Assembly (NCBI RefSeq): GCF_023336905.1
Contig: NZ_JAMBLS010000003.1
Location: forward strand, 124,001 to 188,000
Reading direction: 5' to 3'
DNA length: 64,000 nucleotides
Source: Bacteroides sp. ET71
GTDB lineage: Bacteria; Bacteroidota; Bacteroidia; Bacteroidales; Bacteroidaceae
A model generated the notes under the pieces. The model was not told where the DNA came from. It ran no database searches and saw nothing but the letters and a program-made list of their open reading frames with translations. How positions within the stretch are numbered: position 1 is the stretch's first letter; every line of letters begins with the position of its first letter. A program made the translations under genes and the position numbers. Of this stretch, positions 1-64,000 are shown one piece after another.

Positions 1-109
1 GCTGGAGACTGAAATGAAACAAGTCCATCGGGCGGCGGTTTTTCGGGTTTCAAACTGCAAAATAACGAAAAACTTTTCATTCGGCAAACCGACGTAGCAC
101 ATTTTGTTA

Positions 110-117
110 TACATTTG
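110..117 (+). promoter_or_regulatory. -7 box (TACATTTG) upstream of asd
   Basis: The octamer TACATTTG fits the Bacteroides -7 consensus TAnnTTTG and lies about 75 nt before the asd start. I see no clear TTTG element 19-21 nt upstream, so only the -7 half is supported. Confidence 0.45.
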
Positions 118-190
118 CAGCCGGAAAGGCGCGAAGCCTTCCGCGTGAACTTATTAATATCAACCCTCAACAAAAGAAAGAAGAAAGAAG

Positions 191-1198
191 ATGAAAGTAG
201 CGATTGTGGGAGCAAGCGGAGCCGTGGGACAGGAGTTCCTGCGGGTGCTCGACGAAAGGAATTTTCCGTTGGACGAACTCGTTCTTTTTGGTTCGCCGCG
301 CAGCGCGGGGACGAAATACACGTTCCGTGGTAAAGACATCGAAGTGAAACTCCTGCAACACAACGACGACTTCCGCGGCGTGGACATCGCCTTCACGTCG
401 GCCGGAGCCGGCACTTCCAAAGAATATGCCGAAGACATCACCCGCTTCGGCGCGGTGATGATAGACAACTCCAGCGCTTTCCGCATGGACGACGACGTGC
501 CCCTGGTCGTGCCCGAGGTGAACGCCGCCGACGCCAAGCAGCGCCCCCGCGGCATCATCGCCAACCCCAACTGCACCACCATCCAGATGGTGGTGGCACT
601 GAAAGCCATCGAGGGCCTGAGCCACATACGGCGCGTGCACGTGTCGACCTACCAGGCGGCGAGCGGTGCCGGAGCGGCCGCCATGCAAGAGCTGTACGAA
701 CAGTACCGCCAGGTGCTGGCCGGCGAGCCTGTGAAGGTGGAGAAATTCGCTTACCAACTGGCCTTCAACCTGATTCCGCAGATAGACGTGTTCACCGACA
801 ACGGCTATACGAAGGAAGAGATGAAGATGTTTAACGAAACGCGCAAAATCATGCACAGCGACGTGCGCGTCAGCGCCACCTGCGTGCGCGTGCCCGCCCT
901 GCGCTCGCACTCGGAGAGCATCTGGGTGGAGACCGAGCGCCCCATCTCGGTGGAAGAAGCCCGCGAAGCGTTCGCCCGAGGCGAGGGCCTCGTGCTGATG
1001 GACAACCCGGCGGAGAAGGAGTATCCGATGCCCCTGTTCCTGGCCGGCAAAGACCCCGTCTACGTGGGCCGCATCCGCCGCGACCTGGCCAACGACAACG
1101 GACTGACGTTCTGGATTGTGGGCGACCAAATCAAGAAGGGTGCGGCGCTGAACGCCGTGCAGATTGCGGAATACCTCGTTCGCGAAGGCGACATTTAA
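191..1198 (+). CDS. asd: Aspartate-semialdehyde dehydrogenase
   Basis: NADPH-dependent reduction of aspartyl phosphate to aspartate semialdehyde, the branch-point step for lysine/diaminopimelate, threonine and methionine. At 335 aa it has the usual family length. The N-terminal Rossmann motif GASGAVG is at residues 7-13. The catalytic cysteine lies in ANPNCTT (Cys128) and a His in RSHSES (His240) is the probable general base. The start is the ATG after a purine-rich leader, and a strong terminator follows at 1220-1281. It appears to be a single-gene transcript. The call is secure; the cytoplasmic location is expected from the family. Confidence 0.97.
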
Positions 1199-1219
1199 GA
1201 TAAATTCCCCCGTCCCCCC

Positions 1220-1281
1220 GACGCAGACAGGGCAGCAGTGCGGCTCCCCGCCGCAAACCTGACCCGGTCTGCGTCTTTTTT
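1220..1281 (+). terminator. Rho-independent terminator of asd
   Basis: The 9-nt arms GACGCAGAC (1220-1228) and GTCTGCGTC (1267-1275) enclose a smaller GC hairpin and are followed by six to seven T residues. This is a clear intrinsic terminator for asd. Confidence 0.85.
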
Positions 1282-1295
1282 GTGCCCTCTTTCTG

Positions 1296-1355
1296 CCGGA
1301 CGACGGCCGCGCCTGCTCCGCACACCGGCCGCGCCCGCTCCGGACAGGAAGCGGC
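1296..1355 (+). repeat. 22-nt-period intergenic repeat, copy 1
   Basis: Two full 22-nt units (1296-1317 and 1318-1339) and a partial third (1340-1355) each begin CCGGAC or CCGCAC and carry GGCCGCGCC in the middle. The period is exactly 22. The array belongs to the same family as those at 3760, 9526, 34741, 39322, 44544, 48898, 51591, 57615 and 62644. Confidence 0.7.
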
Positions 1356-1398
1356 AGCCGACGGAAGAAACAACGCCTCCCCTATCCTTCAGGGGCAC

Positions 1399-1522
1399 TG
1401 TCATTCTGAGCGGAGCGAAGCGCAGTCGAAGAATCTCACGACAGGCAGAAAGGACACAACGGAAACGCCGGAAAGACATTAGGGAGATGTTTCGACTGCG
1501 CTACGCTCCGCTCAACATGACA
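1399..1522. repeat. Dispersed palindromic repeat, single copy
   Basis: The left arm reads TGTCATTCTGAGCGGAGCG and the right arm ends GCTCCGCTCAACATGACAG; the two are near-complementary across about 120 bp. The same element recurs at 30450-30530, four times at 32569-33202, and at 58997-59275. The rest of the 1199-1721 gap is AT-rich with no convincing gene except the peptide at 1722. Confidence 0.8.
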
Positions 1523-1721
1523 GGAAGAGGCGCGCGGAAGGAGAAGAACCGATTCCCAACCGCACTTTTATCGACTTTCGAAAGAAATTTATCGTTTTTC
1601 GATAAAAAATTGCCGTTTTTCTTGATAGTTTCAAAAACTTCGCTTTTCTTTGCAGCGTGGATGCCGCACGGCCGGCGGACAGACCGCGAAAAAGAAACGA
1701 ACATATCAAAAGGATTCGGTT

Positions 1722-1811
1722 ATGAAAAGAACATTCTTAAGCATCACGACGCTGGTAGTCTCCCTCTCCGTGACGCTGAGTTTACTGATTGGCCTGGCCA
1801 TCCCCGCCTGA
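1722..1811 (+). CDS. 29-residue hydrophobic membrane peptide
   Basis: A 30-codon reading frame (MKRTFLSITTL... to ...LLIGLAIPA, TGA at 1809-1811) encodes a peptide with a basic N-terminus and a continuous hydrophobic stretch from about residue 6 to 27, long enough for one membrane span or a bare signal peptide. It lies 36 nt before the CPBP protease gene on the same strand and downstream of an AT-rich region suited to a promoter. I do not recognise the family. It could be a leader peptide or a small partner of the protease. Codon use looks like the surrounding genes. Confidence 0.5.
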   Translation: MKRTFLSITTLVVSLSVTLSLLIGLAIPA

Positions 1812-1847
1812 GGGAAGGCCCGGACGAAACACTAAAACGCATGTACA

Positions 1848-2663
1848 ATGAAAGCAAGCATTAAACTATTCTTTATCTACATCGTGCTGAACCTGCTGGG
1901 CAGCCTGGCCGCCGTGCCCTTGGTGCTGGTGTGGCAGTTTGTCACGACAGGCACGGTGGATGCCGAGACCGCCGGCGCACAGACATTCGTGCCCGGCTCG
2001 TTATTGTTCATGTTCTTCACCGTGTGGTATTTGTGGAAGCAGCGTTACCTGGACGATTACCGCCAGTACGTCCCCACGTCGGCGGGCTACCTGGCGTGGA
2101 CAGCCCTGCTGGTGCTGACGGTCGGCATCGTGATGGAATGGGTGATGGGTCTCCTGAGCTTCCTGCCCGACTGGTTCGAACAGGACTTCGACCAGATGCG
2201 GGACAACTGGGTGGGCATCCTCTACATCTGCCTGCTGGGGCCGGTGCTGGAAGAGCTGGTATTCCGCGGCGCCATCATGCGCGAACTGCTGCGCCGCAAC
2301 CGCCCGTGGGTGGCCATCGCCGCCTCCGCCCTGCTCTTCGGCCTCATCCACTTCAACCCCGTGCAGACGGTCAACGCCATCCCGCTGGGCATCCTCCTGG
2401 CATGGCTCTACTGGCGGACGCGCAGCCTGGTGCCGGGCATCGTGTACCACGTGTTGCACAACAGCCTCGCCACGTGGCTCACGCTGCGCTACCCCGACGT
2501 CGAGACCCTGCGCGACCTCTGGGGGCCGGACGTGCACACCGCCGTGCTCTGCGGCTCGGCAGTCGTCGTCCTCGCAGCCCTGTGGCGGCTGAGCCGATAC
2601 CCGGCCACGGGCGAGGCGGGATGGCTGCCTACGACGAAAGAAACGGATAAGACAACAGATTGA
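1848..2663 (+). CDS. CPBP-family intramembrane glutamic endopeptidase
   Basis: Predicted multi-pass membrane protease of the CPBP/Rce1-like (Abi) family, 271 aa. The three family motifs are visible: EELVFRG (Glu135-Glu136, Arg140), FGLIHF with His168, and HVLHNS near residue 205. Several hydrophobic segments flank them. Family members cleave prenylated or peptide substrates inside the membrane in self-immunity or bacteriocin maturation, but the substrate here is unknown. It sits between a tiny hydrophobic peptide and a DUF2975/XRE pair, all on the plus strand with 24-36 nt gaps, so co-transcription is likely. Confidence in the family is high and in the function low. Confidence 0.9.
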   Translation: MKASIKLFFIYIVLNLLGSLAAVPLVLVWQFVTTGTVDAETAGAQTFVPGSLLFMFFTVWYLWKQRYLDDYRQYVPTSAGYLAWTALLVLTVGIVMEWVMGLLSFLPDWFEQDFDQMRDNWVGILYICLLGPVLEELVFRGAIMRELLRRNRPWVAIAASALLFGLIHFNPVQTVNAIPLGILLAWLYWRTRSLVPGIVYHVLHNSLATWLTLRYPDVETLRDLWGPDVHTAVLCGSAVVVLAALWRLSRYPATGEAGWLPTTKETDKTTD

Positions 2664-2687
2664 ACTCACGTAAACAAAACACTGAAC

Positions 2688-3374
2688 ATGAAGAAAAGAC
2701 TGAACCTGCTGTGCGCCATCGTCCTGCTCGTCCTGGGCTGGTCGGTGGTGGAGACCGGCTACTACATGGTAAGGGGCGCGACCGAAGGCTTCCGCCAGGG
2801 ATGGAACTACGCCGAGGCCGAGGAGAAAGCGAAAGAAACGGGCGAGCCGATGCCCGAAAACCTGCGCGAGATGCAGCACTCGAAGTATATCTCGCTCCTG
2901 CCCCCGATGCTCAGCGAGCCGGGTGGCAAGATGCTGCCCGACTCCGTCTACAACGAGCGCACCCACACCTACATCCCCGCCGCCTACGCCAGCCTGACGG
3001 TCAGCATCGATTCGGGCAGCCCCTGGACACGCGCCCTGCTGGGGATGCTCGTCCTCATCGCCAACATCTGGGCCCTGGTGGTGTTCATCCGCCTGGTCAT
3101 CTCGATAAACAAGTCCGACATCTTCTGCTGGCGCAACGTCCGCCGCCTGCGCCGCCTGGGCGTGCTCCTGGTCGTGGCCTGGACCTGCGCCTGGCTGTCG
3201 GAGTGGCTTGAACTGCAAGCGTTGCGCCAGGCCCTGTCCATCCCCCACTACGAACTGGCCATGACCGACGCCGTCGACCGCATCAGCCTCCTGCTGGGCC
3301 TGTGCGCCCTCATCGTGGGCGAGGTCTTCGCCATCGGCCTGAGGATGAAGGAAGAACAAGACTTAACCATCTAA
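2688..3374 (+). CDS. DUF2975 domain membrane protein
   Basis: A 228-aa membrane protein with an N-terminal hydrophobic segment (residues 8-27) and three more in the second half, the usual DUF2975 layout. DUF2975 genes are typically paired with a short XRE-type regulator, and exactly that follows 26 nt downstream here. The pair probably forms a membrane protein/regulator unit whose signal is unknown. The context with the upstream CPBP protease suggests one transcript. No catalytic motif is visible. Confidence 0.75.
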   Translation: MKKRLNLLCAIVLLVLGWSVVETGYYMVRGATEGFRQGWNYAEAEEKAKETGEPMPENLREMQHSKYISLLPPMLSEPGGKMLPDSVYNERTHTYIPAAYASLTVSIDSGSPWTRALLGMLVLIANIWALVVFIRLVISINKSDIFCWRNVRRLRRLGVLLVVAWTCAWLSEWLELQALRQALSIPHYELAMTDAVDRISLLLGLCALIVGEVFAIGLRMKEEQDLTI

Positions 3375-3400
3375 CCCCGTAAGGAAAGGAAGAAAAAGAC

Positions 3401-3607
3401 ATGCCGATAGTAGTAAACCTGGACATCATGATGGCACGGCGCAAGATGACGCTGGGCGAGCTGGCCGAACGCATCGACATCACGCCCGCCAACCTTTCCA
3501 TCCTCAAGACGGGGAAGGCAAAGGCCATACGTTTCTCCACGCTGGAAGCCATCTGCAAAGTGCTCGACTGCCAGCCGGGCGACCTGCTGGAATACCAACC
3601 CGGGTGA
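3401..3607 (+). CDS. Small XRE/Cro-type HTH regulator (YozG-like)
   Basis: A 68-aa protein made of a single helix-turn-helix domain; the MTLGELAERIDITPANLSILK region is the HTH, followed by the hallmark FSTLEAICKVLDCQPGDLL. It matches the YozG-like regulators found next to DUF2975 membrane proteins. It lies 26 nt after the DUF2975 gene and probably controls that pair, including itself. There is no sensor domain. The start at 3401 (MPIVVNLD) is supported by a purine-rich upstream stretch. Confidence 0.9.
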   Translation: MPIVVNLDIMMARRKMTLGELAERIDITPANLSILKTGKAKAIRFSTLEAICKVLDCQPGDLLEYQPG

Positions 3608-3718
3608 ACGCGACGCCCCGAAACGCAACGCAACACCCCGAATTGCCATATGCACTTTGCAGATAGTGTTACCGATGTATAAAAGTGCTTCCGATTAAAG
3701 AAAAATTTCCCTAATCCG

Positions 3719-3749
3719 GTTGCCCGCAAGCAGAAAAATATTACCTTTG
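3719..3749 (+). promoter_or_regulatory. Promoter of pckA
   Basis: GTTG (3719-3722), a 19-nt spacer and TACCTTTG (3742-3749) match the Bacteroides sigma-ABfr consensus. Transcription would start near 3756, giving a leader of about 150 nt that begins almost exactly where the 22-nt repeats begin. Confidence 0.7.
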
Positions 3750-3759
3750 CAGGCGAAAA

Positions 3760-3858
3760 CCGAAGGGCACGGAAATCCCGTCCGAAGAAGAAGGAAATCC
3801 CGTCCGAAGAAGAAGGAACTCCCGTCCGAACACGGAGCAACTCCCGTCCGAAGCGGAA
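3760..3858 (+). repeat. 22-nt tandem repeats in the pckA leader
   Basis: Four complete 22-nt units (3760-3781, 3782-3803, 3804-3825, 3826-3847) and a partial fifth (3848-3858). Each starts CCGAA and ends TCCCGT. Units 2 and 3 differ at a single base. Because 22 is not a multiple of three, the array is not a coding repeat. It lies between the predicted transcription start and the pckA start codon. Confidence 0.85.
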
Positions 3859-3906
3859 AGAAATACAGATAATAAACCAAAGTACCAATTTAATAACTTA
3901 AAGAAA

Positions 3907-5514
3907 ATGGCTAATTTAGATTTAAGCAAGTATGGTATCGTAGACGTGAAGGAAATCCTTCACAACCCGTCCTACGAAGTTTTGTTTGAAGAAGAGACCA
4001 AAGCCGGCCTGGAAGGCTACGAAAAAGGTCAAGTAACCGAACTCGGCGCAGTGAACGTAATGACCGGTATCTACACAGGTCGTTCGCCCAAAGACAAATT
4101 CTTTGTTTACAACGAAGCCAGCAAAGACACCGTATGGTGGACCAGCGATGAATATAAGAACGACAACAAGCCCTGCTCCGAAGAAGCTTGGGCCGACCTG
4201 AAGGCAAAAGCCGTTAAGCAACTGAGCGGCAAGCGCCTGTTCGTTATGGACACATTCTGCGGCGCTAACCCCGCAACCCGCCTGAAAGTGCGCTTCATCA
4301 TGGAAGTGGCTTGGCAAGCACACTTCGTGAAGAACATGTTCATCCGCCCCACCGAGGAAGAACTGGCCAACTACGGCGAACCCGACTTCGTATCCTTCAA
4401 CGCTGCCAAGGCAAAGGTTGACAACTACAAGGAACTGGGCCTCAACTCCGAGACAGCTACCGTGTTCAACCTGAAGACCAACGAACAGGTCATCCTGAAC
4501 ACCTGGTACGGCGGCGAGATGAAGAAAGGCATCTTCTCCATCATGAACTACCTGAACCCGCTGCGCGGCATCGCTTCCATGCACTGCTCGGCCAACACCA
4601 ACATGGAAGGCACCGACACGGCCATCTTCTTCGGCCTGTCCGGCACAGGTAAGACGACGCTGTCCACCGACCCGAAACGCCTGCTCATCGGCGACGACGA
4701 ACACGGCTGGGACGACGAAGGCGTATTCAACTACGAAGGCGGCTGCTATGCCAAGGTTATCAACCTCGACAAAGAAAGCGAGCCCGATATCTACAACGCC
4801 ATCAAGCGCGACGCACTGCTGGAGAACGTTACGGTGGATGCCAACGGAAAGATTGACTTTGCGGACAAGAGCGTAACGGAGAACACGCGCGTATCCTACC
4901 CCATCTACCACATCAACAACATCGTGAAGCCCGTATCCAAAGGCCCTCACGCTCATCAGGTAATCTTCCTGTCTGCTGATGCCTTCGGCGTACTGCCTCC
5001 CGTATCTATCCTCGATGCAGAACAGGCCAAGTACTACTTCCTGTCCGGCTTCACGGCTAAGTTGGCCGGTACAGAGCGCGGCATCACGGAGCCGACTCCG
5101 ACGTTCTCCGCTTGCTTCGGCGCAGCCTTCCTGAGCCTGCACCCGACGAAGTATGCCGAAGAGCTGGTTAAGAAGATGAACAAGGTGGGTGCCAAGGCAT
5201 ACCTGGTGAACACCGGCTGGAACGGAACGGGCAAGCGCATCTCCATCCGCGACACGCGCGGCATCATCGACGCTATCCTGGACGGTTCCATCGACAAGGC
5301 TCCGACGAAGACCATCCCGTACTTCAACTTCGTAGTGCCCACCGAACTGCCGGGCGTTGACCCGAAAATCCTCGACCCGCGCGACACGTACGATTGCGCC
5401 TGCAAGTGGGAGGAGAAGGCAAAAGACCTGGCCGGACGCTTCATCAAGAACTTCGCCAAGTTCGAAGGCAACGAAGCAGGCAAGGCTCTCGTGGCTGCCG
5501 GTCCGAAGCTCTAA
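3907..5514 (+). CDS. pckA: Phosphoenolpyruvate carboxykinase (ATP)
   Basis: Interconverts oxaloacetate and PEP with ATP/ADP. In Bacteroides it usually runs in the CO2-fixing direction on the route to succinate. At 535 aa it is full length. The kinase P-loop GLSGTGKT is at residues 243-250. The substrate and metal residues lie in the family-typical stretches [18 protein letters not shown] and LIGDDEHGW. The codon use is that of a highly expressed gene, less GC-biased than its neighbours. It has its own promoter, a repeat-filled leader and a strong terminator at 5539-5577. This is a secure call. Confidence 0.98.
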
Positions 5515-5538
5515 GCAAAGCCCAGACAATCTATATGC

Positions 5539-5577
5539 AAGAAAGGGGTCCCGCCTGGCGGAATCCCTTTCTTTTTT
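5539..5577 (+). terminator. Rho-independent terminator of pckA
   Basis: GAAAGGGGTCCCGCC pairs with GGCGGAATCCCTTTC (one G-T pair) around a 1-2 nt loop and is followed by six Ts. The final Ts also supply the TTTG of the next promoter. Confidence 0.9.
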
Positions 5578-5606
5578 GGACGGATGCGAGACTTTCATTA
5601 TATTTG
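5575..5606 (+). promoter_or_regulatory. Promoter of the lipoprotein/nitroreductase operon
   Basis: TTTG (5575-5578), a 20-nt spacer and TATATTTG (5599-5606) are a perfect match to the Bacteroides consensus. The start codon is about 22 nt after the predicted transcription start. Confidence 0.85.
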
Positions 5607-5634
5607 CAAGCGTAACAGTTAAATACAACAACCC

Positions 5635-6024
5635 ATGAAGAAAACCATCTTAGGCGCAATGCTGGCAGCCGCCTCCCTACTCTGCCTGGGCGGATGCGGA
5701 CAGCACAGCCGCGTGGACGAGCTGAAAGACTTCGTCGAAAAAGTGCAGAAAGAAGGCAGCGACTACACCGAAGAACAGTGGCAGGAGGTGAACGCCGAGT
5801 TCAGCAAGCTGCTGGACAAACTGAACGACTACAAAGACCTCTCGCCCGAAGAGGTGAAGGAGATTGCCAAATACCAGGCCGAATATGCCACGGCCGCATT
5901 CAAGGAACATGCCGGCAAGTTCATGCAAGAGGCCGACAAGACCTTGGAACAGGCCGGTGCCGCCCTGGAAGGGGCGCTGGAAGGCCTGACAGACGACGAC
6001 GAAACGGAAGACTCGGAAGACTGA
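5635..6024 (+). CDS. Small lipoprotein, helical, function unknown
   Basis: A 129-aa protein with a lipoprotein signal peptide; the lipobox LGGC puts the acylated Cys at 21. The mature part is almost entirely charged and helical (residues 25-115) with an acidic tail DDDETEDSED. It resembles the short DUF6565-type lipoproteins of Bacteroides, an assignment from memory that I hold loosely. It shares a promoter with the nitroreductase lipoprotein that starts 39 nt downstream, so both probably act at the periplasmic face. No enzyme motif is visible. Confidence 0.75.
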   Translation: MKKTILGAMLAAASLLCLGGCGQHSRVDELKDFVEKVQKEGSDYTEEQWQEVNAEFSKLLDKLNDYKDLSPEEVKEIAKYQAEYATAAFKEHAGKFMQEADKTLEQAGAALEGALEGLTDDDETEDSED

Positions 6025-6063
6025 CCCTCGCAAAAACAGAACTTACTTAAAAGACAGGAAAAG

Positions 6064-6714
6064 ATGAAGACAGTGAAGACCCTCGTCGGCGGCCTGTGCC
6101 TGTGCGCAGCCGTCGGCAGTTGCACCCCCGCGGCGCAACAATCCGGACAGACGGCCCAGGAAACGCCGTCGAAATCGGAAGTAGTGATAGAAAACATGAT
6201 GACGCGCCGCAGCATCCGCCAGTACAAGCCCCAGGCGGTCGGCCGCGACACGATGCAGACGATTCTGAACTGCGGCATCCATGCGCCCAACGGACAGAAC
6301 AAACAGTCGTGGGAAGTGCGCGTGGTGGACAACCCGGAGTTCATCGACGGACTGACGGAAGTGTTCAAGAAGAAAAACCCGCAGATGGCCGCCGACCCGT
6401 CGTTCAAGAACATGTTCCGCAACGCGCCTACCGTGGCGTTCATTGCCCACGACACGTCGTACGACATGTCTCAGATAGACTGCGGCCTGCTGGGAGCGAA
6501 CATGGTCTTGTCCGCCTGGTCGATGGGCGTCGGCTCGTGCTGCCTGGGCAGCCCCGTACGCTTCATGAAGACCGACAAGGACGCGGCGCCCTACCTCGCG
6601 AAGCTGGGCTTCAGCCAGGGTTACGAGCTGCTCTACTGCATCGCCTTCGGCTATCCCGCCGAAACGCCTGCCGCCAAGCCCCGCAACGCGGAGAAGGTGA
6701 AGTTCGTGGACTGA
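6064..6714 (+). CDS. Nitroreductase-family lipoprotein
   Basis: FMN-dependent nitroreductase-fold protein of 216 aa carrying a lipoprotein signal (lipobox VGSC, Cys20), so it is predicted to be exported and membrane-anchored, which is unusual for a flavin enzyme but common in Bacteroides. The core begins with MMTRRSIRQYK at residue 45, the FMN-contacting start of the family, followed by HAPNGQNKQSWE and the later GLLGANMVLSAWSMGVGSCC segment. The physiological substrate is unknown. Second gene of a two-gene operon with the small lipoprotein upstream. Confidence 0.88.
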   Translation: MKTVKTLVGGLCLCAAVGSCTPAAQQSGQTAQETPSKSEVVIENMMTRRSIRQYKPQAVGRDTMQTILNCGIHAPNGQNKQSWEVRVVDNPEFIDGLTEVFKKKNPQMAADPSFKNMFRNAPTVAFIAHDTSYDMSQIDCGLLGANMVLSAWSMGVGSCCLGSPVRFMKTDKDAAPYLAKLGFSQGYELLYCIAFGYPAETPAAKPRNAEKVKFVD

Positions 6715-6734
6715 AGCGAAATGGTAAAAGTACA

Positions 6735-6774
6735 GAAAAGGCTTACTCCCGACGACGGGGGCAAGCCTTTCTTA
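6735..6774. terminator. Terminator between convergent genes
   Basis: The arms AAAGGCTT and AAGCCTTT with an inner TCCC/GGGG pairing end the nitroreductase transcript. The position between convergent genes would let it serve the minus-strand antitoxin gene too. The T run is short and interrupted. Confidence 0.6.
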
Positions 6775-6810
6775 TTATATAGAGGGACGGCGGTCAGAGG
6801 TATTGGGCTT

Positions 6811-7074
6811 TCATTGCTCCCTGCGGAATAATGATTCGATATGGGCCAAGGCACCCGCTCTGAACTCATCGAAGGAGATGGCCCTTTCCAAGTCCTCGTC
6901 CGGTTCCAGGATATATTCGGGCGGGATGTCCGCCAGGACGTCGTCGGCGGGGATGACGAGGTATTGCTTCCCTCCGCTGCGTTGCAGCATCAGTTCCTCC
7001 CCGGCATCCACTTGGTCGAGGTAGCGTTGCGGATTGTCCCGGAACTCGCCGGCAGTGATTTTCAGCATAGCCAT
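6811..7074 (-). CDS. Phd/YefM-like antitoxin, no toxin beside it
   Basis: An 87-aa protein. MLKITAGEFRDNPQRYLDQV followed by a G-x-E hairpin and YLVIPADD is the pattern of Phd/YefM-type antitoxins, whose N-terminal half binds operator DNA and whose C-terminal half folds over a RelE/Doc toxin. No toxin gene lies on either side: downstream is a convergent nitroreductase and upstream about 200 nt without a gene. It has its own consensus promoter. Either Met1 or Met3 could be the start. It may be a solitary regulator or a relic. Confidence 0.7.
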   Translation of the reverse strand: MAMLKITAGEFRDNPQRYLDQVDAGEELMLQRSGGKQYLVIPADDVLADIPPEYILEPDEDLERAISFDEFRAGALAHIESLFRREQ

Positions 7075-7105
7075 ACGTTTTTAGTGTCAGTCAATCTGTT
7101 GCGTA

Positions 7106-7137
7106 CAAAGATAAGCGGTTTTCCGCAGAAAAGCAAG
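7106..7137 (-). promoter_or_regulatory. Promoter of the Phd-like gene
   Basis: On the minus strand: CTTG (7134-7137), a 20-nt spacer, then TATCTTTG (7106-7113). It is a good Bacteroides promoter, about 32 nt before the start codon. The rest of 7075-7286 shows no convincing gene. Confidence 0.7.
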
Positions 7138-7286
7138 CGCCACCGGGCAAAAGGCAAAAAGAGAGCGCGACTGGCTCGGCTCCCGCCGGTGCGGCTTCTT
7201 GAAGCCCACCCACGACCTCCGCGCCACCCGCGCCTGTCTGCGAGACACTTCCGTCTCGTCCTCTCGTTTTGCCCTCCTCGGGGGCA

Positions 7287-7505
7287 TCAAGCGGCGGCCA
7301 CCGCCAGACGGTAGTAGACGCCTTCGTTTTCACTGACCTGCTCGATTTTCTTTTCACGAAGGAGCTGAAGCAGTGCCATGCACAGGTCGGTGCTGGCCAG
7401 GTTGCAACGCTTCTCCAGTTCGCCGAAAGTACAATGGGTGTAACGCAGCAGGATGTCGTACACCTTTCGGCTGTTGGTTTTGATTGCTTGAATATTAAAC
7501 TTCAT
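7287..7505 (-). CDS. Small winged-helix DNA-binding-type protein
   Basis: A 72-aa protein whose pattern (KVYDILLRYTHCTFGELEKRC ... MALLQLLREKKIEQ ... YYRLAV) is a single winged-helix domain: three helices, then a wing hairpin. It resembles the short winged helix-turn-helix proteins of Bacteroides (DUF2582-like). A second, 79-aa relative sits at 9142-9381, on the far side of the antiporter gene. Two inverted repeats with TTTACT arms lie immediately upstream, one between the start codon and the leader and the other over the promoter, suggesting autoregulation. Function otherwise unknown. Confidence 0.75.
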   Translation of the reverse strand: MKFNIQAIKTNSRKVYDILLRYTHCTFGELEKRCNLASTDLCMALLQLLREKKIEQVSENEGVYYRLAVAAA

Positions 7506-7506
7506 A

Positions 7507-7557
7507 AAGTAAATGTTTACTTGTAACGTTGGTTTAGGTTTACTGTCACAAAGTAAA
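7507..7557 (-). promoter_or_regulatory. Two TTTACT dyads, probable operator
   Basis: AAGTAAA-TG-TTTACTT (7507-7522) is a perfect dyad two bases from the start codon. TTTACT (7539-7544) and AGTAAA (7552-7557) form a second dyad that overlaps the -7-like CAAAGTAA (7549-7556). This is the arrangement expected for a repressor site. A CAAT at 7576-7579 could be the -33 element. Confidence 0.5.
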
Positions 7558-7655
7558 TCATTTTTTCCGGAAAAGCAATAGTCCGCACCCCCTTTTAGGT
7601 GTTCATTTGCGGTTCTTTGGCCTTCTTTAACGTATCTATCGACAAGCGTCCGGAC

Positions 7656-9122
7656 TCAGGCCGTGACGGGCGGCTGCGCGCCGTCCTGGGCCACGATGAG
7701 CAGCGTGTCGCCGGGCAGTAGCTGCAGGTCGCCGTTGGGCACCAGGAAGCGGTCGTCGCGCTTCACCAGCATCACCAGCACGCCCCGGGGGAAGGGGATG
7801 TCGCGTATATGGTCGCCCTGTGCCAACATCTTCTTGGTGCAGCGCAGCTCGTGGAGGCTGCTGTCCATCGTGTCCGGGAACTCGATGCCGAAGAAGTCCG
7901 GTTTCTCCTCCACCGGGTCGCACAGGTCGAGCCGCCGGGCCGCCCAGGGCAGGGTCATGCCTTGGGCCACGAGCGAGATGAGGGTGACGAAGAAGACGAT
8001 GTTGAATATCTGCTCGCCGCCGGGCACCTGCGCCACGACGGGATAGGTGGCGAACAGGATGGGGGCCGCGCCACGCAGGCCGACCCACGAGACAAACAGC
8101 TTGGACTTGCGCCCGATGCGGCGGCCGAAGGGCAGCAGGCTGAGCCAGACGCTGGCGGGACGGGCCACGAACATCATGAAGAGGCTGACCAGCACGGCGG
8201 TGACCGTGACGCCCAGCATCTCGTGCGGGTTGACCAGCAGGCCCAGGACGAGGAACATGACCACCTGAAGCAGCCAGGTGACGCCGTTGAGGAAGGTACA
8301 GGTCTCTTTCTTGTGTACCAGGCGGCTGTTGCCGATGACCAGGCCGGCCAGGTAGACGGCGAGGTAGCCGTTGCCTTTCAGCAGGAACGTGCCGCAGTAG
8401 ATGATAAAGGCGAAGCTGACCATGAGGACAGGATACAGTTCTTCGTTCTTCAGGTCGATGCGGTTGACCAGCCAGACGGCTGCCTTGCCCAGCAGGAAGC
8501 CGGCCGCCGCGCCCACGGCAAACTGGAGGACGAGCGAGAGGGCGATGTCGCCTGCCGAGAACCCGCCCGACTGGACGACTTGGATGAGGACGATGGTCAG
8601 CAGGTAGGCCATGGGGTCGTTACTGCCGCTCTCCAGCTCCAGCATCGGACGCAGGTTGTGGCGCAGGTTAATGCGCTGCGTGCGCAGGATGTTGAACACC
8701 GAGGCCGAGTCGGTGGACGACATCGTGGCGGCCAGCAGCAGCGAGCCCAGCAGGCTGAAGCCTATCTCGGTGTGTTGCCAGCCGGAGATGAGGTAGATAA
8801 ACAGTCCGGTCAGCGCCGTAGTGCACAAGACACCCACCGTGGACAGCATGACGCCCGGCAGCGCCACGGGGCGGATTTCGGACAGCTTCGTGTCCATGCC
8901 GCCGCTGAACAGGATGACGCACAAGGCGACGGTCCCCACGGCCTGCGCCTGCCCGGCGTTGTCGAACTGTATGCCCAGCCCGTCGGTGCCGAACAGCATG
9001 CCTGCCACGAGGAACATCAACAAAGTCGGGATACCGAAACGGTACCCCGTCCTGCAAATCACGATGCTGCCGAAGATAAGCAACGAGCCTACCAGCAGCC
9101 CAATCTCCAACGATATGTTCAT
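7656..9122 (-). CDS. Potassium/proton antiporter (CPA1, CvrA/NhaP2 type)
   Basis: A 488-aa inner-membrane cation/proton antiporter. Some 12-13 hydrophobic segments span residues 1-390, with the family-typical MSSTDSASVFNIL and ELESGSNDPMAY stretches that carry the ion-binding acidic residues, and WVGLRGAAPILFATYP near residue 345. The cytoplasmic tail (residues 400-485, FPRGVLVMLVKRDDRFLVP) is a TrkA-C regulatory domain. It exports K+ or Na+ in exchange for protons. The gene follows a 79-aa winged-helix protein by 19 nt, so they probably share a transcript from 9447. Confidence 0.93.
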   Translation of the reverse strand: MNISLEIGLLVGSLLIFGSIVICRTGYRFGIPTLLMFLVAGMLFGTDGLGIQFDNAGQAQAVGTVALCVILFSGGMDTKLSEIRPVALPGVMLSTVGVLCTTALTGLFIYLISGWQHTEIGFSLLGSLLLAATMSSTDSASVFNILRTQRINLRHNLRPMLELESGSNDPMAYLLTIVLIQVVQSGGFSAGDIALSLVLQFAVGAAAGFLLGKAAVWLVNRIDLKNEELYPVLMVSFAFIIYCGTFLLKGNGYLAVYLAGLVIGNSRLVHKKETCTFLNGVTWLLQVVMFLVLGLLVNPHEMLGVTVTAVLVSLFMMFVARPASVWLSLLPFGRRIGRKSKLFVSWVGLRGAAPILFATYPVVAQVPGGEQIFNIVFFVTLISLVAQGMTLPWAARRLDLCDPVEEKPDFFGIEFPDTMDSSLHELRCTKKMLAQGDHIRDIPFPRGVLVMLVKRDDRFLVPNGDLQLLPGDTLLIVAQDGAQPPVTA

Positions 9123-9141
9123 GGCCGTTCCGGACGCGCGC

Positions 9142-9381
9142 TTACAGGTAATACTCTACGTGCACCGTCAGCGTACCGCCGTGCGTCTGCCCGTTCTCGC
9201 CGAAATCCACCTTGTCTTCGCGTGCCAGCCAGCCCACGGCCGCATAAAAGTCGGGGGTCGACAGGCCGGAAGCCTCCTGCAGCTTCTCCAAGTCCCACAC
9301 GTGGTTGTTCTGCTGGGCAGCCATCAGGCGCCACAGCACGCCGGCGTTTTCTCCAATCTGAATTTTGTCCATAGTTGTCAA
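9142..9381 (-). CDS. Winged helix-turn-helix protein (DUF2582-like)
   Basis: A 79-aa protein: IGENAGVLWRLM ... LSTPDFYAAVGWLAREDKVDF ... TLTVHVEYYL is the compact winged-helix pattern of the short Bacteroides family usually annotated DUF2582. It is the first gene of an operon with the K+/H+ antiporter and could regulate it, which is inference. The start could be Met1 or Met4. The related 72-aa protein at 7287-7505 lies just beyond the antiporter. Confidence 0.85.
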   Translation of the reverse strand: MTTMDKIQIGENAGVLWRLMAAQQNNHVWDLEKLQEASGLSTPDFYAAVGWLAREDKVDFGENGQTHGGTLTVHVEYYL

Positions 9382-9417
9382 TGCGTTTACGTGTTGTTAA
9401 AAACTAATTGCTCCGGA

Positions 9418-9447
9418 CAAAGTAAAGGATTTCCGCCGAGAATCAAG
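9418..9447 (-). promoter_or_regulatory. Probable promoter of winged-helix/antiporter operon
   Basis: On the minus strand, CTTG (9444-9447), 18 nt, then TTACTTTG (9418-9425). The -7 box has TT for TA, the same variant seen upstream of 7505 and 61531. Confidence 0.45.
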
Positions 9448-9525
9448 TTGTCTGAAATGCTACAAAACCATTGCGTTTCACTTCTTTTAACCTTTCTTCC
9501 CGTCGGCCTGCGCCGCCCGGCCACT

Positions 9526-9600
9526 CCGCACAAGGGGCGTGCCTGTTGTCCGGACGGGGAACGGCTCTTGCGCGTCGGGGCGGCACGCCCCTCTGCGGGT
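9526..9600 (-). repeat. 22-nt-period intergenic repeat
   Basis: Three to four GC-rich units with spacing of 21-24 nt. Read on the minus strand, one unit begins CCGGACAACAGGC and is followed by CGCCCCTTG, closely matching the unit at 44582. It lies just past the stop codon of the DUF4890 gene. Confidence 0.6.
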
Positions 9601-10136
9601 CATTCTCCGGGCTTCTCCGCCTTCTCCGGCCGGGGGCGCGGGGAGCGTGCCTGCAACTCCTTCCAGCGGGCAAACTGCTCGTCGGTCAGGATTTTCTTCA
9701 TCTTCTTCTCCCGCTTCCGGGCCTGCTCCGCCAGTTGTTCGGCACGGTCGGCGTGGTCAGCGGGCGGCATGGGCGGCCGTCCCTCCCCCATCATGGGCGG
9801 GAATCCCCCTTCGGGTATCGGCGGACGCCGGCCCTCGCCGGGCGGCATGGGCATCCCGGAAGGAGGAGCGGGGAAATGCGCCTCCAGACGCTCTTTCTGC
9901 GCCTTCAGGTTCAGTTTGTACACCTTCTTGTACTGTTTCTCCGTCAGTTGCAACTCCTCTTTCAGACGGTCGGTCTCGGCCCGCGCCGCCTCTTCGGGGT
10001 TAGGAACTTCTGCCAGACGCGGATGGCGCCCGTGCAGCGAATCGGGAGGCAGCGGCCTTCCGGGCCCTTCCTCCTGTGCGGCAGCCTGTCCCCAGCAGAG
10101 GCAGGCGGCCGCGGCTAAAAGCAACAATTTCTTCAT
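9600..10136 (-). CDS. DUF4890-like periplasmic protein
   Basis: A 178-aa protein with signal peptide MKKLLLLAAAACLCWGQAAA and cleavage after AAA-Q. The mature part has a helical stretch (residues 50-80: RLKEELQLTEKQYKKVYKL), a Pro/Gly/Met-rich linker (residues 92-128) and a second helix ending in ILTDEQFARWKEL. This repeated L-T-x-x-Q pattern resembles the LTXXQ motif of CpxP/Spy-type periplasmic chaperones and DUF4890 proteins. An upstream in-frame Met at 10271 is rejected because the signal peptide and the promoter place the start at 10136. Confidence 0.8.
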   Translation of the reverse strand: MKKLLLLAAAACLCWGQAAAQEEGPGRPLPPDSLHGRHPRLAEVPNPEEAARAETDRLKEELQLTEKQYKKVYKLNLKAQKERLEAHFPAPPSGMPMPPGEGRRPPIPEGGFPPMMGEGRPPMPPADHADRAEQLAEQARKREKKMKKILTDEQFARWKELQARSPRPRPEKAEKPGE

Positions 10137-10161
10137 GGTTATCACAGATTGATGTTCACCG

Positions 10162-10193
10162 CAAAGGTAAAGGCCGAGGGGGCGGCAGGCAAA
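10162..10193 (-). promoter_or_regulatory. Promoter of the DUF4890 gene
   Basis: Minus strand: TTTG (10190-10193), 20 nt, TACCTTTG (10162-10169). A perfect consensus that fixes the start at 10136. Confidence 0.85.
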
Positions 10194-10235
10194 TGAAATC
10201 GACGGGCAGGGGGATTTTGTGGACGAAGAAGGCGT

Positions 10236-10283
10236 AAAAAAAGCATATCCGCCCCGGCCCTTGTCGGCCAACGGCGGATATGC
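10236..10283 (-). terminator. Rho-independent terminator of typA
   Basis: The perfect 11-nt arms GCATATCCGCC (10243-10253) and GGCGGATATGC (10273-10283), followed on the minus strand by seven Ts (10236-10242). Confidence 0.9.
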
Positions 10284-10316
10284 CCGATGTATGTGAAACG
10301 CGACGCCCGCCCCCCG

Positions 10317-12122
10317 TCAGTCCTTGCGGTTGGCGCGCTTGCGTTCGTTCTCGTCCAGAATCACCTTGCGCATGCGCATCGACTTGGGGGTGACTTCGAC
10401 GTATTCATCGCCCTTGATGTATTCCAGCGCCTCTTCCAGCGAGAATTGCACGGGGGGGATGAGACGCGCCTTCTCGTCGGAGCCGCTGGCGCGCATGTTG
10501 GTCAGCTTCTTCGACTTGGTGACGTTGACCACCAAGTCATTCTCGTGGCTGTGCTCGCCCACCACCTGGCCGGCGTACACCTCTTCTTGCGGGAAGATGA
10601 AGAAGCGGCCGCGGTCTTGCAGCTTGTCAATGGCGTAGGCGAACGCCGTGCCGGTCTCCATCGCTATCATCGAACCGTTCGTGCGCCTCTCTATCTCACC
10701 CTTGTAGGGCTGATACTCCTTGAAGCGGTGCGCCATAATGGCCTCGCCCGCGCTGGCGGTCAGCACGTTGGTGCGCAGGCCGATGATGCCGCGCGACGGC
10801 ATGTCGAACTCCAGGTTGACGCGGTCCCCGCCGGCGGTCTCCATCTTCTGCATCTCGCCCTTGCGGCGCGTGACCATGTCGATAATCTTGCTCGCATATT
10901 CCTCGGGCACGTTGATGGTCAGCTCCTCGACCGGTTCGCAGCGCACGCCGTCTATCTCCTTGAAGATGACCTGCGGCTGCCCCACCTGCAGTTCGTAGCC
11001 CTCGCGGCGCATGGTTTCGATGAGGACGGAGAGGTGCAGCACGCCTCGGCCCGAGACCACCCACTTGCCGTCTTCCTCGCTCTTGCGCACGCGCAGGGCC
11101 AGGTTCTTGTCGAGCTCCTTCATCAACCGGTCCTGAATGTGGCGCGAGGTGACGTACTTGCCCTCGCGGCCGAAGAAGGGAGAGTCGTTTATTGTGAACA
11201 GCATGCTCATGGTCGGCTCGTCTATGGCGATGGGGGGCAGCGGCTCAGGGTTGTCGTAGTCGCACACGGTGTCGCCAATCTCGAATCCCTCGATGCCCAC
11301 CAGCGCGCAGATGTCGCCGGACGAGACTTCGGGCACGCGCTTGCGGCCCATGCCCTCGAAGGTGTGCAGTTCCTTGATTTTGGTCTTCAGGATGGTGCCG
11401 TCACGCTTGGCCAGGGATACGTTCATGCCCTCGCGCAGCGTGCCGCGGTGCACGCGCCCCACGGCGATGCGGCCTGTATAAGATGAGAAGTCGAGCGACG
11501 TCACCAGCATCTGCGGCGTTCCCTCCAGTTGCTCGGGGGCGGGGATGTTTTCCAGGATGCAGTCCAGCAGGGCGGTGATGTCGGTCGTCGGCTTCCGCCA
11601 GTCGGTGCTCATCCAGTTATTCTTGGCCGAGCCGTAGATGACGGGGAAGTCCAGTTGCTCTTCCGTTGCATTGAGGCTGAACATCAGGTCGAACACCATC
11701 TCGTAGACTTCTTCCGGCCGGCAGTTCGGCTTGTCCACTTTGTTCACCACCACGATAGGCTTCAGCCCAATCTGCAAGGCCTTCTGCAAGACGAAGCGCG
11801 TCTGCGGCATGGGTCCCTCGAAGGCGTCGACCAGCAGCAGGCAGCCGTCGGCCATGTTGAGCACGCGCTCCACTTCTCCTCCGAAGTCACTGTGTCCCGG
11901 CGTGTCGATGATGTTGATTTTCGTTCCTTTGTACGTGATGGATACGTTTTTCGAGAGGATGGTGATGCCCCTTTCGCGCTCCAGGTCGTTGTTATCCAGC
12001 ATTAATTCACCCGTGCTCTGGTTGTCGCGAAACAGGTGTCCGGCCAAGAGCATCTTATCTACCAGCGTTGTCTTGCCATGGTCCACGTGGGCTATGATGG
12101 CAATGTTTCTAATGTTCTGCAT
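10317..12122 (-). CDS. typA: Ribosome-associated GTPase TypA/BipA
   Basis: A translational GTPase of 601 aa that acts on the ribosome and aids 50S assembly and stress adaptation. G1 is AHVDHGKTT (residues 11-19), G3 is DTPGHSDF and G4 is NKVDKPN. Domains II and III and the BipA-specific C-terminus ([28 protein letters not shown]) are all present. The minus-strand -7 box TATCTTTG at 12146-12153 precedes the start, and a strong terminator follows. It is encoded just after the M50-like gene but with its own -7 box. Confidence 0.97.
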
Positions 12123-12157
12123 ACTATACCTATTGTTTCCGGGCGCAAAGATACGGG

Positions 12158-13318
12158 TTATTCGGCAGATATCCTACATTTTTCTGCCAGTTCCTCCATC
12201 AGCCGGATGTCCATCGTCGCCTCGCCTTGCATGAGATAGTCGTCGCGCCGGCGGCAGACGTCGGCCAGGATGCTGTTTGCGCGGGCCTCGTCGGCGTCCA
12301 GGCAGCGGGCCACGGCGAAGAGGATGCGCTGCTTCGCACTGCTCGTGCGGCTGTGGGCCGTGACGTAGGTCTTCAGTTGCTCCGTCCAGAGGGAGCGGGC
12401 GCGGTCTGTCCGGCCCAGCATGAGGAGGGTGAAGATGAGTTCGGCCTCGGTCTCCAGGCGAATCAGGCCGAGCAACTGGTCGCGGTGGGCATAGACGCCG
12501 TCCAGCAAGGTGCAGGCCTCGTCCCAACGGCCGCTGTCTTGCAGGCGGGAGGCTTGCATCAGGGGTATGGAGACTTGCATCAGGTCCGAATAGTCGATGG
12601 CTGTGTCGGACGACGGGAACCATTCGTCCGGGAGAGAGCGGGGGCTCGTGCCCGTCTGGATGAGGGCGGCGGCGGTGAGTTGTATCCACATGTAGCGGAG
12701 GTCGGCAGGGCGGCGGCGGAGCAGGACGATGTTGCAGGCGTCGTTGCACAAGCCGCCCATCTTGGCAGGGATGCCGTTGAGCGCGGCCAGCAGCAGCCCC
12801 ATCAGCCCGAACAGCAACAGGAAGAGCCGGAGCCAGAAGGGCATCCCGTCCACCCAGGCCCAGAGGCCGAGGGCAAGGAGCGCCGAGAGCAGGTTGGCGG
12901 CAACCCCGCCGGCGTAGTACCAGAAGTAGGGCACTCGGTCGTCGGGACCGCCCGGGGGTGCGAGGAGGCATTGCCCGCCCGTCCCCGCCAGCTTGTAACG
13001 CTTCAGGCGCAAGCGCCCGTCTTGGCGGACGAGGGTCAGGCTGAACACGCGGAAAGAGAGGAAGCGGTAGCCCGACAGCAGGCCGCACACCAGGTGGCCG
13101 GCCTCGTGCAGCAGCACTTGCAGGAAGAGGCAGAAGAACATCAGCAGCACACCCGCCAGGGCACAGGCCGCTATCGTCAGTACGCCCATCCGGGCCACTC
13201 CGCGGCCGAACTCGGCCAACGATATTTCTCCGAACAGGGCGACAGACGCCACAACCAGCACCGCACCGATAAGGGCGCCGACCAGGAAAGGGAGCAAGTG
13301 TTTCAAAACTTTCTTCAT
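12158..13318 (-). CDS. M50-like membrane metallopeptidase with helical tail
   Basis: A 386-aa protein. Three N-terminal hydrophobic segments carry HEAGH (His71-Glu72, His75), the zinc site of site-2-type proteases. A second membrane block has [13 protein letters not shown], which may be the counterpart of the family's distal Asn/Asp region. Residues 230-386 are soluble and helical, with a TPR-like look ([20 protein letters not shown]). The start ATG at 13318 overlaps the stop of the upstream gene as ATGA, so I prefer it to the ATG nine bases earlier. The substrate is unknown. Similar Bacteroides proteins are annotated only as hypothetical or M50. Confidence 0.7.
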
Positions 13319-14892
13319 GGGTGACATTCGTTAGGTGCCTGAAGATGCTTCACCAGCCAGCGGTCGATGTTGCGCGTCTCGCTGCTGAAGTTGACGCCCA
13401 CGCAGAAGACCCGGCGCGTGTCCGCGACGAAGGGGCGGGCATAGTGTTTGTCCTCAATCTGCCGCAGGGCCTCTTCGGCGGTGCCGTCCAGCTTGAACTC
13501 CATGACGTAGACGAAGCGGTCGGTCTGCAGCACCAGGTCGATGCGCCCCTCTGAGGTGTGGTACTCCACCTGCACGTAGAAGCCTATCAGCTTGAAAACG
13601 ATGAAAAGGATGTTCTGGTAGTGTAGCTCGCGGTCGCGTGCCAACTCGTAGGGCGTATCGGCAAAGAAGCTTTGCAGGCGGAGAAAGAAGGCGTCGATGT
13701 CTCCCCCCTCTACCTCGTGCACGAACTGGCCTATTTGGAAGCGCCCCTCGGCCTCGTTGACGTGGGCGTAGTTGGGCAGCAGGAAGTTGACGAACCCTTC
13801 TTCCACCTCCCGGTTGGGGAAGCCCAGTTGGTAGAGGCCGAAGCGGCTGTCGTAGCCTTTCAGGGTGAGGTAGCCCGCCTGGTAGAGCATGGCGATGGAC
13901 GAGAGGTTGCTGGGCACGGCGTTGTTCAGGACCTCGACCGTGGTCTGCACGTGTGCCATGCGATACAGGTCGTAGCGTTCGCGCTGCAACAGTTCTACCA
14001 GGAAGGTGGGCGTGCCCGTCTCGAACCAATAGCTGCCGAACTCCATCCGGGCAAACGTGCAGAGCAGGCTGAAGGGATTGTACAGTCCGGGCGACAGGCG
14101 GCTGAAGTGGTAGCCGTCGTACATCTCGCGCAGCTTGTCGCAGGTTTCCTCGTAGGTCAGGCCCGTGGCGGCGGCCAGTTGGTGAAGCTCGGGGTCGAGA
14201 TGGCGGCGGATTTCCTCCTCGGTGATGCCGCACAGGGTGGCGAAGCGGTTGTCCATCGAGATGTCCATCAGGTTGTTCAGGTCGCTGAAGACGCTGACCT
14301 TGCTGAACTTCGACACGCCGGTCAGGAGAGTGAAGCGGATGTAGGGGTCGCAGCTCTTCACCACGCCGTAGAAGGCCTTCAGCGTGGCCCGGTAGTCGTC
14401 GGCCAGCGTCTTGTTGCCGATGGCCTGCAGCAAGGGCTTGTCGTATTCGTCTATCAGGATGACGACTTGGCGGCCGGTCGTCTCGAAGGCGCGCCTGATG
14501 ACGCCTTGGAAGCGCAAGCCTGCTCCCGTCTCGGAAGGGTTAGCCCCGTAAAGCTTCTCCCAACGGCACAACGTGTCGTTCAGTATCTCATCCAGTGAAG
14601 TTTCGTATTCATACTTTTGTGTGTTCAGGTCGAGGTGCAGCACGGGATATTCCTTCCACTCCTGCTCCAGCTGCTCCATGGCCAGCCCCTTGAACAAGTC
14701 TTTCCGCCCCTGGAAATAGGCCTCCAGCGTGGAGACCAACAGGCTCTTGCCGAAACGGCGCGGGCGGCCGAGGAAGTAATATTGCCCTCCTTGAACCAGT
14801 TGATACACCAATTCAGTCTTATCAATATAGAAATAGTCACCTTCACGAACTTTTTCAAAGCTCTGTATGCCTATCGGGTATTTCTTCTCCAT
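13315..14892 (-). CDS. AAA-ATPase-like protein with PD-(D/E)XK domain (DUF1703)
   Basis: A 525-aa protein with the architecture AAA-ATPase-like (PF09820 type) plus PD-(D/E)XK nuclease-like tail (DUF1703 type). The N-terminus has the family start KKYPIGIQSFEKVREGDYFYIDKT and the P-loop variant GRPRRFGKSLL (residues 42-52). VVILIDEYDKPL is the Walker B. Near the end, GRIDLVLQ and VYVMEFKLDG give the D...ExK nuclease pattern. These proteins are often multi-copy in Bacteroidetes and their role is not established. It is translationally coupled to the M50-like gene by a 4-nt overlap and has its own promoter. Confidence 0.9.
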   Translation of the reverse strand: MEKKYPIGIQSFEKVREGDYFYIDKTELVYQLVQGGQYYFLGRPRRFGKSLLVSTLEAYFQGRKDLFKGLAMEQLEQEWKEYPVLHLDLNTQKYEYETSLDEILNDTLCRWEKLYGANPSETGAGLRFQGVIRRAFETTGRQVVILIDEYDKPLLQAIGNKTLADDYRATLKAFYGVVKSCDPYIRFTLLTGVSKFSKVSVFSDLNNLMDISMDNRFATLCGITEEEIRRHLDPELHQLAAATGLTYEETCDKLREMYDGYHFSRLSPGLYNPFSLLCTFARMEFGSYWFETGTPTFLVELLQRERYDLYRMAHVQTTVEVLNNAVPSNLSSIAMLYQAGYLTLKGYDSRFGLYQLGFPNREVEEGFVNFLLPNYAHVNEAEGRFQIGQFVHEVEGGDIDAFFLRLQSFFADTPYELARDRELHYQNILFIVFKLIGFYVQVEYHTSEGRIDLVLQTDRFVYVMEFKLDGTAEEALRQIEDKHYARPFVADTRRVFCVGVNFSSETRNIDRWLVKHLQAPNECHP

Positions 14893-14917
14893 AGTCCTTC
14901 TCGTTTGAATCCACAGG

Positions 14918-14949
14918 CAAAGATAACGTTTTGCGGCCTAAAAGCAAGG
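14918..14949 (-). promoter_or_regulatory. Promoter of the AAA-ATPase/M50 operon
   Basis: Minus strand: CTTG (14946-14949), 20 nt, TATCTTTG (14918-14925). Divergent from the rpsO promoter 50 bp away. Confidence 0.7.
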
Positions 14950-14997
14950 TACACACGCGGTTTTTTCCGCCGCCGGGCGAAATTCTTGCGCCAAAGC

Positions 14998-15028
14998 ATT
15001 GCAGTATGAAAGATAATGCGTACCTTTG
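14998..15028 (+). promoter_or_regulatory. Promoter of rpsO
   Basis: ATTG (14998-15001), 19 nt, TACCTTTG (15021-15028). It leads to a leader of roughly 38 nt and decides the start at 15073 rather than the in-frame ATG at 15016, which lies inside the promoter. Confidence 0.75.
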
Positions 15029-15072
15029 CGCCCCGTAAAGAGACTATATTAACTATTTATTCATTTAACACT

Positions 15073-15342
15073 ATGTATTTAGACGCTGCTAAAAAGCAAG
15101 AAATCTTCAGCAAGTACGGAAAGTCTAACACTGATACTGGTTCCGCCGAGTCCCAGATTGCTTTGTTTTCCTACCGTATTGCCCGTCTGACTGAGCACCT
15201 GAAGCTCAACAGAAAAGATTATAGCACTGAAAGAGCTCTGACTATGCTGGTAGGTAAGCGCCGCGCCCTGTTGGACTATCTGAAGGACCGCGACATCGAA
15301 CGCTACCGCGACATCGTGAAGGAGCTGGGCTTGCGCAAGTAA
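15073..15342 (+). CDS. rpsO: 30S ribosomal protein S15
   Basis: A primary rRNA-binding protein of the 30S platform, 89 aa, the normal length. The family-typical stretch TGSAESQIALFSYRIARLTEHL and the C-terminal RRALLDYLKDRDIERYRDIVKELGLRK are complete. The start is the ATG of MYLDAAKK; the longer in-frame extension overlaps the promoter. Base composition is less GC-rich than neighbouring genes, as expected for a highly expressed gene. Monocistronic, ending in a bidirectional terminator. Confidence 0.98.
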   Translation: MYLDAAKKQEIFSKYGKSNTDTGSAESQIALFSYRIARLTEHLKLNRKDYSTERALTMLVGKRRALLDYLKDRDIERYRDIVKELGLRK

Positions 15343-15361
15343 ACCACTTGCCCGCACGAGG

Positions 15362-15405
15362 AAAAAGAAGAGGGTGTGTCCGCCGGGACGCACCCTCTTC
15401 TTTTT
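15362..15405. terminator. Bidirectional terminator, rpsO / acyl-CoA synthetase
   Basis: The arms AAAAAGAAGAGGGTG and CACCCTCTTCTTTTT are exact complements with A and T tracts on either side, so the hairpin can stop transcripts from both strands. Confidence 0.92.
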
Positions 15406-15417
15406 CTCCCCCGGACC

Positions 15418-17253
15418 TCACAGGCCGGCGGCGTGCTGCGCGGCCTCGGCTTCGGCATACATGCGGTCTATCTCGTCCTTGAAATGCTCGCTGACCACCG
15501 ACCGCCGCAGCTTGAGCGTATTGGTCAGCTCGCCCTGCTCCATGCTGAAGGGACGGGACAGGAGCGTGAAGCGCTTCACCTGCTCGTAGTGGGCAAACTG
15601 CTGTTGCAGCGTGGCGATGCGGGCCTGAAAGAGCGCGATGATTTTGGGATGGCGCAGCAGCTCATCCAGCGAACTGTAGGTGATGCCCTTGCGCGCGGCA
15701 TACTCCTTGACGTACTCGTAGACGGGGACTATCAGGGCGGAGACGAACTTGCGCCGGTCGGCGATGATGGCAATCTGGTCGATATAACGGTCGATGGCCA
15801 GGCGGGTCTCCAGCGCCTGGGGCGAGATGTACTTGCCGTTCGAAGTCTTGAACAGCTCCTTGATGCGCCCGGTCAGGAACAGGAAGCCGTCGCGCAGGTA
15901 GCCCGCATCGCCCGTGTGGAACCAGCCGTCCGCATCGAAAGCCGCGGCGGTGGAGACGGGTTTCTTGTAATAGCCGTCGGTGATGCTGCGGCCCCGCAGC
16001 AGGATTTCCTGGTTGTCGGCAATGCGCACCTCCAGCCCCGGGATGACGCGCCCCACCGAGCCTATGCAGAACCCCTTGACGGGGAAGAGCGAGACGGTGG
16101 CCGTCGATTCCGTCAGGCCGTAGCCCACCATCATGTTCAGCCCCACGGAGTGTGCGAAGCGGCAGATTTCGTCGCTCACGGCAGCGCCGGCCGTCGGGAA
16201 GAAGTTGCCGTTCTCCAGCCCGATGGTCTTCTTCAACAAGGCGTAGACGGTCTTCTCGTAAAACTTATACTTCATGCGCAGCATCAGCGGGGGCGTCTTG
16301 CCCTCGTTCACGTAGTCCACGTTGTGCAGTTCGCCCGTCTTCAGCGCGTCCATCATCAGGGCCCGGCGCAGGGGACTTTCGCGGGCGATGCGCTCGTGCA
16401 CGCCCTGGTAGACCTTCTCCCAGAATCGCGGGACACTGCACATCACCGTGGGCCTCACCTCGCGAAGCGACTGCTGCACGTCGGCCGGCCGCAGGTTGAC
16501 ACAGACCAGGACACCGCGGCGCAGGCAGAAGTAAGTCCACGCCTTCTCGAAGATGTGCGTCAGCGGCAGGAAGTCGAGCGACACGTCGCGGTCGGTCAAG
16601 ACGCTGAGCAGCTTGTCGTGCGTGCGGAAGATTTCGTCGTAGTTGCTGTGGCGTAGCATCACGCCCTTGGGTTCGCCGGTGGTGCCCGACGTGTAGAGTA
16701 TGTTCACCAGGTCGTGCTCATCGCCCCGGGCCGTGCGCGCGTCGACCTCGGCCTGGTGCGGGCATCCCTGGCCCAACTGCAAGAACTCGTCCCAATAGAC
16801 CGACGTCTGGTCGCGCGGGTCGCGCCGCACCGAGCGGTCGAAGATAATCATCTGGAGCAGCGACTCGCAATAGCCGAACACGGAGAAAGCGGCGTCGTAC
16901 TGAAACTGTTCGCCCACAAAGAGATAGCGTATGGCGGCGTCGCCCACGATGTACTGCACCTGCAAGGCCGAGCTGGTGGCGTAGAGCGGGATGGTGACGG
17001 CGCGGTTGGCAAAGGCGGCGAAGTCCACCGCCAGACATTCAGGCTTGTTTTGCGAGAAGATGCCCACGTTCTCCCCCTCCTGCACGCCGAGCGCCACGAG
17101 TGCGCTGGCCGCCGTGCGCACGGTCCGTTCGAAGTCCTTCCACGACACGGGCACCCACGTCCCCGTGCCATAATCCCTGTATTTCAGTGCCGTCCTATCG
17201 CCATATTTGGCCGCCTGCCGCTGCACCAGTACCGCCATTTCCTGTTGAGCCAT
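15418..17253 (-). CDS. Long-chain acyl-CoA synthetase (AMP-forming)
   Basis: Activates fatty acids to acyl-CoA through an acyl-adenylate. 611 aa, full length for the FadD/FAA-like group. The ATP motif YTSGTTGEPKG is at residues 187-197. GYGLTES, the later GWFHTGDAGYLRDG, and GRIKELFKTSNGKYISP supply the A5, A7 and A8/A10-type motifs. Lys in NGKYISP is the expected catalytic Lys. The gene has its own promoter and ends at the shared terminator with rpsO. It is probably used for phospholipid remodelling or exogenous fatty acids. Confidence 0.95.
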   Translation of the reverse strand: MAQQEMAVLVQRQAAKYGDRTALKYRDYGTGTWVPVSWKDFERTVRTAASALVALGVQEGENVGIFSQNKPECLAVDFAAFANRAVTIPLYATSSALQVQYIVGDAAIRYLFVGEQFQYDAAFSVFGYCESLLQMIIFDRSVRRDPRDQTSVYWDEFLQLGQGCPHQAEVDARTARGDEHDLVNILYTSGTTGEPKGVMLRHSNYDEIFRTHDKLLSVLTDRDVSLDFLPLTHIFEKAWTYFCLRRGVLVCVNLRPADVQQSLREVRPTVMCSVPRFWEKVYQGVHERIARESPLRRALMMDALKTGELHNVDYVNEGKTPPLMLRMKYKFYEKTVYALLKKTIGLENGNFFPTAGAAVSDEICRFAHSVGLNMMVGYGLTESTATVSLFPVKGFCIGSVGRVIPGLEVRIADNQEILLRGRSITDGYYKKPVSTAAAFDADGWFHTGDAGYLRDGFLFLTGRIKELFKTSNGKYISPQALETRLAIDRYIDQIAIIADRRKFVSALIVPVYEYVKEYAARKGITYSSLDELLRHPKIIALFQARIATLQQQFAHYEQVKRFTLLSRPFSMEQGELTNTLKLRRSVVSEHFKDEIDRMYAEAEAAQHAAGL

Positions 17254-17280
17254 GATGATGTGCTTTTTAGTGAGACGTCA

Positions 17281-17311
17281 CAAAGTTATACATTTTTTTA
17301 GAAAAAACAAT
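17281..17311 (-). promoter_or_regulatory. Promoter of the acyl-CoA synthetase gene
   Basis: Minus strand: ATTG (17308-17311), 19 nt, TAACTTTG (17281-17288), 28 nt before the start codon. Confidence 0.7.
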
Positions 17312-17351
17312 ACTTGGGGCGCTTATTTTCTCGGCACGCGTCCGCCGCCCA

Positions 17352-17412
17352 CCCAGGACGCACACGAGCCATGCTTCCGGCGGACAACGGACACGGCCCG
17401 GGCGCACATCGG
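17352..17412 (+). repeat. 61-bp direct repeat, left copy
   Basis: The stretch beginning CCCAGGACGCACACGAGCC is repeated with one mismatch at 21271-21331 in the same orientation. The two copies bracket the three-gene lipoprotein operon. Internally it resembles a variant of the 22-nt-period repeat. Confidence 0.85.
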
Positions 17413-17423
17413 GCAGGAGAAAC

Positions 17424-17459
17424 AAAAAAGACGCGGCCTCCCATACGAGGAAACCGCGC
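17424..17459 (-). terminator. Terminator of the lipoprotein operon
   Basis: On the minus strand, a CGCGG...CCGCG-type stem with an inner TCC/GGA pairing is followed by TCTTTTTTG. It lies 42 nt past the stop of the 17501 gene. Confidence 0.75.
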
Positions 17460-17500
17460 CCAAAGACTGTCCTTCCCGGTCTAAGCAGCCGGCAAGAGGG

Positions 17501-18529
17501 TCATTTGCTCTGTTTGCGCCACATATCGTTCAGTTTCGCAGCCTCCAGCTTCTTGAGAGATTGGGGCGACAGCGGAGCGGGCTTGAAGCTGCCGGCCTTT
17601 ATCTGGCGATTGACAGCCGAAACGGAGATGCCTTCGTCCAGTGTAAAACGGATGACCTGGGTCATGTCGCCTTCACCCGCACCTACGGGGTAGACGCCCG
17701 ATGCCGGATTCGAACCCAACTCATTGTTCACTTCATTGCCCTTGTAGCGGGCTACGACCGACCAACTGGTGGCAATCGAAGGCTCGCAGTTGGCATACAT
17801 ATCGACGATGACCGTGTACGTGCCAGCCTGTATCAGTTCGGCCGGAATGTAAATGTTTTCATTGTTCAGGTTGTCAATATCGCATGCGGCGTTCGAGTCA
17901 TGGTCCAAACCGTAGCTCACCGTATGCCCGTCGGCCGTCTCCACCGTCCCGCCGGGTTCACCGTAATAGATGTGTTCGCCGCTGGGCATAATGAGGTGCA
18001 GGTCCACGTCCTTGGCGTTGCTGAAGGTCAGGTTGATGTTCAGGTCACCCGACTGGCTCTCAACATAGGTAATCTCCGTCTCGTAGGGCTCGGTGATGTC
18101 CCCGCTCTCATCCTCACCACTGATCAGCATGGTGATGTCCGAGCTGTAAGTGGTACTGTAGTTGACGGGGATAATGTACGTATTGCTCCCTCCGTCGGAC
18201 TCTGCCCGATTGACCGGTGCATCAGGCACGTATTCCCAATAGCCTTCCACACCCTGCACGCCGATGAAGAAACGGTTGTATCTGACATCGGAGACAATGG
18301 TGATGAAGTTCATGCCTCCACTCAGGGCGCGGTCGTTAACCGTAACGCCTTGGAGCGTAGCCGTCGAAGTGGCCGCAGGGAACTGCCCCGACTGGTATTG
18401 GGCGTTTTCAATCGAGAAATACTGCTGTTCCAGTTCGCTCTTACCCGGATTACCTCCGTCGTCGTCGCTGCACGATGCCAGTGCGCTCCCCAGCAGGAGC
18501 AGGCACCACATAAACACTTGCTTTTTCAT
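17501..18529 (-). CDS. Lipoprotein with DUF2135-like domain
   Basis: A 342-aa lipoprotein: lipobox LASC (Cys20) followed by SDDDGG, the acidic sequence typical of Bacteroides surface-exported lipoproteins. The C-terminal half (about residues 170-265) has DVDLHLIMPSGEHIYYG, then DHDSNAACDIDNLNNENIY and AGTYTVIVDMY, the pattern of DUF2135 beta-sandwich domains. The N-terminal half looks beta-rich and is unrecognised. It is 30 nt downstream of the 795-aa lipoprotein gene in the same operon, so the two likely act together at the cell surface. No enzymatic motif is apparent. Confidence 0.75.
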   Translation of the reverse strand: MKKQVFMWCLLLLGSALASCSDDDGGNPGKSELEQQYFSIENAQYQSGQFPAATSTATLQGVTVNDRALSGGMNFITIVSDVRYNRFFIGVQGVEGYWEYVPDAPVNRAESDGGSNTYIIPVNYSTTYSSDITMLISGEDESGDITEPYETEITYVESQSGDLNINLTFSNAKDVDLHLIMPSGEHIYYGEPGGTVETADGHTVSYGLDHDSNAACDIDNLNNENIYIPAELIQAGTYTVIVDMYANCEPSIATSWSVVARYKGNEVNNELGSNPASGVYPVGAGEGDMTQVIRFTLDEGISVSAVNRQIKAGSFKPAPLSPQSLKKLEAAKLNDMWRKQSK

Positions 18530-18559
18530 TTTCTTGTTCGCTTTAAGTTAAACATAAAT

Positions 18560-20947
18560 TTATGGTTGTACCAAGTTAATCTCCATTTCATGCGGGACGC
18601 CATCGGCAGATGCCGAAGACAAGCCACGCACATTTGGCGCACCAACCACCGTGCAACCGGTGAAGCTGCTTCCGTCATGATGGTAAGAAGCATAGGCGCT
18701 GCTCTGACAAGAAGTGCCATGAGTGCTGTCACTGCCCGTCAAGTAGACGCGATAGTCGCCGTTGAAGTTCTTCTCATCGTAGTAATAATTGACCGTCAGC
18801 ACATTGGCTCCATCTACCGGGTCGATGGAATAGTCCGGCAGATTCCAGCCGTTCCAGCCGTTTCCTTGCGCTTCCGGACTGACACTCAGCCAGTAGCCGC
18901 CCTTTGCGGTGAAATAGAACTTGAAGGTCGACTTATAGTCATACGTACGTCCCTGATAAACCGTGTTCGTCTCCGTGCCTTGGAAGACGCAATCGGTCAA
19001 CACAAGCGACGAAGTGGTGGGATAGTTCAGAGCGAACTCCAGCGTTTGGCCGAACGAAGGATTCTCGTCGTCGGCATAGTGCACGTATCCGCCGAAGCGG
19101 GCTGTGGCTTCCGGCTCGTTCTTGGCATAGGCAAACCTTGTGTCCGTATAGGGCGACTGGTTTCCGTTCAAGGAGACCAGCACGCGCTGGCCATATTCAT
19201 CCTCGTAGTAGTATCCCCAGTCGGTGATTTCGCGCTCGCCCTCGTCTGTAAGTTCAGCCGTCACGGCACAATCATACTTGAAGGAATAGTTTCGCCCGTT
19301 GAAAGAATAATGGTCGGGATAATAGGAAGCATCGGTCACTTCCACGCCAGTCACCTCTACGGGGAAGGAGGAGGAGAAGTTGATGCCTCCTTCTTCATAG
19401 CTGTTGCCCAGCAGTTCGATGTAGGGCACGGCAGTGTATTCGGTGTCCCGCTCCAAGTCGGCCAGGGTGAAGTCGAAGTCCGTAGGGCCTTCCGGCGTGA
19501 TACTGGCATCGTAGGGCACGGACATGACTTCTTCTTCGTCTTTATAGACGCGCAGGCCGGGGGTGATGTCCATGAAGCGCATCAGCACCCCGCGTTCTTC
19601 CAGGCTGTATCCGGCGTCGAACAGCAAGTCTATCGTCCCAGTGCGTTCGCGGACAAAGAGGGAGTTCTCTGCCAGTTTGGGCAGCAGTGGGAAGGAAGTG
19701 TTCCAAAGGTTCCAGGAGCGCATATTGATTTCTTCGTCGGCAATCTCGACTCCCACCAATGCTGCGCGGAAAATGCCGCTCAGGTCTGCCACCAAATCGA
19801 TGTCGAGGGACGAGCCTTTGGAAAACAGCTCCGGATCATCCAAATTAAAGTCGAAAGAAGGCCCGAAGGAAAGCTCCGGACGCAGACCGATGGCGATATC
19901 GCGTGTATAAAGTCCTATGCCAAGCTCGGCTCGAAGCACCAAGGCAGCACTTCCTTGCGCGTTTATTTCCAGGTTTTTCAGCAAATCATTTGCAGCCGGA
20001 CGGGTGGTGTTCTCCCGGAAAAAGCCGTCTGTCACGTCGTCGCGTTTAAATCCGAACTTAAGCCCGAACTGTTTGGAGACTCCGGTATGTATGTCGCCCT
20101 CAAATTCAGCAGTCACGTCGAGGCCGACGTCCACATACGGGCGCAACACGACGGGGCCGATGTAAGCCACTCCCTGTATCAGATTTTCTTTCTGAAAGAT
20201 GGTCTTTTCATACTCCACCTTCTCACTGGTGCCACAACCGATGTTGGCTTCGAAACCGCCCATCGTTTCCAGCGAGCACTCGTAGGTATTGTCCAGCATG
20301 GAATAATTAATCGTGGCAATCAGCCCCAACGAAAGCGTGCCCGACGTATAGAAGCCGTTCTCCTGACCCGCCCTTACCGGTATCTGCAACACGTTGGGGG
20401 AACCGATGGTAGCTTTCGTGTCGGCTTCATAGTCTGGGTTGTCCCATTCCTCGTAGGGCACGACCCGGGCCTCGTGGAAGTTGCCTTCATCGTCGTAAAA
20501 CCCGTCTATCGTGTCCAGCAATGCCTGCGTGTACGTAAACTCCAGTTCCTTGAAAATCTGGTCCAACGGGGCAGCCGTGGTGACGCAACGGTAAGCGTCG
20601 CCCGCGTCGGTCACGGATACGACACTGCCGCCCAGGCCGTAGGGCAGCATCTCGGTCTGCCGACTGGACAAGATGTCGCCCACTTCGGGCAACACTTCGT
20701 CCGGCGTGCTTTTCGAGAAATAAAGGATGCTGTCTTCTTCCACCCGGACAATGTAGCCGCTCTTCGCAGGTGTCAGCACCTGCACGTCTTCCTGGTACTG
20801 GTAGGTGATGCTGTAAGAATCCGTTTCTTCCTTCACCGGCTCTTCCATGCCTTCCACGGGGTCTTCCTGAAACCCGCCTGTTTCGTCGTCCGAACACGAC
20901 CACAAGAGGCAAGCTGCCAACAGTGCGATAAAATACGATTTGCGCAT
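18560..20947 (-). CDS. Large surface lipoprotein, unknown function
   Basis: A 795-aa lipoprotein with lipobox LWSC (Cys18) followed by SDDETGG, an export signal for the outer leaflet. The rest is beta-rich and acidic. The middle part (about 190-430) contains many aromatic-alternating strands, and the region 430-560 (ITPEGPTDFDFTLADLERDTEYTAVPYIELLG) looks like a fibronectin-III-type domain. I do not recognise the family. It sits between a 49-aa membrane protein and the DUF2135-like lipoprotein, and the whole operon is flanked by 61-bp direct repeats. Confidence 0.75.
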   Translation of the reverse strand: MRKSYFIALLAACLLWSCSDDETGGFQEDPVEGMEEPVKEETDSYSITYQYQEDVQVLTPAKSGYIVRVEEDSILYFSKSTPDEVLPEVGDILSSRQTEMLPYGLGGSVVSVTDAGDAYRCVTTAAPLDQIFKELEFTYTQALLDTIDGFYDDEGNFHEARVVPYEEWDNPDYEADTKATIGSPNVLQIPVRAGQENGFYTSGTLSLGLIATINYSMLDNTYECSLETMGGFEANIGCGTSEKVEYEKTIFQKENLIQGVAYIGPVVLRPYVDVGLDVTAEFEGDIHTGVSKQFGLKFGFKRDDVTDGFFRENTTRPAANDLLKNLEINAQGSAALVLRAELGIGLYTRDIAIGLRPELSFGPSFDFNLDDPELFSKGSSLDIDLVADLSGIFRAALVGVEIADEEINMRSWNLWNTSFPLLPKLAENSLFVRERTGTIDLLFDAGYSLEERGVLMRFMDITPGLRVYKDEEEVMSVPYDASITPEGPTDFDFTLADLERDTEYTAVPYIELLGNSYEEGGINFSSSFPVEVTGVEVTDASYYPDHYSFNGRNYSFKYDCAVTAELTDEGEREITDWGYYYEDEYGQRVLVSLNGNQSPYTDTRFAYAKNEPEATARFGGYVHYADDENPSFGQTLEFALNYPTTSSLVLTDCVFQGTETNTVYQGRTYDYKSTFKFYFTAKGGYWLSVSPEAQGNGWNGWNLPDYSIDPVDGANVLTVNYYYDEKNFNGDYRVYLTGSDSTHGTSCQSSAYASYHHDGSSFTGCTVVGAPNVRGLSSASADGVPHEMEINLVQP

Positions 20948-20968
20948 AATGAATAGATTTAATATAGA

Positions 20969-21118
20969 TTAGACATACGAGAACACCCCAACAAGCGCCA
21001 CGACCAGAAACAGTGCAGCGGTTACCAGAAAATGCCGGTCGAAAGGAGTGCCGTGACACCGGTAGAAGTCTTTCTTCATTTCTTCTATCTTCCTTTTTTG
21101 ATGCTCACGAGTATTCAT
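20969..21118 (-). CDS. 49-aa tail-anchored small membrane protein
   Basis: A short frame: a charged N-terminal half (MNTREHQKRKIEEMKKDFY) and one C-terminal hydrophobic span (HFLVTAALFLVVALVGVFSYV, approximately residues 29-49). The start at 21118 is chosen because the promoter ends at 21152 and the upstream Met at 21181 lies inside that promoter. It is the first gene of an operon with two lipoproteins (21-nt gap). Not recognised. Confidence 0.6.
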   Translation of the reverse strand: MNTREHQKRKIEEMKKDFYRCHGTPFDRHFLVTAALFLVVALVGVFSYV

Positions 21119-21151
21119 ATTTGCGAGATTTACAGTGCAAAATGTCACAGA

Positions 21152-21182
21152 CAAAGATAAGAAAATCCGACAAAAAGACAAA
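21152..21182 (-). promoter_or_regulatory. Promoter of the lipoprotein operon
   Basis: Minus strand: TTTG (21179-21182), 19 nt, TATCTTTG (21152-21159). A perfect consensus. Confidence 0.8.
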
Positions 21183-21270
21183 AACGCTCTCCGGGCAAGA
21201 TGCTACCATGCAGCAAATGAAGAAGACTGTTCTGCTAAAAAAAGCGACTATGCTTACCGATATTTTTCCG

Positions 21271-21331
21271 CCCAGGACGTACACGAGCCATGCTTCCGGC
21301 GGACAACGGACACGGCCCGGGCGCACATCGG
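21271..21331 (+). repeat. 61-bp direct repeat, right copy
   Basis: 60 of 61 bases match 17352-17412. The gap 21119-21418 holds this repeat, the divergent promoter above, and a TATTTTTG -7 box at 21377-21384 for the S66 peptidase gene. Confidence 0.85.
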
Positions 21332-21418
21332 CCAAACAAAACCCGCGCCCCGTGACAGAATCTGCCGCGAAATGTGTATTTTTGCGCCGGAAAGACTGAC
21401 ATCAACCAAGCTGAAGAT

Positions 21419-22357
21419 ATGGAAACTCTGATACTTCCACCTGCCCTGCACGCGGGAGACCGCGTGGTCATCCTCTCGCCGTCGAGCAAAATCGACTGCC
21501 ACTTCCTGCAAGGCGCCGCCGAACGGCTGCGCTCGTGGGGACTCGAACCCGTCATGGCTCCGCATGCCGAGAGCGCCTGCGGCACGTATGCAGGCACGGT
21601 GGACGAACGCCTGGCCGACCTGCAAGGGGCGATGGACGACCCCGACGTGCGTGCCATCTTGTGCAGCCGCGGAGGCTACGGAGCCGTCCACCTGCTGGAA
21701 AGGCTGGACTTCACGCGACTGGCACGCAGCCCGAAGTGGCTCATCGGATTCAGCGACATCACCGCCCTGCACGCCGCCTGGCAACGCGCCGGATTCGCCT
21801 CGCTGCACGCACCCATGGCCCGCCACCTGACCGTGGAGCCTGCCGACGACGAGGCCACGCGCGCCCTGCACGACCTGCTGATGGGCACCACGCCCGGCGG
21901 AAAGGCCCCCGCCATCGCCTGCACACCGCACCGCCTGAACCGGCAGGGCACGGCCGAAGGCACACTGCGCGGCGGCAACCTGTCGGTCTTCTACGGACTG
22001 CGCGGCACGCCGTGGGACTTTCCGGCCGAAGGCACGCTGCTCTTCCTCGAAGACGTGGGCGAACGCCCGCACGCCGTCGAACGGATGCTCTACAACCTGC
22101 GGCTGGGCGGCGTGCTCCAACGGCTGGCGGGCCTCATCGTGGGGCAGTTCACCGAATACGAAGAGAACCTCTCGCTGGGCAAACCGCTCTACGACGCCCT
22201 GGCCGACGTGCTGGACGGATGCACCTGCCCCGTCTGCTTCGACTTCCCCGTGGGGCACGTCACGCGCAACCTCCCCCTGATTTGCGGCGCACACGCCCGC
22301 CTGGAGGTAGGCTCGGCAGAAGTAAAACTGACATTTGACCAAGAAACCAAAATATAG
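21419..22357 (+). CDS. LD-carboxypeptidase, peptidase family S66
   Basis: Cleaves the L,D-bond of peptidoglycan tetrapeptides during cytoplasmic murein recycling. A 312-aa protein of normal length. CSRGGYG is at residues 82-88. The nucleophile is expected in GFSDIT (Ser112), the Glu in FLEDVGERP and the His in FPVGHVTRNLPL, matching the Ser-Glu-His order of E. coli LdcA. No signal peptide, consistent with a cytoplasmic enzyme. A TATTTTTG -7 box lies 35 nt upstream. The M28 peptidase gene begins 4 nt after the stop, so the two are co-transcribed. Confidence 0.92.
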   Translation: METLILPPALHAGDRVVILSPSSKIDCHFLQGAAERLRSWGLEPVMAPHAESACGTYAGTVDERLADLQGAMDDPDVRAILCSRGGYGAVHLLERLDFTRLARSPKWLIGFSDITALHAAWQRAGFASLHAPMARHLTVEPADDEATRALHDLLMGTTPGGKAPAIACTPHRLNRQGTAEGTLRGGNLSVFYGLRGTPWDFPAEGTLLFLEDVGERPHAVERMLYNLRLGGVLQRLAGLIVGQFTEYEENLSLGKPLYDALADVLDGCTCPVCFDFPVGHVTRNLPLICGAHARLEVGSAEVKLTFDQETKI

Positions 22358-22361
22358 AGAC

Positions 22362-23375
22362 ATGAAAAAGAAGCATCCCCTCATCGCCGCTGTCCTGCTG
22401 ACGGCTCTTGCCATCATGGCCTGCGGCAACCACCGCAAACAGGCGGACCAGGCCGCGACAACGGCCGCCGCCGAAGCGCAAGACACCGTCACACCGCCCA
22501 CTTTCTGCGCCGACAGCGCCTACCGCTACGTCCGTGAACAGGTAGATTTCGGCCCCCGCGTGCCCAACACACAGGCGCACCGCGACTGCGGCGACTACCT
22601 CATCGGCAAGCTACGGCAGTTCGGAGCCACCGTCCAGGTGCAGGAAGCCGACCTCGTGGCCTACGACAACACCATCCTCAAGGCACGCAACATCATCGGC
22701 TCCTATCAGCCCGAGAACCGCCGCCGCGTCCTGCTCTGCGCCCACTGGGACAGCCGCCCCTATGCCGACGCCGAGCGCAACAAGAAACGGCAGCGCGAAC
22801 CCATCCTGGGCGCCAACGACGGAGCCAGCGGCGTGGGCGTACTGCTCGAACTGGCACGCCTCATCCAGCAACGGCAACCCGCCATCGGCATCGACATCAT
22901 CTTCTTCGACGCCGAAGACTACGGCATGCCCACCTTCCACCGCGGACAGTACAAACCCGACACCTGGTGCCTGGGCTCGCAATACTGGGGACGCGTGCCC
23001 CACACGCAGGGCTACAACGCACGCTACGGCATCCTGCTCGACATGGTGGGCGGACGCGGGGCGACGTTCTACCGCGAGCTCTTCTCGCAACGCACGGCCC
23101 CCGCGCAGGTGAAGAAAATCTGGGACACGGCCGCACGGCTGGGCTTCCAGGACTTCTTCCCGCAGGCAGACGGCACGGAAGTGACCGACGACCATATCTA
23201 CGTCTACAACCTCACCCGCATCCCCTGCGTCGACATTATCAACTACGACCCCCAGGGCGACACGGGCTTCGGCGACTTCTGGCACACGCACGATGACAAC
23301 ATGGACATCATCGACCGCGCCACGCTGAACGCCGTGGGCACCACCGTCGCCACGGTCATCTACAACGAGAAATAA
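22362..23375 (+). CDS. M28-family peptidase lipoprotein (glutaminyl cyclase-like)
   Basis: A 337-aa exported zinc peptidase-fold protein with lipobox IMAC (Cys21). The metal-ligand motifs are in order: CAHWDSRPY, GANDGASGVG, FFDAEDYG and the final FWHTHDDN. The pattern WDSRPYAD...GANDGASG with a late HTHDD is typical of M28 members close to glutaminyl-peptide cyclotransferases, so either aminopeptidase or cyclase activity is possible. The start at 22362 gives a proper signal peptide; an ATG 27 nt earlier would overlap the S66 gene. First in line before sufE and upp. Confidence 0.88.
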   Translation: MKKKHPLIAAVLLTALAIMACGNHRKQADQAATTAAAEAQDTVTPPTFCADSAYRYVREQVDFGPRVPNTQAHRDCGDYLIGKLRQFGATVQVQEADLVAYDNTILKARNIIGSYQPENRRRVLLCAHWDSRPYADAERNKKRQREPILGANDGASGVGVLLELARLIQQRQPAIGIDIIFFDAEDYGMPTFHRGQYKPDTWCLGSQYWGRVPHTQGYNARYGILLDMVGGRGATFYRELFSQRTAPAQVKKIWDTAARLGFQDFFPQADGTEVTDDHIYVYNLTRIPCVDIINYDPQGDTGFGDFWHTHDDNMDIIDRATLNAVGTTVATVIYNEK

Positions 23376-23416
23376 CTCTTCACCCATCATTCTTCATTAA
23401 ATCATTCTTCATTAAA

Positions 23417-23842
23417 ATGACTATCAACGATACACAAGACGAAATCATCGCCGAGTTCAGCGACTTCGACGATTGGATGGACCGCTACCAACTGCTGATA
23501 GACCTGGGCAGCGAGCAACAACCCCTGGACGAACGATACAAGACGGACCAGAACCTGATAGAAGGTTGCCAGAGCCGCGTGTGGCTGCAAGCCGACGACG
23601 TGGACGGGCGCCTGGTGTTCCGCGCCGAGAGCGACGCCCTGATAGTGAAAGGCATCGTCGCCCTGCTCGTCCGCGTACTGTCCGGCCACACGCCCGACGA
23701 AATCCTCTCGGCCGATCTCTACTTCATCGACCGCATCGGCCTGCGCGAGCACCTCTCGCCCACCCGCAGCAACGGCCTGCTCGCCATGGTGAAGCAGATG
23801 CGCATGTATGCCCTGGCCTTCAAGGCGAAAGAGGGGAAATGA
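23417..23842 (+). CDS. sufE: SufE-family Fe-S assembly protein
   Basis: A cysteine desulfurase partner that accepts persulfide sulfur from SufS and passes it to the SufBCD scaffold. 141 aa, normal length. The acceptor cysteine is Cys51 in LIEGCQSRVW. FRAESDALIVKGIVALL and the C-terminal LSPTRSNGLLAMVKQM are typical. It lies 41 nt after the M28 gene and 22 nt before upp on one strand. The suf operon itself is not in the window. Confidence 0.95.
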   Translation: MTINDTQDEIIAEFSDFDDWMDRYQLLIDLGSEQQPLDERYKTDQNLIEGCQSRVWLQADDVDGRLVFRAESDALIVKGIVALLVRVLSGHTPDEILSADLYFIDRIGLREHLSPTRSNGLLAMVKQMRMYALAFKAKEGK

Positions 23843-23864
23843 ACGCTAAAACGATTACACGGTT

Positions 23865-24524
23865 ATGAAAGTCATCAACCTGTCCGAAACGGACACCATA
23901 CTGAACCAATTTGTGGCCGAACTGCGCGACGTGCGCATCCAGGGCGACCGCATGCGCTTCCGCCGCAACATCGAGCGCATCGGCGAACTGATGGCCTACG
24001 AGATGAGCCGCACGCTCTGCTATTCAGCCAAAAACATAGAAACGCCGCTGGGCACGGCCGAGGCGCGCACGCCCGACGACGAACTGGTCGTGGCCACCGT
24101 GTTCCGCGCGGGACTGCCGCTGCACCAGGGCTTCCTGAACGTGTTCGACCGCGCGGGCAACGCCTTCGTGTCGGCCTACCGCTACTACAAGGACGAGGCG
24201 CACCGCGAGGTGGACGTGCACGTGGAGTACATCGCCACGCCCGACCTGTCGCGCAAGACCGTCCTGCTGGTCGACCCCATGCTGGCCACGGGCGAGAGCC
24301 TGGAGATGGCGTGGAAGGCGTTTCTGACCAAGGGCACCCCGCGAAGGCTGCTCATCGCCTGCGTCATCGCTTCCAGGCAAGGGGTGGAGCACCTGAGGCG
24401 GCTCTTCCCGCAGGACGACGTGACGCTGTGGTGCGCGGCCATCGACCCGGAGCTGAACGAGCACAAGTACATCGTGCCGGGGCTGGGCGATGCGGGCGAC
24501 CTGGCCTATGGCGAAAAGCTGTGA
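23865..24524 (+). CDS. upp: Uracil phosphoribosyltransferase
   Basis: Salvages uracil with PRPP to give UMP. 219 aa. The PRPP loop is in VLLVDPMLATGESLEMA (about residues 127-143) and the uracil-binding C-terminus is GLGDAGDLAYGEKL. Slightly longer than the 208-aa E. coli enzyme. The stop codon is one base from the stop of the convergent dgt gene, with no room for a terminator hairpin, so antisense overlap of the transcripts is likely. Confidence 0.95.
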   Translation: MKVINLSETDTILNQFVAELRDVRIQGDRMRFRRNIERIGELMAYEMSRTLCYSAKNIETPLGTAEARTPDDELVVATVFRAGLPLHQGFLNVFDRAGNAFVSAYRYYKDEAHREVDVHVEYIATPDLSRKTVLLVDPMLATGESLEMAWKAFLTKGTPRRLLIACVIASRQGVEHLRRLFPQDDVTLWCAAIDPELNEHKYIVPGLGDAGDLAYGEKL

Positions 24525-24525
24525 G

Positions 24526-25872
24526 TCAGGAGATTTCGGGCAGGCTGTTGCCGTTTATTTTCCGGTAGAGGTCGAGGGCAAAGACGTCGGTCATCCCCGA
24601 GATGTAGTCCAAGACGGCCTGCACGCGCTCGTACAGCCCCTCGGCGCGGATGGCGTACTGGCTGGAGACGCGGTTGATGAGCAACTGCGAATAGGCCTTC
24701 TGCGGGGCGCGCACGGCGTCGAGCATCAGTTCGAGCAGGGTGCTGATGATGCGGAAACCGGCCAGCTCGATGTCCAGCACATCTTTCGAGCGGTAGATGC
24801 GCTCGCACGCCAGCTCCGAGCAGCGGGCGTAGGCCTGGGCCGGGCGCGGGGAGATGTGGCGGATGAGGGGCCCGTCGAACGTGCCTCCGAGCAGCGCCTC
24901 TTCGTTGTCCACGAAAGCGCGGGTGCACTCGCCGATGAGCAGGCCGATGACGCTGGAGCGCAGGTAGGCAATCTGCTCGTTGCGGTCGGCCACGATGCGC
25001 AGCGTGTCCAGCCGGCGTTGGCGGCGCTCGTCGTCGAAGAACGACAACAGCAGCTCGCGCGTCTCGTCCAGCGTCAGCAGCTTCAGCTTATAAGCGTCTT
25101 CGATGTCCATAATCTGATAGCAGATGTCGTCTGCCGCCTCCACCAGATAGACCAGCGGATGGCGGGCGTAGCGCAGGGGGCTGTCTTGCAGGCGGCGCAT
25201 CCCCAGCTCGTCGGCAATGCGCCGGAAGGTGTCTTCCTCCGTGGTAAAGAATCCGAACTTCGACTTCGTCCCCGCCAACGACGAGGCATAAGGATATTTC
25301 ACAATGCTGGCCAGCGTCGTATAGGTCAGCACGAAGCCACCCTGCCGCCGTCCCTCAAACTGATGGGTCAAGAGACGGAAGGCGTTGGCATTGCCCTCGA
25401 AGTGCGTCAGGTCTTCCCACTGCTCCGCCGTCAGGCACGAGCCGTCGGGCTGCGGATGGCACAGCGACTGCCCCCGCCCTTCGGAGAAGAAGGTCGAGAT
25501 GGCCCGCTCGCCCGAATGGCCGAAGGGCGGATTGCCCAGGTCGTGTGCCAGGCAGGCGGCGGAAACGACGGCGCCAATCTCGGGCACATACGTCGCGGCC
25601 AGCTCCGGATGGCGGCCGACCAGCAGGCGTGCCACGTCGTTGCCCAGCGAACGGCCCACGCACGACACCTCCAGGCTGTGCGTCAGCCGGTTGTGCACAA
25701 AGACGCTGCCCGGCAGGGGAAACACCTGCGTCTTGTTCTGCAAGCGGCGGAAGGGGGCGGAGAAGACCAGGCGGTCGTAGTCGCGCTGAAATTCCGAACG
25801 GTTCTCGGGGTGGTCGCGGTGATACTGCTCCAAGCCCAGACGCTTGGCCGAAAGTAGGGTATGCCAATCCAT
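24526..25872 (-). CDS. dgt: dGTP triphosphohydrolase
   Basis: An HD-domain hydrolase that releases triphosphate from dGTP and helps balance dNTP pools. 448 aa, the length of the dGTPase family. The metal-site motifs are NRLTHSLEV (His65) and AHDLGNPPFGHSGE (His110-Asp111). The N-terminal MDWHTLLSAKRLG and SAPFRRLQNKTQVFPL are family signatures. A minus-strand -7 box TACATTTG lies at 25924-25931. Divergent from dut, which also handles dNTP hygiene. Confidence 0.95.
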   Translation of the reverse strand: MDWHTLLSAKRLGLEQYHRDHPENRSEFQRDYDRLVFSAPFRRLQNKTQVFPLPGSVFVHNRLTHSLEVSCVGRSLGNDVARLLVGRHPELAATYVPEIGAVVSAACLAHDLGNPPFGHSGERAISTFFSEGRGQSLCHPQPDGSCLTAEQWEDLTHFEGNANAFRLLTHQFEGRRQGGFVLTYTTLASIVKYPYASSLAGTKSKFGFFTTEEDTFRRIADELGMRRLQDSPLRYARHPLVYLVEAADDICYQIMDIEDAYKLKLLTLDETRELLLSFFDDERRQRRLDTLRIVADRNEQIAYLRSSVIGLLIGECTRAFVDNEEALLGGTFDGPLIRHISPRPAQAYARCSELACERIYRSKDVLDIELAGFRIISTLLELMLDAVRAPQKAYSQLLINRVSSQYAIRAEGLYERVQAVLDYISGMTDVFALDLYRKINGNSLPEIS

Positions 25873-26044
25873 AACAGGTCTCTAAAAGGGTCTCTAATCA
25901 GATACTTTGTTATTATTTAACTGCAAATGTATCACTATTCTGCCACAAAATCCGTACTTTCGCCGGAAAAATATCCGGCCACGGGCTGATTCCAGGCCAC
26001 AACCCCTCCCCGCGGCTGGCCATTCATCTAAAAACGAAACAGAT

Positions 26045-26482
<438 letters not shown>

Positions 26483-26502
26483 ACCTGCAACCCTGCAAAC
26501 GT

Positions 26503-28290
26503 ATGAAAAGAAAGATGCTACTCCTGGCCGCCATCATCGGCTGCCTGGCCTTCGGGCGGGCAACAGCCGCAACCGCCACGGGCGACAGCCTGCGTGCCGA
26601 CGAACAACGGCGCTTCGACTACTACTTCCTCGAATCCATCCGCCAGAAAGGCCAAGGCAAGCTCGACGCGGCCTTCGACCTGCTGCAACACTGCCTCAGC
26701 ATACAGCCCCGCTCGGCCGCCGCACTCTACGAACTGGCGCAATACTACGTCTACCTCAAGCAAGACAGCCTGGCCGTCAGCACCATGGAACAAGCCCACG
26801 CCTACGCCCCCGACAACTACTGGTATGCCCAAGGACTGGCCAACCTCTACCAGCAACAAGGCAGCACGGACAAAACCATCGCCCTGCTGGAAGAAATGAC
26901 CCGCCAGTTTCCCGACAAGCTCGACCCCCTCTATAACCTGCTGGACCTCTACAGCCGCACACAGGCATACGACCAGGAACTGGACGCGCTCGACCGGCTG
27001 GAACAACGCACCGGCAAGACCGAAGAACTGACCATGGAGAAGTTCCGCATCTACCTCCGGAAGAAAGACCACAAACACGCCTTCCGCGAGATAGAAAGCT
27101 TGGTCAAGGAATACCCCATGGACACCCGCTACCAAGTAATCCTGGGCGACGCCTACCTGCAAAACGGCCGCAAGAAAGAAGCCTACAACCTCTACCGGCA
27201 GGTGCTGGACACGGAACCCGACAACGCCATGGCACTCTACTCGCTGGCCAACTACTACCAAGAGACAGGACAAGACGAACGCTACCGGCAACAGATTGAC
27301 ACACTGCTGATGAACCGCCGCGTGCCCTCGGAAACCAAACTGCTCGTCATGCGCCAGCTCATCGTCGAAAACGAACAGGCCGGAACCGACAGCACCCGCA
27401 TCACCCGGCTCTTCGACCGCATACTCCAACAAGAACCCGATGACACACAACTGCCCCTGCTCTACGTGCAATACCTCTACGCGAAGAACAAACAGCAACA
27501 AGCCCTGCCCGTGCTGCAACACGTGCTCGACACCGACCCCACGAACACCGCCGCCCGCATGACCCTGCTGGGCGAGGCCATCCGGACCGAAAACACCGCA
27601 GACGTGCGCCGACTCTGCGAAGGAGGCATCGTGGCCAGCCCCGAACGGCCCGAGTTCTACCTCTACCTGGCCATCGCCTACAACCAGGAAGAACGCTACG
27701 CCGACGTCATCGACCTCTGCCGCAAGGCCCTGAAACAAGCCGCCGAGGGAACGAAGAAAGAAGTACTCTCAGACTTCCTCACCATCATGGGCGACGCACA
27801 CTACGCCCTCAAGCAACCCAGCCAAGCCTACGCCGCCTACGACTCAGCCCTGGTCTACTATCCCGACAACATCCCAGCCCTGAACAACTACGCCTACTAC
27901 CTCTCGCTCGAACGCCGAGACCTGGACCGCGCCGAAGAAATGAGCTACAAGACCATCAAAGCCGAGCCCGAAAACCCCACCTACCTCGACACCTACGCCT
28001 GGATACTCTTCGAAAAAGGACGCTACGACGAGGCACGCATCTACATAGACAACGCCCTGCTGAGCGAACAGAAAGACGCCATCAGCGCCGGCATCGTGGA
28101 ACACGCAGGCGACATCTACTATATGACAGGCGACACCGAACGAGCCCTCGCCTTCTGGCAAAAGGCACAAACGATGGGCATCAACAACGAAACACTGAAA
28201 CGAAAGATAAGCAAAAAGAAATACATCCCCTATGACAACCACGAAGATGGAGAAAAAGCCACAAACGCCGCACACCCGGCACAACCGTAA
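26503..28290 (+). CDS. Exported tetratricopeptide-repeat protein
   Basis: A protein of about 595 aa with signal peptide MKRKMLLLAAIIGCLAFG and A-x-A-type cleavage. The remainder is TPR repeats from end to end, e.g. KLDAAFDLLQHCLSIQP, PDNAMALYSLANYYQETGQ, PEFYLYLAIAYNQEERYADV and PTYLDTYAWILFEKGRYDEA. It is a periplasmic scaffold of unknown partner. Position between dut and DUF4292/M23 genes, with close spacing or overlap, suggests a role in envelope assembly. The alternative start at 26479 forms an ATGA overlap with dut and adds eight residues; I prefer 26503 for its signal peptide. The 3' end overlaps the next gene. Confidence 0.88.
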   Translation: MKRKMLLLAAIIGCLAFGRATAATATGDSLRADEQRRFDYYFLESIRQKGQGKLDAAFDLLQHCLSIQPRSAAALYELAQYYVYLKQDSLAVSTMEQAHAYAPDNYWYAQGLANLYQQQGSTDKTIALLEEMTRQFPDKLDPLYNLLDLYSRTQAYDQELDALDRLEQRTGKTEELTMEKFRIYLRKKDHKHAFREIESLVKEYPMDTRYQVILGDAYLQNGRKKEAYNLYRQVLDTEPDNAMALYSLANYYQETGQDERYRQQIDTLLMNRRVPSETKLLVMRQLIVENEQAGTDSTRITRLFDRILQQEPDDTQLPLLYVQYLYAKNKQQQALPVLQHVLDTDPTNTAARMTLLGEAIRTENTADVRRLCEGGIVASPERPEFYLYLAIAYNQEERYADVIDLCRKALKQAAEGTKKEVLSDFLTIMGDAHYALKQPSQAYAAYDSALVYYPDNIPALNNYAYYLSLERRDLDRAEEMSYKTIKAEPENPTYLDTYAWILFEKGRYDEARIYIDNALLSEQKDAISAGIVEHAGDIYYMTGDTERALAFWQKAQTMGINNETLKRKISKKKYIPYDNHEDGEKATNAAHPAQP

Positions 28291-28852
28291 CGCAGCCCGC
28301 ACAGCCCTGGCCCTGGCCGTCATCCTGATGCTCTGCCTGGCCGGATGCCGCACGTCGAAACAAACCGCCCGCGAGACAGCCGCGCAAAGCACCTGCCTGT
28401 CGGCCAAAGTCAAGCTCACCGTGCCCAGCAAGCAATCCGTGCTCACCGTCAACGGCACCCTGAAGCTGCGCCGGGGCGAACGCGCCCAACTGTCCTTCCT
28501 CATGCCCATCCTCCGCACCGAGGTGGCCCGCGTCGAAGTGACACCCGACGACATCCTGCTCGTCGACCGCATGGGCCGGCGCTACGTCCGCGCCACCCGC
28601 GACGAACTGAAAACCATACTGCCCCGCAAAGCCGACTTCGCCCACCTGGAAAAACTCATCTGCGACGCCGCACGACCCGGAGGCAAAACCGTCGTCACAG
28701 CCGAAGAACTGGGCCTGACGGACATCGAGCGGGGCAAAATCGAGCTGAGTGACTTCAGCACACGGCCCTTCGACCTCGAGCCCACACGCCTGTCCGACCG
28801 CTACCAGCAAGTCTCCTGGCACGAACTACTGCACCTGCTCATGAGCCTATGA
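28232..28852 (+). CDS. DUF4292 lipoprotein
   Basis: A 206-aa lipoprotein (lipobox LAGC, Cys39, with an unusually long basic N-region; starting at Met6, 28247, shortens it). The fold region CLSAKVKLTVPSKQSVLTVNGTLKLRRGERAQLSFLMPI is the start of DUF4292, a LolB/LolA-like beta-barrel half found across Bacteroidetes. By resemblance it could carry lipoproteins or lipids in the periplasm, which is inference. It overlaps the TPR gene by 44-59 nt and the next gene by ATGA, so translation is coupled across the operon. Confidence 0.85.
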   Translation: MTTTKMEKKPQTPHTRHNRNAARTALALAVILMLCLAGCRTSKQTARETAAQSTCLSAKVKLTVPSKQSVLTVNGTLKLRRGERAQLSFLMPILRTEVARVEVTPDDILLVDRMGRRYVRATRDELKTILPRKADFAHLEKLICDAARPGGKTVVTAEELGLTDIERGKIELSDFSTRPFDLEPTRLSDRYQQVSWHELLHLLMSL

Positions 28853-30141
28853 CACGGCTGACGCTCCTCCTCATCCTCCTGCTCCTGCTGCCAGCGGCCG
28901 ACCTGCTGGCCCAGACCGACAACCCCGCCATCGGCCAACTGCGCCAACGCCGGGCCGGGCTGCAACAACGCATCACCCAATCCGAAGCCCTGCTGAAAAC
29001 CACCACCGACGACGCCCGCAGCCAGCTCGACGCACTGGCCGCACTGAACAGCCAGGTGGAAGAACGAAAACGATACATCCAAGCCCTCGGACGCGAGCTG
29101 GACACCCTGGACAACGAGCTGCGCCGGCTGGAGCAACGCATCGGACGGCTGAAGAACGAACTGAAACAGAAACAAGAACGCTATGCCGCCTCCGTGCGCT
29201 ACCTGCAACAACACCGCCCCAGCATCCAGGAGAAGCTGCTCTTTATCTTCTCGGCCGACGGACCCGGCCAGATGTACCGCCGCCTGCGCTACGTGCGCGA
29301 ATATGCCGACTACCAGCGGCGACAGGGCGAAGACATCGCCCGGCAGCGCAAGCAGATTGACCAGCGCCACGCCCAGATGCTGAAACTGCGCGGAACCAAA
29401 GGGGCCTTGCTGAAAGACCGAGAACAGGAAATGCGCACCCTGCAAGCCAAGGAACAGGAGAAGACGGAACTGGTCGGGAAGCTGCAACGCAAGCAGCGCG
29501 AACTGCAACGCGAGCTGGCCCGCCAACGCCGAGAGGCACAGCAACTGAACGAACGCATCGACCGCCTCATCGCCGAAGAGATAGAGAAAGCACGCCAACG
29601 CGCCCTGGCCGAAGAGAAAAAACGCAAGGCCGAAGCCGAACGACGGCGCAAGCAGCAGGCCGACAAGCCCGGCACCCCGGCGCAGAAGCCGGAAAAACAA
29701 TACGTCACAGACCGCTCCGACCAACGGCTGACAGGCTCCTTCGCCTCCAACCGCGGCCGCCTGCCCGTCCCCATCAGCGGGCCCTACGTGCTCACCGGGC
29801 ACTACGGCCGATACTCGGTCATGCGCAACGTCGTGCTGGACAACAAGGGCATCGACCTCCAGGGGCAGCCGGGCGCACAGGCACGCGCCGTGTTCGACGG
29901 ACGGGTGGCAGCCGTCTTCCAACTGAACGGACTGACCAACGTGCTGGTGCGCCACGGCGAATACATCTCGGTCTACTGCAACCTGGCACAAGCCGTGGTA
30001 AAGGCGGGCGACGAGGTGAAGGCACGCCAACCGCTGGGCGACGTCTTCAGCGACGGAGCCAACGGCGGACGCACCGTGCTGCACTTCCAACTGCGGCGCG
30101 AGAAGCAGAAACTCAACCCCGAGCAGTGGCTGGCGCTGTGA
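28849..30141 (+). CDS. EnvC-like murein hydrolase activator, degenerate LytM domain
   Basis: A 430-aa exported protein: signal peptide MTRLTLLLILLLLLPAADLLA, a long coiled coil (about residues 25-275, heptads rich in Leu, Gln and Arg) and a C-terminal LytM/M23 domain (about 305-430). Active M23 enzymes have His in HxGxD and HxH; here the first site reads NKGIDL and the last VLHFQL, while YCNLAQ replaces the usual YxHL. Most zinc ligands are therefore missing, as in E. coli EnvC, which activates amidases rather than cutting peptidoglycan. Coiled coil plus LytM supports the same role in cell division. Coupled by ATGA to DUF4292. Confidence 0.88.
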   Translation: MTRLTLLLILLLLLPAADLLAQTDNPAIGQLRQRRAGLQQRITQSEALLKTTTDDARSQLDALAALNSQVEERKRYIQALGRELDTLDNELRRLEQRIGRLKNELKQKQERYAASVRYLQQHRPSIQEKLLFIFSADGPGQMYRRLRYVREYADYQRRQGEDIARQRKQIDQRHAQMLKLRGTKGALLKDREQEMRTLQAKEQEKTELVGKLQRKQRELQRELARQRREAQQLNERIDRLIAEEIEKARQRALAEEKKRKAEAERRRKQQADKPGTPAQKPEKQYVTDRSDQRLTGSFASNRGRLPVPISGPYVLTGHYGRYSVMRNVVLDNKGIDLQGQPGAQARAVFDGRVAAVFQLNGLTNVLVRHGEYISVYCNLAQAVVKAGDEVKARQPLGDVFSDGANGGRTVLHFQLRREKQKLNPEQWLAL

Positions 30142-30239
30142 CCGGCGATGGTCCTGTTCTGCCCGGCAGGACGACCGACTTTATTCTTAAATAGTCTTAC
30201 CGCACAGCCGGAAGAGCAGAAAGATTTCTTAACTTTGTT

Positions 30240-30419
30240 CTGTACTTTTCTTTTTGCCTGGATGCCTAAAGAAAAGATACCAAAAGAAAAAAATCAAGCG
30301 CACGAGCCTTCCCCGCACGTCTGTCCGGCATCATCCAGCGGGCGTGAAGCGGAGAGCGGTTGCGGGAGCCTTTCTTTTGGGTATCTTTTTCTTTCGGCGG
30401 CCCGAAAGAAAAAGTACAG
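30240..30419. repeat. MITE-like nested inverted repeat
   Basis: The outer arms CTGTACTTTTCTTT (from 30240) and AAAGAAAAAGTACAG (30405-30419) and the inner arms 30268-30289 and 30371-30394 (AAAGAAAAGATACC type, with two 1-nt indels) fold into one long hairpin of about 180 bp. No coding capacity. It lies in the 450-nt gap after the EnvC-like gene. Confidence 0.65.
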
Positions 30420-30446
30420 TATCCAGAGCCTGTGCGCTAATCGCTT

Positions 30447-30530
30447 CCTGTCATGTTGAGCAAGCGCAGCGCAGTCGAAACATCTCACTTCTACATCGTG
30501 AGATCCCTCGGCTTCGCTCGGGATGACAGA
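30447..30530. repeat. Dispersed palindromic repeat, short copy
   Basis: A shortened member of the family at 1399-1522: CTGTCATGTTGAGCAAGCGC on the left, CTCGGGATGACAG on the right, with ATCTCAC/GTGAGAT between. Confidence 0.75.
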
Positions 30531-30591
30531 GGAAAAGAACCATTGAACAGGTTCTTCAAAAGAACCATAACTTTACGCTAAAACCCGCGTT

Positions 30592-31482
30592 ATGAAACAT
30601 CTGCTTCGAAAGCCGTCCGCCCAACGCCTGTCCCGCCGCCTCCTGCTGTTGCTGATGCTGGCGGCAACGTCGGCCACCCATCTCTTCGCCCAGCAGGAAG
30701 ACAGCCTGCGCGTACGCCCCGACACGCTCCGCACCCGCCTCTACCACCCGGGCCCGGCCGTGGCGTTCGACAGCCTGTCGACGGTCAACAGCGAACTGCC
30801 CGCCCTGCGCCGGTTGCCGGTGGACGCGCCGTCGTCGTCGCGCCGCCTGCCCGTGATGCCCGCCCTGCCCTATCACGTCAACCCCTCGCTGCTCCACAAG
30901 GGCGACTACTCCACCGGCGGGGCCATGTGGCTGCTGGAGCCGGGCTACATCGTCGGTCGGGGCGAACAGCGCAGCGTGCCCGGCATCGGACGGTTCAACG
31001 CGGCGGCTCTGGGCTGGCAGGGCAGGCTGAACGACCGGCTGACGCTGCAGGTGATGGCCGACGCGGTGAAGATGAACACGGCGCGCTTCACGGGCCAGTC
31101 GTTCGGCCTGTCGGCACAGATGGTGTACGAGGCGCAAGACAGGCTCTACTTCCGCACGTTCGGCGGCGTGGGCTTCGGCGACTTCACGGCCCGGCCCGAC
31201 TATGGCTTCGGAGGTACCGTGGGCATGGGCTTCACCGACCGCTTCGGCGTGGAGGTGGGCGTGCAGACGTTCTACAACAGCCTGACGAGGCGGTGGGAGA
31301 CGCTGCCCATCGTAGCGCCCTACTATAAATTCAACAAGTTCAAGCTCCAGATGGATTTCGGGCCCATCCTGTTCGAGTTGATACGCGGGGCGATACAGAA
31401 GCATCGCGGGGGCGGAGGCGGAAGCGGCGGACCGACCATCATGCCGGACGTGCCGGGCTTCCACGGGTTCGGGCCGAAGTAG
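30592..31482 (+). CDS. Probable outer-membrane protein, unknown function
   Basis: A 296-aa protein with a signal peptide (MKHLLRKPSAQRLSRRLLLLLMLAA... up to LFA-Q). After a Pro/Arg-rich stretch (residues 45-95), the sequence from 100 on alternates polar and aromatic residues in strand-length blocks (LTLQVMADAVKMNT, LYFRTFGGVGFGDF, RFGVEVGVQTFYNS), suggesting a small outer-membrane beta-barrel. The C-terminus has a GGGGGSGG linker. Not recognised. The stop codon TAG touches the left arm of a perfect 38-bp inverted repeat that may end its transcript. Confidence 0.7.
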   Translation: MKHLLRKPSAQRLSRRLLLLLMLAATSATHLFAQQEDSLRVRPDTLRTRLYHPGPAVAFDSLSTVNSELPALRRLPVDAPSSSRRLPVMPALPYHVNPSLLHKGDYSTGGAMWLLEPGYIVGRGEQRSVPGIGRFNAAALGWQGRLNDRLTLQVMADAVKMNTARFTGQSFGLSAQMVYEAQDRLYFRTFGGVGFGDFTARPDYGFGGTVGMGFTDRFGVEVGVQTFYNSLTRRWETLPIVAPYYKFNKFKLQMDFGPILFELIRGAIQKHRGGGGGSGGPTIMPDVPGFHGFGPK

Positions 31483-31663
31483 TTAGTTGACAAGGGGACA
31501 AGTTAACGAGGCTACAAGGACGAGGGAACGAGACTGCAAGGACGATGACAAAAGACAAGGGAACGAATCGGCTAAATCCTCGTCAACTCGTTCCCTTGTC
31601 AACTTGTCAACTCGTCAACTAAAAGCCTTGTAGCCTCGTTAACTTGTCCCCTTGTCAACTAAC
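31482..31663. repeat. Perfect 38-bp inverted repeat after a stop codon
   Basis: The left arm 31482-31519 (GTTAGTTGACAAGGGGACAA...) and right arm 31626-31663 are exact reverse complements over 38 bp. Inside, ACAAGGGAACGA and TCGTTCCCTTGT make a second hairpin. Built from GACAAG/GACGAG/GTTAAC words also seen at 31834, 46196, 58915 and 60690. Confidence 0.9.
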
Positions 31664-31669
31664 ACCCCG

Positions 31670-31780
31670 TCAACCGACGGCGTTCATCGCGCTGGCGCCC
31701 AGTGCCCCGGCGATGGCCGAGAGGATGGCGATGGCTACTTTCAAAATCTTATCCCAAAGGTTCTTCTTTTGTGTGTTCAT
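31670..31780 (-). CDS. Smalltalk-family micro-protein
   Basis: A 36-aa protein (MNTQKKNLWDKILKVAIAIL...SAMNAVG): a basic start, a Trp, then a small-residue-rich hydrophobic span SAIAGALGASAM. This is the pattern of the Bacteroides smalltalk proteins, which are usually encoded between an HU-like DNA-binding protein and an N-acetylmuramoyl-alanine amidase. The HU-like gene is indeed upstream here (31905-32387), but no amidase follows; the outer-membrane gene on the other strand begins instead. Function unknown; possibly a membrane peptide of a phage-derived module. Confidence 0.8.
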   Translation of the reverse strand: MNTQKKNLWDKILKVAIAILSAIAGALGASAMNAVG

Positions 31781-31833
31781 ACGTTTCTGTTTTTTGAGTT
31801 AAAGCAATCTGTTAAGGTATTTATTCAGTGGAC

Positions 31834-31891
31834 GAGTTGACGAGGGGACGAGTTAACTTGTAGCCTCGTCAACTTGTCCCCTCGTCAACTC
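31834..31891. repeat. Inverted repeat between smalltalk and HU-like genes
   Basis: The 21-nt arms at 31834-31854 and 31871-31891 (GAGTTGACGAGGGGAC type) match with one G-T pair. Same word family as the 38-bp inverted repeat. Confidence 0.8.
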
Positions 31892-31904
31892 AACAGCTAA
31901 ATGA

Positions 31905-32387
31905 TTATCCGAAGGTGCCCTGTCCGCTGTCGTCTTCCTCCTCGCCTCCGGGCTGGGTGGCGTCAGGGTCTGCCGGGACGGCTTCGAAGCGCACGCACTT
32001 GGCGCCTTGCACCAGCGAGCGGGTGGCCAACGTCCCGTCGGCGTGGCGCGTGCCGGTGGGCAGGAAGCGCACCTTCAGTTGCGACTGGGTGGCGGAGACG
32101 TCGGCCTCGTTCTCCACGCCCCCGTTCAGCGTGTTCAGCGTGAATCGGAACGAACCGAATCCGTCGAGCATGACACTCTCCGAGGCCTGGAGATGGCGGG
32201 TGACGACGGTCACGAGGTTGTCGATGACATTCTTCACATCGCCCGTGGTGAGTGACGACAATTCGGAGATTTCGCGGGCAATCTGGTCGGTTCCCACGCT
32301 GCCCGTCAGGACGACACGTGGGTAGTACAACTTTTTTCCGCTTCTGTTTGCAAATTGCGACTGATAAGTCTGGTAAATTACTGGCAT
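31905..32387 (-). CDS. HU/IHF-like DNA-binding protein
   Basis: A 160-aa protein of the Bacteroides HU-like group: QTYQSQFANRSGKKLYYPRVV is followed by the HU-type core (IAREISELSSLTTGDVKNVIDNLVTVV and VMLDGFGSFRFTL). About 40 residues of Pro/Glu/Asp-rich tail (GGEEEDDSGQG) follow. These proteins are longer and more divergent than housekeeping HU and occur in prophage-like or repetitive islands with smalltalk, DUF4248 and DUF4373 genes. A minus-strand -7 box TACCTTTG is at 32460-32467. Probably a chromatin protein of the module. Confidence 0.88.
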   Translation of the reverse strand: MPVIYQTYQSQFANRSGKKLYYPRVVLTGSVGTDQIAREISELSSLTTGDVKNVIDNLVTVVTRHLQASESVMLDGFGSFRFTLNTLNGGVENEADVSATQSQLKVRFLPTGTRHADGTLATRSLVQGAKCVRFEAVPADPDATQPGGEEEDDSGQGTFG

Positions 32388-32568
32388 AGTCTAAAAAAGT
32401 TTTTGAGTTTACTAATAGGTTTGTTTTCTCTTTGTGTCGTTTAGGCCTTATCGACAGTGCAAAGGTAGACATTCTTTTCAAAACAGATACGCGTTTCGGA
32501 CAAAACCGTTCCACACCATGCATTTTTTTTCTGATTGCGATGCGCAAGAGGCACTGCCCGCCTTCTCT

Positions 32569-33236
32569 GTCATGTTGAGCGGAGCGAAGCGGAGTCGAAA
32601 CATCCCACTATGAGAACACACGTCCTTAGGGAGATCCTTCGACTGCGCCCTGCGGGCTCCGCTCAGGATGACAGAAAGAGAACGTTACCCTACCCTCTCT
32701 ATCATGTTACCCCGCTTCCCCTGTCATGTTACCCCACCCTCTCTGTCATGTTGAGCGGAGCGAAGCGGAGTCGAAACATCCCACTATGAGCACACACGCC
32801 CTTAGGGAGATCCTTCGACTGCGCCCTGCGGGCTCCGCTCAGGATGACAGGAAGAGAACGTTACCCGACCCTCTCTATCATGTTACCCCGCTTCCCCTGT
32901 CATGTTACCCCACCCTCTCTGTCATGTTGAGCGGAGCGAAGCGAAGTCGAAACATCTCACTATGAGAGCACACGCCCTTAGGGAGATCCTTCGACTGCGC
33001 CCTGCGGGCTCCGCTCAGGATGACAGGAAGAGAACGTTACCCTACCCTCTCTATCATGTTACCCCACTTCCCCTGTCATGTTACCCCACTCTCCCTGTCA
33101 TGTTGAGCGGAGCGAAGCGAAGTCGAAACATCTCACTATGAGAGCACACGCCCTTAGGGAGATCCTTCGACTGCGCCCTGCGGGCTCCGCTCAGGATGAC
33201 AGGGAAAAACACTCAGGGTGACAGAAAAGAACACGC
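32569..33236. repeat. Tandem array of four ~176-bp palindromic units
   Basis: Units start at 32569, 32744, 32920 and 33096 (spacings 175, 176, 176). Each unit is a palindrome (TGTCATGTTGAGCGGAGCGA ... GGGCTCCGCTCAGGATGACAG) plus a linker with two short TGTCATGTTACCCC repeats. The array fills most of the 874-nt gap between the HU-like and DUF4373 genes. The peptides encoded across it are artefacts of the repeat. Confidence 0.92.
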
Positions 33237-33261
33237 TGAATGACAGGAAGAAACGCCCGCA

Positions 33262-34203
33262 TCACCCGCTGCCCACGCCCACCTTCTTCGGATGGCACAG
33301 GCTGAGCAGGAACCGCCCGGGCTCGCGGATGCGCCCACGGCCAGCACGGAGCTGTACGAAGCCCTGCCAGACGGGATGGCCGATGAGCCCGAAGTTGCTC
33401 AGGCAGATGATGGCATACTGCTCGCGGGGCGTGATGCGGAACTGGTCCATCGTCAGCCGCAGGCCGTCGAGATTGCGCGGCAAGCCGTCGGGCGGGGGCA
33501 CGAGGCGGCCGATAGCGTCGTGCGTCCACTCGTACGGAGCGCCGCCCGGCTTTTTCACCCCCACATCCCCCTCCTCCTCCGCAGGCATCCGGCCGGCGGC
33601 AGGGGTTCCCCCGGTTTGGGGGGAACCGTTGGGGAGGAGGTCTGCTTTGCTCTGCTTTTCTATGCTTTCCTTTTCTTTGCTTTGTGTACTTTGGGGCGTA
33701 AAATCGACGTTTTCGGGCGTTTTTTGCACGATTTGCGTACTTTTTGTACCTAAATCCTGCACTTTCGTCCCCTCCCCGTCGGCCGGAGCTGCAGCGTTTT
33801 CCTCCTCCTCGTCGGGCGGCAAGAGGCAGTAGCGCTCGTCGATGAGCGCCCGCTTGCGGGGCCGTTTGATGAAGAGGAACTGCCGCTGAATCTCCTCCGA
33901 CGTCAGTATGCCATGCTCGCGGAACATGCCTTCGTCAAACAGCCCCACCTCGACCGCCGTCTGGAGCACGCGGCGCACGTCGGCGGCCTCGAGGCTGAAC
34001 AGCCCGTCGGACAGGTCTTCGCACAGGTCGTCGTCCAGGCGCACGAAGTAGCCCTCGTCGTCGTAGATAATCGACAACGCCCCCAGCAAGGCAGCCAGCG
34101 CCGCGTCGCCCTCGCGCTTCAGCAGGCGTCGCACGGAGCGCGACTGCAAGAAGTCGGTGTTCATGGGGAAGTAGTCCAGCCCCCGTTTCTTGATTCGTGC
34201 CAT
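33262..34203 (-). CDS. DUF4373 (Lin1244/Lin1753-like) phage-type protein
   Basis: A 313-aa protein. The N-terminal GLDYFPMNTDFLQSRSVRRLLKREGDAALAALLGAL and FVRLDDDLCEDL stretches form the DUF4373 winged-helix-like domain found in phage replication proteins. The central part is low complexity (DEEEENAAAP) and the C-terminus (about 225-313) is a second helical domain. In Bacteroides it belongs to small prophage-like modules. It lies 10 nt after the zinc-finger gene, which is frameshifted. The gene ends 26 nt beyond the repeat array, which may have been inserted after it. Confidence 0.85.
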   Translation of the reverse strand: MARIKKRGLDYFPMNTDFLQSRSVRRLLKREGDAALAALLGALSIIYDDEGYFVRLDDDLCEDLSDGLFSLEAADVRRVLQTAVEVGLFDEGMFREHGILTSEEIQRQFLFIKRPRKRALIDERYCLLPPDEEEENAAAPADGEGTKVQDLGTKSTQIVQKTPENVDFTPQSTQSKEKESIEKQSKADLLPNGSPQTGGTPAAGRMPAEEEGDVGVKKPGGAPYEWTHDAIGRLVPPPDGLPRNLDGLRLTMDQFRITPREQYAIICLSNFGLIGHPVWQGFVQLRAGRGRIREPGRFLLSLCHPKKVGVGSG

Positions 34204-34213
34204 ACGCTCCGCC

Positions 34214-34580
34214 TTACACCGTCCAATCCCTCGTTTCCTGTTCCCACTCCTGCTCGTGCACCCGTCGCAGGCGCCGTTCCATGCTGTCGCGCACCACCTG
34301 CCTGGCCCGGCGTATCAGCTCGAGGCGCACGTTGCGGTCGGCCACGCGGAAGATGTCCGCACGCCCTCCGTCCTCCGCCCGGCGGCCGGAAACCAGCTTG
34401 CGGCGCAGGCGCATGGCCCGCCGGTGGCAGTCCTTGCAACGATGTTCGGGCGTGCCGCCACGGCGGCGCAAATAAAACTGATCGGGGGGGCAGCAGGCGT
34501 CCGCAGCAACGGCAGACGCAGAGAGACGGGGCATCGCCCGCCGTGTTTTCCTGATTAAAACCTTTCGCTTCCATAGGCAT
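34214..34580 (-). pseudogene. Zinc-finger phage-type protein, frameshifted at a G7 run
   Basis: Frame 1 from 34580 reads ...SLCVCRCCGRLLPP; frame 2 from about 34484 continues DQFYLRRRGGTPEHRCKDC...ETRDWTV. Joined, they give a small protein with paired C-x2-C motifs (CRCCGRLLPPDQFY...CKDC), a common Bacteroides phage-module pattern. The frames separate at a run of seven G (34484-34490); six would restore the frame. Either a sequencing error, a real pseudogene, or slippage-controlled expression. About 120 aa if repaired. Minus-strand -7 box TATATTTG at 34634-34641. Confidence 0.7.
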
Positions 34581-34740
34581 TTTCCGTAAAAAGATAAAGT
34601 TTTTGAGTTAGCTTCGTGTTTTCATTACGCCTACAAATATAAAGACTTTCTTCCGCAACGAAAAATATTTCCGGAAGATTTTCGCATCAAAAACAACAAG
34701 GTGCTGGAAACGAAACGGATAAACGCCCCTGCCGACCGCT

Positions 34741-34829
34741 CCGCACGCCGGAGACGCCCCGCACGCACACCGGACGGCGCCGCCACCCGCAACGACGGCA
34801 CACACACCCGTCCGGCCCGGACGCAGCAA
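34741..34829 (+). repeat. 22-nt-period intergenic repeat, degenerate
   Basis: GC-rich units with spacing 22-26 nt (CCGCACGCCGGAGACGCCCC, CGCACACCGGACGGCGCCGC, CCGGCCCGGACGCAGCAACG). The least regular member of the family. Confidence 0.45.
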
Positions 34830-34852
34830 CGCCCCGGCAGCGGCAGCGGGAC

Positions 34853-34887
34853 AAAAAAAAGAGGATGCACCACCAGGATGCACCCCC
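34853..34887 (-). terminator. Terminator of the FKBP gene
   Basis: On the minus strand, GGGGGTGCATCC pairs with GGTGCATCCTC through G-T wobbles and is followed by eight Ts. It lies 36 nt past the FKBP stop codon. Confidence 0.75.
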
Positions 34888-34922
34888 TACAACAATTTAT
34901 GAAAAAAGGAGAAATCTAAGCG

Positions 34923-35585
34923 TCACTCCGTCACAATGCTATCGACGATAAAGTCGAACGCCAGGGTCGAATAGCCCGGTATGCCGTTGCTGTCCGAACT
35001 GCCGTAGCCCGACTGCCAGGGGATGTAGACCATCCAGCGCTCGCCCGTGCGGCAGTGTTGCAGCACCCAGGTGAAGCCGCTCACGATGCCGGTGAGGGTA
35101 AAGGTCGCGGGCTGGTCGAAATCCGTGTACCAGCGCCCTGTGAAGTCCTCCGGCTCCAGCACATCCGTGGCGCCCCATCCGTCGAAGTTGCCGTCGAACG
35201 ATACATTGTTTATCAGCGTGCCGTAGTAGTAGATGCTGACCTGGTCCGTGTACAGCACACGTTCGCCGTCAGGATTGTCCACCAGCTTCTTGCAGTAGAC
35301 ATACTGCTGGCCGCCGGTATTGCCCCCGTCCTGCACCAGCAGGGCGTAAAGCTTGCCCAGCTCCATGCCGTCGGTCCCGATGTCGGTGATGGCACGCGTG
35401 GGCGGGTTCTGCCAAGTCAGGAAGTTGTCGCCGGCCACCGTGCGCAGGGAGTCGACGAAAGCCTCGTTGCGTGCCTGCCAGTTGTCGTAGGCCGAAGCTT
35501 CCTGCGTTTCGTCGCAGGAGGCCAGGCCCAGCGCACAAGCTGCCAGGCAGAGGGGAAGGCGGAAAAATGTCATCAATCTTCTCAT
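34923..35585 (-). CDS. FKBP-type peptidyl-prolyl isomerase lipoprotein
   Basis: Accelerates prolyl isomerisation of exported proteins. 220 aa with lipobox LASC (Cys24), so it is membrane-anchored. The FKBP core is at about residues 115-215: VSIYYYGTLINNVSFDG, FTLTGIVSGFTWVLQHCRTGERWMVYIPWQSGYG, and the closing YSTLAFDFIVDSI. The usual PGW is changed to SGF, so activity may differ. It begins 14 nt after glyS in the same direction and shares its transcript. Met5 (35573) is an alternative start. Confidence 0.9.
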   Translation of the reverse strand: MRRLMTFFRLPLCLAACALGLASCDETQEASAYDNWQARNEAFVDSLRTVAGDNFLTWQNPPTRAITDIGTDGMELGKLYALLVQDGGNTGGQQYVYCKKLVDNPDGERVLYTDQVSIYYYGTLINNVSFDGNFDGWGATDVLEPEDFTGRWYTDFDQPATFTLTGIVSGFTWVLQHCRTGERWMVYIPWQSGYGSSDSNGIPGYSTLAFDFIVDSIVTE

Positions 35586-35599
35586 GACCGTCCTCCCCC

Positions 35600-37141
35600 T
35601 TAGAGTGTCTTCAGCAGCGAAGTGATGCTGACGCGGTCGGCAATCAGGCGGTCCAGGTCGGCAATGGGCACACGTTCCTGCTGCATGGTGTCGCGGTCGC
35701 GCAGCGTGACACAGTTGTCGCTGAGCGTCTCGTGGTCGACGGTGACGCAGTAGGGGGTGCCGATGGCATCCTGGCGGCGGTAGCGCTTGCCGATGCTGTC
35801 TTTTTCGTCATACTGGCAGTGGAAGTGGAACTTCAGCCCTTCGATAATCTCGCGTGCCTTTTCGGGCAGCCCGTCTTTCTTCACCAGGGGCATGACGGCC
35901 AGCTTCACCGGCGCCAGGGCGGCGGGCAGGCGGAGCACGACGCGCGTCTCGCCGTTCTCCAGCTTCTCTTCGCAATAGGATGCGGACATGACGCTGAGAA
36001 ACATGCGGTCCACGCCGATACTGGTTTCGATGACGTAGGGCGTGTAGCTCTCGTTGGTCTCGGGGTCAAAGTATTTGATGTTCTTTCCGGAGAATTTCTC
36101 GTGTTGCGACAGGTCGAAGTTCGTGCGGCTGTGGATGCCTTCCACTTCCTTGAAGCCGAAGGGCATGAGGAACTCGATGTCGGTGGCGGCGTTGGCATAG
36201 TGGGCCAGCTTCTCGTGGTCGTGGAAGCGGTAGTGGTCGTCGCCGAAGCCCAGGGCCTTGTGCCACTTCAGGCGCGTTTCCTTCCATTTCTTGAACCATT
36301 CCAGCTCGGTGCCGGGCTTGACGAAGAACTGCATCTCCATCTGTTCGAACTCACGCATGCGGAAGATGAACTGGCGGGCGACAATCTCGTTGCGGAAGGC
36401 CTTGCCTATCTGTGCGATGCCGAAGGGTATCTTCATGCGGCCGGTCTTCTGCACGTTCAGGTAGTTGACGAAGATGCCCTGGGCAGTCTCGGGGCGCAGG
36501 TACACTTTCATCGAGCCTTCGGCCGTCGAGCCCATCTCGGTGCTGAACATGAGGTTGAACTGGCGCACTTCGGTCCAGTTCTTCGTGCCGCTGATGGGGC
36601 AGACGATTTCCTCGTCCAAGATAATCTGGCGCAGCTCGTTCAGGTCCGGTCCGGCGTTCATGGCGCGGGTGTAGCGCTCGTGCAGGGCGTCGCGCTTCTG
36701 CTGGTGCTCCAGCACGCGGGCGTTGGTCGAGCGGAACTCCTGCTCGTTGAAGGCGTCGCCATACTTTTTGGCAGCCTTGGCCACTTCCTTCGCAATCTTC
36801 TCGTCGTACTTGGCTATCTGGTCCTCGATGAGCACGTCCGCACGGTAGCGCTTCTTCGAGTCGCGGTTGTCTATCAAGGGATCGTTGAAGGCGTCGACAT
36901 GGCCGCTGGCCTTCCAAATGGTGGGGTGCATGAAGATGGCCGAATCGATGCCGACGATGTTCTCGTGCAGCAGAACCATGCTTTGCCACCAATATTGTTT
37001 GATGTTGTTCTTCAGTTCCACGCCGTTCTGGCCGTAGTCGTACACGGCTCCCAGTCCGTCGTATATCTCGCTGCTCGGAAACACGAATCCATACTCCTTG
37101 CAGTGCGAGACGAGTTTCTTAAAAACGTCTTCTTGTGCCAT
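35600..37141 (-). CDS. glyS: Glycine--tRNA ligase (alpha2 type)
   Basis: Charges tRNA-Gly. 513 aa, the class II homodimeric type, not the alpha2-beta2 enzyme. Motif 1 region: YDYGQNGVELKNNIKQYWW; motif 2: RNEIVARQFIFRMREFEQMEMQFF; motif 3: GVDRMFLSVM. The C-terminal anticodon-binding domain ends with DRDTMQQERVPIADL. A minus-strand -7 box TATCTTTG at 37174-37181 fits its promoter. The FKBP lipoprotein gene follows in the same operon. Confidence 0.97.
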   Translation of the reverse strand: MAQEDVFKKLVSHCKEYGFVFPSSEIYDGLGAVYDYGQNGVELKNNIKQYWWQSMVLLHENIVGIDSAIFMHPTIWKASGHVDAFNDPLIDNRDSKKRYRADVLIEDQIAKYDEKIAKEVAKAAKKYGDAFNEQEFRSTNARVLEHQQKRDALHERYTRAMNAGPDLNELRQIILDEEIVCPISGTKNWTEVRQFNLMFSTEMGSTAEGSMKVYLRPETAQGIFVNYLNVQKTGRMKIPFGIAQIGKAFRNEIVARQFIFRMREFEQMEMQFFVKPGTELEWFKKWKETRLKWHKALGFGDDHYRFHDHEKLAHYANAATDIEFLMPFGFKEVEGIHSRTNFDLSQHEKFSGKNIKYFDPETNESYTPYVIETSIGVDRMFLSVMSASYCEEKLENGETRVVLRLPAALAPVKLAVMPLVKKDGLPEKAREIIEGLKFHFHCQYDEKDSIGKRYRRQDAIGTPYCVTVDHETLSDNCVTLRDRDTMQQERVPIADLDRLIADRVSITSLLKTL

Positions 37142-37344
37142 TTTCTTTTCTGTATTGTTTTGGAAAAACGTCGCAAAGATAGGGATTTCTGACGGACTAA
37201 GTTCGGTATGCGGATGAAATTTACAGAAAAATAACGGCGAAACAGAAAAGTAACAGGCTGGTAACAGGCTTGAAACATGAACAGCGGAAATTTGCAGCCG
37301 GAAAAAGAGTAACTATGGTTCACTATTTAATAAAGAGAAGCAAT

Positions 37345-39321
37345 ATGAAAGATTCGACCAAGCAGCGCCTGTTGTGGCTGTTGCTGTGCATCGCACTGCC
37401 CCTGGCTTCGTGCAGCAAGGATGACGGCACGGCTGCCGCCGCAGAGAGTTTTAATGTGGAGATTGAGTGTCCCTCGCTCATCGAGGTGAGCGAAGGGGGC
37501 GAGTACACGTTCCGGGTGACGGGCGGCGACGGCCTGCTCGGCTCGGACACATTCATTTTCGAGGCGGGGACGGGCGTCTCGTACGTGGCTGCCATCACCG
37601 AGGTGGCCGAAAGCAGCGCCACCGTGAGCATCCCCACCGGATGCGGGAGCGGCGACTACCGCCTCTACCTCAAGCGCGAGGAGCGCAGGAAGCTTATCGG
37701 ACAGACTTACCTGAGCATTACCGACGGGCTGGACTTCACGCCCGACGCCGGGACGACGGTCTACGGCGTGGTGTCGACCCAGGACGGGCCGGTGGCCGGG
37801 GTCGTAGTGTCGGACGGCACGGAAGTAACGGTCACGGACGACCAGGGCATCTACCAGCTAAGCTCGGACAAGGAATCGGGCTACGTATTCCTCTCCGTGC
37901 CGTCGGGCTACGAGGTGCCGGCAGATGGCGTGCTCCCGCAGTTCTGCAAGCGGCTGAAGGGTGACGCGTCGACCGCCGAGCGCGCGGACTTCACGCTGAC
38001 CCAGGTGGACGGGCAGGACGAATACAAGGTGTTCATGCTCGGCGACATGCACCTGGCCAACCGCACGGGCGACCTGCAACAGTTCGTAGACTTCACCGAC
38101 GACCTCAACGCCTACCGCCAGCGCCATCCGGGCGAGAAGATGTATGCCATCACCCTCGGCGACATGACCTGGGACTTGTACTGGTATTCCAACGACTACG
38201 CACTGGAAGATTACCTACGCACCATAAACAGCCTGGTGGACGACCTGCAAATCTTCCACACCCTGGGCAACCACGACTACGACTATAAGGCAACGAGCGA
38301 CCGCGACGCCGCACAGCCTTACACGAGCCTCATCGCGCCGCCCTATTATTCGTTTAACATCGGCCAGGTGCACTACGTGGTGCTGGACGACATCGACTGC
38401 GACAACTACGACGGCACCACCTCGCGCGACTACCTGAAGCGCGTGTCCACCGGACAGCTCGAATGGCTGGCGCGCGACCTGGCATACGTCGACAAGGACA
38501 CCCCGCTCGTGGTCATCCTGCACGCGCAAGTCTTCTACCCCGACGAGACGGAGGGATTCCGCCTGGACCACGACGCGGCCAACACGCAGCAACTGCTCAA
38601 CGCGCTGGACGGCTACCGGGTGCACTTCGTGACGGGACACACGCACCTGAACTTCAACGTCACCCCGACAGACGACGTCACCGGCGGACGCGACATCCAC
38701 GAGCACAACACCGGCGCCATCTGCGGCTCCTGGTGGTGGTCGGGCCATCTGACACCCGGCATACACCTCTGCCCCGACGGCACGCCGGGCGGATACGCCG
38801 TGTGGGACGTGGCCGGGAAAGACCTGCAATACATCTACAAAGCCACAGGCAGCGACGAAGACTATCAGTTCCGCTCGTACGACCTGAACAACGTCAGCTT
38901 CTCGCTGGCCGACGTGCCGCAGATGCCCGCCAGCGTCCCGGCCAACGTGCGCAACAAGTACATGCAATACGTCGACGCCTACCCCGCCAACAGCGACAAC
39001 GAGGTGCTCATCAACGTGTGGAACTGGAACCCCTCGTGGACCATCACCGTGACCGACGAGCAGGGCCGCCGCCTGACGCCCGAAGCCGTCTGGGCCTACG
39101 ACCCCCTGCACGTGGCCGCCCTGACCGTCAAGCGATTCAACTCGTCCAGCCTCTCGTCCGTGCCCAACTTCATCACCGAGCGCTTCCCCCACTTCTTCAA
39201 GGTGAAGGCCGCCGATGCGGACACCGACCTGACCATCACCGTGTGCGACGAGTTCGGCCACGAATGGACCGAGCAGATGGAGCGCCCCAAAGCCTTCAGC
39301 ACCGACGCCTACCTGCGCTGA
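37345..39321 (+). CDS. Calcineurin-like phosphoesterase lipoprotein
   Basis: A 658-aa exported phosphoesterase (lipobox LASC, Cys23, then SKDDG). The N-terminal domain (30-200) is beta-rich, with a carboxypeptidase-regulatory-like repeat. The metallophos core (about 215-440) has GDMHL, GDMTWD, GNHDYD and VTGHTHLN, all ligands present. The C-terminal domain (450-658) is the MetallophosC type. Its position directly before susC/susD, with only a repeat-filled gap between, makes it part of the glycan locus. The substrate is unknown; removal of phosphoester groups from the glycan is a plausible role. The ATG at 37345 gives the lipoprotein signal. Confidence 0.9.
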   Translation: MKDSTKQRLLWLLLCIALPLASCSKDDGTAAAAESFNVEIECPSLIEVSEGGEYTFRVTGGDGLLGSDTFIFEAGTGVSYVAAITEVAESSATVSIPTGCGSGDYRLYLKREERRKLIGQTYLSITDGLDFTPDAGTTVYGVVSTQDGPVAGVVVSDGTEVTVTDDQGIYQLSSDKESGYVFLSVPSGYEVPADGVLPQFCKRLKGDASTAERADFTLTQVDGQDEYKVFMLGDMHLANRTGDLQQFVDFTDDLNAYRQRHPGEKMYAITLGDMTWDLYWYSNDYALEDYLRTINSLVDDLQIFHTLGNHDYDYKATSDRDAAQPYTSLIAPPYYSFNIGQVHYVVLDDIDCDNYDGTTSRDYLKRVSTGQLEWLARDLAYVDKDTPLVVILHAQVFYPDETEGFRLDHDAANTQQLLNALDGYRVHFVTGHTHLNFNVTPTDDVTGGRDIHEHNTGAICGSWWWSGHLTPGIHLCPDGTPGGYAVWDVAGKDLQYIYKATGSDEDYQFRSYDLNNVSFSLADVPQMPASVPANVRNKYMQYVDAYPANSDNEVLINVWNWNPSWTITVTDEQGRRLTPEAVWAYDPLHVAALTVKRFNSSSLSSVPNFITERFPHFFKVKAADADTDLTITVCDEFGHEWTEQMERPKAFSTDAYLR

Positions 39322-39403
39322 CCCACCGGGCCTGACGCCCGCGGCGCACCACGGGCAACGCCCCTGCGGACGAGGGCCACGGCCACCGTCCGCACCAGCC
39401 GAT
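39322..39403 (+). repeat. 22-nt-period intergenic repeat before susC
   Basis: Units such as GCGGACGAGGGCCACGGCCA and CCGCACCAGCCGATG begin directly after the phosphoesterase stop codon. Spacing 22-24 nt. Confidence 0.55.
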
Positions 39404-39437
39404 GCCCACCGAACGAACCAACATTAACTTAATTCAT

Positions 39438-42400
39438 ATGAAGACAATCCAATCCTATGTATTCCTCCTGTTGCTGCTCATCGCCGGCAGTCTCCAGACG
39501 CTGAGCGCGCAGAACAGGACCGTAGCGGGCAAGGTGCTCGACGCCCTGCAAGAACCGCTGCCCGGCGTGTCCGTCCGAGTGGAGGGCACCACCCAGGGAA
39601 CCATCACCGACATCGACGGCATGTTCCGCATCTCCGTCCCCGCGGGCGAAACCTCACTCGTATTCTCCTACGTAGGCTTCCTGACCGAACGGGTCAAGGT
39701 GAAGCCTGCCGACAACCACCTGACCGTCTACCTGCAAGAAGACGCCATCATGCTGGACGAAGCGGTCGTCGTGGGCTATGGCACCCAGAAGAAAGTCAAC
39801 CTCACGGGCGCCATCACCACCGTCGACAGCAAGCAGTTGGAGAACCGCTCGTCACACTCGCTGACCAACATGCTGCAAGGTGCCGTGCCGGGACTGAACA
39901 TCACCACCTCGTCCGGCGTGCCCGGCAGCTCGCCCGCCATCAACGTGCGCGGCGTCACCTCCATCAACAGCGCCGGCCCCCTGGTGCTCATCGACGGCTC
40001 CATCGGCGACCTGGAACTCATCAACCCCAACGACGTAGAATCCATCTCCGTCATTAAAGACGCCTCTGCAGCGGCCGTCTACGGTGCACGCGCCGCCTTC
40101 GGCGTCATCCTCGTCACCACCAAGTCCGGAGCCGCCACCGAAGGCAAAGCCACCGTGCGATACAGCGGACGCGTGGGCTGGCAGGCGCCCACCACTTCTA
40201 CCGACTACGAAGACACCGGCTACTGGTCGGTCTACACCATCAACAAGTTCTGGAAAGCCGACAACGGCGGCCTGTACGTCGACTACACCGACTATGACAT
40301 GCAGCAGCTCCTGGCCCGCGTCAACGACAAGACCGAGAACCCCGACCGCCCCTGGGTGGTGGAAGACACGCGCAACGGGCGCAAGCAATGGGTCTACTAC
40401 GGCAACTACGACTGGTGGCACATGCTGTACAACGACAAGCGTCCCACGCAGCAGCACAGCATCTCGCTCAGCGGAGGCACGAAAGACGTGAAGTACCTCA
40501 TCTCCGGCGCCTATGACTACCAGAAAGGCATCCTCCGCCAGAACCCCGACATCTACCGCAAGTACAACCTCCGCTCGAAGATAGACTTCCGCATCAACAA
40601 GTGGGCCACGCTGAGCAACAACACTTCGTTCTACGGCTCGCGTTATACCTTCCAGGGCGACGGCAGCGTGGAGAACACCCTCGCTTACAGCGCCCGCCAC
40701 GCCCTGGCCTGCTTCCCGATGAAGAACCCAGACGGCTCGTGGCTGTACAGCACGCCTTACCTGAACTACAAGGTGGGCAACGGACGGCACATCCTGCTGG
40801 GCGAAGGCTCGCACCGCAACGTGGACCGCACCACCGACTTCGCCAACACCACGCGCCTGGTCATCACCCCCTACAAGGGCATCAGCCTGACCGCAGACTT
40901 CACCTACCGGCTCTACCAGACGCGCAACACCAGCCGCTCCAACCCCTTCTACTATCGCGAGTATCCTGACGGCGAACTGCTCAGCTACGCCACCGGCGCA
41001 GGAGCCAACCGCCTGGACGAATCGGTCAACACGCGCAATTACTATTCGACCAACGTCTACGCCAACTACGACCACACCTTCCGCGAGGCACACCACCTGT
41101 CCGGCGTCGTCGGCTTCAACTACGAGACGATGCGCCTGAAGAACATCAGCGCCTACGGCGAAAACCTGGCCTCGTCGACGCTCGACGACCTCGACCTGGT
41201 GGGACAGAACGCCGAGGGCGAAGTCATCACCGGCGTAGGCGGCGGACAGAACGAATACGCCCTGGCCGGCTTCTTCGGCCGCGTCAACTACGACTACAAG
41301 GGACGCTATCTGTTCGAGGTCAGCGGCCGCTACGACGGCTCCTCGCGCTTTGCCGCAGGCAGCCGCTGGGGCTTCTTCCCCTCCGGCTCGGTGGGCTGGC
41401 GCATCTCCGAAGAACCGTTCTTCAAGCCGCTCTCGCGCTACGTGGACAACCTGAAGCTCCGCGCCTCGTTCGGTAGCCTGGGCAACCAGAACGTGTCGTC
41501 CTACTACACCTACATGCGCCTCATCAGCGTGAACGACTTCGCCGGTTACTCCTTCGGCGAGGGCAGCTCCATGGCGAAATACTCCACCCTGAGCGCGCCC
41601 GTCGCGTCCGACCTGACGTGGGAGACGGCGCAGCAGTGGGACTTCGGCTTCGACTTAACCATGCTGAAGAACCGTCTGAACATCACCATCGACGGATACG
41701 TAAGAAACACACTGAACATGCTGACCGACGGCATCGAGCTGCCGGCTGTCTACGGAGCCAGCGTGCCCGACATGAACACGGCCGACCTGCAGACGAAAGG
41801 TTACGAAATCGCCGTGAGCTGGCGCGACCAGTTCGAGCTGGCCAGCCGCCCCGTGGAGTACAGCATCGGCTTCAACGTGAGCAACTACAAGAGCTACATC
41901 ACCAAGTACGACAACCAGGATAAGACGTTCGCCAAGGACTATTATGAAGGGATGCGCCTGGGTGAAATCTGGGGCTTCGTCACCGACGGACTGTTCCAGA
42001 CCACGGAAGAAGCGCAGGAATACGTGTCGCAGGTGGACATGAGCTACATCAACAAACGCGTCACCGGCGGCTGGCAGGCAGGCGACCTGAAGTTCCTCGA
42101 CCTGAACGACAACGGAAAGCTGGACATCGGCAGCAACACCGTGGACAACCCGGGCGACCGCCGCATCCTGGGCAACTCGCTGCCCAGCCTGTCGTACGGC
42201 ATCAACGCATCGCTGCGCTGGTTCGGCTTCGACGCATCGGTCTTCTTCCAGGGCACGGGCAACCACTACTGGTATCCCACGGGACAGGCCATGCAGTTCT
42301 GGGGCCCGTACTCATACCCCTACCTGTCGTTCCTGCAAGAAGACTTCCTGGACGAAGTGTGGTCGGAAGACAACCGCGACGCCTACTTCACGCGGCCGAT

Positions 42401-42704
42401 GGCTTACTCGGCCACGTCGGGCCCGCTCAGCCACGTGAACGACCGCTACCTGCAGAACATCCGCTACCTGCGCCTGAAGAACCTGACCGTGGGCTACACG
42501 CTGCCCGTGGCGCTGACGAAGAAAATCGGCGTCGAGCAGGCACGCATCTACTTCTCGGGCGAGAACCTCTGCTACTGGTCGCCGCTGAAGAAGCACACGC
42601 GTTACATCGACCCCGAAGCCGCCATCGACCGCAGCGACGCTTACAACAACGCCTACTATCCCTGGCAGAAGACGTTCATGTTCGGCATAGACGTGACATT
42701 TTAA
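39438..42704 (+). CDS. SusC/RagA-type TonB-dependent outer-membrane transporter
   Basis: Imports oligosaccharides captured by its SusD partner across the outer membrane. 1088 aa. Signal peptide MKTIQSYVFLLLLLIAG...LSAQ; a carboxypeptidase-like beta-sandwich domain (about 30-105, VAGKVLDALQEPLPGVSV); a TonB-box/plug start at EAVVVGYGTQKKVNLTG; then the 22-strand barrel, ending in the aromatic FGIDVTF. No N-terminal sigma-regulatory extension. SusD follows 36 nt downstream. It belongs to the locus with GH144-like and GH3 enzymes, so a beta-1,2-glucan fragment is the predicted cargo. Confidence 0.96.
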   Translation: MKTIQSYVFLLLLLIAGSLQTLSAQNRTVAGKVLDALQEPLPGVSVRVEGTTQGTITDIDGMFRISVPAGETSLVFSYVGFLTERVKVKPADNHLTVYLQEDAIMLDEAVVVGYGTQKKVNLTGAITTVDSKQLENRSSHSLTNMLQGAVPGLNITTSSGVPGSSPAINVRGVTSINSAGPLVLIDGSIGDLELINPNDVESISVIKDASAAAVYGARAAFGVILVTTKSGAATEGKATVRYSGRVGWQAPTTSTDYEDTGYWSVYTINKFWKADNGGLYVDYTDYDMQQLLARVNDKTENPDRPWVVEDTRNGRKQWVYYGNYDWWHMLYNDKRPTQQHSISLSGGTKDVKYLISGAYDYQKGILRQNPDIYRKYNLRSKIDFRINKWATLSNNTSFYGSRYTFQGDGSVENTLAYSARHALACFPMKNPDGSWLYSTPYLNYKVGNGRHILLGEGSHRNVDRTTDFANTTRLVITPYKGISLTADFTYRLYQTRNTSRSNPFYYREYPDGELLSYATGAGANRLDESVNTRNYYSTNVYANYDHTFREAHHLSGVVGFNYETMRLKNISAYGENLASSTLDDLDLVGQNAEGEVITGVGGGQNEYALAGFFGRVNYDYKGRYLFEVSGRYDGSSRFAAGSRWGFFPSGSVGWRISEEPFFKPLSRYVDNLKLRASFGSLGNQNVSSYYTYMRLISVNDFAGYSFGEGSSMAKYSTLSAPVASDLTWETAQQWDFGFDLTMLKNRLNITIDGYVRNTLNMLTDGIELPAVYGASVPDMNTADLQTKGYEIAVSWRDQFELASRPVEYSIGFNVSNYKSYITKYDNQDKTFAKDYYEGMRLGEIWGFVTDGLFQTTEEAQEYVSQVDMSYINKRVTGGWQAGDLKFLDLNDNGKLDIGSNTVDNPGDRRILGNSLPSLSYGINASLRWFGFDASVFFQGTGNHYWYPTGQAMQFWGPYSYPYLSFLQEDFLDEVWSEDNRDAYFTRPMAYSATSGPLSHVNDRYLQNIRYLRLKNLTVGYTLPVALTKKIGVEQARIYFSGENLCYWSPLKKHTRYIDPEAAIDRSDAYNNAYYPWQKTFMFGIDVTF

Positions 42705-42740
42705 CCCTCATCCCTAACAAGACTCTAACGAAACGAAGAT

Positions 42741-44543
42741 ATGAAACGAACATTCATAGCAGCAGTGGCCCTGACCATGGGGCTCGCCTCGTGCGACAAC
42801 CTGCTCGACCTGGACCCGAAGAGCGATATCTCGCAGACCGACTACTTCCAGACGGAGAGCGACCTCCAACTCTTCAGCAACTCCTTCTACAACAACCTGC
42901 TGGACAAGTCGCCCTACGACGACCAGAGCGACCTGTACGTGCAGCAGACCTTGTCCGACGAAATCCTTGGCGGAACGAACCGCATCCCCCCCGCATCGGG
43001 CGGAGGATGGACGTGGACCGACCTGCGCAAGATGAACACCTTGCTGGCCTACGTCAACCAGTGTGACGACAAGGCGGCCGTCATCAAATACACCGCCCTG
43101 ACCCGCTTCTTCCGCGCCTTCTTCTACTTCGAAAAGGTGAAACGCTTCGGCGACGTGCCCTGGTACGACGTCGAGCTGGGCTCGGCCGACGAATCGCTCT
43201 ACAAGCCCCGCGACTCGCGCGAGCTGGTCATGACGCACATGATTGAGGACATCGACTACGCCATCGAAAACCTCCCCTCGAAAGCCGAAGAGACCAGCAG
43301 CCCCTTCCGCGTGAACCGCTACGCAGCCATGGCGCTGAAAGCGCAATTCTGCCTCTACGAAGGCACTTACCGGAAGTACCACGGCGTATCGCTCGAAGGC
43401 CACGACTACACCTACTACCTGGAGCAAGCAGCCGCAGCGGCCAAGCAACTGATGGACGACGGGCAGTACAGTCTGTACAACACCGGACACCCCGAGAGCG
43501 ACTACCTGACGCTCTTTGCCGAAGAAGATGCTAACCCGGACGAATACATCCTGGCCATCAAGTTCGACTACGGCCTGAACATCTACCACAACGCGACGGC
43601 ACACACCCTGGTGCCCACGCAAGGCAGGCCCGGACTGACACGCAAGATGGTCAACACCTACCTCATGGCCGACGGCACACCCTTCACCGACCAGCCCGGA
43701 TGGCAGGAGATGACCTTCCTCGAAGAAACCCAGAACCGCGACCCGCGCCTGGCGCAGAGCATCCGCACACCGGGCTACACGCGCATCGGCGAGACCGAAG
43801 TGCTGGCCCCCGACCTGTCGGTCAGCGTCACCGGTTACCAGCCCATCAAGTTCGTGCAAGAGCCCACGGCCTCCGGCGGCAACGTCGACCGCAACGACCG
43901 CTCCACCTGCGACCTGCCCGTCTACCGCTACGCCGAAGTGCTGCTGAACTATGCCGAAGCCAAGGCCGAACTGGGCACGCTGACCCAAGACGACCTGGAA
44001 GAGTCCATCAACCTCATCCGCCAACGCGCCGGCATGCCCGACCTCGACCTGGCCTATGCCAACGCCCACCCCGACCGTTACCTCTCCGACCCCGAGACGG
44101 GCTATGACAACGTGACGGGACAGAACCAGGGCGTCATCCTCGAGATACGCCGCGAACGCGCCATCGAACTGAACCAGGAAGGCTTCCGCTTCGACGACCT
44201 CGTGCGCTGGAAGGCAGGCAAGTGCATCGACCAGGCACTGACAGGCATGTACTTCCCCGGAGCCGGAGAATATGACCTGAGCGGCGACGGAAAGCCCGAC
44301 GTCATACTCTACAACAGCGGCACGGCACGCCCCGCCGACCAGACAGGGGTGCTGATTTACGAAATAGGCAACGAAATCCTGCTCAGCGACGGAGACCAGG
44401 GCTACGTGGACTACCACCAGAACATCGCCCGCGCCGGCTTCAACGAAGAGCGAGACTACCTCTACCCCATCCCGACCAACGAGCGTTCGCTCAACCCGAA
44501 CCTCACGCAAAACCCGGGCTGGGACGACGGACTGGATTTCTGA
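42741..44543 (+). CDS. SusD/RagB-type surface glycan-binding lipoprotein
   Basis: Forms the lid of the SusC transporter and binds the glycan at the cell surface. 600 aa with lipobox LASC (Cys18). The N-terminal NLLDLDPKSDISQTDYFQTESDLQLFSNSFYN and the TPR region with FFRAFFYFEKVKRFGDVPW are family signatures. The C-terminal part has ERAIELNQEGFRFDDLVRW, typical of SusD. The pair is followed by a BACON-type lipoprotein that would be the second surface binder. Confidence 0.96.
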   Translation: MKRTFIAAVALTMGLASCDNLLDLDPKSDISQTDYFQTESDLQLFSNSFYNNLLDKSPYDDQSDLYVQQTLSDEILGGTNRIPPASGGGWTWTDLRKMNTLLAYVNQCDDKAAVIKYTALTRFFRAFFYFEKVKRFGDVPWYDVELGSADESLYKPRDSRELVMTHMIEDIDYAIENLPSKAEETSSPFRVNRYAAMALKAQFCLYEGTYRKYHGVSLEGHDYTYYLEQAAAAAKQLMDDGQYSLYNTGHPESDYLTLFAEEDANPDEYILAIKFDYGLNIYHNATAHTLVPTQGRPGLTRKMVNTYLMADGTPFTDQPGWQEMTFLEETQNRDPRLAQSIRTPGYTRIGETEVLAPDLSVSVTGYQPIKFVQEPTASGGNVDRNDRSTCDLPVYRYAEVLLNYAEAKAELGTLTQDDLEESINLIRQRAGMPDLDLAYANAHPDRYLSDPETGYDNVTGQNQGVILEIRRERAIELNQEGFRFDDLVRWKAGKCIDQALTGMYFPGAGEYDLSGDGKPDVILYNSGTARPADQTGVLIYEIGNEILLSDGDQGYVDYHQNIARAGFNEERDYLYPIPTNERSLNPNLTQNPGWDDGLDF

Positions 44544-44640
44544 CCCACACCGGCCCGCCGTCCGCACCAGAGACGGCCCCTCCGGACAAGAGGCACACCC
44601 CTTGCGGACGGCAGCCATCCCGACAGGACGACGGGCCCCG
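44544..44640 (+). repeat. 22-nt-period intergenic repeat after susD
   Basis: Units starting at 44562, 44582 and 44604. The 44582 unit is CCGGACAAGAGGCACACCCC plus TT. The array begins directly after the susD stop codon. Confidence 0.65.
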
Positions 44641-44682
44641 ACAAACCCTGAACCAAACAACCTCTAAAAACGAAAAAACAAC

Positions 44683-46194
44683 ATGAAACTGAAGAATTAC
44701 ATAACAGCCTCGGCCCTCGTGCTGGCCACCCTGCTGTGCGGAAGCTGCGACGACGACGAGCAGACCGTGGCCAAAGCCGTGCTGGCCAGCGCCTCGGCCC
44801 TGAACTTCGAGGCAGAAAACGCATCCCAGCAAATCATCACTGTCTATTCCGACGCCCAATGGGTGATGGACGAACTGCCCGAATGGATTAGCGTGACGCC
44901 CGTCACCGGACAAGGCACCACGGAAGTCACCGTGTCCGTCACCGACAACCTGCGCGAAGGCACCGTCGACAATCCCCGCGAGGCCACCATCGTCTTCCGA
45001 GGCAACACACTGGCCAGCCGTGCCGAAGTGACCGTCTCGCAAGACGGAGACAAGTACCGCGACTGCCAGGAATACACCGTCGACCAACTGCCCGCCCTGG
45101 CCGACGAGACCGTGGTCATCGTGCCCGAAGCCCTCGTGACAGCCGTCAGCACCTCGGGCTGCATCGTCAGCAGCGACACCTACGACACCCACATCTTCCT
45201 CGAGACCACCGCCACTGTCAGCGTGGGCGACCGCGTCTACATCCAAGGCTCGAAAGACACCGACAGCCGCTCGCTGACCTACGTGGCCTGCGATGACGTG
45301 AGCATCCTCACCAGCGGCAACCCCGTCCAATACCCCGAAGCGACCGACATCACCGCCAACCTCGACAGCTACAACGCCACCAGCCGCGAATGGCTGTCCG
45401 TCACCGGAGTGCTCAACGGCAGCACCCTCACCGTGGAAGACGCGTCCAACTCCGTCTCCATCATCGACGCACCCGCCTCGCTCGGCCTGGACGAGCTCAA
45501 CGGCCACCGGGTGACCCTCCGGGGCTACTTCGACGGCGTGGAAGCCCCCGTGCTGCGCCTCATCGTCGCCGAAGTGGACGACCTGGGCCTGGTCGAGCAG
45601 ATATACTTCAGCGATGACTTTGAGTGGCTGCAACCGTGGGCAGAGAACAGCGGCGCCGGACAGACCGTAGAAAACGACGGCACGGGCGACGCCCCCCAAA
45701 TCTATTCGGCCAAGAACGCCGACGGACAGACGGCCGCCGAAGCCCTCGTGCTGCACGGCTACGGCCTGGAACAGACGCCGGGCAACGCCATCTACCTGCA
45801 GAAGAACTACCTGAAGTTCGGCAAGACCGACTACCAGGCTGGCCTGACACTGCCGGCCCTCACAGAAGTGCCCGCCGGCACGAGCCTGAAGTTGACATTC
45901 GACTGGGCACCGATGGTGGGCGGCACGCGCAAGTTCGACCCCGTGCAAGTAATAGTCTCTGTCACCACCAACGGCAACACCGTCGAGATGGAGCCTATCG
46001 GCCACAGCTTCGTCGACACACAGGACAAGCTGGAGTGGCTGCACGCCGAGGTGGTGATTGACGGGGCAGACATCACGCCCGAAAGCCTCATCAGCATCAA
46101 GTCCAACGACTGGGGTGCCAACGAGGACAACACCGGCAGCAAGGTTTACCGCCGCTGGTTCATCGACAACATCAAGCTGATGCGGGCAGAGTAA
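44683..46194 (+). CDS. BACON-domain surface lipoprotein
   Basis: A 503-aa lipoprotein (lipobox CGSC, Cys22, then DDDEQ, a surface-export signal). Residues 35-115 form a BACON domain (LNFEAENASQQIITVYSDAQWV ... WISVTPVTGQGTTEVTVSV). Residues 120-300 look like a DUF5689/OB-like domain, and 305-503 a jelly-roll with DDFEWLQPWAENSGAG and a closing WFIDNIKLMRAE, the choice-of-anchor or carbohydrate-binding type. Third in the susC-susD operon, so it is probably a surface glycan-binding protein. The substrate is inferred from the neighbouring enzymes only. Confidence 0.85.
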   Translation: MKLKNYITASALVLATLLCGSCDDDEQTVAKAVLASASALNFEAENASQQIITVYSDAQWVMDELPEWISVTPVTGQGTTEVTVSVTDNLREGTVDNPREATIVFRGNTLASRAEVTVSQDGDKYRDCQEYTVDQLPALADETVVIVPEALVTAVSTSGCIVSSDTYDTHIFLETTATVSVGDRVYIQGSKDTDSRSLTYVACDDVSILTSGNPVQYPEATDITANLDSYNATSREWLSVTGVLNGSTLTVEDASNSVSIIDAPASLGLDELNGHRVTLRGYFDGVEAPVLRLIVAEVDDLGLVEQIYFSDDFEWLQPWAENSGAGQTVENDGTGDAPQIYSAKNADGQTAAEALVLHGYGLEQTPGNAIYLQKNYLKFGKTDYQAGLTLPALTEVPAGTSLKLTFDWAPMVGGTRKFDPVQVIVSVTTNGNTVEMEPIGHSFVDTQDKLEWLHAEVVIDGADITPESLISIKSNDWGANEDNTGSKVYRRWFIDNIKLMRAE

Positions 46195-46195
46195 G

Positions 46196-46256
46196 ACAAG
46201 CTACGAGTGACAAGAGACAAGTTACGAGTGACAAGAGATAAGTCACGAGTGACCAT
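46196..46256 (+). repeat. GACAAG/GAGTGACAAG tandem repeat
   Basis: Imperfect 22-26 nt repetition of ACAAG-TTACGAGTGACAAGAG right after the stop codon. Same word family as at 31482 and 60683. Confidence 0.6.
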
Positions 46257-46260
46257 GAAT

Positions 46261-46302
46261 AAGAAAGAGCGCGATGCCCGGGCATCGCGCTCTTCTTTTT
46301 TC
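46261..46302. terminator. Bidirectional terminator between convergent genes
   Basis: A 30-nt perfect palindrome (AAGAGCGCGATGCCC and its complement, 46265-46294) with an A-rich left flank and six Ts on the right. It ends both the BACON lipoprotein and GH144 transcripts. Confidence 0.93.
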
Positions 46303-46325
46303 CATCGGTCTGCCGGTCTTCCCGG

Positions 46326-47681
46326 TCAGCCCTCCTGCTCTTCCTTCACCGCAAAGCCCAGCTTCTTCAGCCCGGCCTGCACGTCGGGGTGACTCATGAA
46401 CAGCCGCCAGAGCAGGCCGCTGCGGTGGTTCTCAATCATCACGGCGATGGGGCCCTGGTCGATGGCCAGGTAGCGCTTGGGATACCATCCGTCGGTCTCG
46501 CTGAAAGCGTCGTAGAAGCCGTAAGGGCCCAGCACCGAGTCGCCCATCTGGTAGAGGTGGCGCATCATGCGCAGCGACTCTTCGGGGGTGTAGACGATGG
46601 ACGACAGGGCGGCCGTGGGCGAGATGACACCCAGGTCGGCCTGCTCGTTGGGGGCATGGGCCGAATAGCCCTTGACGGAATAGCTGGCCGTCAGTCCCCA
46701 GCAGTCGGGGCCGTAACCCTTCCAGCCCTTGGGGTTGCGCACGCACCAGTCGTGGTGCACCAGGGTGAGGTTGCGCATCTCGTCGAAGTAGTTGGTGCAA
46801 TACTTGTCGGACAAGCCCCGGGGGTTCAGGCCGAGCCACGAATAGTGTGCCCAGAACAGCGGTCCGGCCTCGGTGCCCTGGTAGCGCAGTTGCAGGCGAT
46901 GGCCCTCGACGTCGTGGGGCGCGACGATGGCGCCGCCTTCGGCCCAGCCCTGGTGGTAGACCTCGGCAGGAACGCCGTGGGTGGGCGACGAGGCAGCAAG
47001 CACATACATCACGAGACACTCGTTATACCCACGGACGGGGAAGTTCATCTGCCAGGCATATTCCGGGCTCCAATGCCAGTAGAGCACGTTCTGGCCGTCG
47101 CGCCGGTGCCAGTCCCACTCCACTTCGCGCCACAGTTTGTCGATGCGGGCGGCCAGTGCCTTCTCCTGCTCGCCTCCCTGCTGCACGTAGTACTGGTGCA
47201 CACAGAGCAAGGCTTGCATCAGAAAGGCCGTTTCCACCAGGTCGCCCCCGTTGTCCTTCTGCCCGAAAGGTTTCACGCGGCCCGTGTCTCCCTGCCACCA
47301 GTGGGGGTAGACGCCATGGAAGCGGTCGCAGGTCTCGAGGAAGGAGACGATGCGCTCCATGCGCTCCAGGCCTTGCTGGCGGGTGACGTATCCCCGGTCT
47401 ATGCCGGCCAGGATGGCCATGATGCCGAAGCCGCTGCCTCCGCTGGTGACGACGTTCTGGTCGCTCTGCGGATAGTCACCGTCCAGGTGGATGCGTTCGC
47501 GGGCCAGGCCGCTGTGGGGTTCGGCTCCGTCCCAGAAATAGTTGAAGGTCAGTCGCTCGATGGTGTCCATCAGTTGCTCGTCGGTCAGCTCGGGGGCTGC
47601 GGCGGCATTGTCTTTCTTGGGCTTGCACTGGGTGAAGGCCAAGAGCAGGCACAGGGCCAGCAGTAAGTGAGTCGGTTTCAT
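46326..47681 (-). CDS. GH144-like glycoside hydrolase lipoprotein (glucoamylase family, PF10091)
   Basis: A 451-aa lipoprotein (lipobox FTQC, Cys20). The (alpha/alpha)6 family signatures are TFNYFWDGAEPHSGLARERIH near residue 48, SGGSGFGIMAILAGIDRGY, HWSPEYAWQMNFPVRGYNECLVMYVLAASSPTH, and GPDCWGLTASYSVKGYSAHAP. This family is often annotated glucoamylase but includes GH144 beta-1,2-glucanases; from memory, the B. thetaiotaomicron homologue releases sophorose. Second in an operon 14 nt after the phosphatase-fold gene, and close to a GH3 beta-glucosidase that would finish the job. Confidence 0.88.
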   Translation of the reverse strand: MKPTHLLLALCLLLAFTQCKPKKDNAAAAPELTDEQLMDTIERLTFNYFWDGAEPHSGLARERIHLDGDYPQSDQNVVTSGGSGFGIMAILAGIDRGYVTRQQGLERMERIVSFLETCDRFHGVYPHWWQGDTGRVKPFGQKDNGGDLVETAFLMQALLCVHQYYVQQGGEQEKALAARIDKLWREVEWDWHRRDGQNVLYWHWSPEYAWQMNFPVRGYNECLVMYVLAASSPTHGVPAEVYHQGWAEGGAIVAPHDVEGHRLQLRYQGTEAGPLFWAHYSWLGLNPRGLSDKYCTNYFDEMRNLTLVHHDWCVRNPKGWKGYGPDCWGLTASYSVKGYSAHAPNEQADLGVISPTAALSSIVYTPEESLRMMRHLYQMGDSVLGPYGFYDAFSETDGWYPKRYLAIDQGPIAVMIENHRSGLLWRLFMSHPDVQAGLKKLGFAVKEEQEG

Positions 47682-47695
47682 TTTGTTCGACAGGT

Positions 47696-48562
47696 TTATT
47701 GCGGATTAGTAAATGTCAGTTCGGCCATCACCGGGCAATGGTCGGAGTAGTAGCCCGTGGTGGGCACGTCGCTCAGCACGCGGCAGCGGGCGGCGTGCAG
47801 TTGGGGCGTGGCAAAGACGAAGTCGATGAGGTAACGCTCGGCACGGGGCAGGCGGCCGAAGTCGTGGAAAGACCAGGAGGGCCCGCAGGTCACGTCGGCC
47901 GAGGTCCAGGCGTTCTGCAATCCGCCTTGGGTCAGCACTTGCGCCGGTTCGTCGTCGGGCAGGCAGTTGAAGTCGCCGGTGACGATGGCGGGCATCGCCG
48001 GGGCGATGGCTTTCAGGCTGTCCACAATGAGGCGCATCCCCTCGCGGCGGGCTTCGGCGCTCACATGGTCCAGGTGCGTATTGAAATAAGCCACCTCGCG
48101 GCCGTTCTGCCTGTCCTTCAGCAAGGCCCAGGTGCAGATGCGGTTGCACGCGGCCCCCCAGCCTTTGACGCCAAACTCATTGGGCGTGGGGCTGAGCGAG
48201 AAGTTGCCCGAACGCAGCAGTTCGAAGCGGTCGGTGCGGAAGAAGATGGGGCTGAACTCGCCTTCGGCCTTGCCGTCTTCGCGACCCACGCCGAGGGCGG
48301 TGTACTGCGGCAGCATCTCTTTCAGGGCTGTCATCTGTTGGGGCAACACTTCCTGCATGCCCAGTAGGTCGGGGGCATAGTAGCCCAGCATCCGGCCTAC
48401 TTCGGCACGGCGGTGGGGCCAGGCGTTCAGGCTGTCCGACTCGGTGTCGAGGCGGATGTTGAAGGTCATGACGTTCACAGACTGGGGAGCGTCGGAGGTT
48501 TTCGTCCCGCAACTGCTCAGCAGGAGCAGGGCGGAAGCAAGGGTAAGGAAGAAGGTTTTCAT
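47696..48562 (-). CDS. Endonuclease/exonuclease/phosphatase-fold lipoprotein
   Basis: A 288-aa exported member of the DNase I/inositol-polyphosphatase fold (lipobox LSSC, Cys18). The metal and catalytic motifs are MTFNIRLDT, LGMQEVL (Glu), FNTHLDHVS, VTGDFNCLPDD and the final YYSDHCPVMAEL. Such lipoproteins act on phosphoesters, not necessarily DNA. It lies 14 nt before the GH144-like gene in the same operon and, like the calcineurin-type phosphoesterase at 37345, is a second phosphoesterase in the locus. Confidence 0.9.
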   Translation of the reverse strand: MKTFFLTLASALLLLSSCGTKTSDAPQSVNVMTFNIRLDTESDSLNAWPHRRAEVGRMLGYYAPDLLGMQEVLPQQMTALKEMLPQYTALGVGREDGKAEGEFSPIFFRTDRFELLRSGNFSLSPTPNEFGVKGWGAACNRICTWALLKDRQNGREVAYFNTHLDHVSAEARREGMRLIVDSLKAIAPAMPAIVTGDFNCLPDDEPAQVLTQGGLQNAWTSADVTCGPSWSFHDFGRLPRAERYLIDFVFATPQLHAARCRVLSDVPTTGYYSDHCPVMAELTFTNPQ

Positions 48563-48563
48563 A

Positions 48564-49000
48564 AATTGAGAATTGAGAATTGAAAATTAAGAAATAAAAG
48601 ATGAGTAAATGGAGAATTGAGAATTGAAAATTAAAAAATAAAAGATGAGTAAATGGAGAATGAGAAATTCTTTAATTGAGAATGGAGAATTAGGAATTGA
48701 GAAATAAAAGACGAGTAAATGGAAAATGGAGAATGGAAAATTAAGAAATAAAAGATGAGGATGTTGAGAATGGGAAATTCATAAATGGAGAACTGAGAAT
48801 TAAAAATTAAGAAATAAAGGCGGAGGGTATTCCACTGTGAAACAAACTAAAGACATTTCGGACAAAGGCTACGAAGCCTCTCGCAGAAGCAAACTCCGAA
48901 GGACAAGCGCGCCCCGTGTCCGGACGAAGCGCGCCCCGTGTTCGCCGCAGCCTACAGCCCTCGCCTTTATTTCTTAATTTTTAATTCTCAATTCTCAATT
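48564..49000. repeat. 35-bp inverted repeat bracketing an AT-rich repeat region
   Basis: The left arm 48564-48598 (AATTGAGAATTGAGAATT...) and right arm 48966-49000 are reverse complements with one mismatch. Between them are about four imperfect copies of a GAGAATTGAGAATTGAAAATT-like unit alternating with AAATAAAAGATGAGTAAATGG. The 48898-48957 segment is a 22-nt-period repeat. No gene. Confidence 0.85.
48898..48957. repeat. 22-nt-period intergenic repeat
   Basis: AAGCGCGCCCCGTGT recurs exactly 22 nt apart (48905 and 48927), each preceded by GGAC(A/G). The unit is a quasi-palindrome, so orientation is uncertain. Confidence 0.7.
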
Positions 49001-51326
49001 AAAGAAGCGTAATCCGCGCCGTCTTCACGCGGTCGCTGCTACCGCCAATCATCACGTCGAAGTCGCCCGGCTCGCAGACGAAATCCAGGTCGTAGTCGTA
49101 GAACTTCAGCAGGTCGGCCGTAATCTTGAAGCTGACCTCGCGGCTTTCGCCGGCCTTGAGGAAGACTTTCTGGAAGCCCTTCAGCTCTTGCACGGGACGG
49201 GTGATGCTGCCCACGCGGTCGCGCAGGTAGAGCTGGACCACCTCGGCCCCGTCGCGCGAGCCGGTGTTGGTCAGGGTGACGGTGGCGGTGATTTCGCCGT
49301 TCTGGTTCATCTGCGTCTTGTCCAGGCGGATGTCACTGTACTGGAACGTGGTGTACGACAGGCCGTAGCCGAAGGCGTAGAGCGGCTCGTTGGGCACGTC
49401 AAGGTAGTTGCTGCGGAACTTCGTAAACCAGTGGCCCTGTTCGAGCGGGCGTCCGGTGTTCTTGTGATTGTAGTAGAGCGGAATCTGCCCCACGTTGCGG
49501 GGGAAGGTCATGCTCAGCTTGCCGCTGGGGTTGACGTCGCCGAACAGCACGTCGCCGATGGCATAGGCGGCCTCGCTACCCCCGAACCACACGTTCAGGA
49601 TGGCCGGCACGTTCTCCTGCTCCCAATCCAGCGTCATGGGACGTCCCGCGAAGAGGGTCAGCACGACGGGCTTGCCGGTCTGCAGCAAGGCTTCGAGCAG
49701 GCGGCGCTGCGTGTCGGGGATGCCGATGTCGCTGCGGCTGGAGCTCTCGCCCGACATTTCGGACGATTCGCCCAGGGCGGCCACGATGACGTCGGCACGG
49801 GCAGCCACGGCCAGCGCCTCGTCCAGCAGCTCCTGGTCGGTGCGGTTGTCACGGTTCAGCGAGCGGCCGAACATGGTGGAGTTCTCCTCTTGCTTGGCGT
49901 CGCTCATCAGGTTGCTGCCCTTGGCGTAGAGGACTTCGACCTTCTTTCCGGCGACTTCTTTCAGTCCTTCGTACAGCGAGGGATAGTCGTTCAGGCGGGC
50001 GGCCACGCTCCACGTGCCGGGCATGTTGCTGCGCGAATTACCCATCGGGCCGATGACGGCCACCGTGCCCTGCTTCTTCAGCGGGAGTACGGGCGCCTGT
50101 CCGGCCTGGGCGGGCTCGTTCTTCAGCAGCACGAAACTGCCGGCGGCGATGCGTCGGGCAGCGGCGCGGTGTTCGGCGTTGAACACTTCCTTGGCCGGAC
50201 GCTTCAGGTCGCAATACTTGTAGGGGTTGTCAAACAGGCCGAGCTTCCACTTCGCCTCGAGGATGCGGCGGCAGGCCTGGTCGACGTATGCCATGCTGAT
50301 TTTGCCTTCGTCGAGCGACTTCTTCAGCGTGCCGACGAAGCCGTTGCTGACCATGTCCATGTCTACTCCCGCTTCGAGGGCGCGGGCCGACACCTGCTGC
50401 AAGTCGCCTATGCCGTGGGCAATCATCTCATAGATGCCCGTGTAGTCGGTCACGACAAAGCCGTCGAACTTCCACTGGTCGCGCAGCAGGTCGGTCATCA
50501 GCCAACGGTTGGCCGTGGCGGGCACCCCGTCGACCTCGTTGAACGAGGCCATGACGCTGCCTGCTCCCGCCTCGACGGCTGCCTGGTAGGGCAGGAAATA
50601 TTCGTTGTACATGCGGTTGCGGCTCATGTCGACCGTGTTATAGTCGCGTCCGGCCTCCGAGGCGCCGTAGAGTGCGAAGTGCTTGACGCAGGCCATGATT
50701 TGGTTGTCGGCCTGGAGCTGTGTCGCACGGTCGGCGCCCTGGTAGCCACGCACCATGGCCCGTGCAATGGCGGCGCCCAGGAAGGGGTCTTCACCGCTGC
50801 CCTCGCTGACGCGTCCCCAGCGCGGGTCGCGGCTGATGTCAACCATCGGGCTGAACGTCCAGCAGATGCCGTCGGCGCTGGCTTCGGTGGCCGCGATGCG
50901 GGCCGACTCTTCCACGGCGTCCATGTCCCACGAGCACGACAGGCCCAGGGGGATGGGGAACACCGTTTCGTAGCCGTGTATGACATCCATGCCGAACAGC
51001 AGGGGGATGCCCAGGCGCGAGTTCTCGACCGCCAGGCGCTGCACGTCGCGTATGCGTTCGACGCCCTTCAGATTGAACAAGCCGCCCACCAAGCCTTGCT
51101 CGATAAGCTTGGCCACGTCGCTGCTCTTGGCCTGCCCGGTGACTATCTCGCCGGTGACGGGCAGGTTGAGCTGGCCGATTTTTTCTTCTACTGTCATCTT
51201 GCTCATCAGTTCAGAGATGAACGTGTCCATGTCGCGAGGCGTGGTCGTCGGGGTTTCGCCCTTGGGCGAGGCCGAGGCCAGCAGGGCCGACACAGAAGCT
51301 ACAGCTAATAAGGATAATCTTTTCAT
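48999..51326 (-). CDS. GH3 beta-glucosidase
   Basis: A 775-aa exported exo-acting glycosidase, BglX-like. The nucleophile is Asp294 in GFVVTDY. The substrate loop KHFALYGASEAGRDYN and RDPRWGRVSEGSGEDP are conserved. The (alpha/beta)6 sandwich (about 400-620) and the C-terminal fibronectin-III-like domain (YSDIRLDKTQMNQNGEITATVTLTNTGSRDGAEVVQLYL) follow. Signal peptide MKRLSLLAVASVSALLASASP without a lipobox, so it is periplasmic. Its natural partner here is the GH144-like enzyme, so a sophorose/beta-1,2-glucosidase activity is predicted. It has a consensus promoter with a palindrome just upstream. Confidence 0.94.
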   Translation of the reverse strand: MKRLSLLAVASVSALLASASPKGETPTTTPRDMDTFISELMSKMTVEEKIGQLNLPVTGEIVTGQAKSSDVAKLIEQGLVGGLFNLKGVERIRDVQRLAVENSRLGIPLLFGMDVIHGYETVFPIPLGLSCSWDMDAVEESARIAATEASADGICWTFSPMVDISRDPRWGRVSEGSGEDPFLGAAIARAMVRGYQGADRATQLQADNQIMACVKHFALYGASEAGRDYNTVDMSRNRMYNEYFLPYQAAVEAGAGSVMASFNEVDGVPATANRWLMTDLLRDQWKFDGFVVTDYTGIYEMIAHGIGDLQQVSARALEAGVDMDMVSNGFVGTLKKSLDEGKISMAYVDQACRRILEAKWKLGLFDNPYKYCDLKRPAKEVFNAEHRAAARRIAAGSFVLLKNEPAQAGQAPVLPLKKQGTVAVIGPMGNSRSNMPGTWSVAARLNDYPSLYEGLKEVAGKKVEVLYAKGSNLMSDAKQEENSTMFGRSLNRDNRTDQELLDEALAVAARADVIVAALGESSEMSGESSSRSDIGIPDTQRRLLEALLQTGKPVVLTLFAGRPMTLDWEQENVPAILNVWFGGSEAAYAIGDVLFGDVNPSGKLSMTFPRNVGQIPLYYNHKNTGRPLEQGHWFTKFRSNYLDVPNEPLYAFGYGLSYTTFQYSDIRLDKTQMNQNGEITATVTLTNTGSRDGAEVVQLYLRDRVGSITRPVQELKGFQKVFLKAGESREVSFKITADLLKFYDYDLDFVCEPGDFDVMIGGSSDRVKTARITLL

Positions 51327-51444
51327 GTTTCTTCAGTTTGTTTATCAGGTTTATTAATATTAGGTATCCGGTCCGTCTGCCTGCCCGTTCGGGCAAGCGG
51401 GGCACGGCGGGGGCGGACGCTCGCCCGGCTGCCAATGCTTCGTA

Positions 51445-51477
51445 CAAATATAAGAAAGAGAAGGCGATGAAAGCAAA
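51445..51477 (-). promoter_or_regulatory. Promoter of the GH3 gene
   Basis: Minus strand: TTTG (51474-51477), 21 nt, TATATTTG (51445-51452). The leader would be about 110 nt. Confidence 0.75.
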
Positions 51478-51486
51478 AAAAAAGAT

Positions 51487-51501
51487 ACGTATTTAATACG
51501 T
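51487..51501 (-). promoter_or_regulatory. Palindrome upstream of the GH3 promoter
   Basis: ACGTATTTAATACGT is a perfect 15-nt dyad centred about 17 bp upstream of the -33 element, the right place for an activator such as a hybrid two-component or other PUL regulator. No regulator gene lies in the locus. Confidence 0.4.
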
Positions 51502-51590
51502 TTTCCGCTTTTTTTACTGAAAGGGCACTACTGTTTTATTGCTCAAACGCGTGTATCTGGCTGTATGACAAAGACTTGAAAACAGGCTCC

Positions 51591-51701
51591 CGACACGGCG
51601 GAGAAAACCGGGGAAACACTCCGGCCCGACCCCGCTGCGGCCGCCACGCGCAAGAGCCGCGCCCCGTGCGGACAAGAGCCGGCGCCGGAACGGACGGGAG
51701 G
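51591..51701. repeat. 22-nt-period intergenic repeat
   Basis: Units around 51645-51700: CAAGAGCCGCGCCCCGTG, CGGACAAGAGCCGGCGCC, CGGACGGGAGGC. The left part is more degenerate. It fills much of the gap between GH3 and tRNA-Leu. Confidence 0.6.
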
Positions 51702-51705
51702 CAAC

Positions 51706-51740
51706 AAAAAAGCCCCCGCGTCGTCACGACGCGAAGGCCC
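51706..51740 (-). terminator. Terminator of tRNA-Leu
   Basis: On the minus strand, GCC-TT-CGCGTCGT pairs with ACGACGCG-GG-GGC and is followed by six Ts. Confidence 0.85.
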
Positions 51741-51797
51741 ATTTATGCCATATTATAAGAAATCAGAAAAACCTCAACGGAAGTAGAGGCCATCTGG

Positions 51798-51879
51798 TGC
51801 GGGTGACAGGACTCGAACCTGCACGCCTCGCGGCACCAGATCCTAAGTCTGGCGCGGCTGCCAATTACGCCACACCCGC
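51798..51879 (-). tRNA. tRNA-Leu (anticodon UAG)
   Basis: 82 nt on the minus strand. Acceptor arms GCGGGTG and CACCCGC, discriminator A; D-loop AATTGGCAG; anticodon stem CCAGA/TCTGG with loop CTTAGGA (UAG, reads CUA); a long variable arm GTGCCGCGAGGCGT typical of class II Leu tRNA; T-loop GGTTCGAGTCC. CCA is not encoded. Confidence 0.97.
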
Positions 51880-51957
51880 TTGTGCTTGCGTATGCGGGGC
51901 AAAGATAAGGAGTTTTTTCTTTCCGACCAACATTCCAGGCAGGAAAGTGCACGGCGG

Positions 51958-52971
51958 TCAGTCCGAAGGGCTGTTCAGCAGGGCGCGGGCAGCTTCGATG
52001 AGGGTGTCGCGGCCCTGGTCTTCGTCTTCGTCGGTCATGTCGAGCTTGACGTCGGGGTCGATGCCGAACTCGATGTGCTGCTTCTGCGCGTCGAGCATGG
52101 GGCTGGCAGAGAAGCGCACACCCCAGCCGTTGGGCAGTTCGGAGGAGAAAGGCAGGCCGGAGCCGCCGCCGGTCTTGTCGCCCAGCAGGGTGACTTGGGG
52201 CAGGCAGTTCATGGAGTTGACGAAGTCGTTGGTGGCGCTGTACGCATGGCGGTTGGTCAGCACGACGACGGGTTTCTGCCAGCGCACGCCGTCGGATGGG
52301 TCGAGGTAGACGGGTTCGGGGTCGGAGAAGTCGGAGTGTCCGGGGCCGGTTTTGTGCTGGATGTAGCCGGTCAGCACCCGTTCGTTGGTGAAGCGGGCGG
52401 CCAACTGCGAGGCGGTGGTCAGATTGCCGCCTCCGTTGTTGCGCACGTCGATGATGAGCCCGTTGCACACGGCCAGGTAGAGCAGCATCTCGTCCAGGTT
52501 ACCATCCCCAATGCCGGAGGAGAAATCGCCGTAGCGCACGTATCCGATGTTGTCCTGGAGGATGGTATATTCCGCCCCGCCGCCGATGCGGTAGTCACGG
52601 CCCAGGTACTGCTCTACGAGCGCCTCGTCGAAGTTGCGCGGATAGTCGAGGTACCAGTCCCAGTAGCGGGCCGTGTTCCAGGCGGAATAGAGGTTGACAT
52701 GCCCGTCTTTCAGCTCGGCCAGCATATTGCCCAGCACTTCGAAGAGGGCGTCCTGGCCCATGTCGTCCGTAATCTGGACGCGGTATTGCTCGTAGATGGC
52801 ATCCCAGTCGATGCCTTTGTAGTCCAGGAAACAGTAGTGTTCGTCGATGAGCTTCCAGAGGGCTTCGAAATTGCCCGTAGGACTGTTGTCGTATTCGTCT
52901 TCGCGGATGCAGCCGCCCAGGACGAGGGGCAGCGCACACATTATATAAATATAGGAAAGCAATCGTTTCAT
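51958..52971 (-). CDS. S41-family peptidase lipoprotein
   Basis: A 337-aa C-terminal-processing-type serine protease with lipobox LGGC (Cys21). The N-terminal cap (NFEALWKLIDEHYCFLDYKGIDWDA ... LFEVLGNMLAELKDGHVNL) is the TSP/Bacteroides S41 type without a recognisable PDZ domain. The catalytic domain has GLIIDVRNNGGGN, the Ser in RHAYSATNDF, and the Lys in GDKTGGGSG. It probably processes or degrades envelope proteins. Six nucleotides after the DUF3316 gene in the parC operon. Confidence 0.9.
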   Translation of the reverse strand: MKRLLSYIYIMCALPLVLGGCIREDEYDNSPTGNFEALWKLIDEHYCFLDYKGIDWDAIYEQYRVQITDDMGQDALFEVLGNMLAELKDGHVNLYSAWNTARYWDWYLDYPRNFDEALVEQYLGRDYRIGGGAEYTILQDNIGYVRYGDFSSGIGDGNLDEMLLYLAVCNGLIIDVRNNGGGNLTTASQLAARFTNERVLTGYIQHKTGPGHSDFSDPEPVYLDPSDGVRWQKPVVVLTNRHAYSATNDFVNSMNCLPQVTLLGDKTGGGSGLPFSSELPNGWGVRFSASPMLDAQKQHIEFGIDPDVKLDMTDEDEDQGRDTLIEAARALLNSPSD

Positions 52972-52977
52972 ACGGCA

Positions 52978-53802
52978 TCAGCGGTTAGGGAGGAGGGAGA
53001 ATTGTTTGACAAAACCCACCATGAAGATGTGCCCGTAGGCGTGCGTCTCCAAGTGGTTGAGTTTGGATTGCCGGACATCCCACAGGTAGGTGAAACGCAT
53101 CTTGAGGCGCCCGGCCGGAAAGTCGAGCGAAAGACGGTGCCGCCAGGAGGGAGCATTGTGCAGAGACGTGAACTTCACCACGCCTCCGGCATTGCCCAGC
53201 GAGAAGATTTCGTAGTACGATTGCCCGTAGTGGGGCGAGAAGGCCATGCCCAAGAGGGGTACGTCGAGCTGGTAGCGGAGGGTCAGGGGCACACGCCGCA
53301 CGCGGAAGTCCCACACGGCGGCCACCGAAGCATCCAGCGCCACGGAGGCACGGGCCGAGGCAGGGTTGTTGCCGTTGCGCAGGTTCCACACGAAGCCGCC
53401 CGCCGCATCCACCAGTCCGCCGGCCAGCAGGCGCAGGCCGCCCGTGCGGTAGAGGCGGTAGTGCAGCCCGTAGTTCCAGTTGACGAGAGCAGACAGCGTG
53501 TTATTGTTGTCCACGTGGTTATGCGTGTAGTTGGCGTAACCCTGAAAGAAAGCTTGACGCATCCACCGGCCGTCGCCCCACTTGGTCTGACGCAGGCTCT
53601 CGCGCGACAGACGGAACTCCACACCCCGGTATTCCTGGGGCGAGAGATAGGTGTCGTACATGTTCGCCCAGCCCAAACCGTACATCGTGGCCCGCTGGAT
53701 GGGGCGGTCGGGCACGGAGTCGTTCGTCTCCTCCTCCGGTACGGCGGCAGCCCGCACGAGCGGCAGGAGCAGTAACAAGAAGAATAATGCGTTTCGTTTC
53801 AT
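52978..53802 (-). CDS. DUF3316 outer-membrane-type protein
   Basis: A 274-aa protein with a signal peptide (MKRNALFFLLLLLPLVRAAA) and about a dozen amphipathic strands in the mature part (ATMYGLGWANMYDTYLSP, GVEFRLSRESLRQTKW, LTLRYQLDVPLLGMAF, MRFTYLWDVRQSKLNHLETHAYGHIFMVGFVKQF). This is the DUF3316 family, predicted small beta-barrels. Function unknown. It starts 11 nt after parC and precedes the S41 lipoprotein. The likely terminal aromatic signature is modified (FSLLPNR). Confidence 0.85.
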   Translation of the reverse strand: MKRNALFFLLLLLPLVRAAAVPEEETNDSVPDRPIQRATMYGLGWANMYDTYLSPQEYRGVEFRLSRESLRQTKWGDGRWMRQAFFQGYANYTHNHVDNNNTLSALVNWNYGLHYRLYRTGGLRLLAGGLVDAAGGFVWNLRNGNNPASARASVALDASVAAVWDFRVRRVPLTLRYQLDVPLLGMAFSPHYGQSYYEIFSLGNAGGVVKFTSLHNAPSWRHRLSLDFPAGRLKMRFTYLWDVRQSKLNHLETHAYGHIFMVGFVKQFSLLPNR

Positions 53803-53813
53803 CGGCAGTCAGA

Positions 53814-56492
53814 TCAGAATAGTTTCATTTGTCCGGTCAGCTCGTCCAAGATGTCGCCCGGCGTCTTGTCCTTGTCCGGGTCCAGGTCTTCGGGCTCTTC
53901 TTCAGGCTCTGTCGAGGCCGGGCCGACAGGCTCGGGAAGGCGCGTCGGCTCCAGTTCGTTCACCGTGTCGAGCGTGTAGGTGGTCAGGCGTTTGCCCTTG
54001 GCCTTGAAGCCCTTGACGCCGATGAAGTCGTCGGCCTCGATGACCAGGGGGTCACGGAAGGCATCGTGCCCGCCGAACACCACCTCGAGGCGCGGATACG
54101 GCTCGTCGGTCAGCAGGATGAGGCGGTTCTTGCGGTTCTCGCCCAGGTAGTTCTGCTTGCGGGCCGTTGCCTCCAGGCAGAAACGCTTGATGTAGGGATA
54201 GTTCTGCTGGTCGGCGTCGTAGAGCACGGCGGTCCACACCTTCCCGGAGTCGAACTTCTCCAGCAGGCGGATGTCCGGCTCGTAATGGTTGGCCAGGTCG
54301 AAGTTGGTGGTATAGAAGTCGCCGCTTTCCAAGATGACCAGGATGCGGTCGTCGGTCTGAAACTCGCCCACGTATTCGCCCCGCCCGTCGTAGTTCAGGC
54401 GCAGCACGTCGCGGTCGAACCATACCTTGCGGCCCCCGAGCGTAGAAGCGCCGCGCTGCTTCAGCACAATCTTGTGCACCGGCAGCCGTGTCAGGATGTT
54501 GCCGATGGCTTGCCGGCCCTTGATGGCCAGTTGACTGAAGTCTTCTTCAAATACTATCTTGCGCACCCTGGGGTTCGGTTTGAGGGTGACTTTGATGACT
54601 TCGGCCTCGCCGTTTGGATTGGCGCTGAAGTAGAGGATGCGCGAATCGGGCTTGCCTTGGGTGAGGTCGTACTCGCGGTCGCGTACGACGCCGGTGACGA
54701 AAAACCGCTTGTAGAAACACGTACCTTCCTTGCCGTCGCGGTACGCCACGTTATAGATGGTTCGCTTGTCGTTTTTCTTGAAGACGTTGACGTAAAGGAT
54801 GTTCTTGCCCACGAACTTCTTGTCGGCCACGGGGGTCACCAGGTAGCGGCCGTCGCGGTAGAAGATGATGATGTCGTCAATGGGCGAGCAGTTGGCCACG
54901 AACTCGTCTTTCTTCAGCCCCGTGCCGATGAAACCCTCCTCGCGGTTGATGTAGAGCTTTTCGTTGGCCTCGATGACCTTGGTGGCCTCAATCACGTCGA
55001 AGCTGCGCAGCTCGGTGCGGCGGGGGAAGTTCTTGCCGTATTTCTCGCGGAGCATCCGGAACCAGTCGACGGTGTATTCGACGAGGTTGGCCAGGTGGCG
55101 GTCGGTCTCGGCCACGTCGGCCTTCATGCGGGCAATCTGCTCTTCGGCTTTGTCGCTGTTGAACTTGAGGATGCGGGCCATCTTTATCTCCATCAGGCGC
55201 AGGATGTCGTCCTTGGTCACTTCGCGGATGAACGAGGGGTAGTAGGGCGTCAGCCGCAGGTCGATGTGCTCGCAGGCGGCATCCATCGACTTGGCCTGTT
55301 CGAACTCGGCGTCCTTGTATATCCTTTCTTCGATGAATATCTTCTCGAGCGAGGCGAAGTGCAGCGCTTCCATCACTTCGGCACGGTGAATCTCCAGCTC
55401 GCGTTGCAGGAGGTGCTTCGTGTTGTCCACCGACTTGCGGAGGACGTCGCTCACCGTCAGGAAGTGCGGCTTCTGGTCATCAATGACGCAGCAGTTGGGC
55501 GAGATGTTCACCTCGCAGTCCGTGAAGGCATAGAGGGCGTCGATGGTTTTGTCCGACGACACGCCGGGGGCGAGGTGGACGAGTATCTCGACGCTGCCGG
55601 ACGTCAAGTCTTCTACCTTCCGTATCTTTATTTTCCCCTTCTCGCTGGCCTTGACGATGGAGTCGCACACGCCGGCCACGGTCTTCCCGTAGGGTATTTC
55701 GCGAATGGCGAGCGTCTTGTTGTCCACCTTTTCTATCTTGGAGCGGACGCGCACGGAACCGCCGCGCTCGCCGTCGTTGTACTTGGACACGTCGATGCTG
55801 CCGCCCGTCTGGAAGTCGGGATAGAGGGCGAAAGGCTCGTCGTGCAGGTAGGCGACGGCAGCGTCGCACAGCTCGTTGAAGTTGTGCGGCAGTATCTTCG
55901 AGGAGAGGCCGACGGCAATGCCCTCGACGCCCTGTGCCAAAAGCAGGGGGAACTTGACGGGCAGGGTGACGGGCTCGCGGTTGCGACCGTCGTACGACTG
56001 CTTCCACTCGGTGGTCTTGGGGTTAAAGACGACGTCGAGGGCGAACTTCGTCAGGCGCGCCTCGATGTATCGGGCAGCCGCCGCATCGTCGCCGGTCAGG
56101 ATGTTGCCCCAGTTCCCCTGGCAATCGATGAGCAAGTCTTTCTGCCCCAACTGCACCAAGGCGTCCTTGATGGAGGCGTCCCCGTGAGGGTGGAACTTCA
56201 TGGCTTCGCCCACGATGTTGGCCACTTTGTTGTATCGCCCGTCCTCCATGCGGCGCATGGTGTGGAGGATGCGCCGCTGCACGGGCTTCAGGCCGTCCAT
56301 GATGTGGGGCACCGCACGCTCCAGGATGACGTAGGAGGCGTAGTCCAGAAACCAGTTCTGGTACATGCCGTTCAGCCGGTGGCGCACCTCGCCGTCGCCG
56401 ATGTCGGCCGGTTTATAGTCGGTATGTTCGGCACCTTCCTCGTGGAAGGGGAGCTGGTCTTGTTCGTTGATGTCGTCTATATCTTGGCTCAT
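53814..56492 (-). CDS. parC: DNA topoisomerase IV subunit A
   Basis: Type IIA topoisomerase A subunit that decatenates chromosomes. 892 aa. The quinolone region has HPHGDASIKD (residues 101-110); the active-site Tyr142 lies in AARYIEARLT. The long coiled-coil and beta-pinwheel C-terminus (after about 500: GTGLKKDEFV, YDLTQGKPDSRILY) and the acidic tail (EPEEEPEDLDPDKDKTPG) are typical of Bacteroidetes ParC/GyrA-like proteins; YidSS-type GyrA boxes are not obvious, so I favour ParC. Minus-strand -7 box TATATTTG at 56518-56525. ParE is not in the window. Confidence 0.92.
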   Translation of the reverse strand: MSQDIDDINEQDQLPFHEEGAEHTDYKPADIGDGEVRHRLNGMYQNWFLDYASYVILERAVPHIMDGLKPVQRRILHTMRRMEDGRYNKVANIVGEAMKFHPHGDASIKDALVQLGQKDLLIDCQGNWGNILTGDDAAAARYIEARLTKFALDVVFNPKTTEWKQSYDGRNREPVTLPVKFPLLLAQGVEGIAVGLSSKILPHNFNELCDAAVAYLHDEPFALYPDFQTGGSIDVSKYNDGERGGSVRVRSKIEKVDNKTLAIREIPYGKTVAGVCDSIVKASEKGKIKIRKVEDLTSGSVEILVHLAPGVSSDKTIDALYAFTDCEVNISPNCCVIDDQKPHFLTVSDVLRKSVDNTKHLLQRELEIHRAEVMEALHFASLEKIFIEERIYKDAEFEQAKSMDAACEHIDLRLTPYYPSFIREVTKDDILRLMEIKMARILKFNSDKAEEQIARMKADVAETDRHLANLVEYTVDWFRMLREKYGKNFPRRTELRSFDVIEATKVIEANEKLYINREEGFIGTGLKKDEFVANCSPIDDIIIFYRDGRYLVTPVADKKFVGKNILYVNVFKKNDKRTIYNVAYRDGKEGTCFYKRFFVTGVVRDREYDLTQGKPDSRILYFSANPNGEAEVIKVTLKPNPRVRKIVFEEDFSQLAIKGRQAIGNILTRLPVHKIVLKQRGASTLGGRKVWFDRDVLRLNYDGRGEYVGEFQTDDRILVILESGDFYTTNFDLANHYEPDIRLLEKFDSGKVWTAVLYDADQQNYPYIKRFCLEATARKQNYLGENRKNRLILLTDEPYPRLEVVFGGHDAFRDPLVIEADDFIGVKGFKAKGKRLTTYTLDTVNELEPTRLPEPVGPASTEPEEEPEDLDPDKDKTPGDILDELTGQMKLF

Positions 56493-56561
56493 AAATGGTT
56501 ACAATGCGTTCGAGAGGCAAATATACGAAAAAAAGCAAAAACAGGAAAAGACAGGCACAGG

Positions 56562-56966
56562 TTATTTGCCCAACAGGGCACGCACGAAATCAATAAAGGC
56601 TTCTGCTTGCGGATATAGCGCATCGACGGTTTCTTCGTCGCAATAAGCAAAGTCGTCATAATCGCCGCTGTGCCGTTTCTCGAACAAGGTGCCGAAGACC
56701 TTCCCTATCCGCACGGGCATCTTCCCGGTTGCGACGAAATGCAATCCCAACATGGTTTTCACCCCGCTATGTGTCTGCGCCTGGATGTCGTTGGCGAGGA
56801 GCAATGCCACCGCCGCATAATAACAGGCATAGTACAGGCGGTTGATAGCCGCATTGCAGAAGCCTTCGCGCCTCATCACGGCGGCTTCCTTCAATGTGCC
56901 ATACGCACGCTCCAGCCGGTAGGCCACCAGTGCCCGTCTGCTTTCTTCGTCTAATTTCTCTTTCAT
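56562..56966 (-). CDS. HEPN-domain protein, partner of MNT
   Basis: A 134-aa all-helical HEPN protein. AYRLERAYGTLKEAAVMRREGFCNAAINRLYYACYYAAVALLLAND is the family core; later VFGTLFEKRHSGDYDDF is the C-terminal part. The RxxxxH-type toxin motif of HepT RNases is not clear (R-H-S-G-D-Y instead), so it may be the nonclassical group. The start at 56966 overlaps the MNT stop as ATGA; the longer upstream frame has no support. With MNT it forms a candidate toxin-antitoxin pair. Confidence 0.85.
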   Translation of the reverse strand: MKEKLDEESRRALVAYRLERAYGTLKEAAVMRREGFCNAAINRLYYACYYAAVALLLANDIQAQTHSGVKTMLGLHFVATGKMPVRIGKVFGTLFEKRHSGDYDDFAYCDEETVDALYPQAEAFIDFVRALLGK

Positions 56967-57277
56967 AGCCTCACTCCTTCGTTTATTACATTGATATAGA
57001 ACGGCGTCTTGAACGGCCTGTCGCGCCACTGTTTCTTCAGCAGGACGATGGGGCTGATGCAGACGCCCGTCCGCAGTTCCAGCTCATAGAGAGGAAGGGT
57101 CACCGTCTCTTCGCGGGCCAGCGTGAGCCGGTCGCCATCCAGCAGTATGAGCAGGTCGATGTCGCTGTCGGGACGCGCGTCGCCCCGCGCCTCCGAACCA
57201 AACAGGACGACTTCTGCCGTAGGAGCCGTCTGCCGGACCACTTCCTTGATCTGCCTGATGATTTCCGGTCGTCTCAT
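56963..57277 (-). CDS. Minimal nucleotidyltransferase (MNT)
   Basis: A 104-aa nucleotidyltransferase of the DNA polymerase-beta superfamily: VVLFGSEARGDARPDSDIDLLILL carries G-S-x9-D-x-D. The start MRRPEIIRQIKE at 57277 gives the standard MNT length. Such proteins pair with HEPN proteins, sometimes AMPylating the HEPN toxin. The HEPN gene follows with an ATGA overlap. It lies about 190 nt from the oppositely oriented tRNA-Pro. Confidence 0.9.
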   Translation of the reverse strand: MRRPEIIRQIKEVVRQTAPTAEVVLFGSEARGDARPDSDIDLLILLDGDRLTLAREETVTLPLYELELRTGVCISPIVLLKKQWRDRPFKTPFYINVINEGVRL

Positions 57278-57407
57278 TCCGTTCCTTTCTTTTCCGAATA
57301 GATGCACAAATATAGGCATTTTCCGCCAATCACGCAACCCGTCAAGGCAAAAAAGCCCCTCCCCTGCCCTCACTTCTGCCTTCCGGACAAAAATAAATCC
57401 TCCTTCG

Positions 57408-57439
57408 CTTGGCAGTATCGAAATCTTTGCGTACCTTTG
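57408..57439 (+). promoter_or_regulatory. Promoter of tRNA-Pro
   Basis: CTTG (57408-57411), 20 nt, TACCTTTG (57432-57439), ending 29 nt before the tRNA 5' end. Confidence 0.7.
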
Positions 57440-57468
57440 CGCCGTCAAAACAAAACGAGACAAAGCAT

Positions 57469-57544
57469 CGGAATGTAGCGCAGTTGGTAGCGCACTACGT
57501 TCGGGACGTAGGGGTCGGGCGTTCGAGTCGCCTCATTCCGACCA
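57469..57544 (+). tRNA. tRNA-Pro (anticodon CGG)
   Basis: 76 nt with encoded CCA. Acceptor CGGAATG/CATTCCG, discriminator A, D-arm GCGCAGTTGGTAGCGC, anticodon stem CTACG/CGTAG with loop TTCGGGA (CGG, reads CCG), T-loop GTTCGAGTC. Confidence 0.97.
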
Positions 57545-57614
57545 AGCCAAAAGGGCAAGCCACTGCACCCCGCAGCGGCTTGTTTCGTTTATGCCCCGCG
57601 CCCACGCCGGACAA

Positions 57615-57662
57615 CGGCCGCGCTTCTTGCGAACAGTAGCCGCGCCCGCATCGGACAAGAGG
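57615..57662 (+). repeat. 22-nt-period intergenic repeat
   Basis: Starting CCGGACAACGGCCGCGCTTC (57608 on), then CGAACAGTAGCCGCGCCCGC and CGGACAAGAGGC, spacing 22-23 nt. Almost the same sequence as copy 1 at 1296-1355. Confidence 0.7.
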
Positions 57663-57686
57663 CTTCACACCTTAATACCTGATTGT

Positions 57687-58904
57687 ATGACACCTACCTA
57701 CGCACCTTTCGCCCACCCGCTCTACGTCATGCCCAAGCCAGCCGGACCGCTGTGCAACCTGGCCTGCGAATACTGCTACTATCTGGAGAAGGCGAACCTT
57801 TACCTCGAATCACCCCAACACGTGATGAGCGACGAACTGCTGGAAAAGTTCGTGCGCGAGTACATCCAGGCCCAGACCCTGCCGTCGGTACTGTTCACCT
57901 GGCACGGGGGCGAAGCGCTGATGCGCCCCCTCTCCTTTTACAAGAAAGCCGTGGAGCTGCAACGGCGTTACGCCGGCGGACGCACCATCGACAACTGCAT
58001 CCAGACCAACGGAACGCTGCTGACCGACGAGTGGTGCCAGTTCTTCCGCGAAAACAACTGGCTGGTAGGCATCTCGATAGACGGGCCGCAGGAGTTTCAC
58101 GACGAATACCGCCGCAACCGCCAGGGACGACCCTCGTTCGTGAAAGTGATGCGCGGCATCGAACTGCTGAAGAAGCACGGCGTGGAGTGGAACGCGATGG
58201 CCGTCGTCAACGACTTCAACGCCAGCTACCCGCGCGAGTTCTACCACTTCTTCCGACAGATAGGCTGCCACTACCTGCAATTCGCCCCCATCGTCGAGCG
58301 CATCCTGCCCCATGCCGACGGACGCCACCTGGCCTCTGCCGACGACGGGAGCGACGCACGCCTGGCCCAGTTTTCCGTATCGCCCAGGCAGTGGGGCACG
58401 TTCCTCTGCACACTGTTCGACGAGTGGGTCAAGCAAGACGTGGGCACGATATTCGTCCAGCTCTTCGACGCAACCCTGGCCAACTGGGTGGGCGAGCAGC
58501 CGGGCGTCTGCACCCTGGCACCCACGTGCGGCCACGCCGGAGTGATGGAGTTCAACGGCGACGTCTACGCCTGCGACCACTTCGTCTTCCCCGAATACCG
58601 CCTGGGAAACATCTACACGCAGAGCCTCGTGGAAATGATGTACGGCGAACGGCAACTGAAGTTCGGGCAAGCCAAGCGCGACAGCCTGCCCCGCCAGTGC
58701 CGCCAGTGCCCCTGGCTCTTCGCCTGCAACGGCGAATGTCCCAAGAACCGCTTCTGTCAAACGGCCGACGGCGAACCGGGACTGAATTACTTGTGCGAGG
58801 GATACCGCATGTTCTTCGCCCACGTCGCCCCCTACATGGACTTTATGAAGCGCGAGCTGCTGGCCGGACGGGCGCCCGCCAACGTGATGAAGGAACGGTT
58901 TTAG
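57687..58904 (+). CDS. Anaerobic sulfatase-maturating enzyme (radical SAM/SPASM)
   Basis: Converts an active-site Cys/Ser of sulfatases to formylglycine in anaerobes. 405 aa. The radical-SAM cluster is CNLACEYC (Cys23, Cys27, Cys30). LFTWHGGEALMRPL, CIQTNGTLLTDEWCQFF and VGISIDGPQEFHD are the SAM-binding strands. The SPASM part has CTLAPTCGHAGVMEFNGDVYACDHFV and CRQCPWLFACNGECPKNRF. It resembles the B. thetaiotaomicron chuR product. No sulfatase gene lies nearby. The start at 57687 (MTPTYAPFAHPLYVMPKP) matches the family; the longer frame runs through the tRNA. Confidence 0.95.
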   Translation: MTPTYAPFAHPLYVMPKPAGPLCNLACEYCYYLEKANLYLESPQHVMSDELLEKFVREYIQAQTLPSVLFTWHGGEALMRPLSFYKKAVELQRRYAGGRTIDNCIQTNGTLLTDEWCQFFRENNWLVGISIDGPQEFHDEYRRNRQGRPSFVKVMRGIELLKKHGVEWNAMAVVNDFNASYPREFYHFFRQIGCHYLQFAPIVERILPHADGRHLASADDGSDARLAQFSVSPRQWGTFLCTLFDEWVKQDVGTIFVQLFDATLANWVGEQPGVCTLAPTCGHAGVMEFNGDVYACDHFVFPEYRLGNIYTQSLVEMMYGERQLKFGQAKRDSLPRQCRQCPWLFACNGECPKNRFCQTADGEPGLNYLCEGYRMFFAHVAPYMDFMKRELLAGRAPANVMKERF

Positions 58905-58914
58905 GCTTCAGGGA

Positions 58915-58977
58915 CGAGAGACAAGGGACGAGGAGACGAGAGACAAGAGACGAGGGGACGAGAAATCAGGGACGAGG
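58915..58977 (+). repeat. GACGAG/GACAAG repeat
   Basis: Imperfect reiterations of GAGACAAGGGACGAG after the stop codon. Same word family as the elements at 31482, 46196 and 60683. Confidence 0.6.
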
Positions 58978-58996
58978 CCGGCCAATCCCCGCTTCC

Positions 58997-59275
58997 CGCT
59001 ATCCTGAGCGGAGCAACGAAGCTCCACCCCCATCATGCGCTGTCATCCTGAGCGGAGCAACGAATCCCCACCCCCATCATGCACTGTCATCCTGAGCGAA
59101 GCAACGAATCTCCACCCCCATCATGCACTGTCATCCTGAGCGGAGCAACGAATCCCCACCCCCGTCATGCACTGTCATCCTGAGCGGAGCGCAGCGGAGT
59201 CGAAGGATCTCACTAAAGACACAGAAACCCTTAGTGAGATGTCTCGACTCCGCTGCGCTCCGCTCGACATGACAG
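58997..59275. repeat. 44-bp tandem repeats ending in a full palindromic repeat
   Basis: TGTCATCCTGAGCGGAGC recurs at 59041, 59085, 59129 and 59173 (exactly 44 bp apart), with an earlier partial copy at 58997. The last copy runs into the whole palindrome, whose right arm ends at 59275 (GCTCCGCTCGACATGACAG). The 468-nt gap to 59372 holds nothing else. Confidence 0.9.
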
Positions 59276-59372
59276 GAGAACGAAATTCTTCATTCTTCGT
59301 TCTTCATTCTTCATTCAATGACGCTCCGCTCGACAGGACAGGGCCAAAGAAACAGAGGGAAAACAGCAAGCG

Positions 59373-60662
59373 TCACACCAGATAGAACACCGCCAGCAGG
59401 CACACGTTCACCCCAATCACCACGCCAAACCCCGCCAACAACGGACGGCGCAACGCACTGCCCCGCCCGGCAAAGAACAGCGCATAACACAAGTTCACAA
59501 CGATGTTGCTCACGATGGCCTGCAGGCTGCACGCCGCAATCATCTCCACCGAGACGCCGCCCGTGCCCTGCACCAAGTTCAGGATGAACGGGGTGATGTC
59601 GCTCACGCCCGAGACGAAAGACAACGCCGTCAGCCCGCCCGTGCCGGCATACACCAGCGTGTAGTGCGTCAACAGCGTAAACACCACGAACAGCAGGGCG
59701 AAGATGAGCGCCACCTTAAACTCCAGCGGGTTGCCCGTGTCGTCCGCATCGGCCTCCGCCCCCGGCGTAGCCATCCGCCGCCGGTGCAGCCACCACGCCA
59801 CGCCCGCCGCCACCAGCGACATCGCCAGCAGGTAGGGATAGATGGCCTCCAGTGCCTCCAGGCTGAAGATACCTATCAGTATAAGGAACCTCAGAAACAT
59901 CATGCAGACCGCTAACAGCATGGCAGCGGCATACTCCGGAGCCTCGGCAGCCACCGCCGTGCGGCTTTTGCGCGCCAGCACGGATATGGTGGCGGTGCTG
60001 CTGTACAGCCCGCCCACGATGCCCGACACCAGGATGCCCGACTCGCGGAAGACGTAGCGACGCAGCAGGTAAGACAGGTAAGAGATGCCCGACACGACCA
60101 CCGTGGCCAGCCACACGTTGTAGGGCGTCAGGTTGATGCCCGCCACCAGCGTCTTGTCCGGGAGCATGGGCAGGATAATCCCACTGATGGCAAGGAACTT
60201 GGCCAGCGTAATCATCTCGTCGTTCTTCATGCGTTGCGCCAGCTCGGTAAAGGTGTGCTTCAGCTCGGTCAGCAGCAGCACGACCACCACCACGAGGACA
60301 TAGAACCACGAGGGCTGGGTACAGACGATGGGCGCCAGGCAGTAGGTGATGAGGGCAATGACGATGGTGGTCACCCCGAACACGTGGTAGCGCGTCTGCT
60401 TCACGTAGTAGTTCAGCGCCAGCAGCAGTCCCAGCACCGCGCCGCCGCCCAGGAAGAGGCGGTAGTCCGTCGGGTCGAGGATGTAGAGCAAGTATCCCAG
60501 GATGCCGATGAACGTAAAGGTACGGTCGGTGCCAAACAGTGTGGCCTCGCCCTCGCGCTTCAGGCTGATGCGCCGTTGCGAAAGGCCGATGAGCAGGGAA
60601 AAGAGGGTCACCAGCACGAAAGTGACGAACTCCTGTGGCAAGTATGCGTAGATTCTTTCCAT
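59373..60662 (-). CDS. MgtC/SapB-type DUF4010 membrane protein
   Basis: A 429-aa membrane protein with 11-13 hydrophobic segments. The N-terminal third (VLVTLFSLLIGLSQRR... EGEATLFGTDRTFTFIGILGYLL) is the MgtC-like N-terminus, and the rest (SGIVGGLYSSTATISVLARKSR, AGTGGLTALSFVSGVSDITPFIL) is DUF4010. Related proteins are called MgtC family, with unclear transport function. It stands alone between two repeat-filled gaps. Confidence 0.85.
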   Translation of the reverse strand: MERIYAYLPQEFVTFVLVTLFSLLIGLSQRRISLKREGEATLFGTDRTFTFIGILGYLLYILDPTDYRLFLGGGAVLGLLLALNYYVKQTRYHVFGVTTIVIALITYCLAPIVCTQPSWFYVLVVVVVLLLTELKHTFTELAQRMKNDEMITLAKFLAISGIILPMLPDKTLVAGINLTPYNVWLATVVVSGISYLSYLLRRYVFRESGILVSGIVGGLYSSTATISVLARKSRTAVAAEAPEYAAAMLLAVCMMFLRFLILIGIFSLEALEAIYPYLLAMSLVAAGVAWWLHRRRMATPGAEADADDTGNPLEFKVALIFALLFVVFTLLTHYTLVYAGTGGLTALSFVSGVSDITPFILNLVQGTGGVSVEMIAACSLQAIVSNIVVNLCYALFFAGRGSALRRPLLAGFGVVIGVNVCLLAVFYLV

Positions 60663-60682
60663 TTCTTGAACTGAAAAAAGGG

Positions 60683-60900
60683 TTAGTTAACGAGGGGACG
60701 AGTTGACGAGGGGACAAGGGGGTGTGGACAAGTTAACAAGAACGAAGGGACAAGTTAACAAGTTGACGAGTTGACGAGGCTTTGGAAACGAATTGACACG
60801 GTGGCGGACAAACGAAGCGGCGAATACGCCCTTGTTGCCTGACGCCTTGTCAACTTGTCAACTCCCCCTTGTCCACTCGTCCACTTGTCTACTCGTCCAC
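60683..60900. repeat. GACAAG/GACGAG inverted repeat region
   Basis: The left part (GTTAGTTAACGAGGGGACGA ... GACGAGTTGACGAGGC) and right part (GCCTTGTCAACTTGTCAACTC ... GTCCACTCGTCCACTCCCC) are mostly reverse complementary. The right end enters the 3' end of the CYTH gene, whose last residues are encoded by the repeat. Confidence 0.75.
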
Positions 60901-61388
60901 TCCCCGCCCGGTGCGGCATCGGCCCACGTGCGGTAAGGGTGCTGCATCAGTTGGGAGTTGTAGTAACGCCGGTCGCCGGTCACCTCGCGGCCCAGGAAGG
61001 GCGGTCGTCCGAACGGTTCGGCGGGGTCGGACAGCTCGACTTCGGCCACCACCAGGCCCTCGTTCTCGCCGTGGAACTCGTCTACCTCGAACACGTGTCC
61101 GTCGTAGGGCACGAGGTGTCGCGTCTTGTCGATGACGCCGCCCCGGCAGAGGCGCATCAGTTCCGAGGCATCGGCGGGGTCAATCTCCTTCTCCCACTCG
61201 TAGCGGCTCAGGCCGCCGTCTGCCGAAGGGCCTTTGATGGTGAGGTATCCCCGCCCGTCGCGCAGGCGGACGCGCACCGTGCGCCCGCTGTCGGAGCAGA
61301 TGTATCCTTGTGCGATGCGGCTGGACGAGGCCACGAGCGGCCGCCAGTCGCCGTCGACCAGGAACTTTCGTTCAATCTCCTGCGGCAT
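60858..61388 (-). CDS. CYTH-domain protein (triphosphate tunnel family)
   Basis: A 176-aa CYTH/triphosphate-tunnel metalloenzyme. EIERKFLV (residues 4-11) is the signature, followed by RIAQGYI, VRVRLRDGRGYLTIK and EWEKEI, then FEVDEFHGENEGLVVAEVEL with the metal-binding Glu pairs. Such proteins hydrolyse inorganic triphosphate or act as adenylate cyclases; triphosphatase is more likely in this clade. The last about 16 residues (EWTSRQVDEWTRGS) are encoded by the GACGAG/GACAAG repeat and are probably not ancestral. The following small gene is 5 nt upstream in the operon. Confidence 0.9.
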   Translation of the reverse strand: MPQEIERKFLVDGDWRPLVASSSRIAQGYICSDSGRTVRVRLRDGRGYLTIKGPSADGGLSRYEWEKEIDPADASELMRLCRGGVIDKTRHLVPYDGHVFEVDEFHGENEGLVVAEVELSDPAEPFGRPPFLGREVTGDRRYYNSQLMQHPYRTWADAAPGGEWTSRQVDEWTRGS

Positions 61389-61393
61389 GGCGT

Positions 61394-61531
61394 TCAGGCC
61401 CAGAGGGTGTAGGCCACGAAAGAAAGGAGGATGAGCACGACGGCCACGATGGTGATGGTGCGCATTACTTTTTTGGCTTGTTCTTCTTCACGTTGCGTGT
61501 GCGTCACGCGGTTTCTGTTGCTTCTTCCCAT
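61394..61531 (-). CDS. 45-aa single-span membrane protein
   Basis: A small frame with a charged N-terminal half (MGRSNRNRVTHTQREEEQAKK) and one hydrophobic span (RTITIVAVVLILLSFVAYTLWA). It sits 5 nt before the CYTH gene on the minus strand and has its own promoter, so it is the first gene of the operon. I do not recognise the family. The larger reading frame that contains it extends antisense through the AraC gene and is not coding. Confidence 0.7.
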   Translation of the reverse strand: MGRSNRNRVTHTQREEEQAKKVMRTITIVAVVLILLSFVAYTLWA

Positions 61532-61565
61532 GGTGTTTAGTTTTAGTTTATCGTTCAACGGAGAG

Positions 61566-61597
61566 CAAAGTAAGGGGAATTTCCGGAAGATTCCAAG
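61566..61597 (-). promoter_or_regulatory. Promoter of the small membrane protein/CYTH operon
   Basis: Minus strand: CTTG (61594-61597), 20 nt, TTACTTTG (61566-61573), with TT for TA in the -7 box. Confidence 0.55.
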
Positions 61598-61623
61598 GAA
61601 AAGCGGTAGAAATTTACGCGAAG

Positions 61624-62523
61624 TCAGTTCAGGTTGTATTCCGAGGGTGCCTGGCCGGTGTATTTCTGGAACACGAGGTTGAAGCGGGCGATGCTGTTGA
61701 AGCCCAGTTGCCGGGCCACTTGCGCGGGCGTATGCGTCCCCGTCTGCAAGAGCCGTTTGGCCATCTCCAGGCGGCGCAGTTGGAAATATTCGGCCAGGTT
61801 CTGCCCCGTCTCGAAGCGCAGCAGGTCGCCGAAGTAGGCCTCGCTCAGCCCCAGCAGCCCGGCACAGTCGGCGGCTGCCGGCATCCGCCCGCCCGCCATG
61901 CGTCCGGCGCCGATGTAGTCGTCGGCCCAGCGCCCCAGTTGCGCCAGCAGACGCTTGTTCTTGTCCTCGCGGGTGATGAACTGCCGTTCGTAATAGCGCG
62001 CGCAATAGTCCAGCAGCAGCTCGATGAGCCGGGAGAGGAGCGTGCGGCTGTGGCCGTCGATGGCGTGGTGCAGCTCTTCGTCGATGTCGTCGAAGTAGTG
62101 GCGCACGCGCTCCGTCTCGCGCTGCGACAAGTGCAGGGCCTCTTCCTGGCGGTAGTGGAAGAAGGTGTACTGGTCGATGTGGCGGCACAGCGCGGTGCTG
62201 AGCAGCAGCATCGGGTCGAAGGCCAGCAGCAGTCCGCGCGGGGGCAAAGTGTTTTCCTTGCTCATGCGGAACGCCTCGCCGGGAGTGAGGAACACCATCG
62301 TGGCGTAGGCAAAGTCGTAGTAGCGGCGTCCGCAGCAGTCGCCGCACCCGGCACTGTCTTCTATCAGCAAGATGGCGTAGAAGTCAAACTTCACCGCCTG
62401 CTGTTCCAGCCCGGGATTCTCCAGGTTGATGACGGCAGCCTGCGGGTGCCACGTCTTGCTGCCCAGGCAGCGGTTGCACTCGCACACAGTCTTTATGTCC
62501 AGCACATTTTCCTTTTTCTTCAT
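61624..62523 (-). CDS. AraC-family transcriptional regulator
   Basis: A 299-aa regulator. Residues 1-190 form a cupin-like effector domain; the C-terminal AraC domain has two HTHs, the first around LGLSEAYFGDLLRFETGQNLAEYF and the second around ARQLGFNSIARFNLVFQKYTGQAPSEY. The N-terminal part has two Cys clusters, CECNRC and CGDCCG, unusual and possibly metal- or redox-sensing. The start at 62523 (MKKKENVLDIKT) leaves room for the minus-strand TATCTTTG (62567-62574). It is divergent from the TonB receptor gene and may control it. Confidence 0.9.
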   Translation of the reverse strand: MKKKENVLDIKTVCECNRCLGSKTWHPQAAVINLENPGLEQQAVKFDFYAILLIEDSAGCGDCCGRRYYDFAYATMVFLTPGEAFRMSKENTLPPRGLLLAFDPMLLLSTALCRHIDQYTFFHYRQEEALHLSQRETERVRHYFDDIDEELHHAIDGHSRTLLSRLIELLLDYCARYYERQFITREDKNKRLLAQLGRWADDYIGAGRMAGGRMPAAADCAGLLGLSEAYFGDLLRFETGQNLAEYFQLRRLEMAKRLLQTGTHTPAQVARQLGFNSIARFNLVFQKYTGQAPSEYNLN

Positions 62524-62643
62524 ATCGGCTCGATTCCCCGCAGGGGGACTGATGGTTTTCCGGCGGCAAAGATAGCTGTTTCCCGCCAACACCCCCCTAC
62601 CCGCTTTACAGATTCTTTAACCTTTCTCACCGATTTTTATGCC

Positions 62644-62723
62644 CCGGCGCAAGCACGCCCGCCCGTGTGCGGAGTGGACATGGCTACAGTTCGGAGGAAT
62701 GACGCCCGCTCCGCACAAGAGGC
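62644..62723 (+). repeat. 22-nt-period intergenic repeat before the TonB receptor
   Basis: GCACGCCCGCCCGTG, TGCGGAGTGGACATGGCTAC, TCGGAGGAATGACGCCCGCT and CCGCACAAGAGGC spaced 20-23 nt. It lies between the AraC gene and the receptor -7 box TACCTTTG at 62785-62792. Confidence 0.55.
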
Positions 62724-62784
62724 AGACAGTAATTCGGGTAAAAACTTCTGTAATCCGGATAAAAGGCGGAACGGACAAATGACT

Positions 62785-62792
62785 TACCTTTG
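62785..62792 (+). promoter_or_regulatory. -7 box (TACCTTTG) of the TonB receptor gene
   Basis: Consensus -7 element 45 nt before the start codon. No good -33 TTTG is seen at the right distance, which fits a promoter needing an activator. Confidence 0.5.
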
Positions 62793-62836
62793 CAGCGTCT
62801 GAAACGATTATCCATTTTATACACTTTACAGAAGAT

Positions 62837-64000
62837 ATGAGACAACGATTCACTCTTACTCTCCTGTCCCTCGCGCTGGCGACGGCGGTCGCCGGGGCGT
62901 CGGACAAACAGGAAACTGACTCCGTGCGCCACGATTACCGGCTGAACGAAGTGGTCGTCACCGGCACACGCAACGCGACCGACATCCGCCACTTGCCCAT
63001 GACCATCAGCGTCGTGGGACGGACACAACTGGCCGACCGATACCAGCCCTCGCTCCTGCCCGCGCTGACGGAGCAGGTGCCGGGACTGTTCGTCACCAGC
63101 CGCGGCGTGCTGGGCTACGGCGTGTCCACCGGAGCGGCGGGAGGGCTGAGCATCCGCGGACTGTCGGGCAGCGCGCAGATGCTGGTGCTCATCGACGGGC
63201 ACCCGCAATACATGGGACTCTTCGGTCACCCCATCTCTGATTCGTACCAGACGATGCTGGCCGAGCGCGTGGAGGTGCTCCGCGGCCCGGCTTCGGTGCT
63301 CTACGGCTCGAACGCCATGGGCGGCGTCATCAACATCGTCACCCGACAGATGCACGAAGACGGGGTGCGGACCGACATCAACCTAGGCGCAGGCTCCTAC
63401 GGAACGGTGCAAGCCGAGGCCGTGAACCGCGTGCGCAGCGGACGATTCGGCAGCACGGCTTCCTTTTCGTACAACCGCACGGACGGACATCGCGCCGACA
63501 TGCCTTTTGAACAGTTCAGCGGCTACGCCAAGCTGTCGTACGAAGTGACGAAGAACTGGCGGCTGTGGGGCGACGTGAACGTGACGCACTTCAACGCCTC
63601 GAACCCCGGCGAGACGTTTGCCCCGCTCATCGACAACGACTCGCGCATCACCCGCGGCATGGCGTCGGCCATGCTCGAAAACCACTACGACCGCACCTCG
63701 GGCGCCCTGAGCTTCTTCTACAACTGGGGACGGCACAAGATTAACGACGGCTACGGCCCCGGCGAAGAGCCGCAAGAATCGCTGTTCCACAGCAAAGATC
63801 TGATGATGGGCGTCTCCTGGTACCAGAGCGCCGAACTGTACCGGGGCAACCGCCTGACCGTGGGCGTGGACTACCAGCACTTCGGCGGCGAATCGTGGAA
63901 CGTGGCCGTGGCCGACGGCGAACGCATCCCCGGCGTGGAGAAGAAGCAAGACGAAGTGGCTGCCTACGCCGATTTCCGCCAGGATTTCGGACACTGGCTG
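62837..64000 (+). CDS. TonB-dependent receptor, 5' part only
   Basis: The first 388 codons of an outer-membrane receptor; the window ends inside it. Signal peptide MRQRFTLTLLSLALATAVAGA; TonB-box-like LNEVVVTGTRNATDIRHLP; plug domain (about 45-165) with VLIDGHPQYMG and RVEVLRGPASVLYGSNAMGGVINIVTR. The barrel begins with TDINLGAGSYGTVQAEAVNR. It lacks the N-terminal carboxypeptidase-like domain of SusC, so it is a siderophore/cobalamin/metal-type receptor rather than a glycan porin. Divergent from the AraC-type regulator. Substrate unknown. Confidence 0.95.
   Translation, partial: MRQRFTLTLLSLALATAVAGASDKQETDSVRHDYRLNEVVVTGTRNATDIRHLPMTISVVGRTQLADRYQPSLLPALTEQVPGLFVTSRGVLGYGVSTGAAGGLSIRGLSGSAQMLVLIDGHPQYMGLFGHPISDSYQTMLAERVEVLRGPASVLYGSNAMGGVINIVTRQMHEDGVRTDINLGAGSYGTVQAEAVNRVRSGRFGSTASFSYNRTDGHRADMPFEQFSGYAKLSYEVTKNWRLWGDVNVTHFNASNPGETFAPLIDNDSRITRGMASAMLENHYDRTSGALSFFYNWGRHKINDGYGPGEEPQESLFHSKDLMMGVSWYQSAELYRGNRLTVGVDYQHFGGESWNVAVADGERIPGVEKKQDEVAAYADFRQDFGHWL

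What the first reader, a model, noticed from the sequence alone, without database searches (positions are those of the whole stretch)
1296..62723. A dispersed family of short intergenic arrays with a period near 22 nt
Seen in the sequence: at least ten gaps (1296, 3760, 9526, 34741, 39322, 44544, 48898, 51591, 57615, 62644) carry 2-4 GC-rich units spaced about 22 nt. Typical units start CCGGACAAG or CCGCAC and end CGCCCCGT or GCCCGCT, and the unit is a quasi-palindrome. Exact 22-nt spacing occurs at 1296, 3760, 44582 and 48905. Sequences drift between loci but the period holds, which suggests selection on spacing (two helical turns, or a binding register on RNA). Most copies sit directly after a stop codon or in a leader. 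I know of no described element with this form.
Basis: partly seen in the sequence, partly recalled or inferred. Interest (0 to 1): 0.75.

Follow-up and report, generated by a model that had tools for sequence, protein, structure and literature searches.

The report
Palindrome arrays with a 22-nt ruler
Gaps between genes in this gut bacterium and its relatives are dotted with small repeat arrays that differ widely in sequence but mostly step by 21-24 letters and are often built of mirror-image (palindromic) units, which points to an unexplained rule about spacing rather than one shared sequence.

Summary
A profile trained outside the window hits all ten reader loci, three weakly; same-strand hits lie 22 nt apart 25 times, 44 five times, other distances at most twice. 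In 858 kb (24%) of the host genome, intergenic tandem segments have lags 22 (40), 23 (13), 24 (7) or 21 (6), none at 17-20, 0-1 at 25-36; shuffles give almost none and coding DNA no 21-24 peak. The 86 arrays form 61 sequence families. Many units are dyad-symmetric with both-arm changes. Arrays differ between close species. The peak appears in sampled Bacteroides-group DNA, not in small samples of other orders, classes or E. coli. In two palindrome families spacing is exact while most spacers differ: 10 of 10 and 28 of 28 pairs. Closest known: the P. gingivalis BrickBuilt 23-nt minisatellite and B. fragilis 22/23-bp VNTRs. Best reading: minisatellites duplicating unit by unit, with dyad and step held by a DNA-level constraint, perhaps packing of a dyad-binding protein. 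Mechanism remains open.

The parts
1296..1346 (.). GC-rich palindromic unit array, period 22, about 2.3 copies
   Evidence: TRF 1304-1346 P22; held-out profile hits at 1296 and 1318
3760..3864 (.). period-22 array, 4-5 copies, purine-rich unit, weak match to the GC-rich profile
   Evidence: TRF 3771-3864 P22 x4.3; lag-44 segment starts at 3760; weak hits 3804/3826
9526..9569 (.). two GC-rich units 22 nt apart
   Evidence: profile hits 9526 and 9548
   Evidence: profile hits 17358 and 17380; ORF 17252-20956
   Evidence: profile hits 21277 and 21299
34741..34837 (.). degenerate GC-rich units; one weak minus-strand pair 22 nt apart
   Evidence: weak hits 34741, 34747, 34769, 34815, 34816; pair 34747/34769
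39344..39387 (.). two GC-rich units 22 nt apart, in the 80-nt gap before the SusC-type gene
   Evidence: profile hits 39344 and 39366; neighbours
44560..44603 (.). two GC-rich units 22 nt apart, after the SusD-type gene
   Evidence: profile hits 44560 and 44582; neighbours
48896..48941 (.). two GC-rich units 22 nt apart
   Evidence: TRF 48901-48941; profile hits 48896 and 48918
51646..51689 (.). two GC-rich units 22 nt apart
   Evidence: profile hits 51646 and 51668
57607..57650 (.). two GC-rich units 22 nt apart, in the leader or uncertain N-terminus of a radical SAM gene
   Evidence: profile hits 57607 and 57629; gene
62642..62716 (.). degenerate GC-rich units; a weak minus-strand pair 44 nt apart
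   Evidence: hits 62642, 62651, 62689, 62695; pair 62651/62695
1567..1611 (.). palindromic 21-nt tandem repeat (TTTATCGACTTTCGATAAA type)
   Evidence: TRF P21 x2.1; stem of the TRF consensus z 3.4
32557..33254 (.). 176-nt (8 x 22) repeat with inner 22-nt repeats of other sequence
   Evidence: TRF rows at 32557, 32684, 32860, 33036, 33190
46194..46253 (.). 21-nt tandem array
   Evidence: TRF P21 x2.9; lag-21 segment
48558..48818 (.). AT-rich array with periods 44, 66 and 110
   Evidence: TRF
58913..58977 (.). 22-nt array of 7/8-nt words
   Evidence: TRF P22 x3.0
59001..59190 (.). 44-nt array x4.3
   Evidence: TRF

Best explanation
These are intergenic minisatellites built on a 21-24 bp step, about two DNA turns. 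The typical unit is a dyad-symmetric (palindromic) core of roughly 11-19 bp plus a short spacer. Shown here: the step is shared by unrelated sequences; units resemble their nearest neighbours most, so arrays grow mainly one unit at a time; arms change together; arrays are present, absent or different in the same gap of close species; in two dispersed families spacer length is fixed while most spacers differ. Inferred: array length changes by slipped-strand duplication helped by hairpins, while the dyad and the step are kept by a DNA-level reader, most simply a dimeric or structure-reading DNA-binding protein with a footprint near 22-23 bp that packs side by side on the array.
For: Sharp lag spectrum in intergenic DNA only. 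61 families in 86 arrays; unit identity 0.884 for neighbours (64 pairs), 0.84 and 0.82 two and three units apart. Dyad excess: 24 of 40 arrays with >=2.8 copies rank in the top 10% of 30 column-permuted versions. Covariation: 69 of 94 cells paired in 17 columns that vary on both sides versus 49.1 +- 3.9 permuted, 0 of 1000; a hand-picked 18-unit family has 79.1% standard pairs versus 68.1% shuffled and 25-38% slid. Exact step: 10 of 10 and 28 of 28 pairs although 2-30 nt was allowed, with 9 distinct spacers in 10 and 20 distinct in 28. One pair of arrays read as orthologous: palindromes 0 of 56 changed, spacers 15 of 36, flanks 76% and 85% identical. No RNA wobble bias. Unit number varies among B. 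fragilis isolates at a 22- and a 23-bp non-coding array (PMC7585543, section 5 read).
Against: Hairpins of unlike sequence that lie next to each other show no 22-23 nt preference, so a general geometry reader is not shown. In the 23 own arrays that could be tested, stems are hardly better conserved between units than spacers (0.902 versus 0.885; stem higher in 9 arrays, lower in 12). About 60 families in a quarter of the genome are too many for one dedicated sequence-specific protein each. Flanking genes share no theme. The GTATC linkers keep a loose consensus, so copying still explains part of their likeness. The mode is 22-23, not 21, so a B-DNA helical-face argument is only approximate. Many arrays, for example 3760 and 58913, have no clear palindrome.
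Confidence: 0.4

Rival explanations
1. Neutral or selfish minisatellites: hairpin-assisted slipped-strand replication makes tandem duplications, template switching between arms keeps the units palindromic, and the 22-24 nt step is a property of the replication machinery in this lineage. No reader and no function.
For: Neighbouring units are most alike; stems hardly better kept than spacers in own arrays; unlike hairpins not on a grid; no orientation preference; one array has drifted in place like its surroundings between host and G221; both-arm changes are also expected from template switching (idea seen in passages of PMC4060949).
Against: No sign of the step in coding DNA even at the in-frame periods 21 and 24 (1 each at score >=16 in 591 kb), although coding constraint could remove such repeats. 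Exact spacing with mostly different spacers, and 0 of 56 palindrome changes beside 15 of 36 spacer changes, are not expected without constraint. Classical slippage has no ruler.
Confidence: 0.35
2. Arrays of RNA hairpins in untranslated regions that stabilise, insulate or attenuate mRNA, like E. coli REP/BIME arrays.
For: Some arrays fill the gap between co-directional genes, e.g. prfA-DUF4153, where the array begins 8 nt after the stop and ends 4 nt before the next start; GC-rich clusters nearer the upstream stop in 23 of 31 co-directional gaps.
Against: Stem mismatches on the sense strand are A.C 30, G.U 11 (counts not independent within arrays). Arrays are co-directional 63 of 86 versus 255 of 386 for all gaps and occur in divergent gaps too.
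Confidence: 0.12
3. MITE-like mobile elements, as BrickBuilt in P. gingivalis: the repeat rides in a transposable element.
For: Same unit family at several loci and in several species; same gap without an array, or holding another family, in close relatives.
Against: In two dispersed families the flanks of non-orthologous arrays share no sequence: flank matches were found in 4 flank pairs (AACAT, 10 loci) and 1 flank pair (GTATC, 7 loci), which I read as three orthologous locus pairs, so no leader, tail or terminal repeat is seen. No Y1 transposase match in the genome; other transposase families were not searched.
Confidence: 0.08

Closest known systems
BrickBuilt minisatellite/MITE of Porphyromonas gingivalis (Klein 2015, PMC4596501; abstract, passages, and sections 5, 7 (part 1) and 8 read)
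   Same: Intergenic 23-nt tandem repeats without spacers, 1 to 22.8 copies, predicted stem-loops, repeat number differs between strains at one locus; the paper also mentions 22-, 23- and 41-nt repeats in strain W83.
   Different: One sequence with leader, tail and IS5-like terminal repeats, found by its authors in P. gingivalis and P. gulae. Here many unrelated sequences share the step, and flanks are not shared in the two families tested.
Bacteroides fragilis VNTR typing loci TR1 (23 bp) and TR5 (22 bp) (PMC7585543; passages and section 5 read)
   Same: Non-coding, 22/23 bp, TR1 palindromic; these two have the highest diversity index of eight loci in 50 isolates. The TR1 palindrome family is the one followed.
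   Different: Used as typing markers; what I read does not discuss the shared period, palindromes or relatives.
REP/BIME elements with RAYT (recalled)
   Same: Short intergenic palindromes, often clustered.
   Different: REPs are defined by sequence and a Y1 transposase; no Y1 match here, and the constant is the step, not the sequence.
TAACTGA heptamer repeats of Beggiatoaceae, Cyanobacteria and some Bacteroidetes (PMC4679880; passages incl. most of the abstract seen)
   Same: Abundant short intergenic direct repeats of unknown role.
   Different: One 7-nt word, mostly just upstream of putative start codons in the main genome studied.
CRISPR arrays (recalled)
   Same: The AACAT and GTATC families have like palindromes with differing spacers of fixed length.
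   Different: Spacers of 9-12 nt, units of 22-24 nt, dispersed between ordinary genes. No cas search was made.

Membership tests
BrickBuilt MITE | 23-nt tandem unit, intergenic | tested here: met
   13 lag-23 and 40 lag-22 intergenic segments at score >=16; met by the lag-23 subset
BrickBuilt MITE | shared leader and tail with terminal inverted repeats | tested here: not met
   no shared flanks except between loci read as orthologous, in two families, 17 loci, 250 nt each side; other families not tested
BrickBuilt MITE | one unit sequence | tested here: not met
   61 families among 86 arrays at a 72% identity threshold
REP/BIME | RAYT (Y1 transposase) in the genome | tested here: not met
   PF01797: 0 matches in G000; 5 of 14 control genomes ring
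REP/BIME | intergenic palindrome | tested here: met
   not in every array
CRISPR | long spacers and cas genes | tested here: inconclusive
   spacers 9-12 nt, so the length feature fails; cas genes were not searched for
protein-binding site array (iteron type) | conserved core with free spacer sequence and fixed spacing | tested here: met
   AACAT and, less cleanly, GTATC families only; in 23 own arrays stems are hardly better kept than spacers
protein-binding site array (iteron type) | a bound protein | not testable with these tools
   needs pull-down or footprinting
structured RNA | wobble-tolerant stems on the sense strand | tested here: not met
   A.C 30 versus G.U 11

The most novel reading that the evidence does not exclude
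Bacteroides-group genomes carry a sequence-independent architectural system: dozens of unrelated palindrome families held to one 22-24 bp grid in intergenic DNA by a single geometry-reading factor, or made by a dedicated copying enzyme with a two-turn ruler, with fast replacement of the sequence and slow change of the geometry.
Probability: 0.3. Interest if true: 0.88.

Novelty: new variant of a known kind. Interest (0 to 1): 0.74.

Why it matters
A repeat class defined by step length and symmetry rather than sequence would be missed by sequence-based repeat libraries. It is common (arrays in 74 of 391 intergenic regions examined), two arrays of this kind already serve as hypervariable typing loci (PMC7585543), and it sets a clear question: what measures 22-24 bp in Bacteroides DNA, a protein footprint or the replication machinery? 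Both answers can be tested in laboratory strains.

Tried and rejected
One sequence element: rejected, 61 families at a 72% threshold.

RAYT/REP: no Y1 transposase match.

RNA register: wobble test negative.

Regulon: 20 proteins beside 11 host gaps with arrays, and 10 proteins beside six AACAT loci, are ordinary and unrelated.

Region-blind mutational ruler: coding DNA has no 21/24 peak, though coding constraint could hide one.

Grid for all hairpins: unlike neighbours are not on a 22-23 grid; a small excess at 33 nt was left unexplained.

Wide synteny comparison with G015, G016 and G020: only 2-3 gene pairs per genome could be compared, so turnover rests on the prfA, ppk and gcvP gaps and one G221 stretch. 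The G221 array before gcvP was read by eye as five degenerate units; the lag scan at score >=12 did not report it. In the 15-kb G221 stretch one host array (C4 111527) is kept in place, against the picture of constant replacement.

Residual lag-22 signal after masking detected arrays is weak (z 2.1; lags 11, 33, 21 and 12 are higher).

Caveats of choice: the profile seed was typed after viewing arrays. Loci of the AACAT and GTATC families were found by exact palindrome searches, so core identity is partly by construction; spacer length, spacer letters and the unsearched units are not. The five genomes were chosen by a fixed-spacing search of 99. Of the four palindromes, two per locus were required exact by the search. 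The identity figures leave out L294 but still hold one pair of loci later read as orthologous (L290, L286). The 18 units of A1 were picked by hand from four arrays; the two G221 units equal to host units were left out, and three units were cut by one base to fit a 22-nt frame. One search's genus set includes loci fetched because they flank arrays and is not used as evidence of distribution. In one search, stretches under 5 kb were dropped (1 of 20 genus, 3 of 20 order), one order stretch (G206, L180) is in fact of the same genus, and the class-level segments at lags 21-24 are a run of N or an AAT run. Unit identities at 6 or more units apart come from few arrays. Gene calls come from my own simple script, not a published caller.

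Literature: eight searches of the PMC library found no description of a shared 22-24 nt step; passages of PMC5771137, on P. gingivalis genomes, say short repeats were not annotated. Subscription journals and preprints are not held.

Full report
WHAT WAS CLAIMED.

IDENTITY OF THE HOST. The window is G000:C3:124001-188000 of a 3.63 Mb assembly. It carries SusC/SusD-type genes. The closest named relatives listed for polyphosphate kinase are Candidatus Bacteroides intestinipullorum, pullicola and merdigallinarum (86-89% amino-acid identity), so it is a Bacteroides-like bacterium.

CHECK OF THE OBSERVATION. TRF finds intergenic arrays with periods 21, 22, 44, 66, 110 and 176 in the window. Of the 25, 13 are on the plus and 12 on the minus strand, largely the same units read both ways. 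All ten reader loci are hit, three weakly; 62644 has no 22-nt pair. Two new pairs appear at 17358 and 21277. Of 41 plus hits 26 have a minus hit at +6, i.e. the unit is nearly palindromic. At >=12 bits the profile gives 189 hits in host intergenic DNA (6-13 in five single-base shuffles) and 199 in coding DNA (224-251), so it is not enriched in coding DNA. G221 has 5 hits in 3.5 kb and G007 (L150) 4 in 4.0 kb, G015 3 in 11.3 kb; most other relatives sampled have none or no more than their shuffles.

IT IS NOT ONE ELEMENT. In 858 kb of host DNA (391 intergenic regions, 144.6 kb) I counted segments that match themselves at a given lag. At score >=16: lag 22, 40; 23, 13; 24, 7; 21, 6; 11, 9; 14, 4; 16, 7; lags 17-20 none; lags 25-36 none or one; multiples 44, 46, 66 and 69 follow with 19, 11, 10 and 6. 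Excluding the window contig: 32, 13, 7 and 4 at lags 22, 23, 24 and 21. Ten dinucleotide shuffles gave one lag-22 segment in all at score >=12, where 55 were observed. In 591 kb of coding DNA there were none at 22 or 23 and one each at 21 and 24. The 86 arrays lie in 74 of 391 regions and form 61 sequence families at a 72% threshold, 52 of them single. So the constant is the step, not the sequence.

ANATOMY. Among 40 arrays with at least 2.8 copies, 24 have a stem in the top 10% of 30 versions with permuted columns. Stem columns that vary on both sides (17) pair in 69 of 94 cells, against 49.1 +- 3.9 when arms are dealt anew, 0 of 1000 reaching it. In a hand-picked 18-unit family from the host and G221 (alignment A1) 79.1% of cells pair, 68.1 +- 2.4 shuffled and 25-38% when partners are slid; the covariation score is 0.296 against 0.152, while the count of pairs with a both-side change (6) is reached by 48 of 500 shuffles and that of further pair types (10) by 145. 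Not all arrays are palindromic. In the 23 own arrays that could be tested, stems are hardly better conserved between units than spacers (0.902 and 0.885). Neighbouring units are most alike (0.884), then 0.843 and 0.82 at two and three units apart, which means growth mainly one unit at a time.

TURNOVER. Behind prfA the host has a 23-nt array that begins 8 nt after the stop and ends 4 nt before the next start; G015 (prfA 98% identical) has a 9-nt gap, G016 (97%) an unrelated 23-nt array, G020 (95%) a 14-nt gap. Before gcvP the host has a 23-nt array of 7.6 copies; G221 (gcvP 95%) has there, read by eye, about five degenerate 22-nt units of another family, which the lag scan did not report. After gcvP both share two units and then differ in number and in both arms. 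Between ppk and ppx the host, L023 and L025 have three unrelated arrays and L024 none. In contrast one array in a 15-kb G221 stretch is kept in place without a change of unit number.

DISTRIBUTION. In 80 named loci around ppk, lag 22 gives 27 segments in 19 loci at score >=12, other lags from 15 to 30 at most 6. In stretches of up to 20 kb: genus, 19 used, lag 22 gives 12 in 9 stretches, any other lag from 14 to 31 at most 4; order, 17 used (one of them, G206, same genus), 2, one of these low-complexity; other orders of the class, 13, none once runs of N are removed; other classes of the phylum, 7, one weak. Four 50-kb stretches of E. coli K-12 gave none at 22 and one at 21. These samples are small, so absence outside the gut Bacteroidales is only indicated.

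SPACING WITHOUT SEQUENCE. Two dispersed families test whether the step is merely copied. For GTATCNGATAC, six genomes searched with a spacer of 2-30 nt allowed gave 28 pairs in five genomes, all exactly 23 nt apart; the 28 linkers are 20 distinct sequences (my count, either strand) with a loose common pattern. Three of the six genomes were known. For AACATCCGGATGTT, the palindrome of a published B. fragilis typing locus (PMC7585543), five genomes gave 10 pairs, all exactly 23 nt apart although 2-30 nt was allowed, with 9 distinct spacers; these five were chosen from 99 by a fixed-spacing search. With up to 3 mismatches allowed, 27 of 27 neighbouring AACAT cores, and with up to 2, 20 of 20 GTATC cores, less than 60 nt apart, are 23 nt apart in the fetched loci. 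Within AACAT arrays palindromes are 0.886 identical and spacers 0.48; between loci 0.891 and 0.431, composition alone giving 0.285. In one pair of arrays read as orthologous (flanks 76% and 85% identical) four palindromes show 0 of 56 differences, the three spacers between them 11 of 27, and with the nine bases after the last palindrome 15 of 36. Half of those palindrome positions were required exact by the search, so the fair count is 0 of 28. Flanks of non-orthologous copies share nothing detectable. Against a general rule: in the host, adjacent hairpins of unlike sequence show no 22-23 preference. Some arrays switch palindrome in the middle and keep the 23-nt phase (L240, L241, L243).

LEVEL OF ACTION. 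Sense-strand stem mismatches are A.C 30 and G.U 11, so there is no sign of RNA wobble. Orientation of flanking genes is unremarkable, 63 of 86 co-directional against 255 of 386. The neighbouring genes examined are ordinary. This favours DNA-level causes.

COMPARISON. BrickBuilt in P. gingivalis (PMC4596501; abstract, passages, sections 5, 7 part 1 and 8 read) is a 23-nt intergenic minisatellite inside a MITE; the terminal repeats and shared flanks that define it were not found for the two families tested here. B. fragilis TR1 (23 bp) and TR5 (22 bp) have the highest diversity of eight typing loci in 50 isolates, which shows in print that two non-coding 22/23-bp arrays change length. Eight searches of the PMC library found no account of the shared step.

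VERDICT. The arrays, their step and their dyads are real (about 0.95). That the step is actively held, rather than produced by copying alone, is likely for the AACAT family, plausible for GTATC and open for the rest. Mechanism confidence is 0.4 for a DNA-level reader and 0.35 for a neutral replication ruler.

Noticed in passing
L290:1455-1491, L286:1547-1583, L293 and L294:1547-1583: In the AACAT family the four-base centre is CCGG, GGGG or CCCC, and at L290, L286, L293 and L294 (two orthologous pairs by flanks) a GGGG unit is followed by a CCCC unit, its reverse complement or nearly so.
   Followed up: partly
L031:about 8091 onward: The ppk-ppx gap of Caecibacteroides pullorum carries a long array with a step near 40 nt; lags 40-42 are also raised in the 80 ppk loci, recalling the 41-nt repeats reported in P. 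gingivalis.
   Followed up: no
window 31483-31904, 46194-46253, 60663-60857: Intergenic arrays of 7/8-nt words (GACAAGTT, GACGAG), sometimes grouped into 21-24 nt higher units.
   Followed up: no
window 32557-33254 and 59001-59190: Repeats of 176 and 44 nt around a GAGCGGAGC motif are whole multiples of 22.
   Followed up: no
host and genus intergenic DNA: Neighbouring hairpins of unlike sequence are somewhat over-represented at a centre distance of 33 nt (1.5 x 22).
   Followed up: no
host arrays: Sense-strand stem mismatches are A.C nearly three times as often as G.U, the reverse of what an RNA hairpin would give; a few arrays dominate the count.
   Followed up: partly
window 17252-20956: A predicted ORF of 1234 aa has no Pfam match at E <= 0.001, and a GC-rich 22-nt pair lies near its uncertain start.
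   Followed up: no
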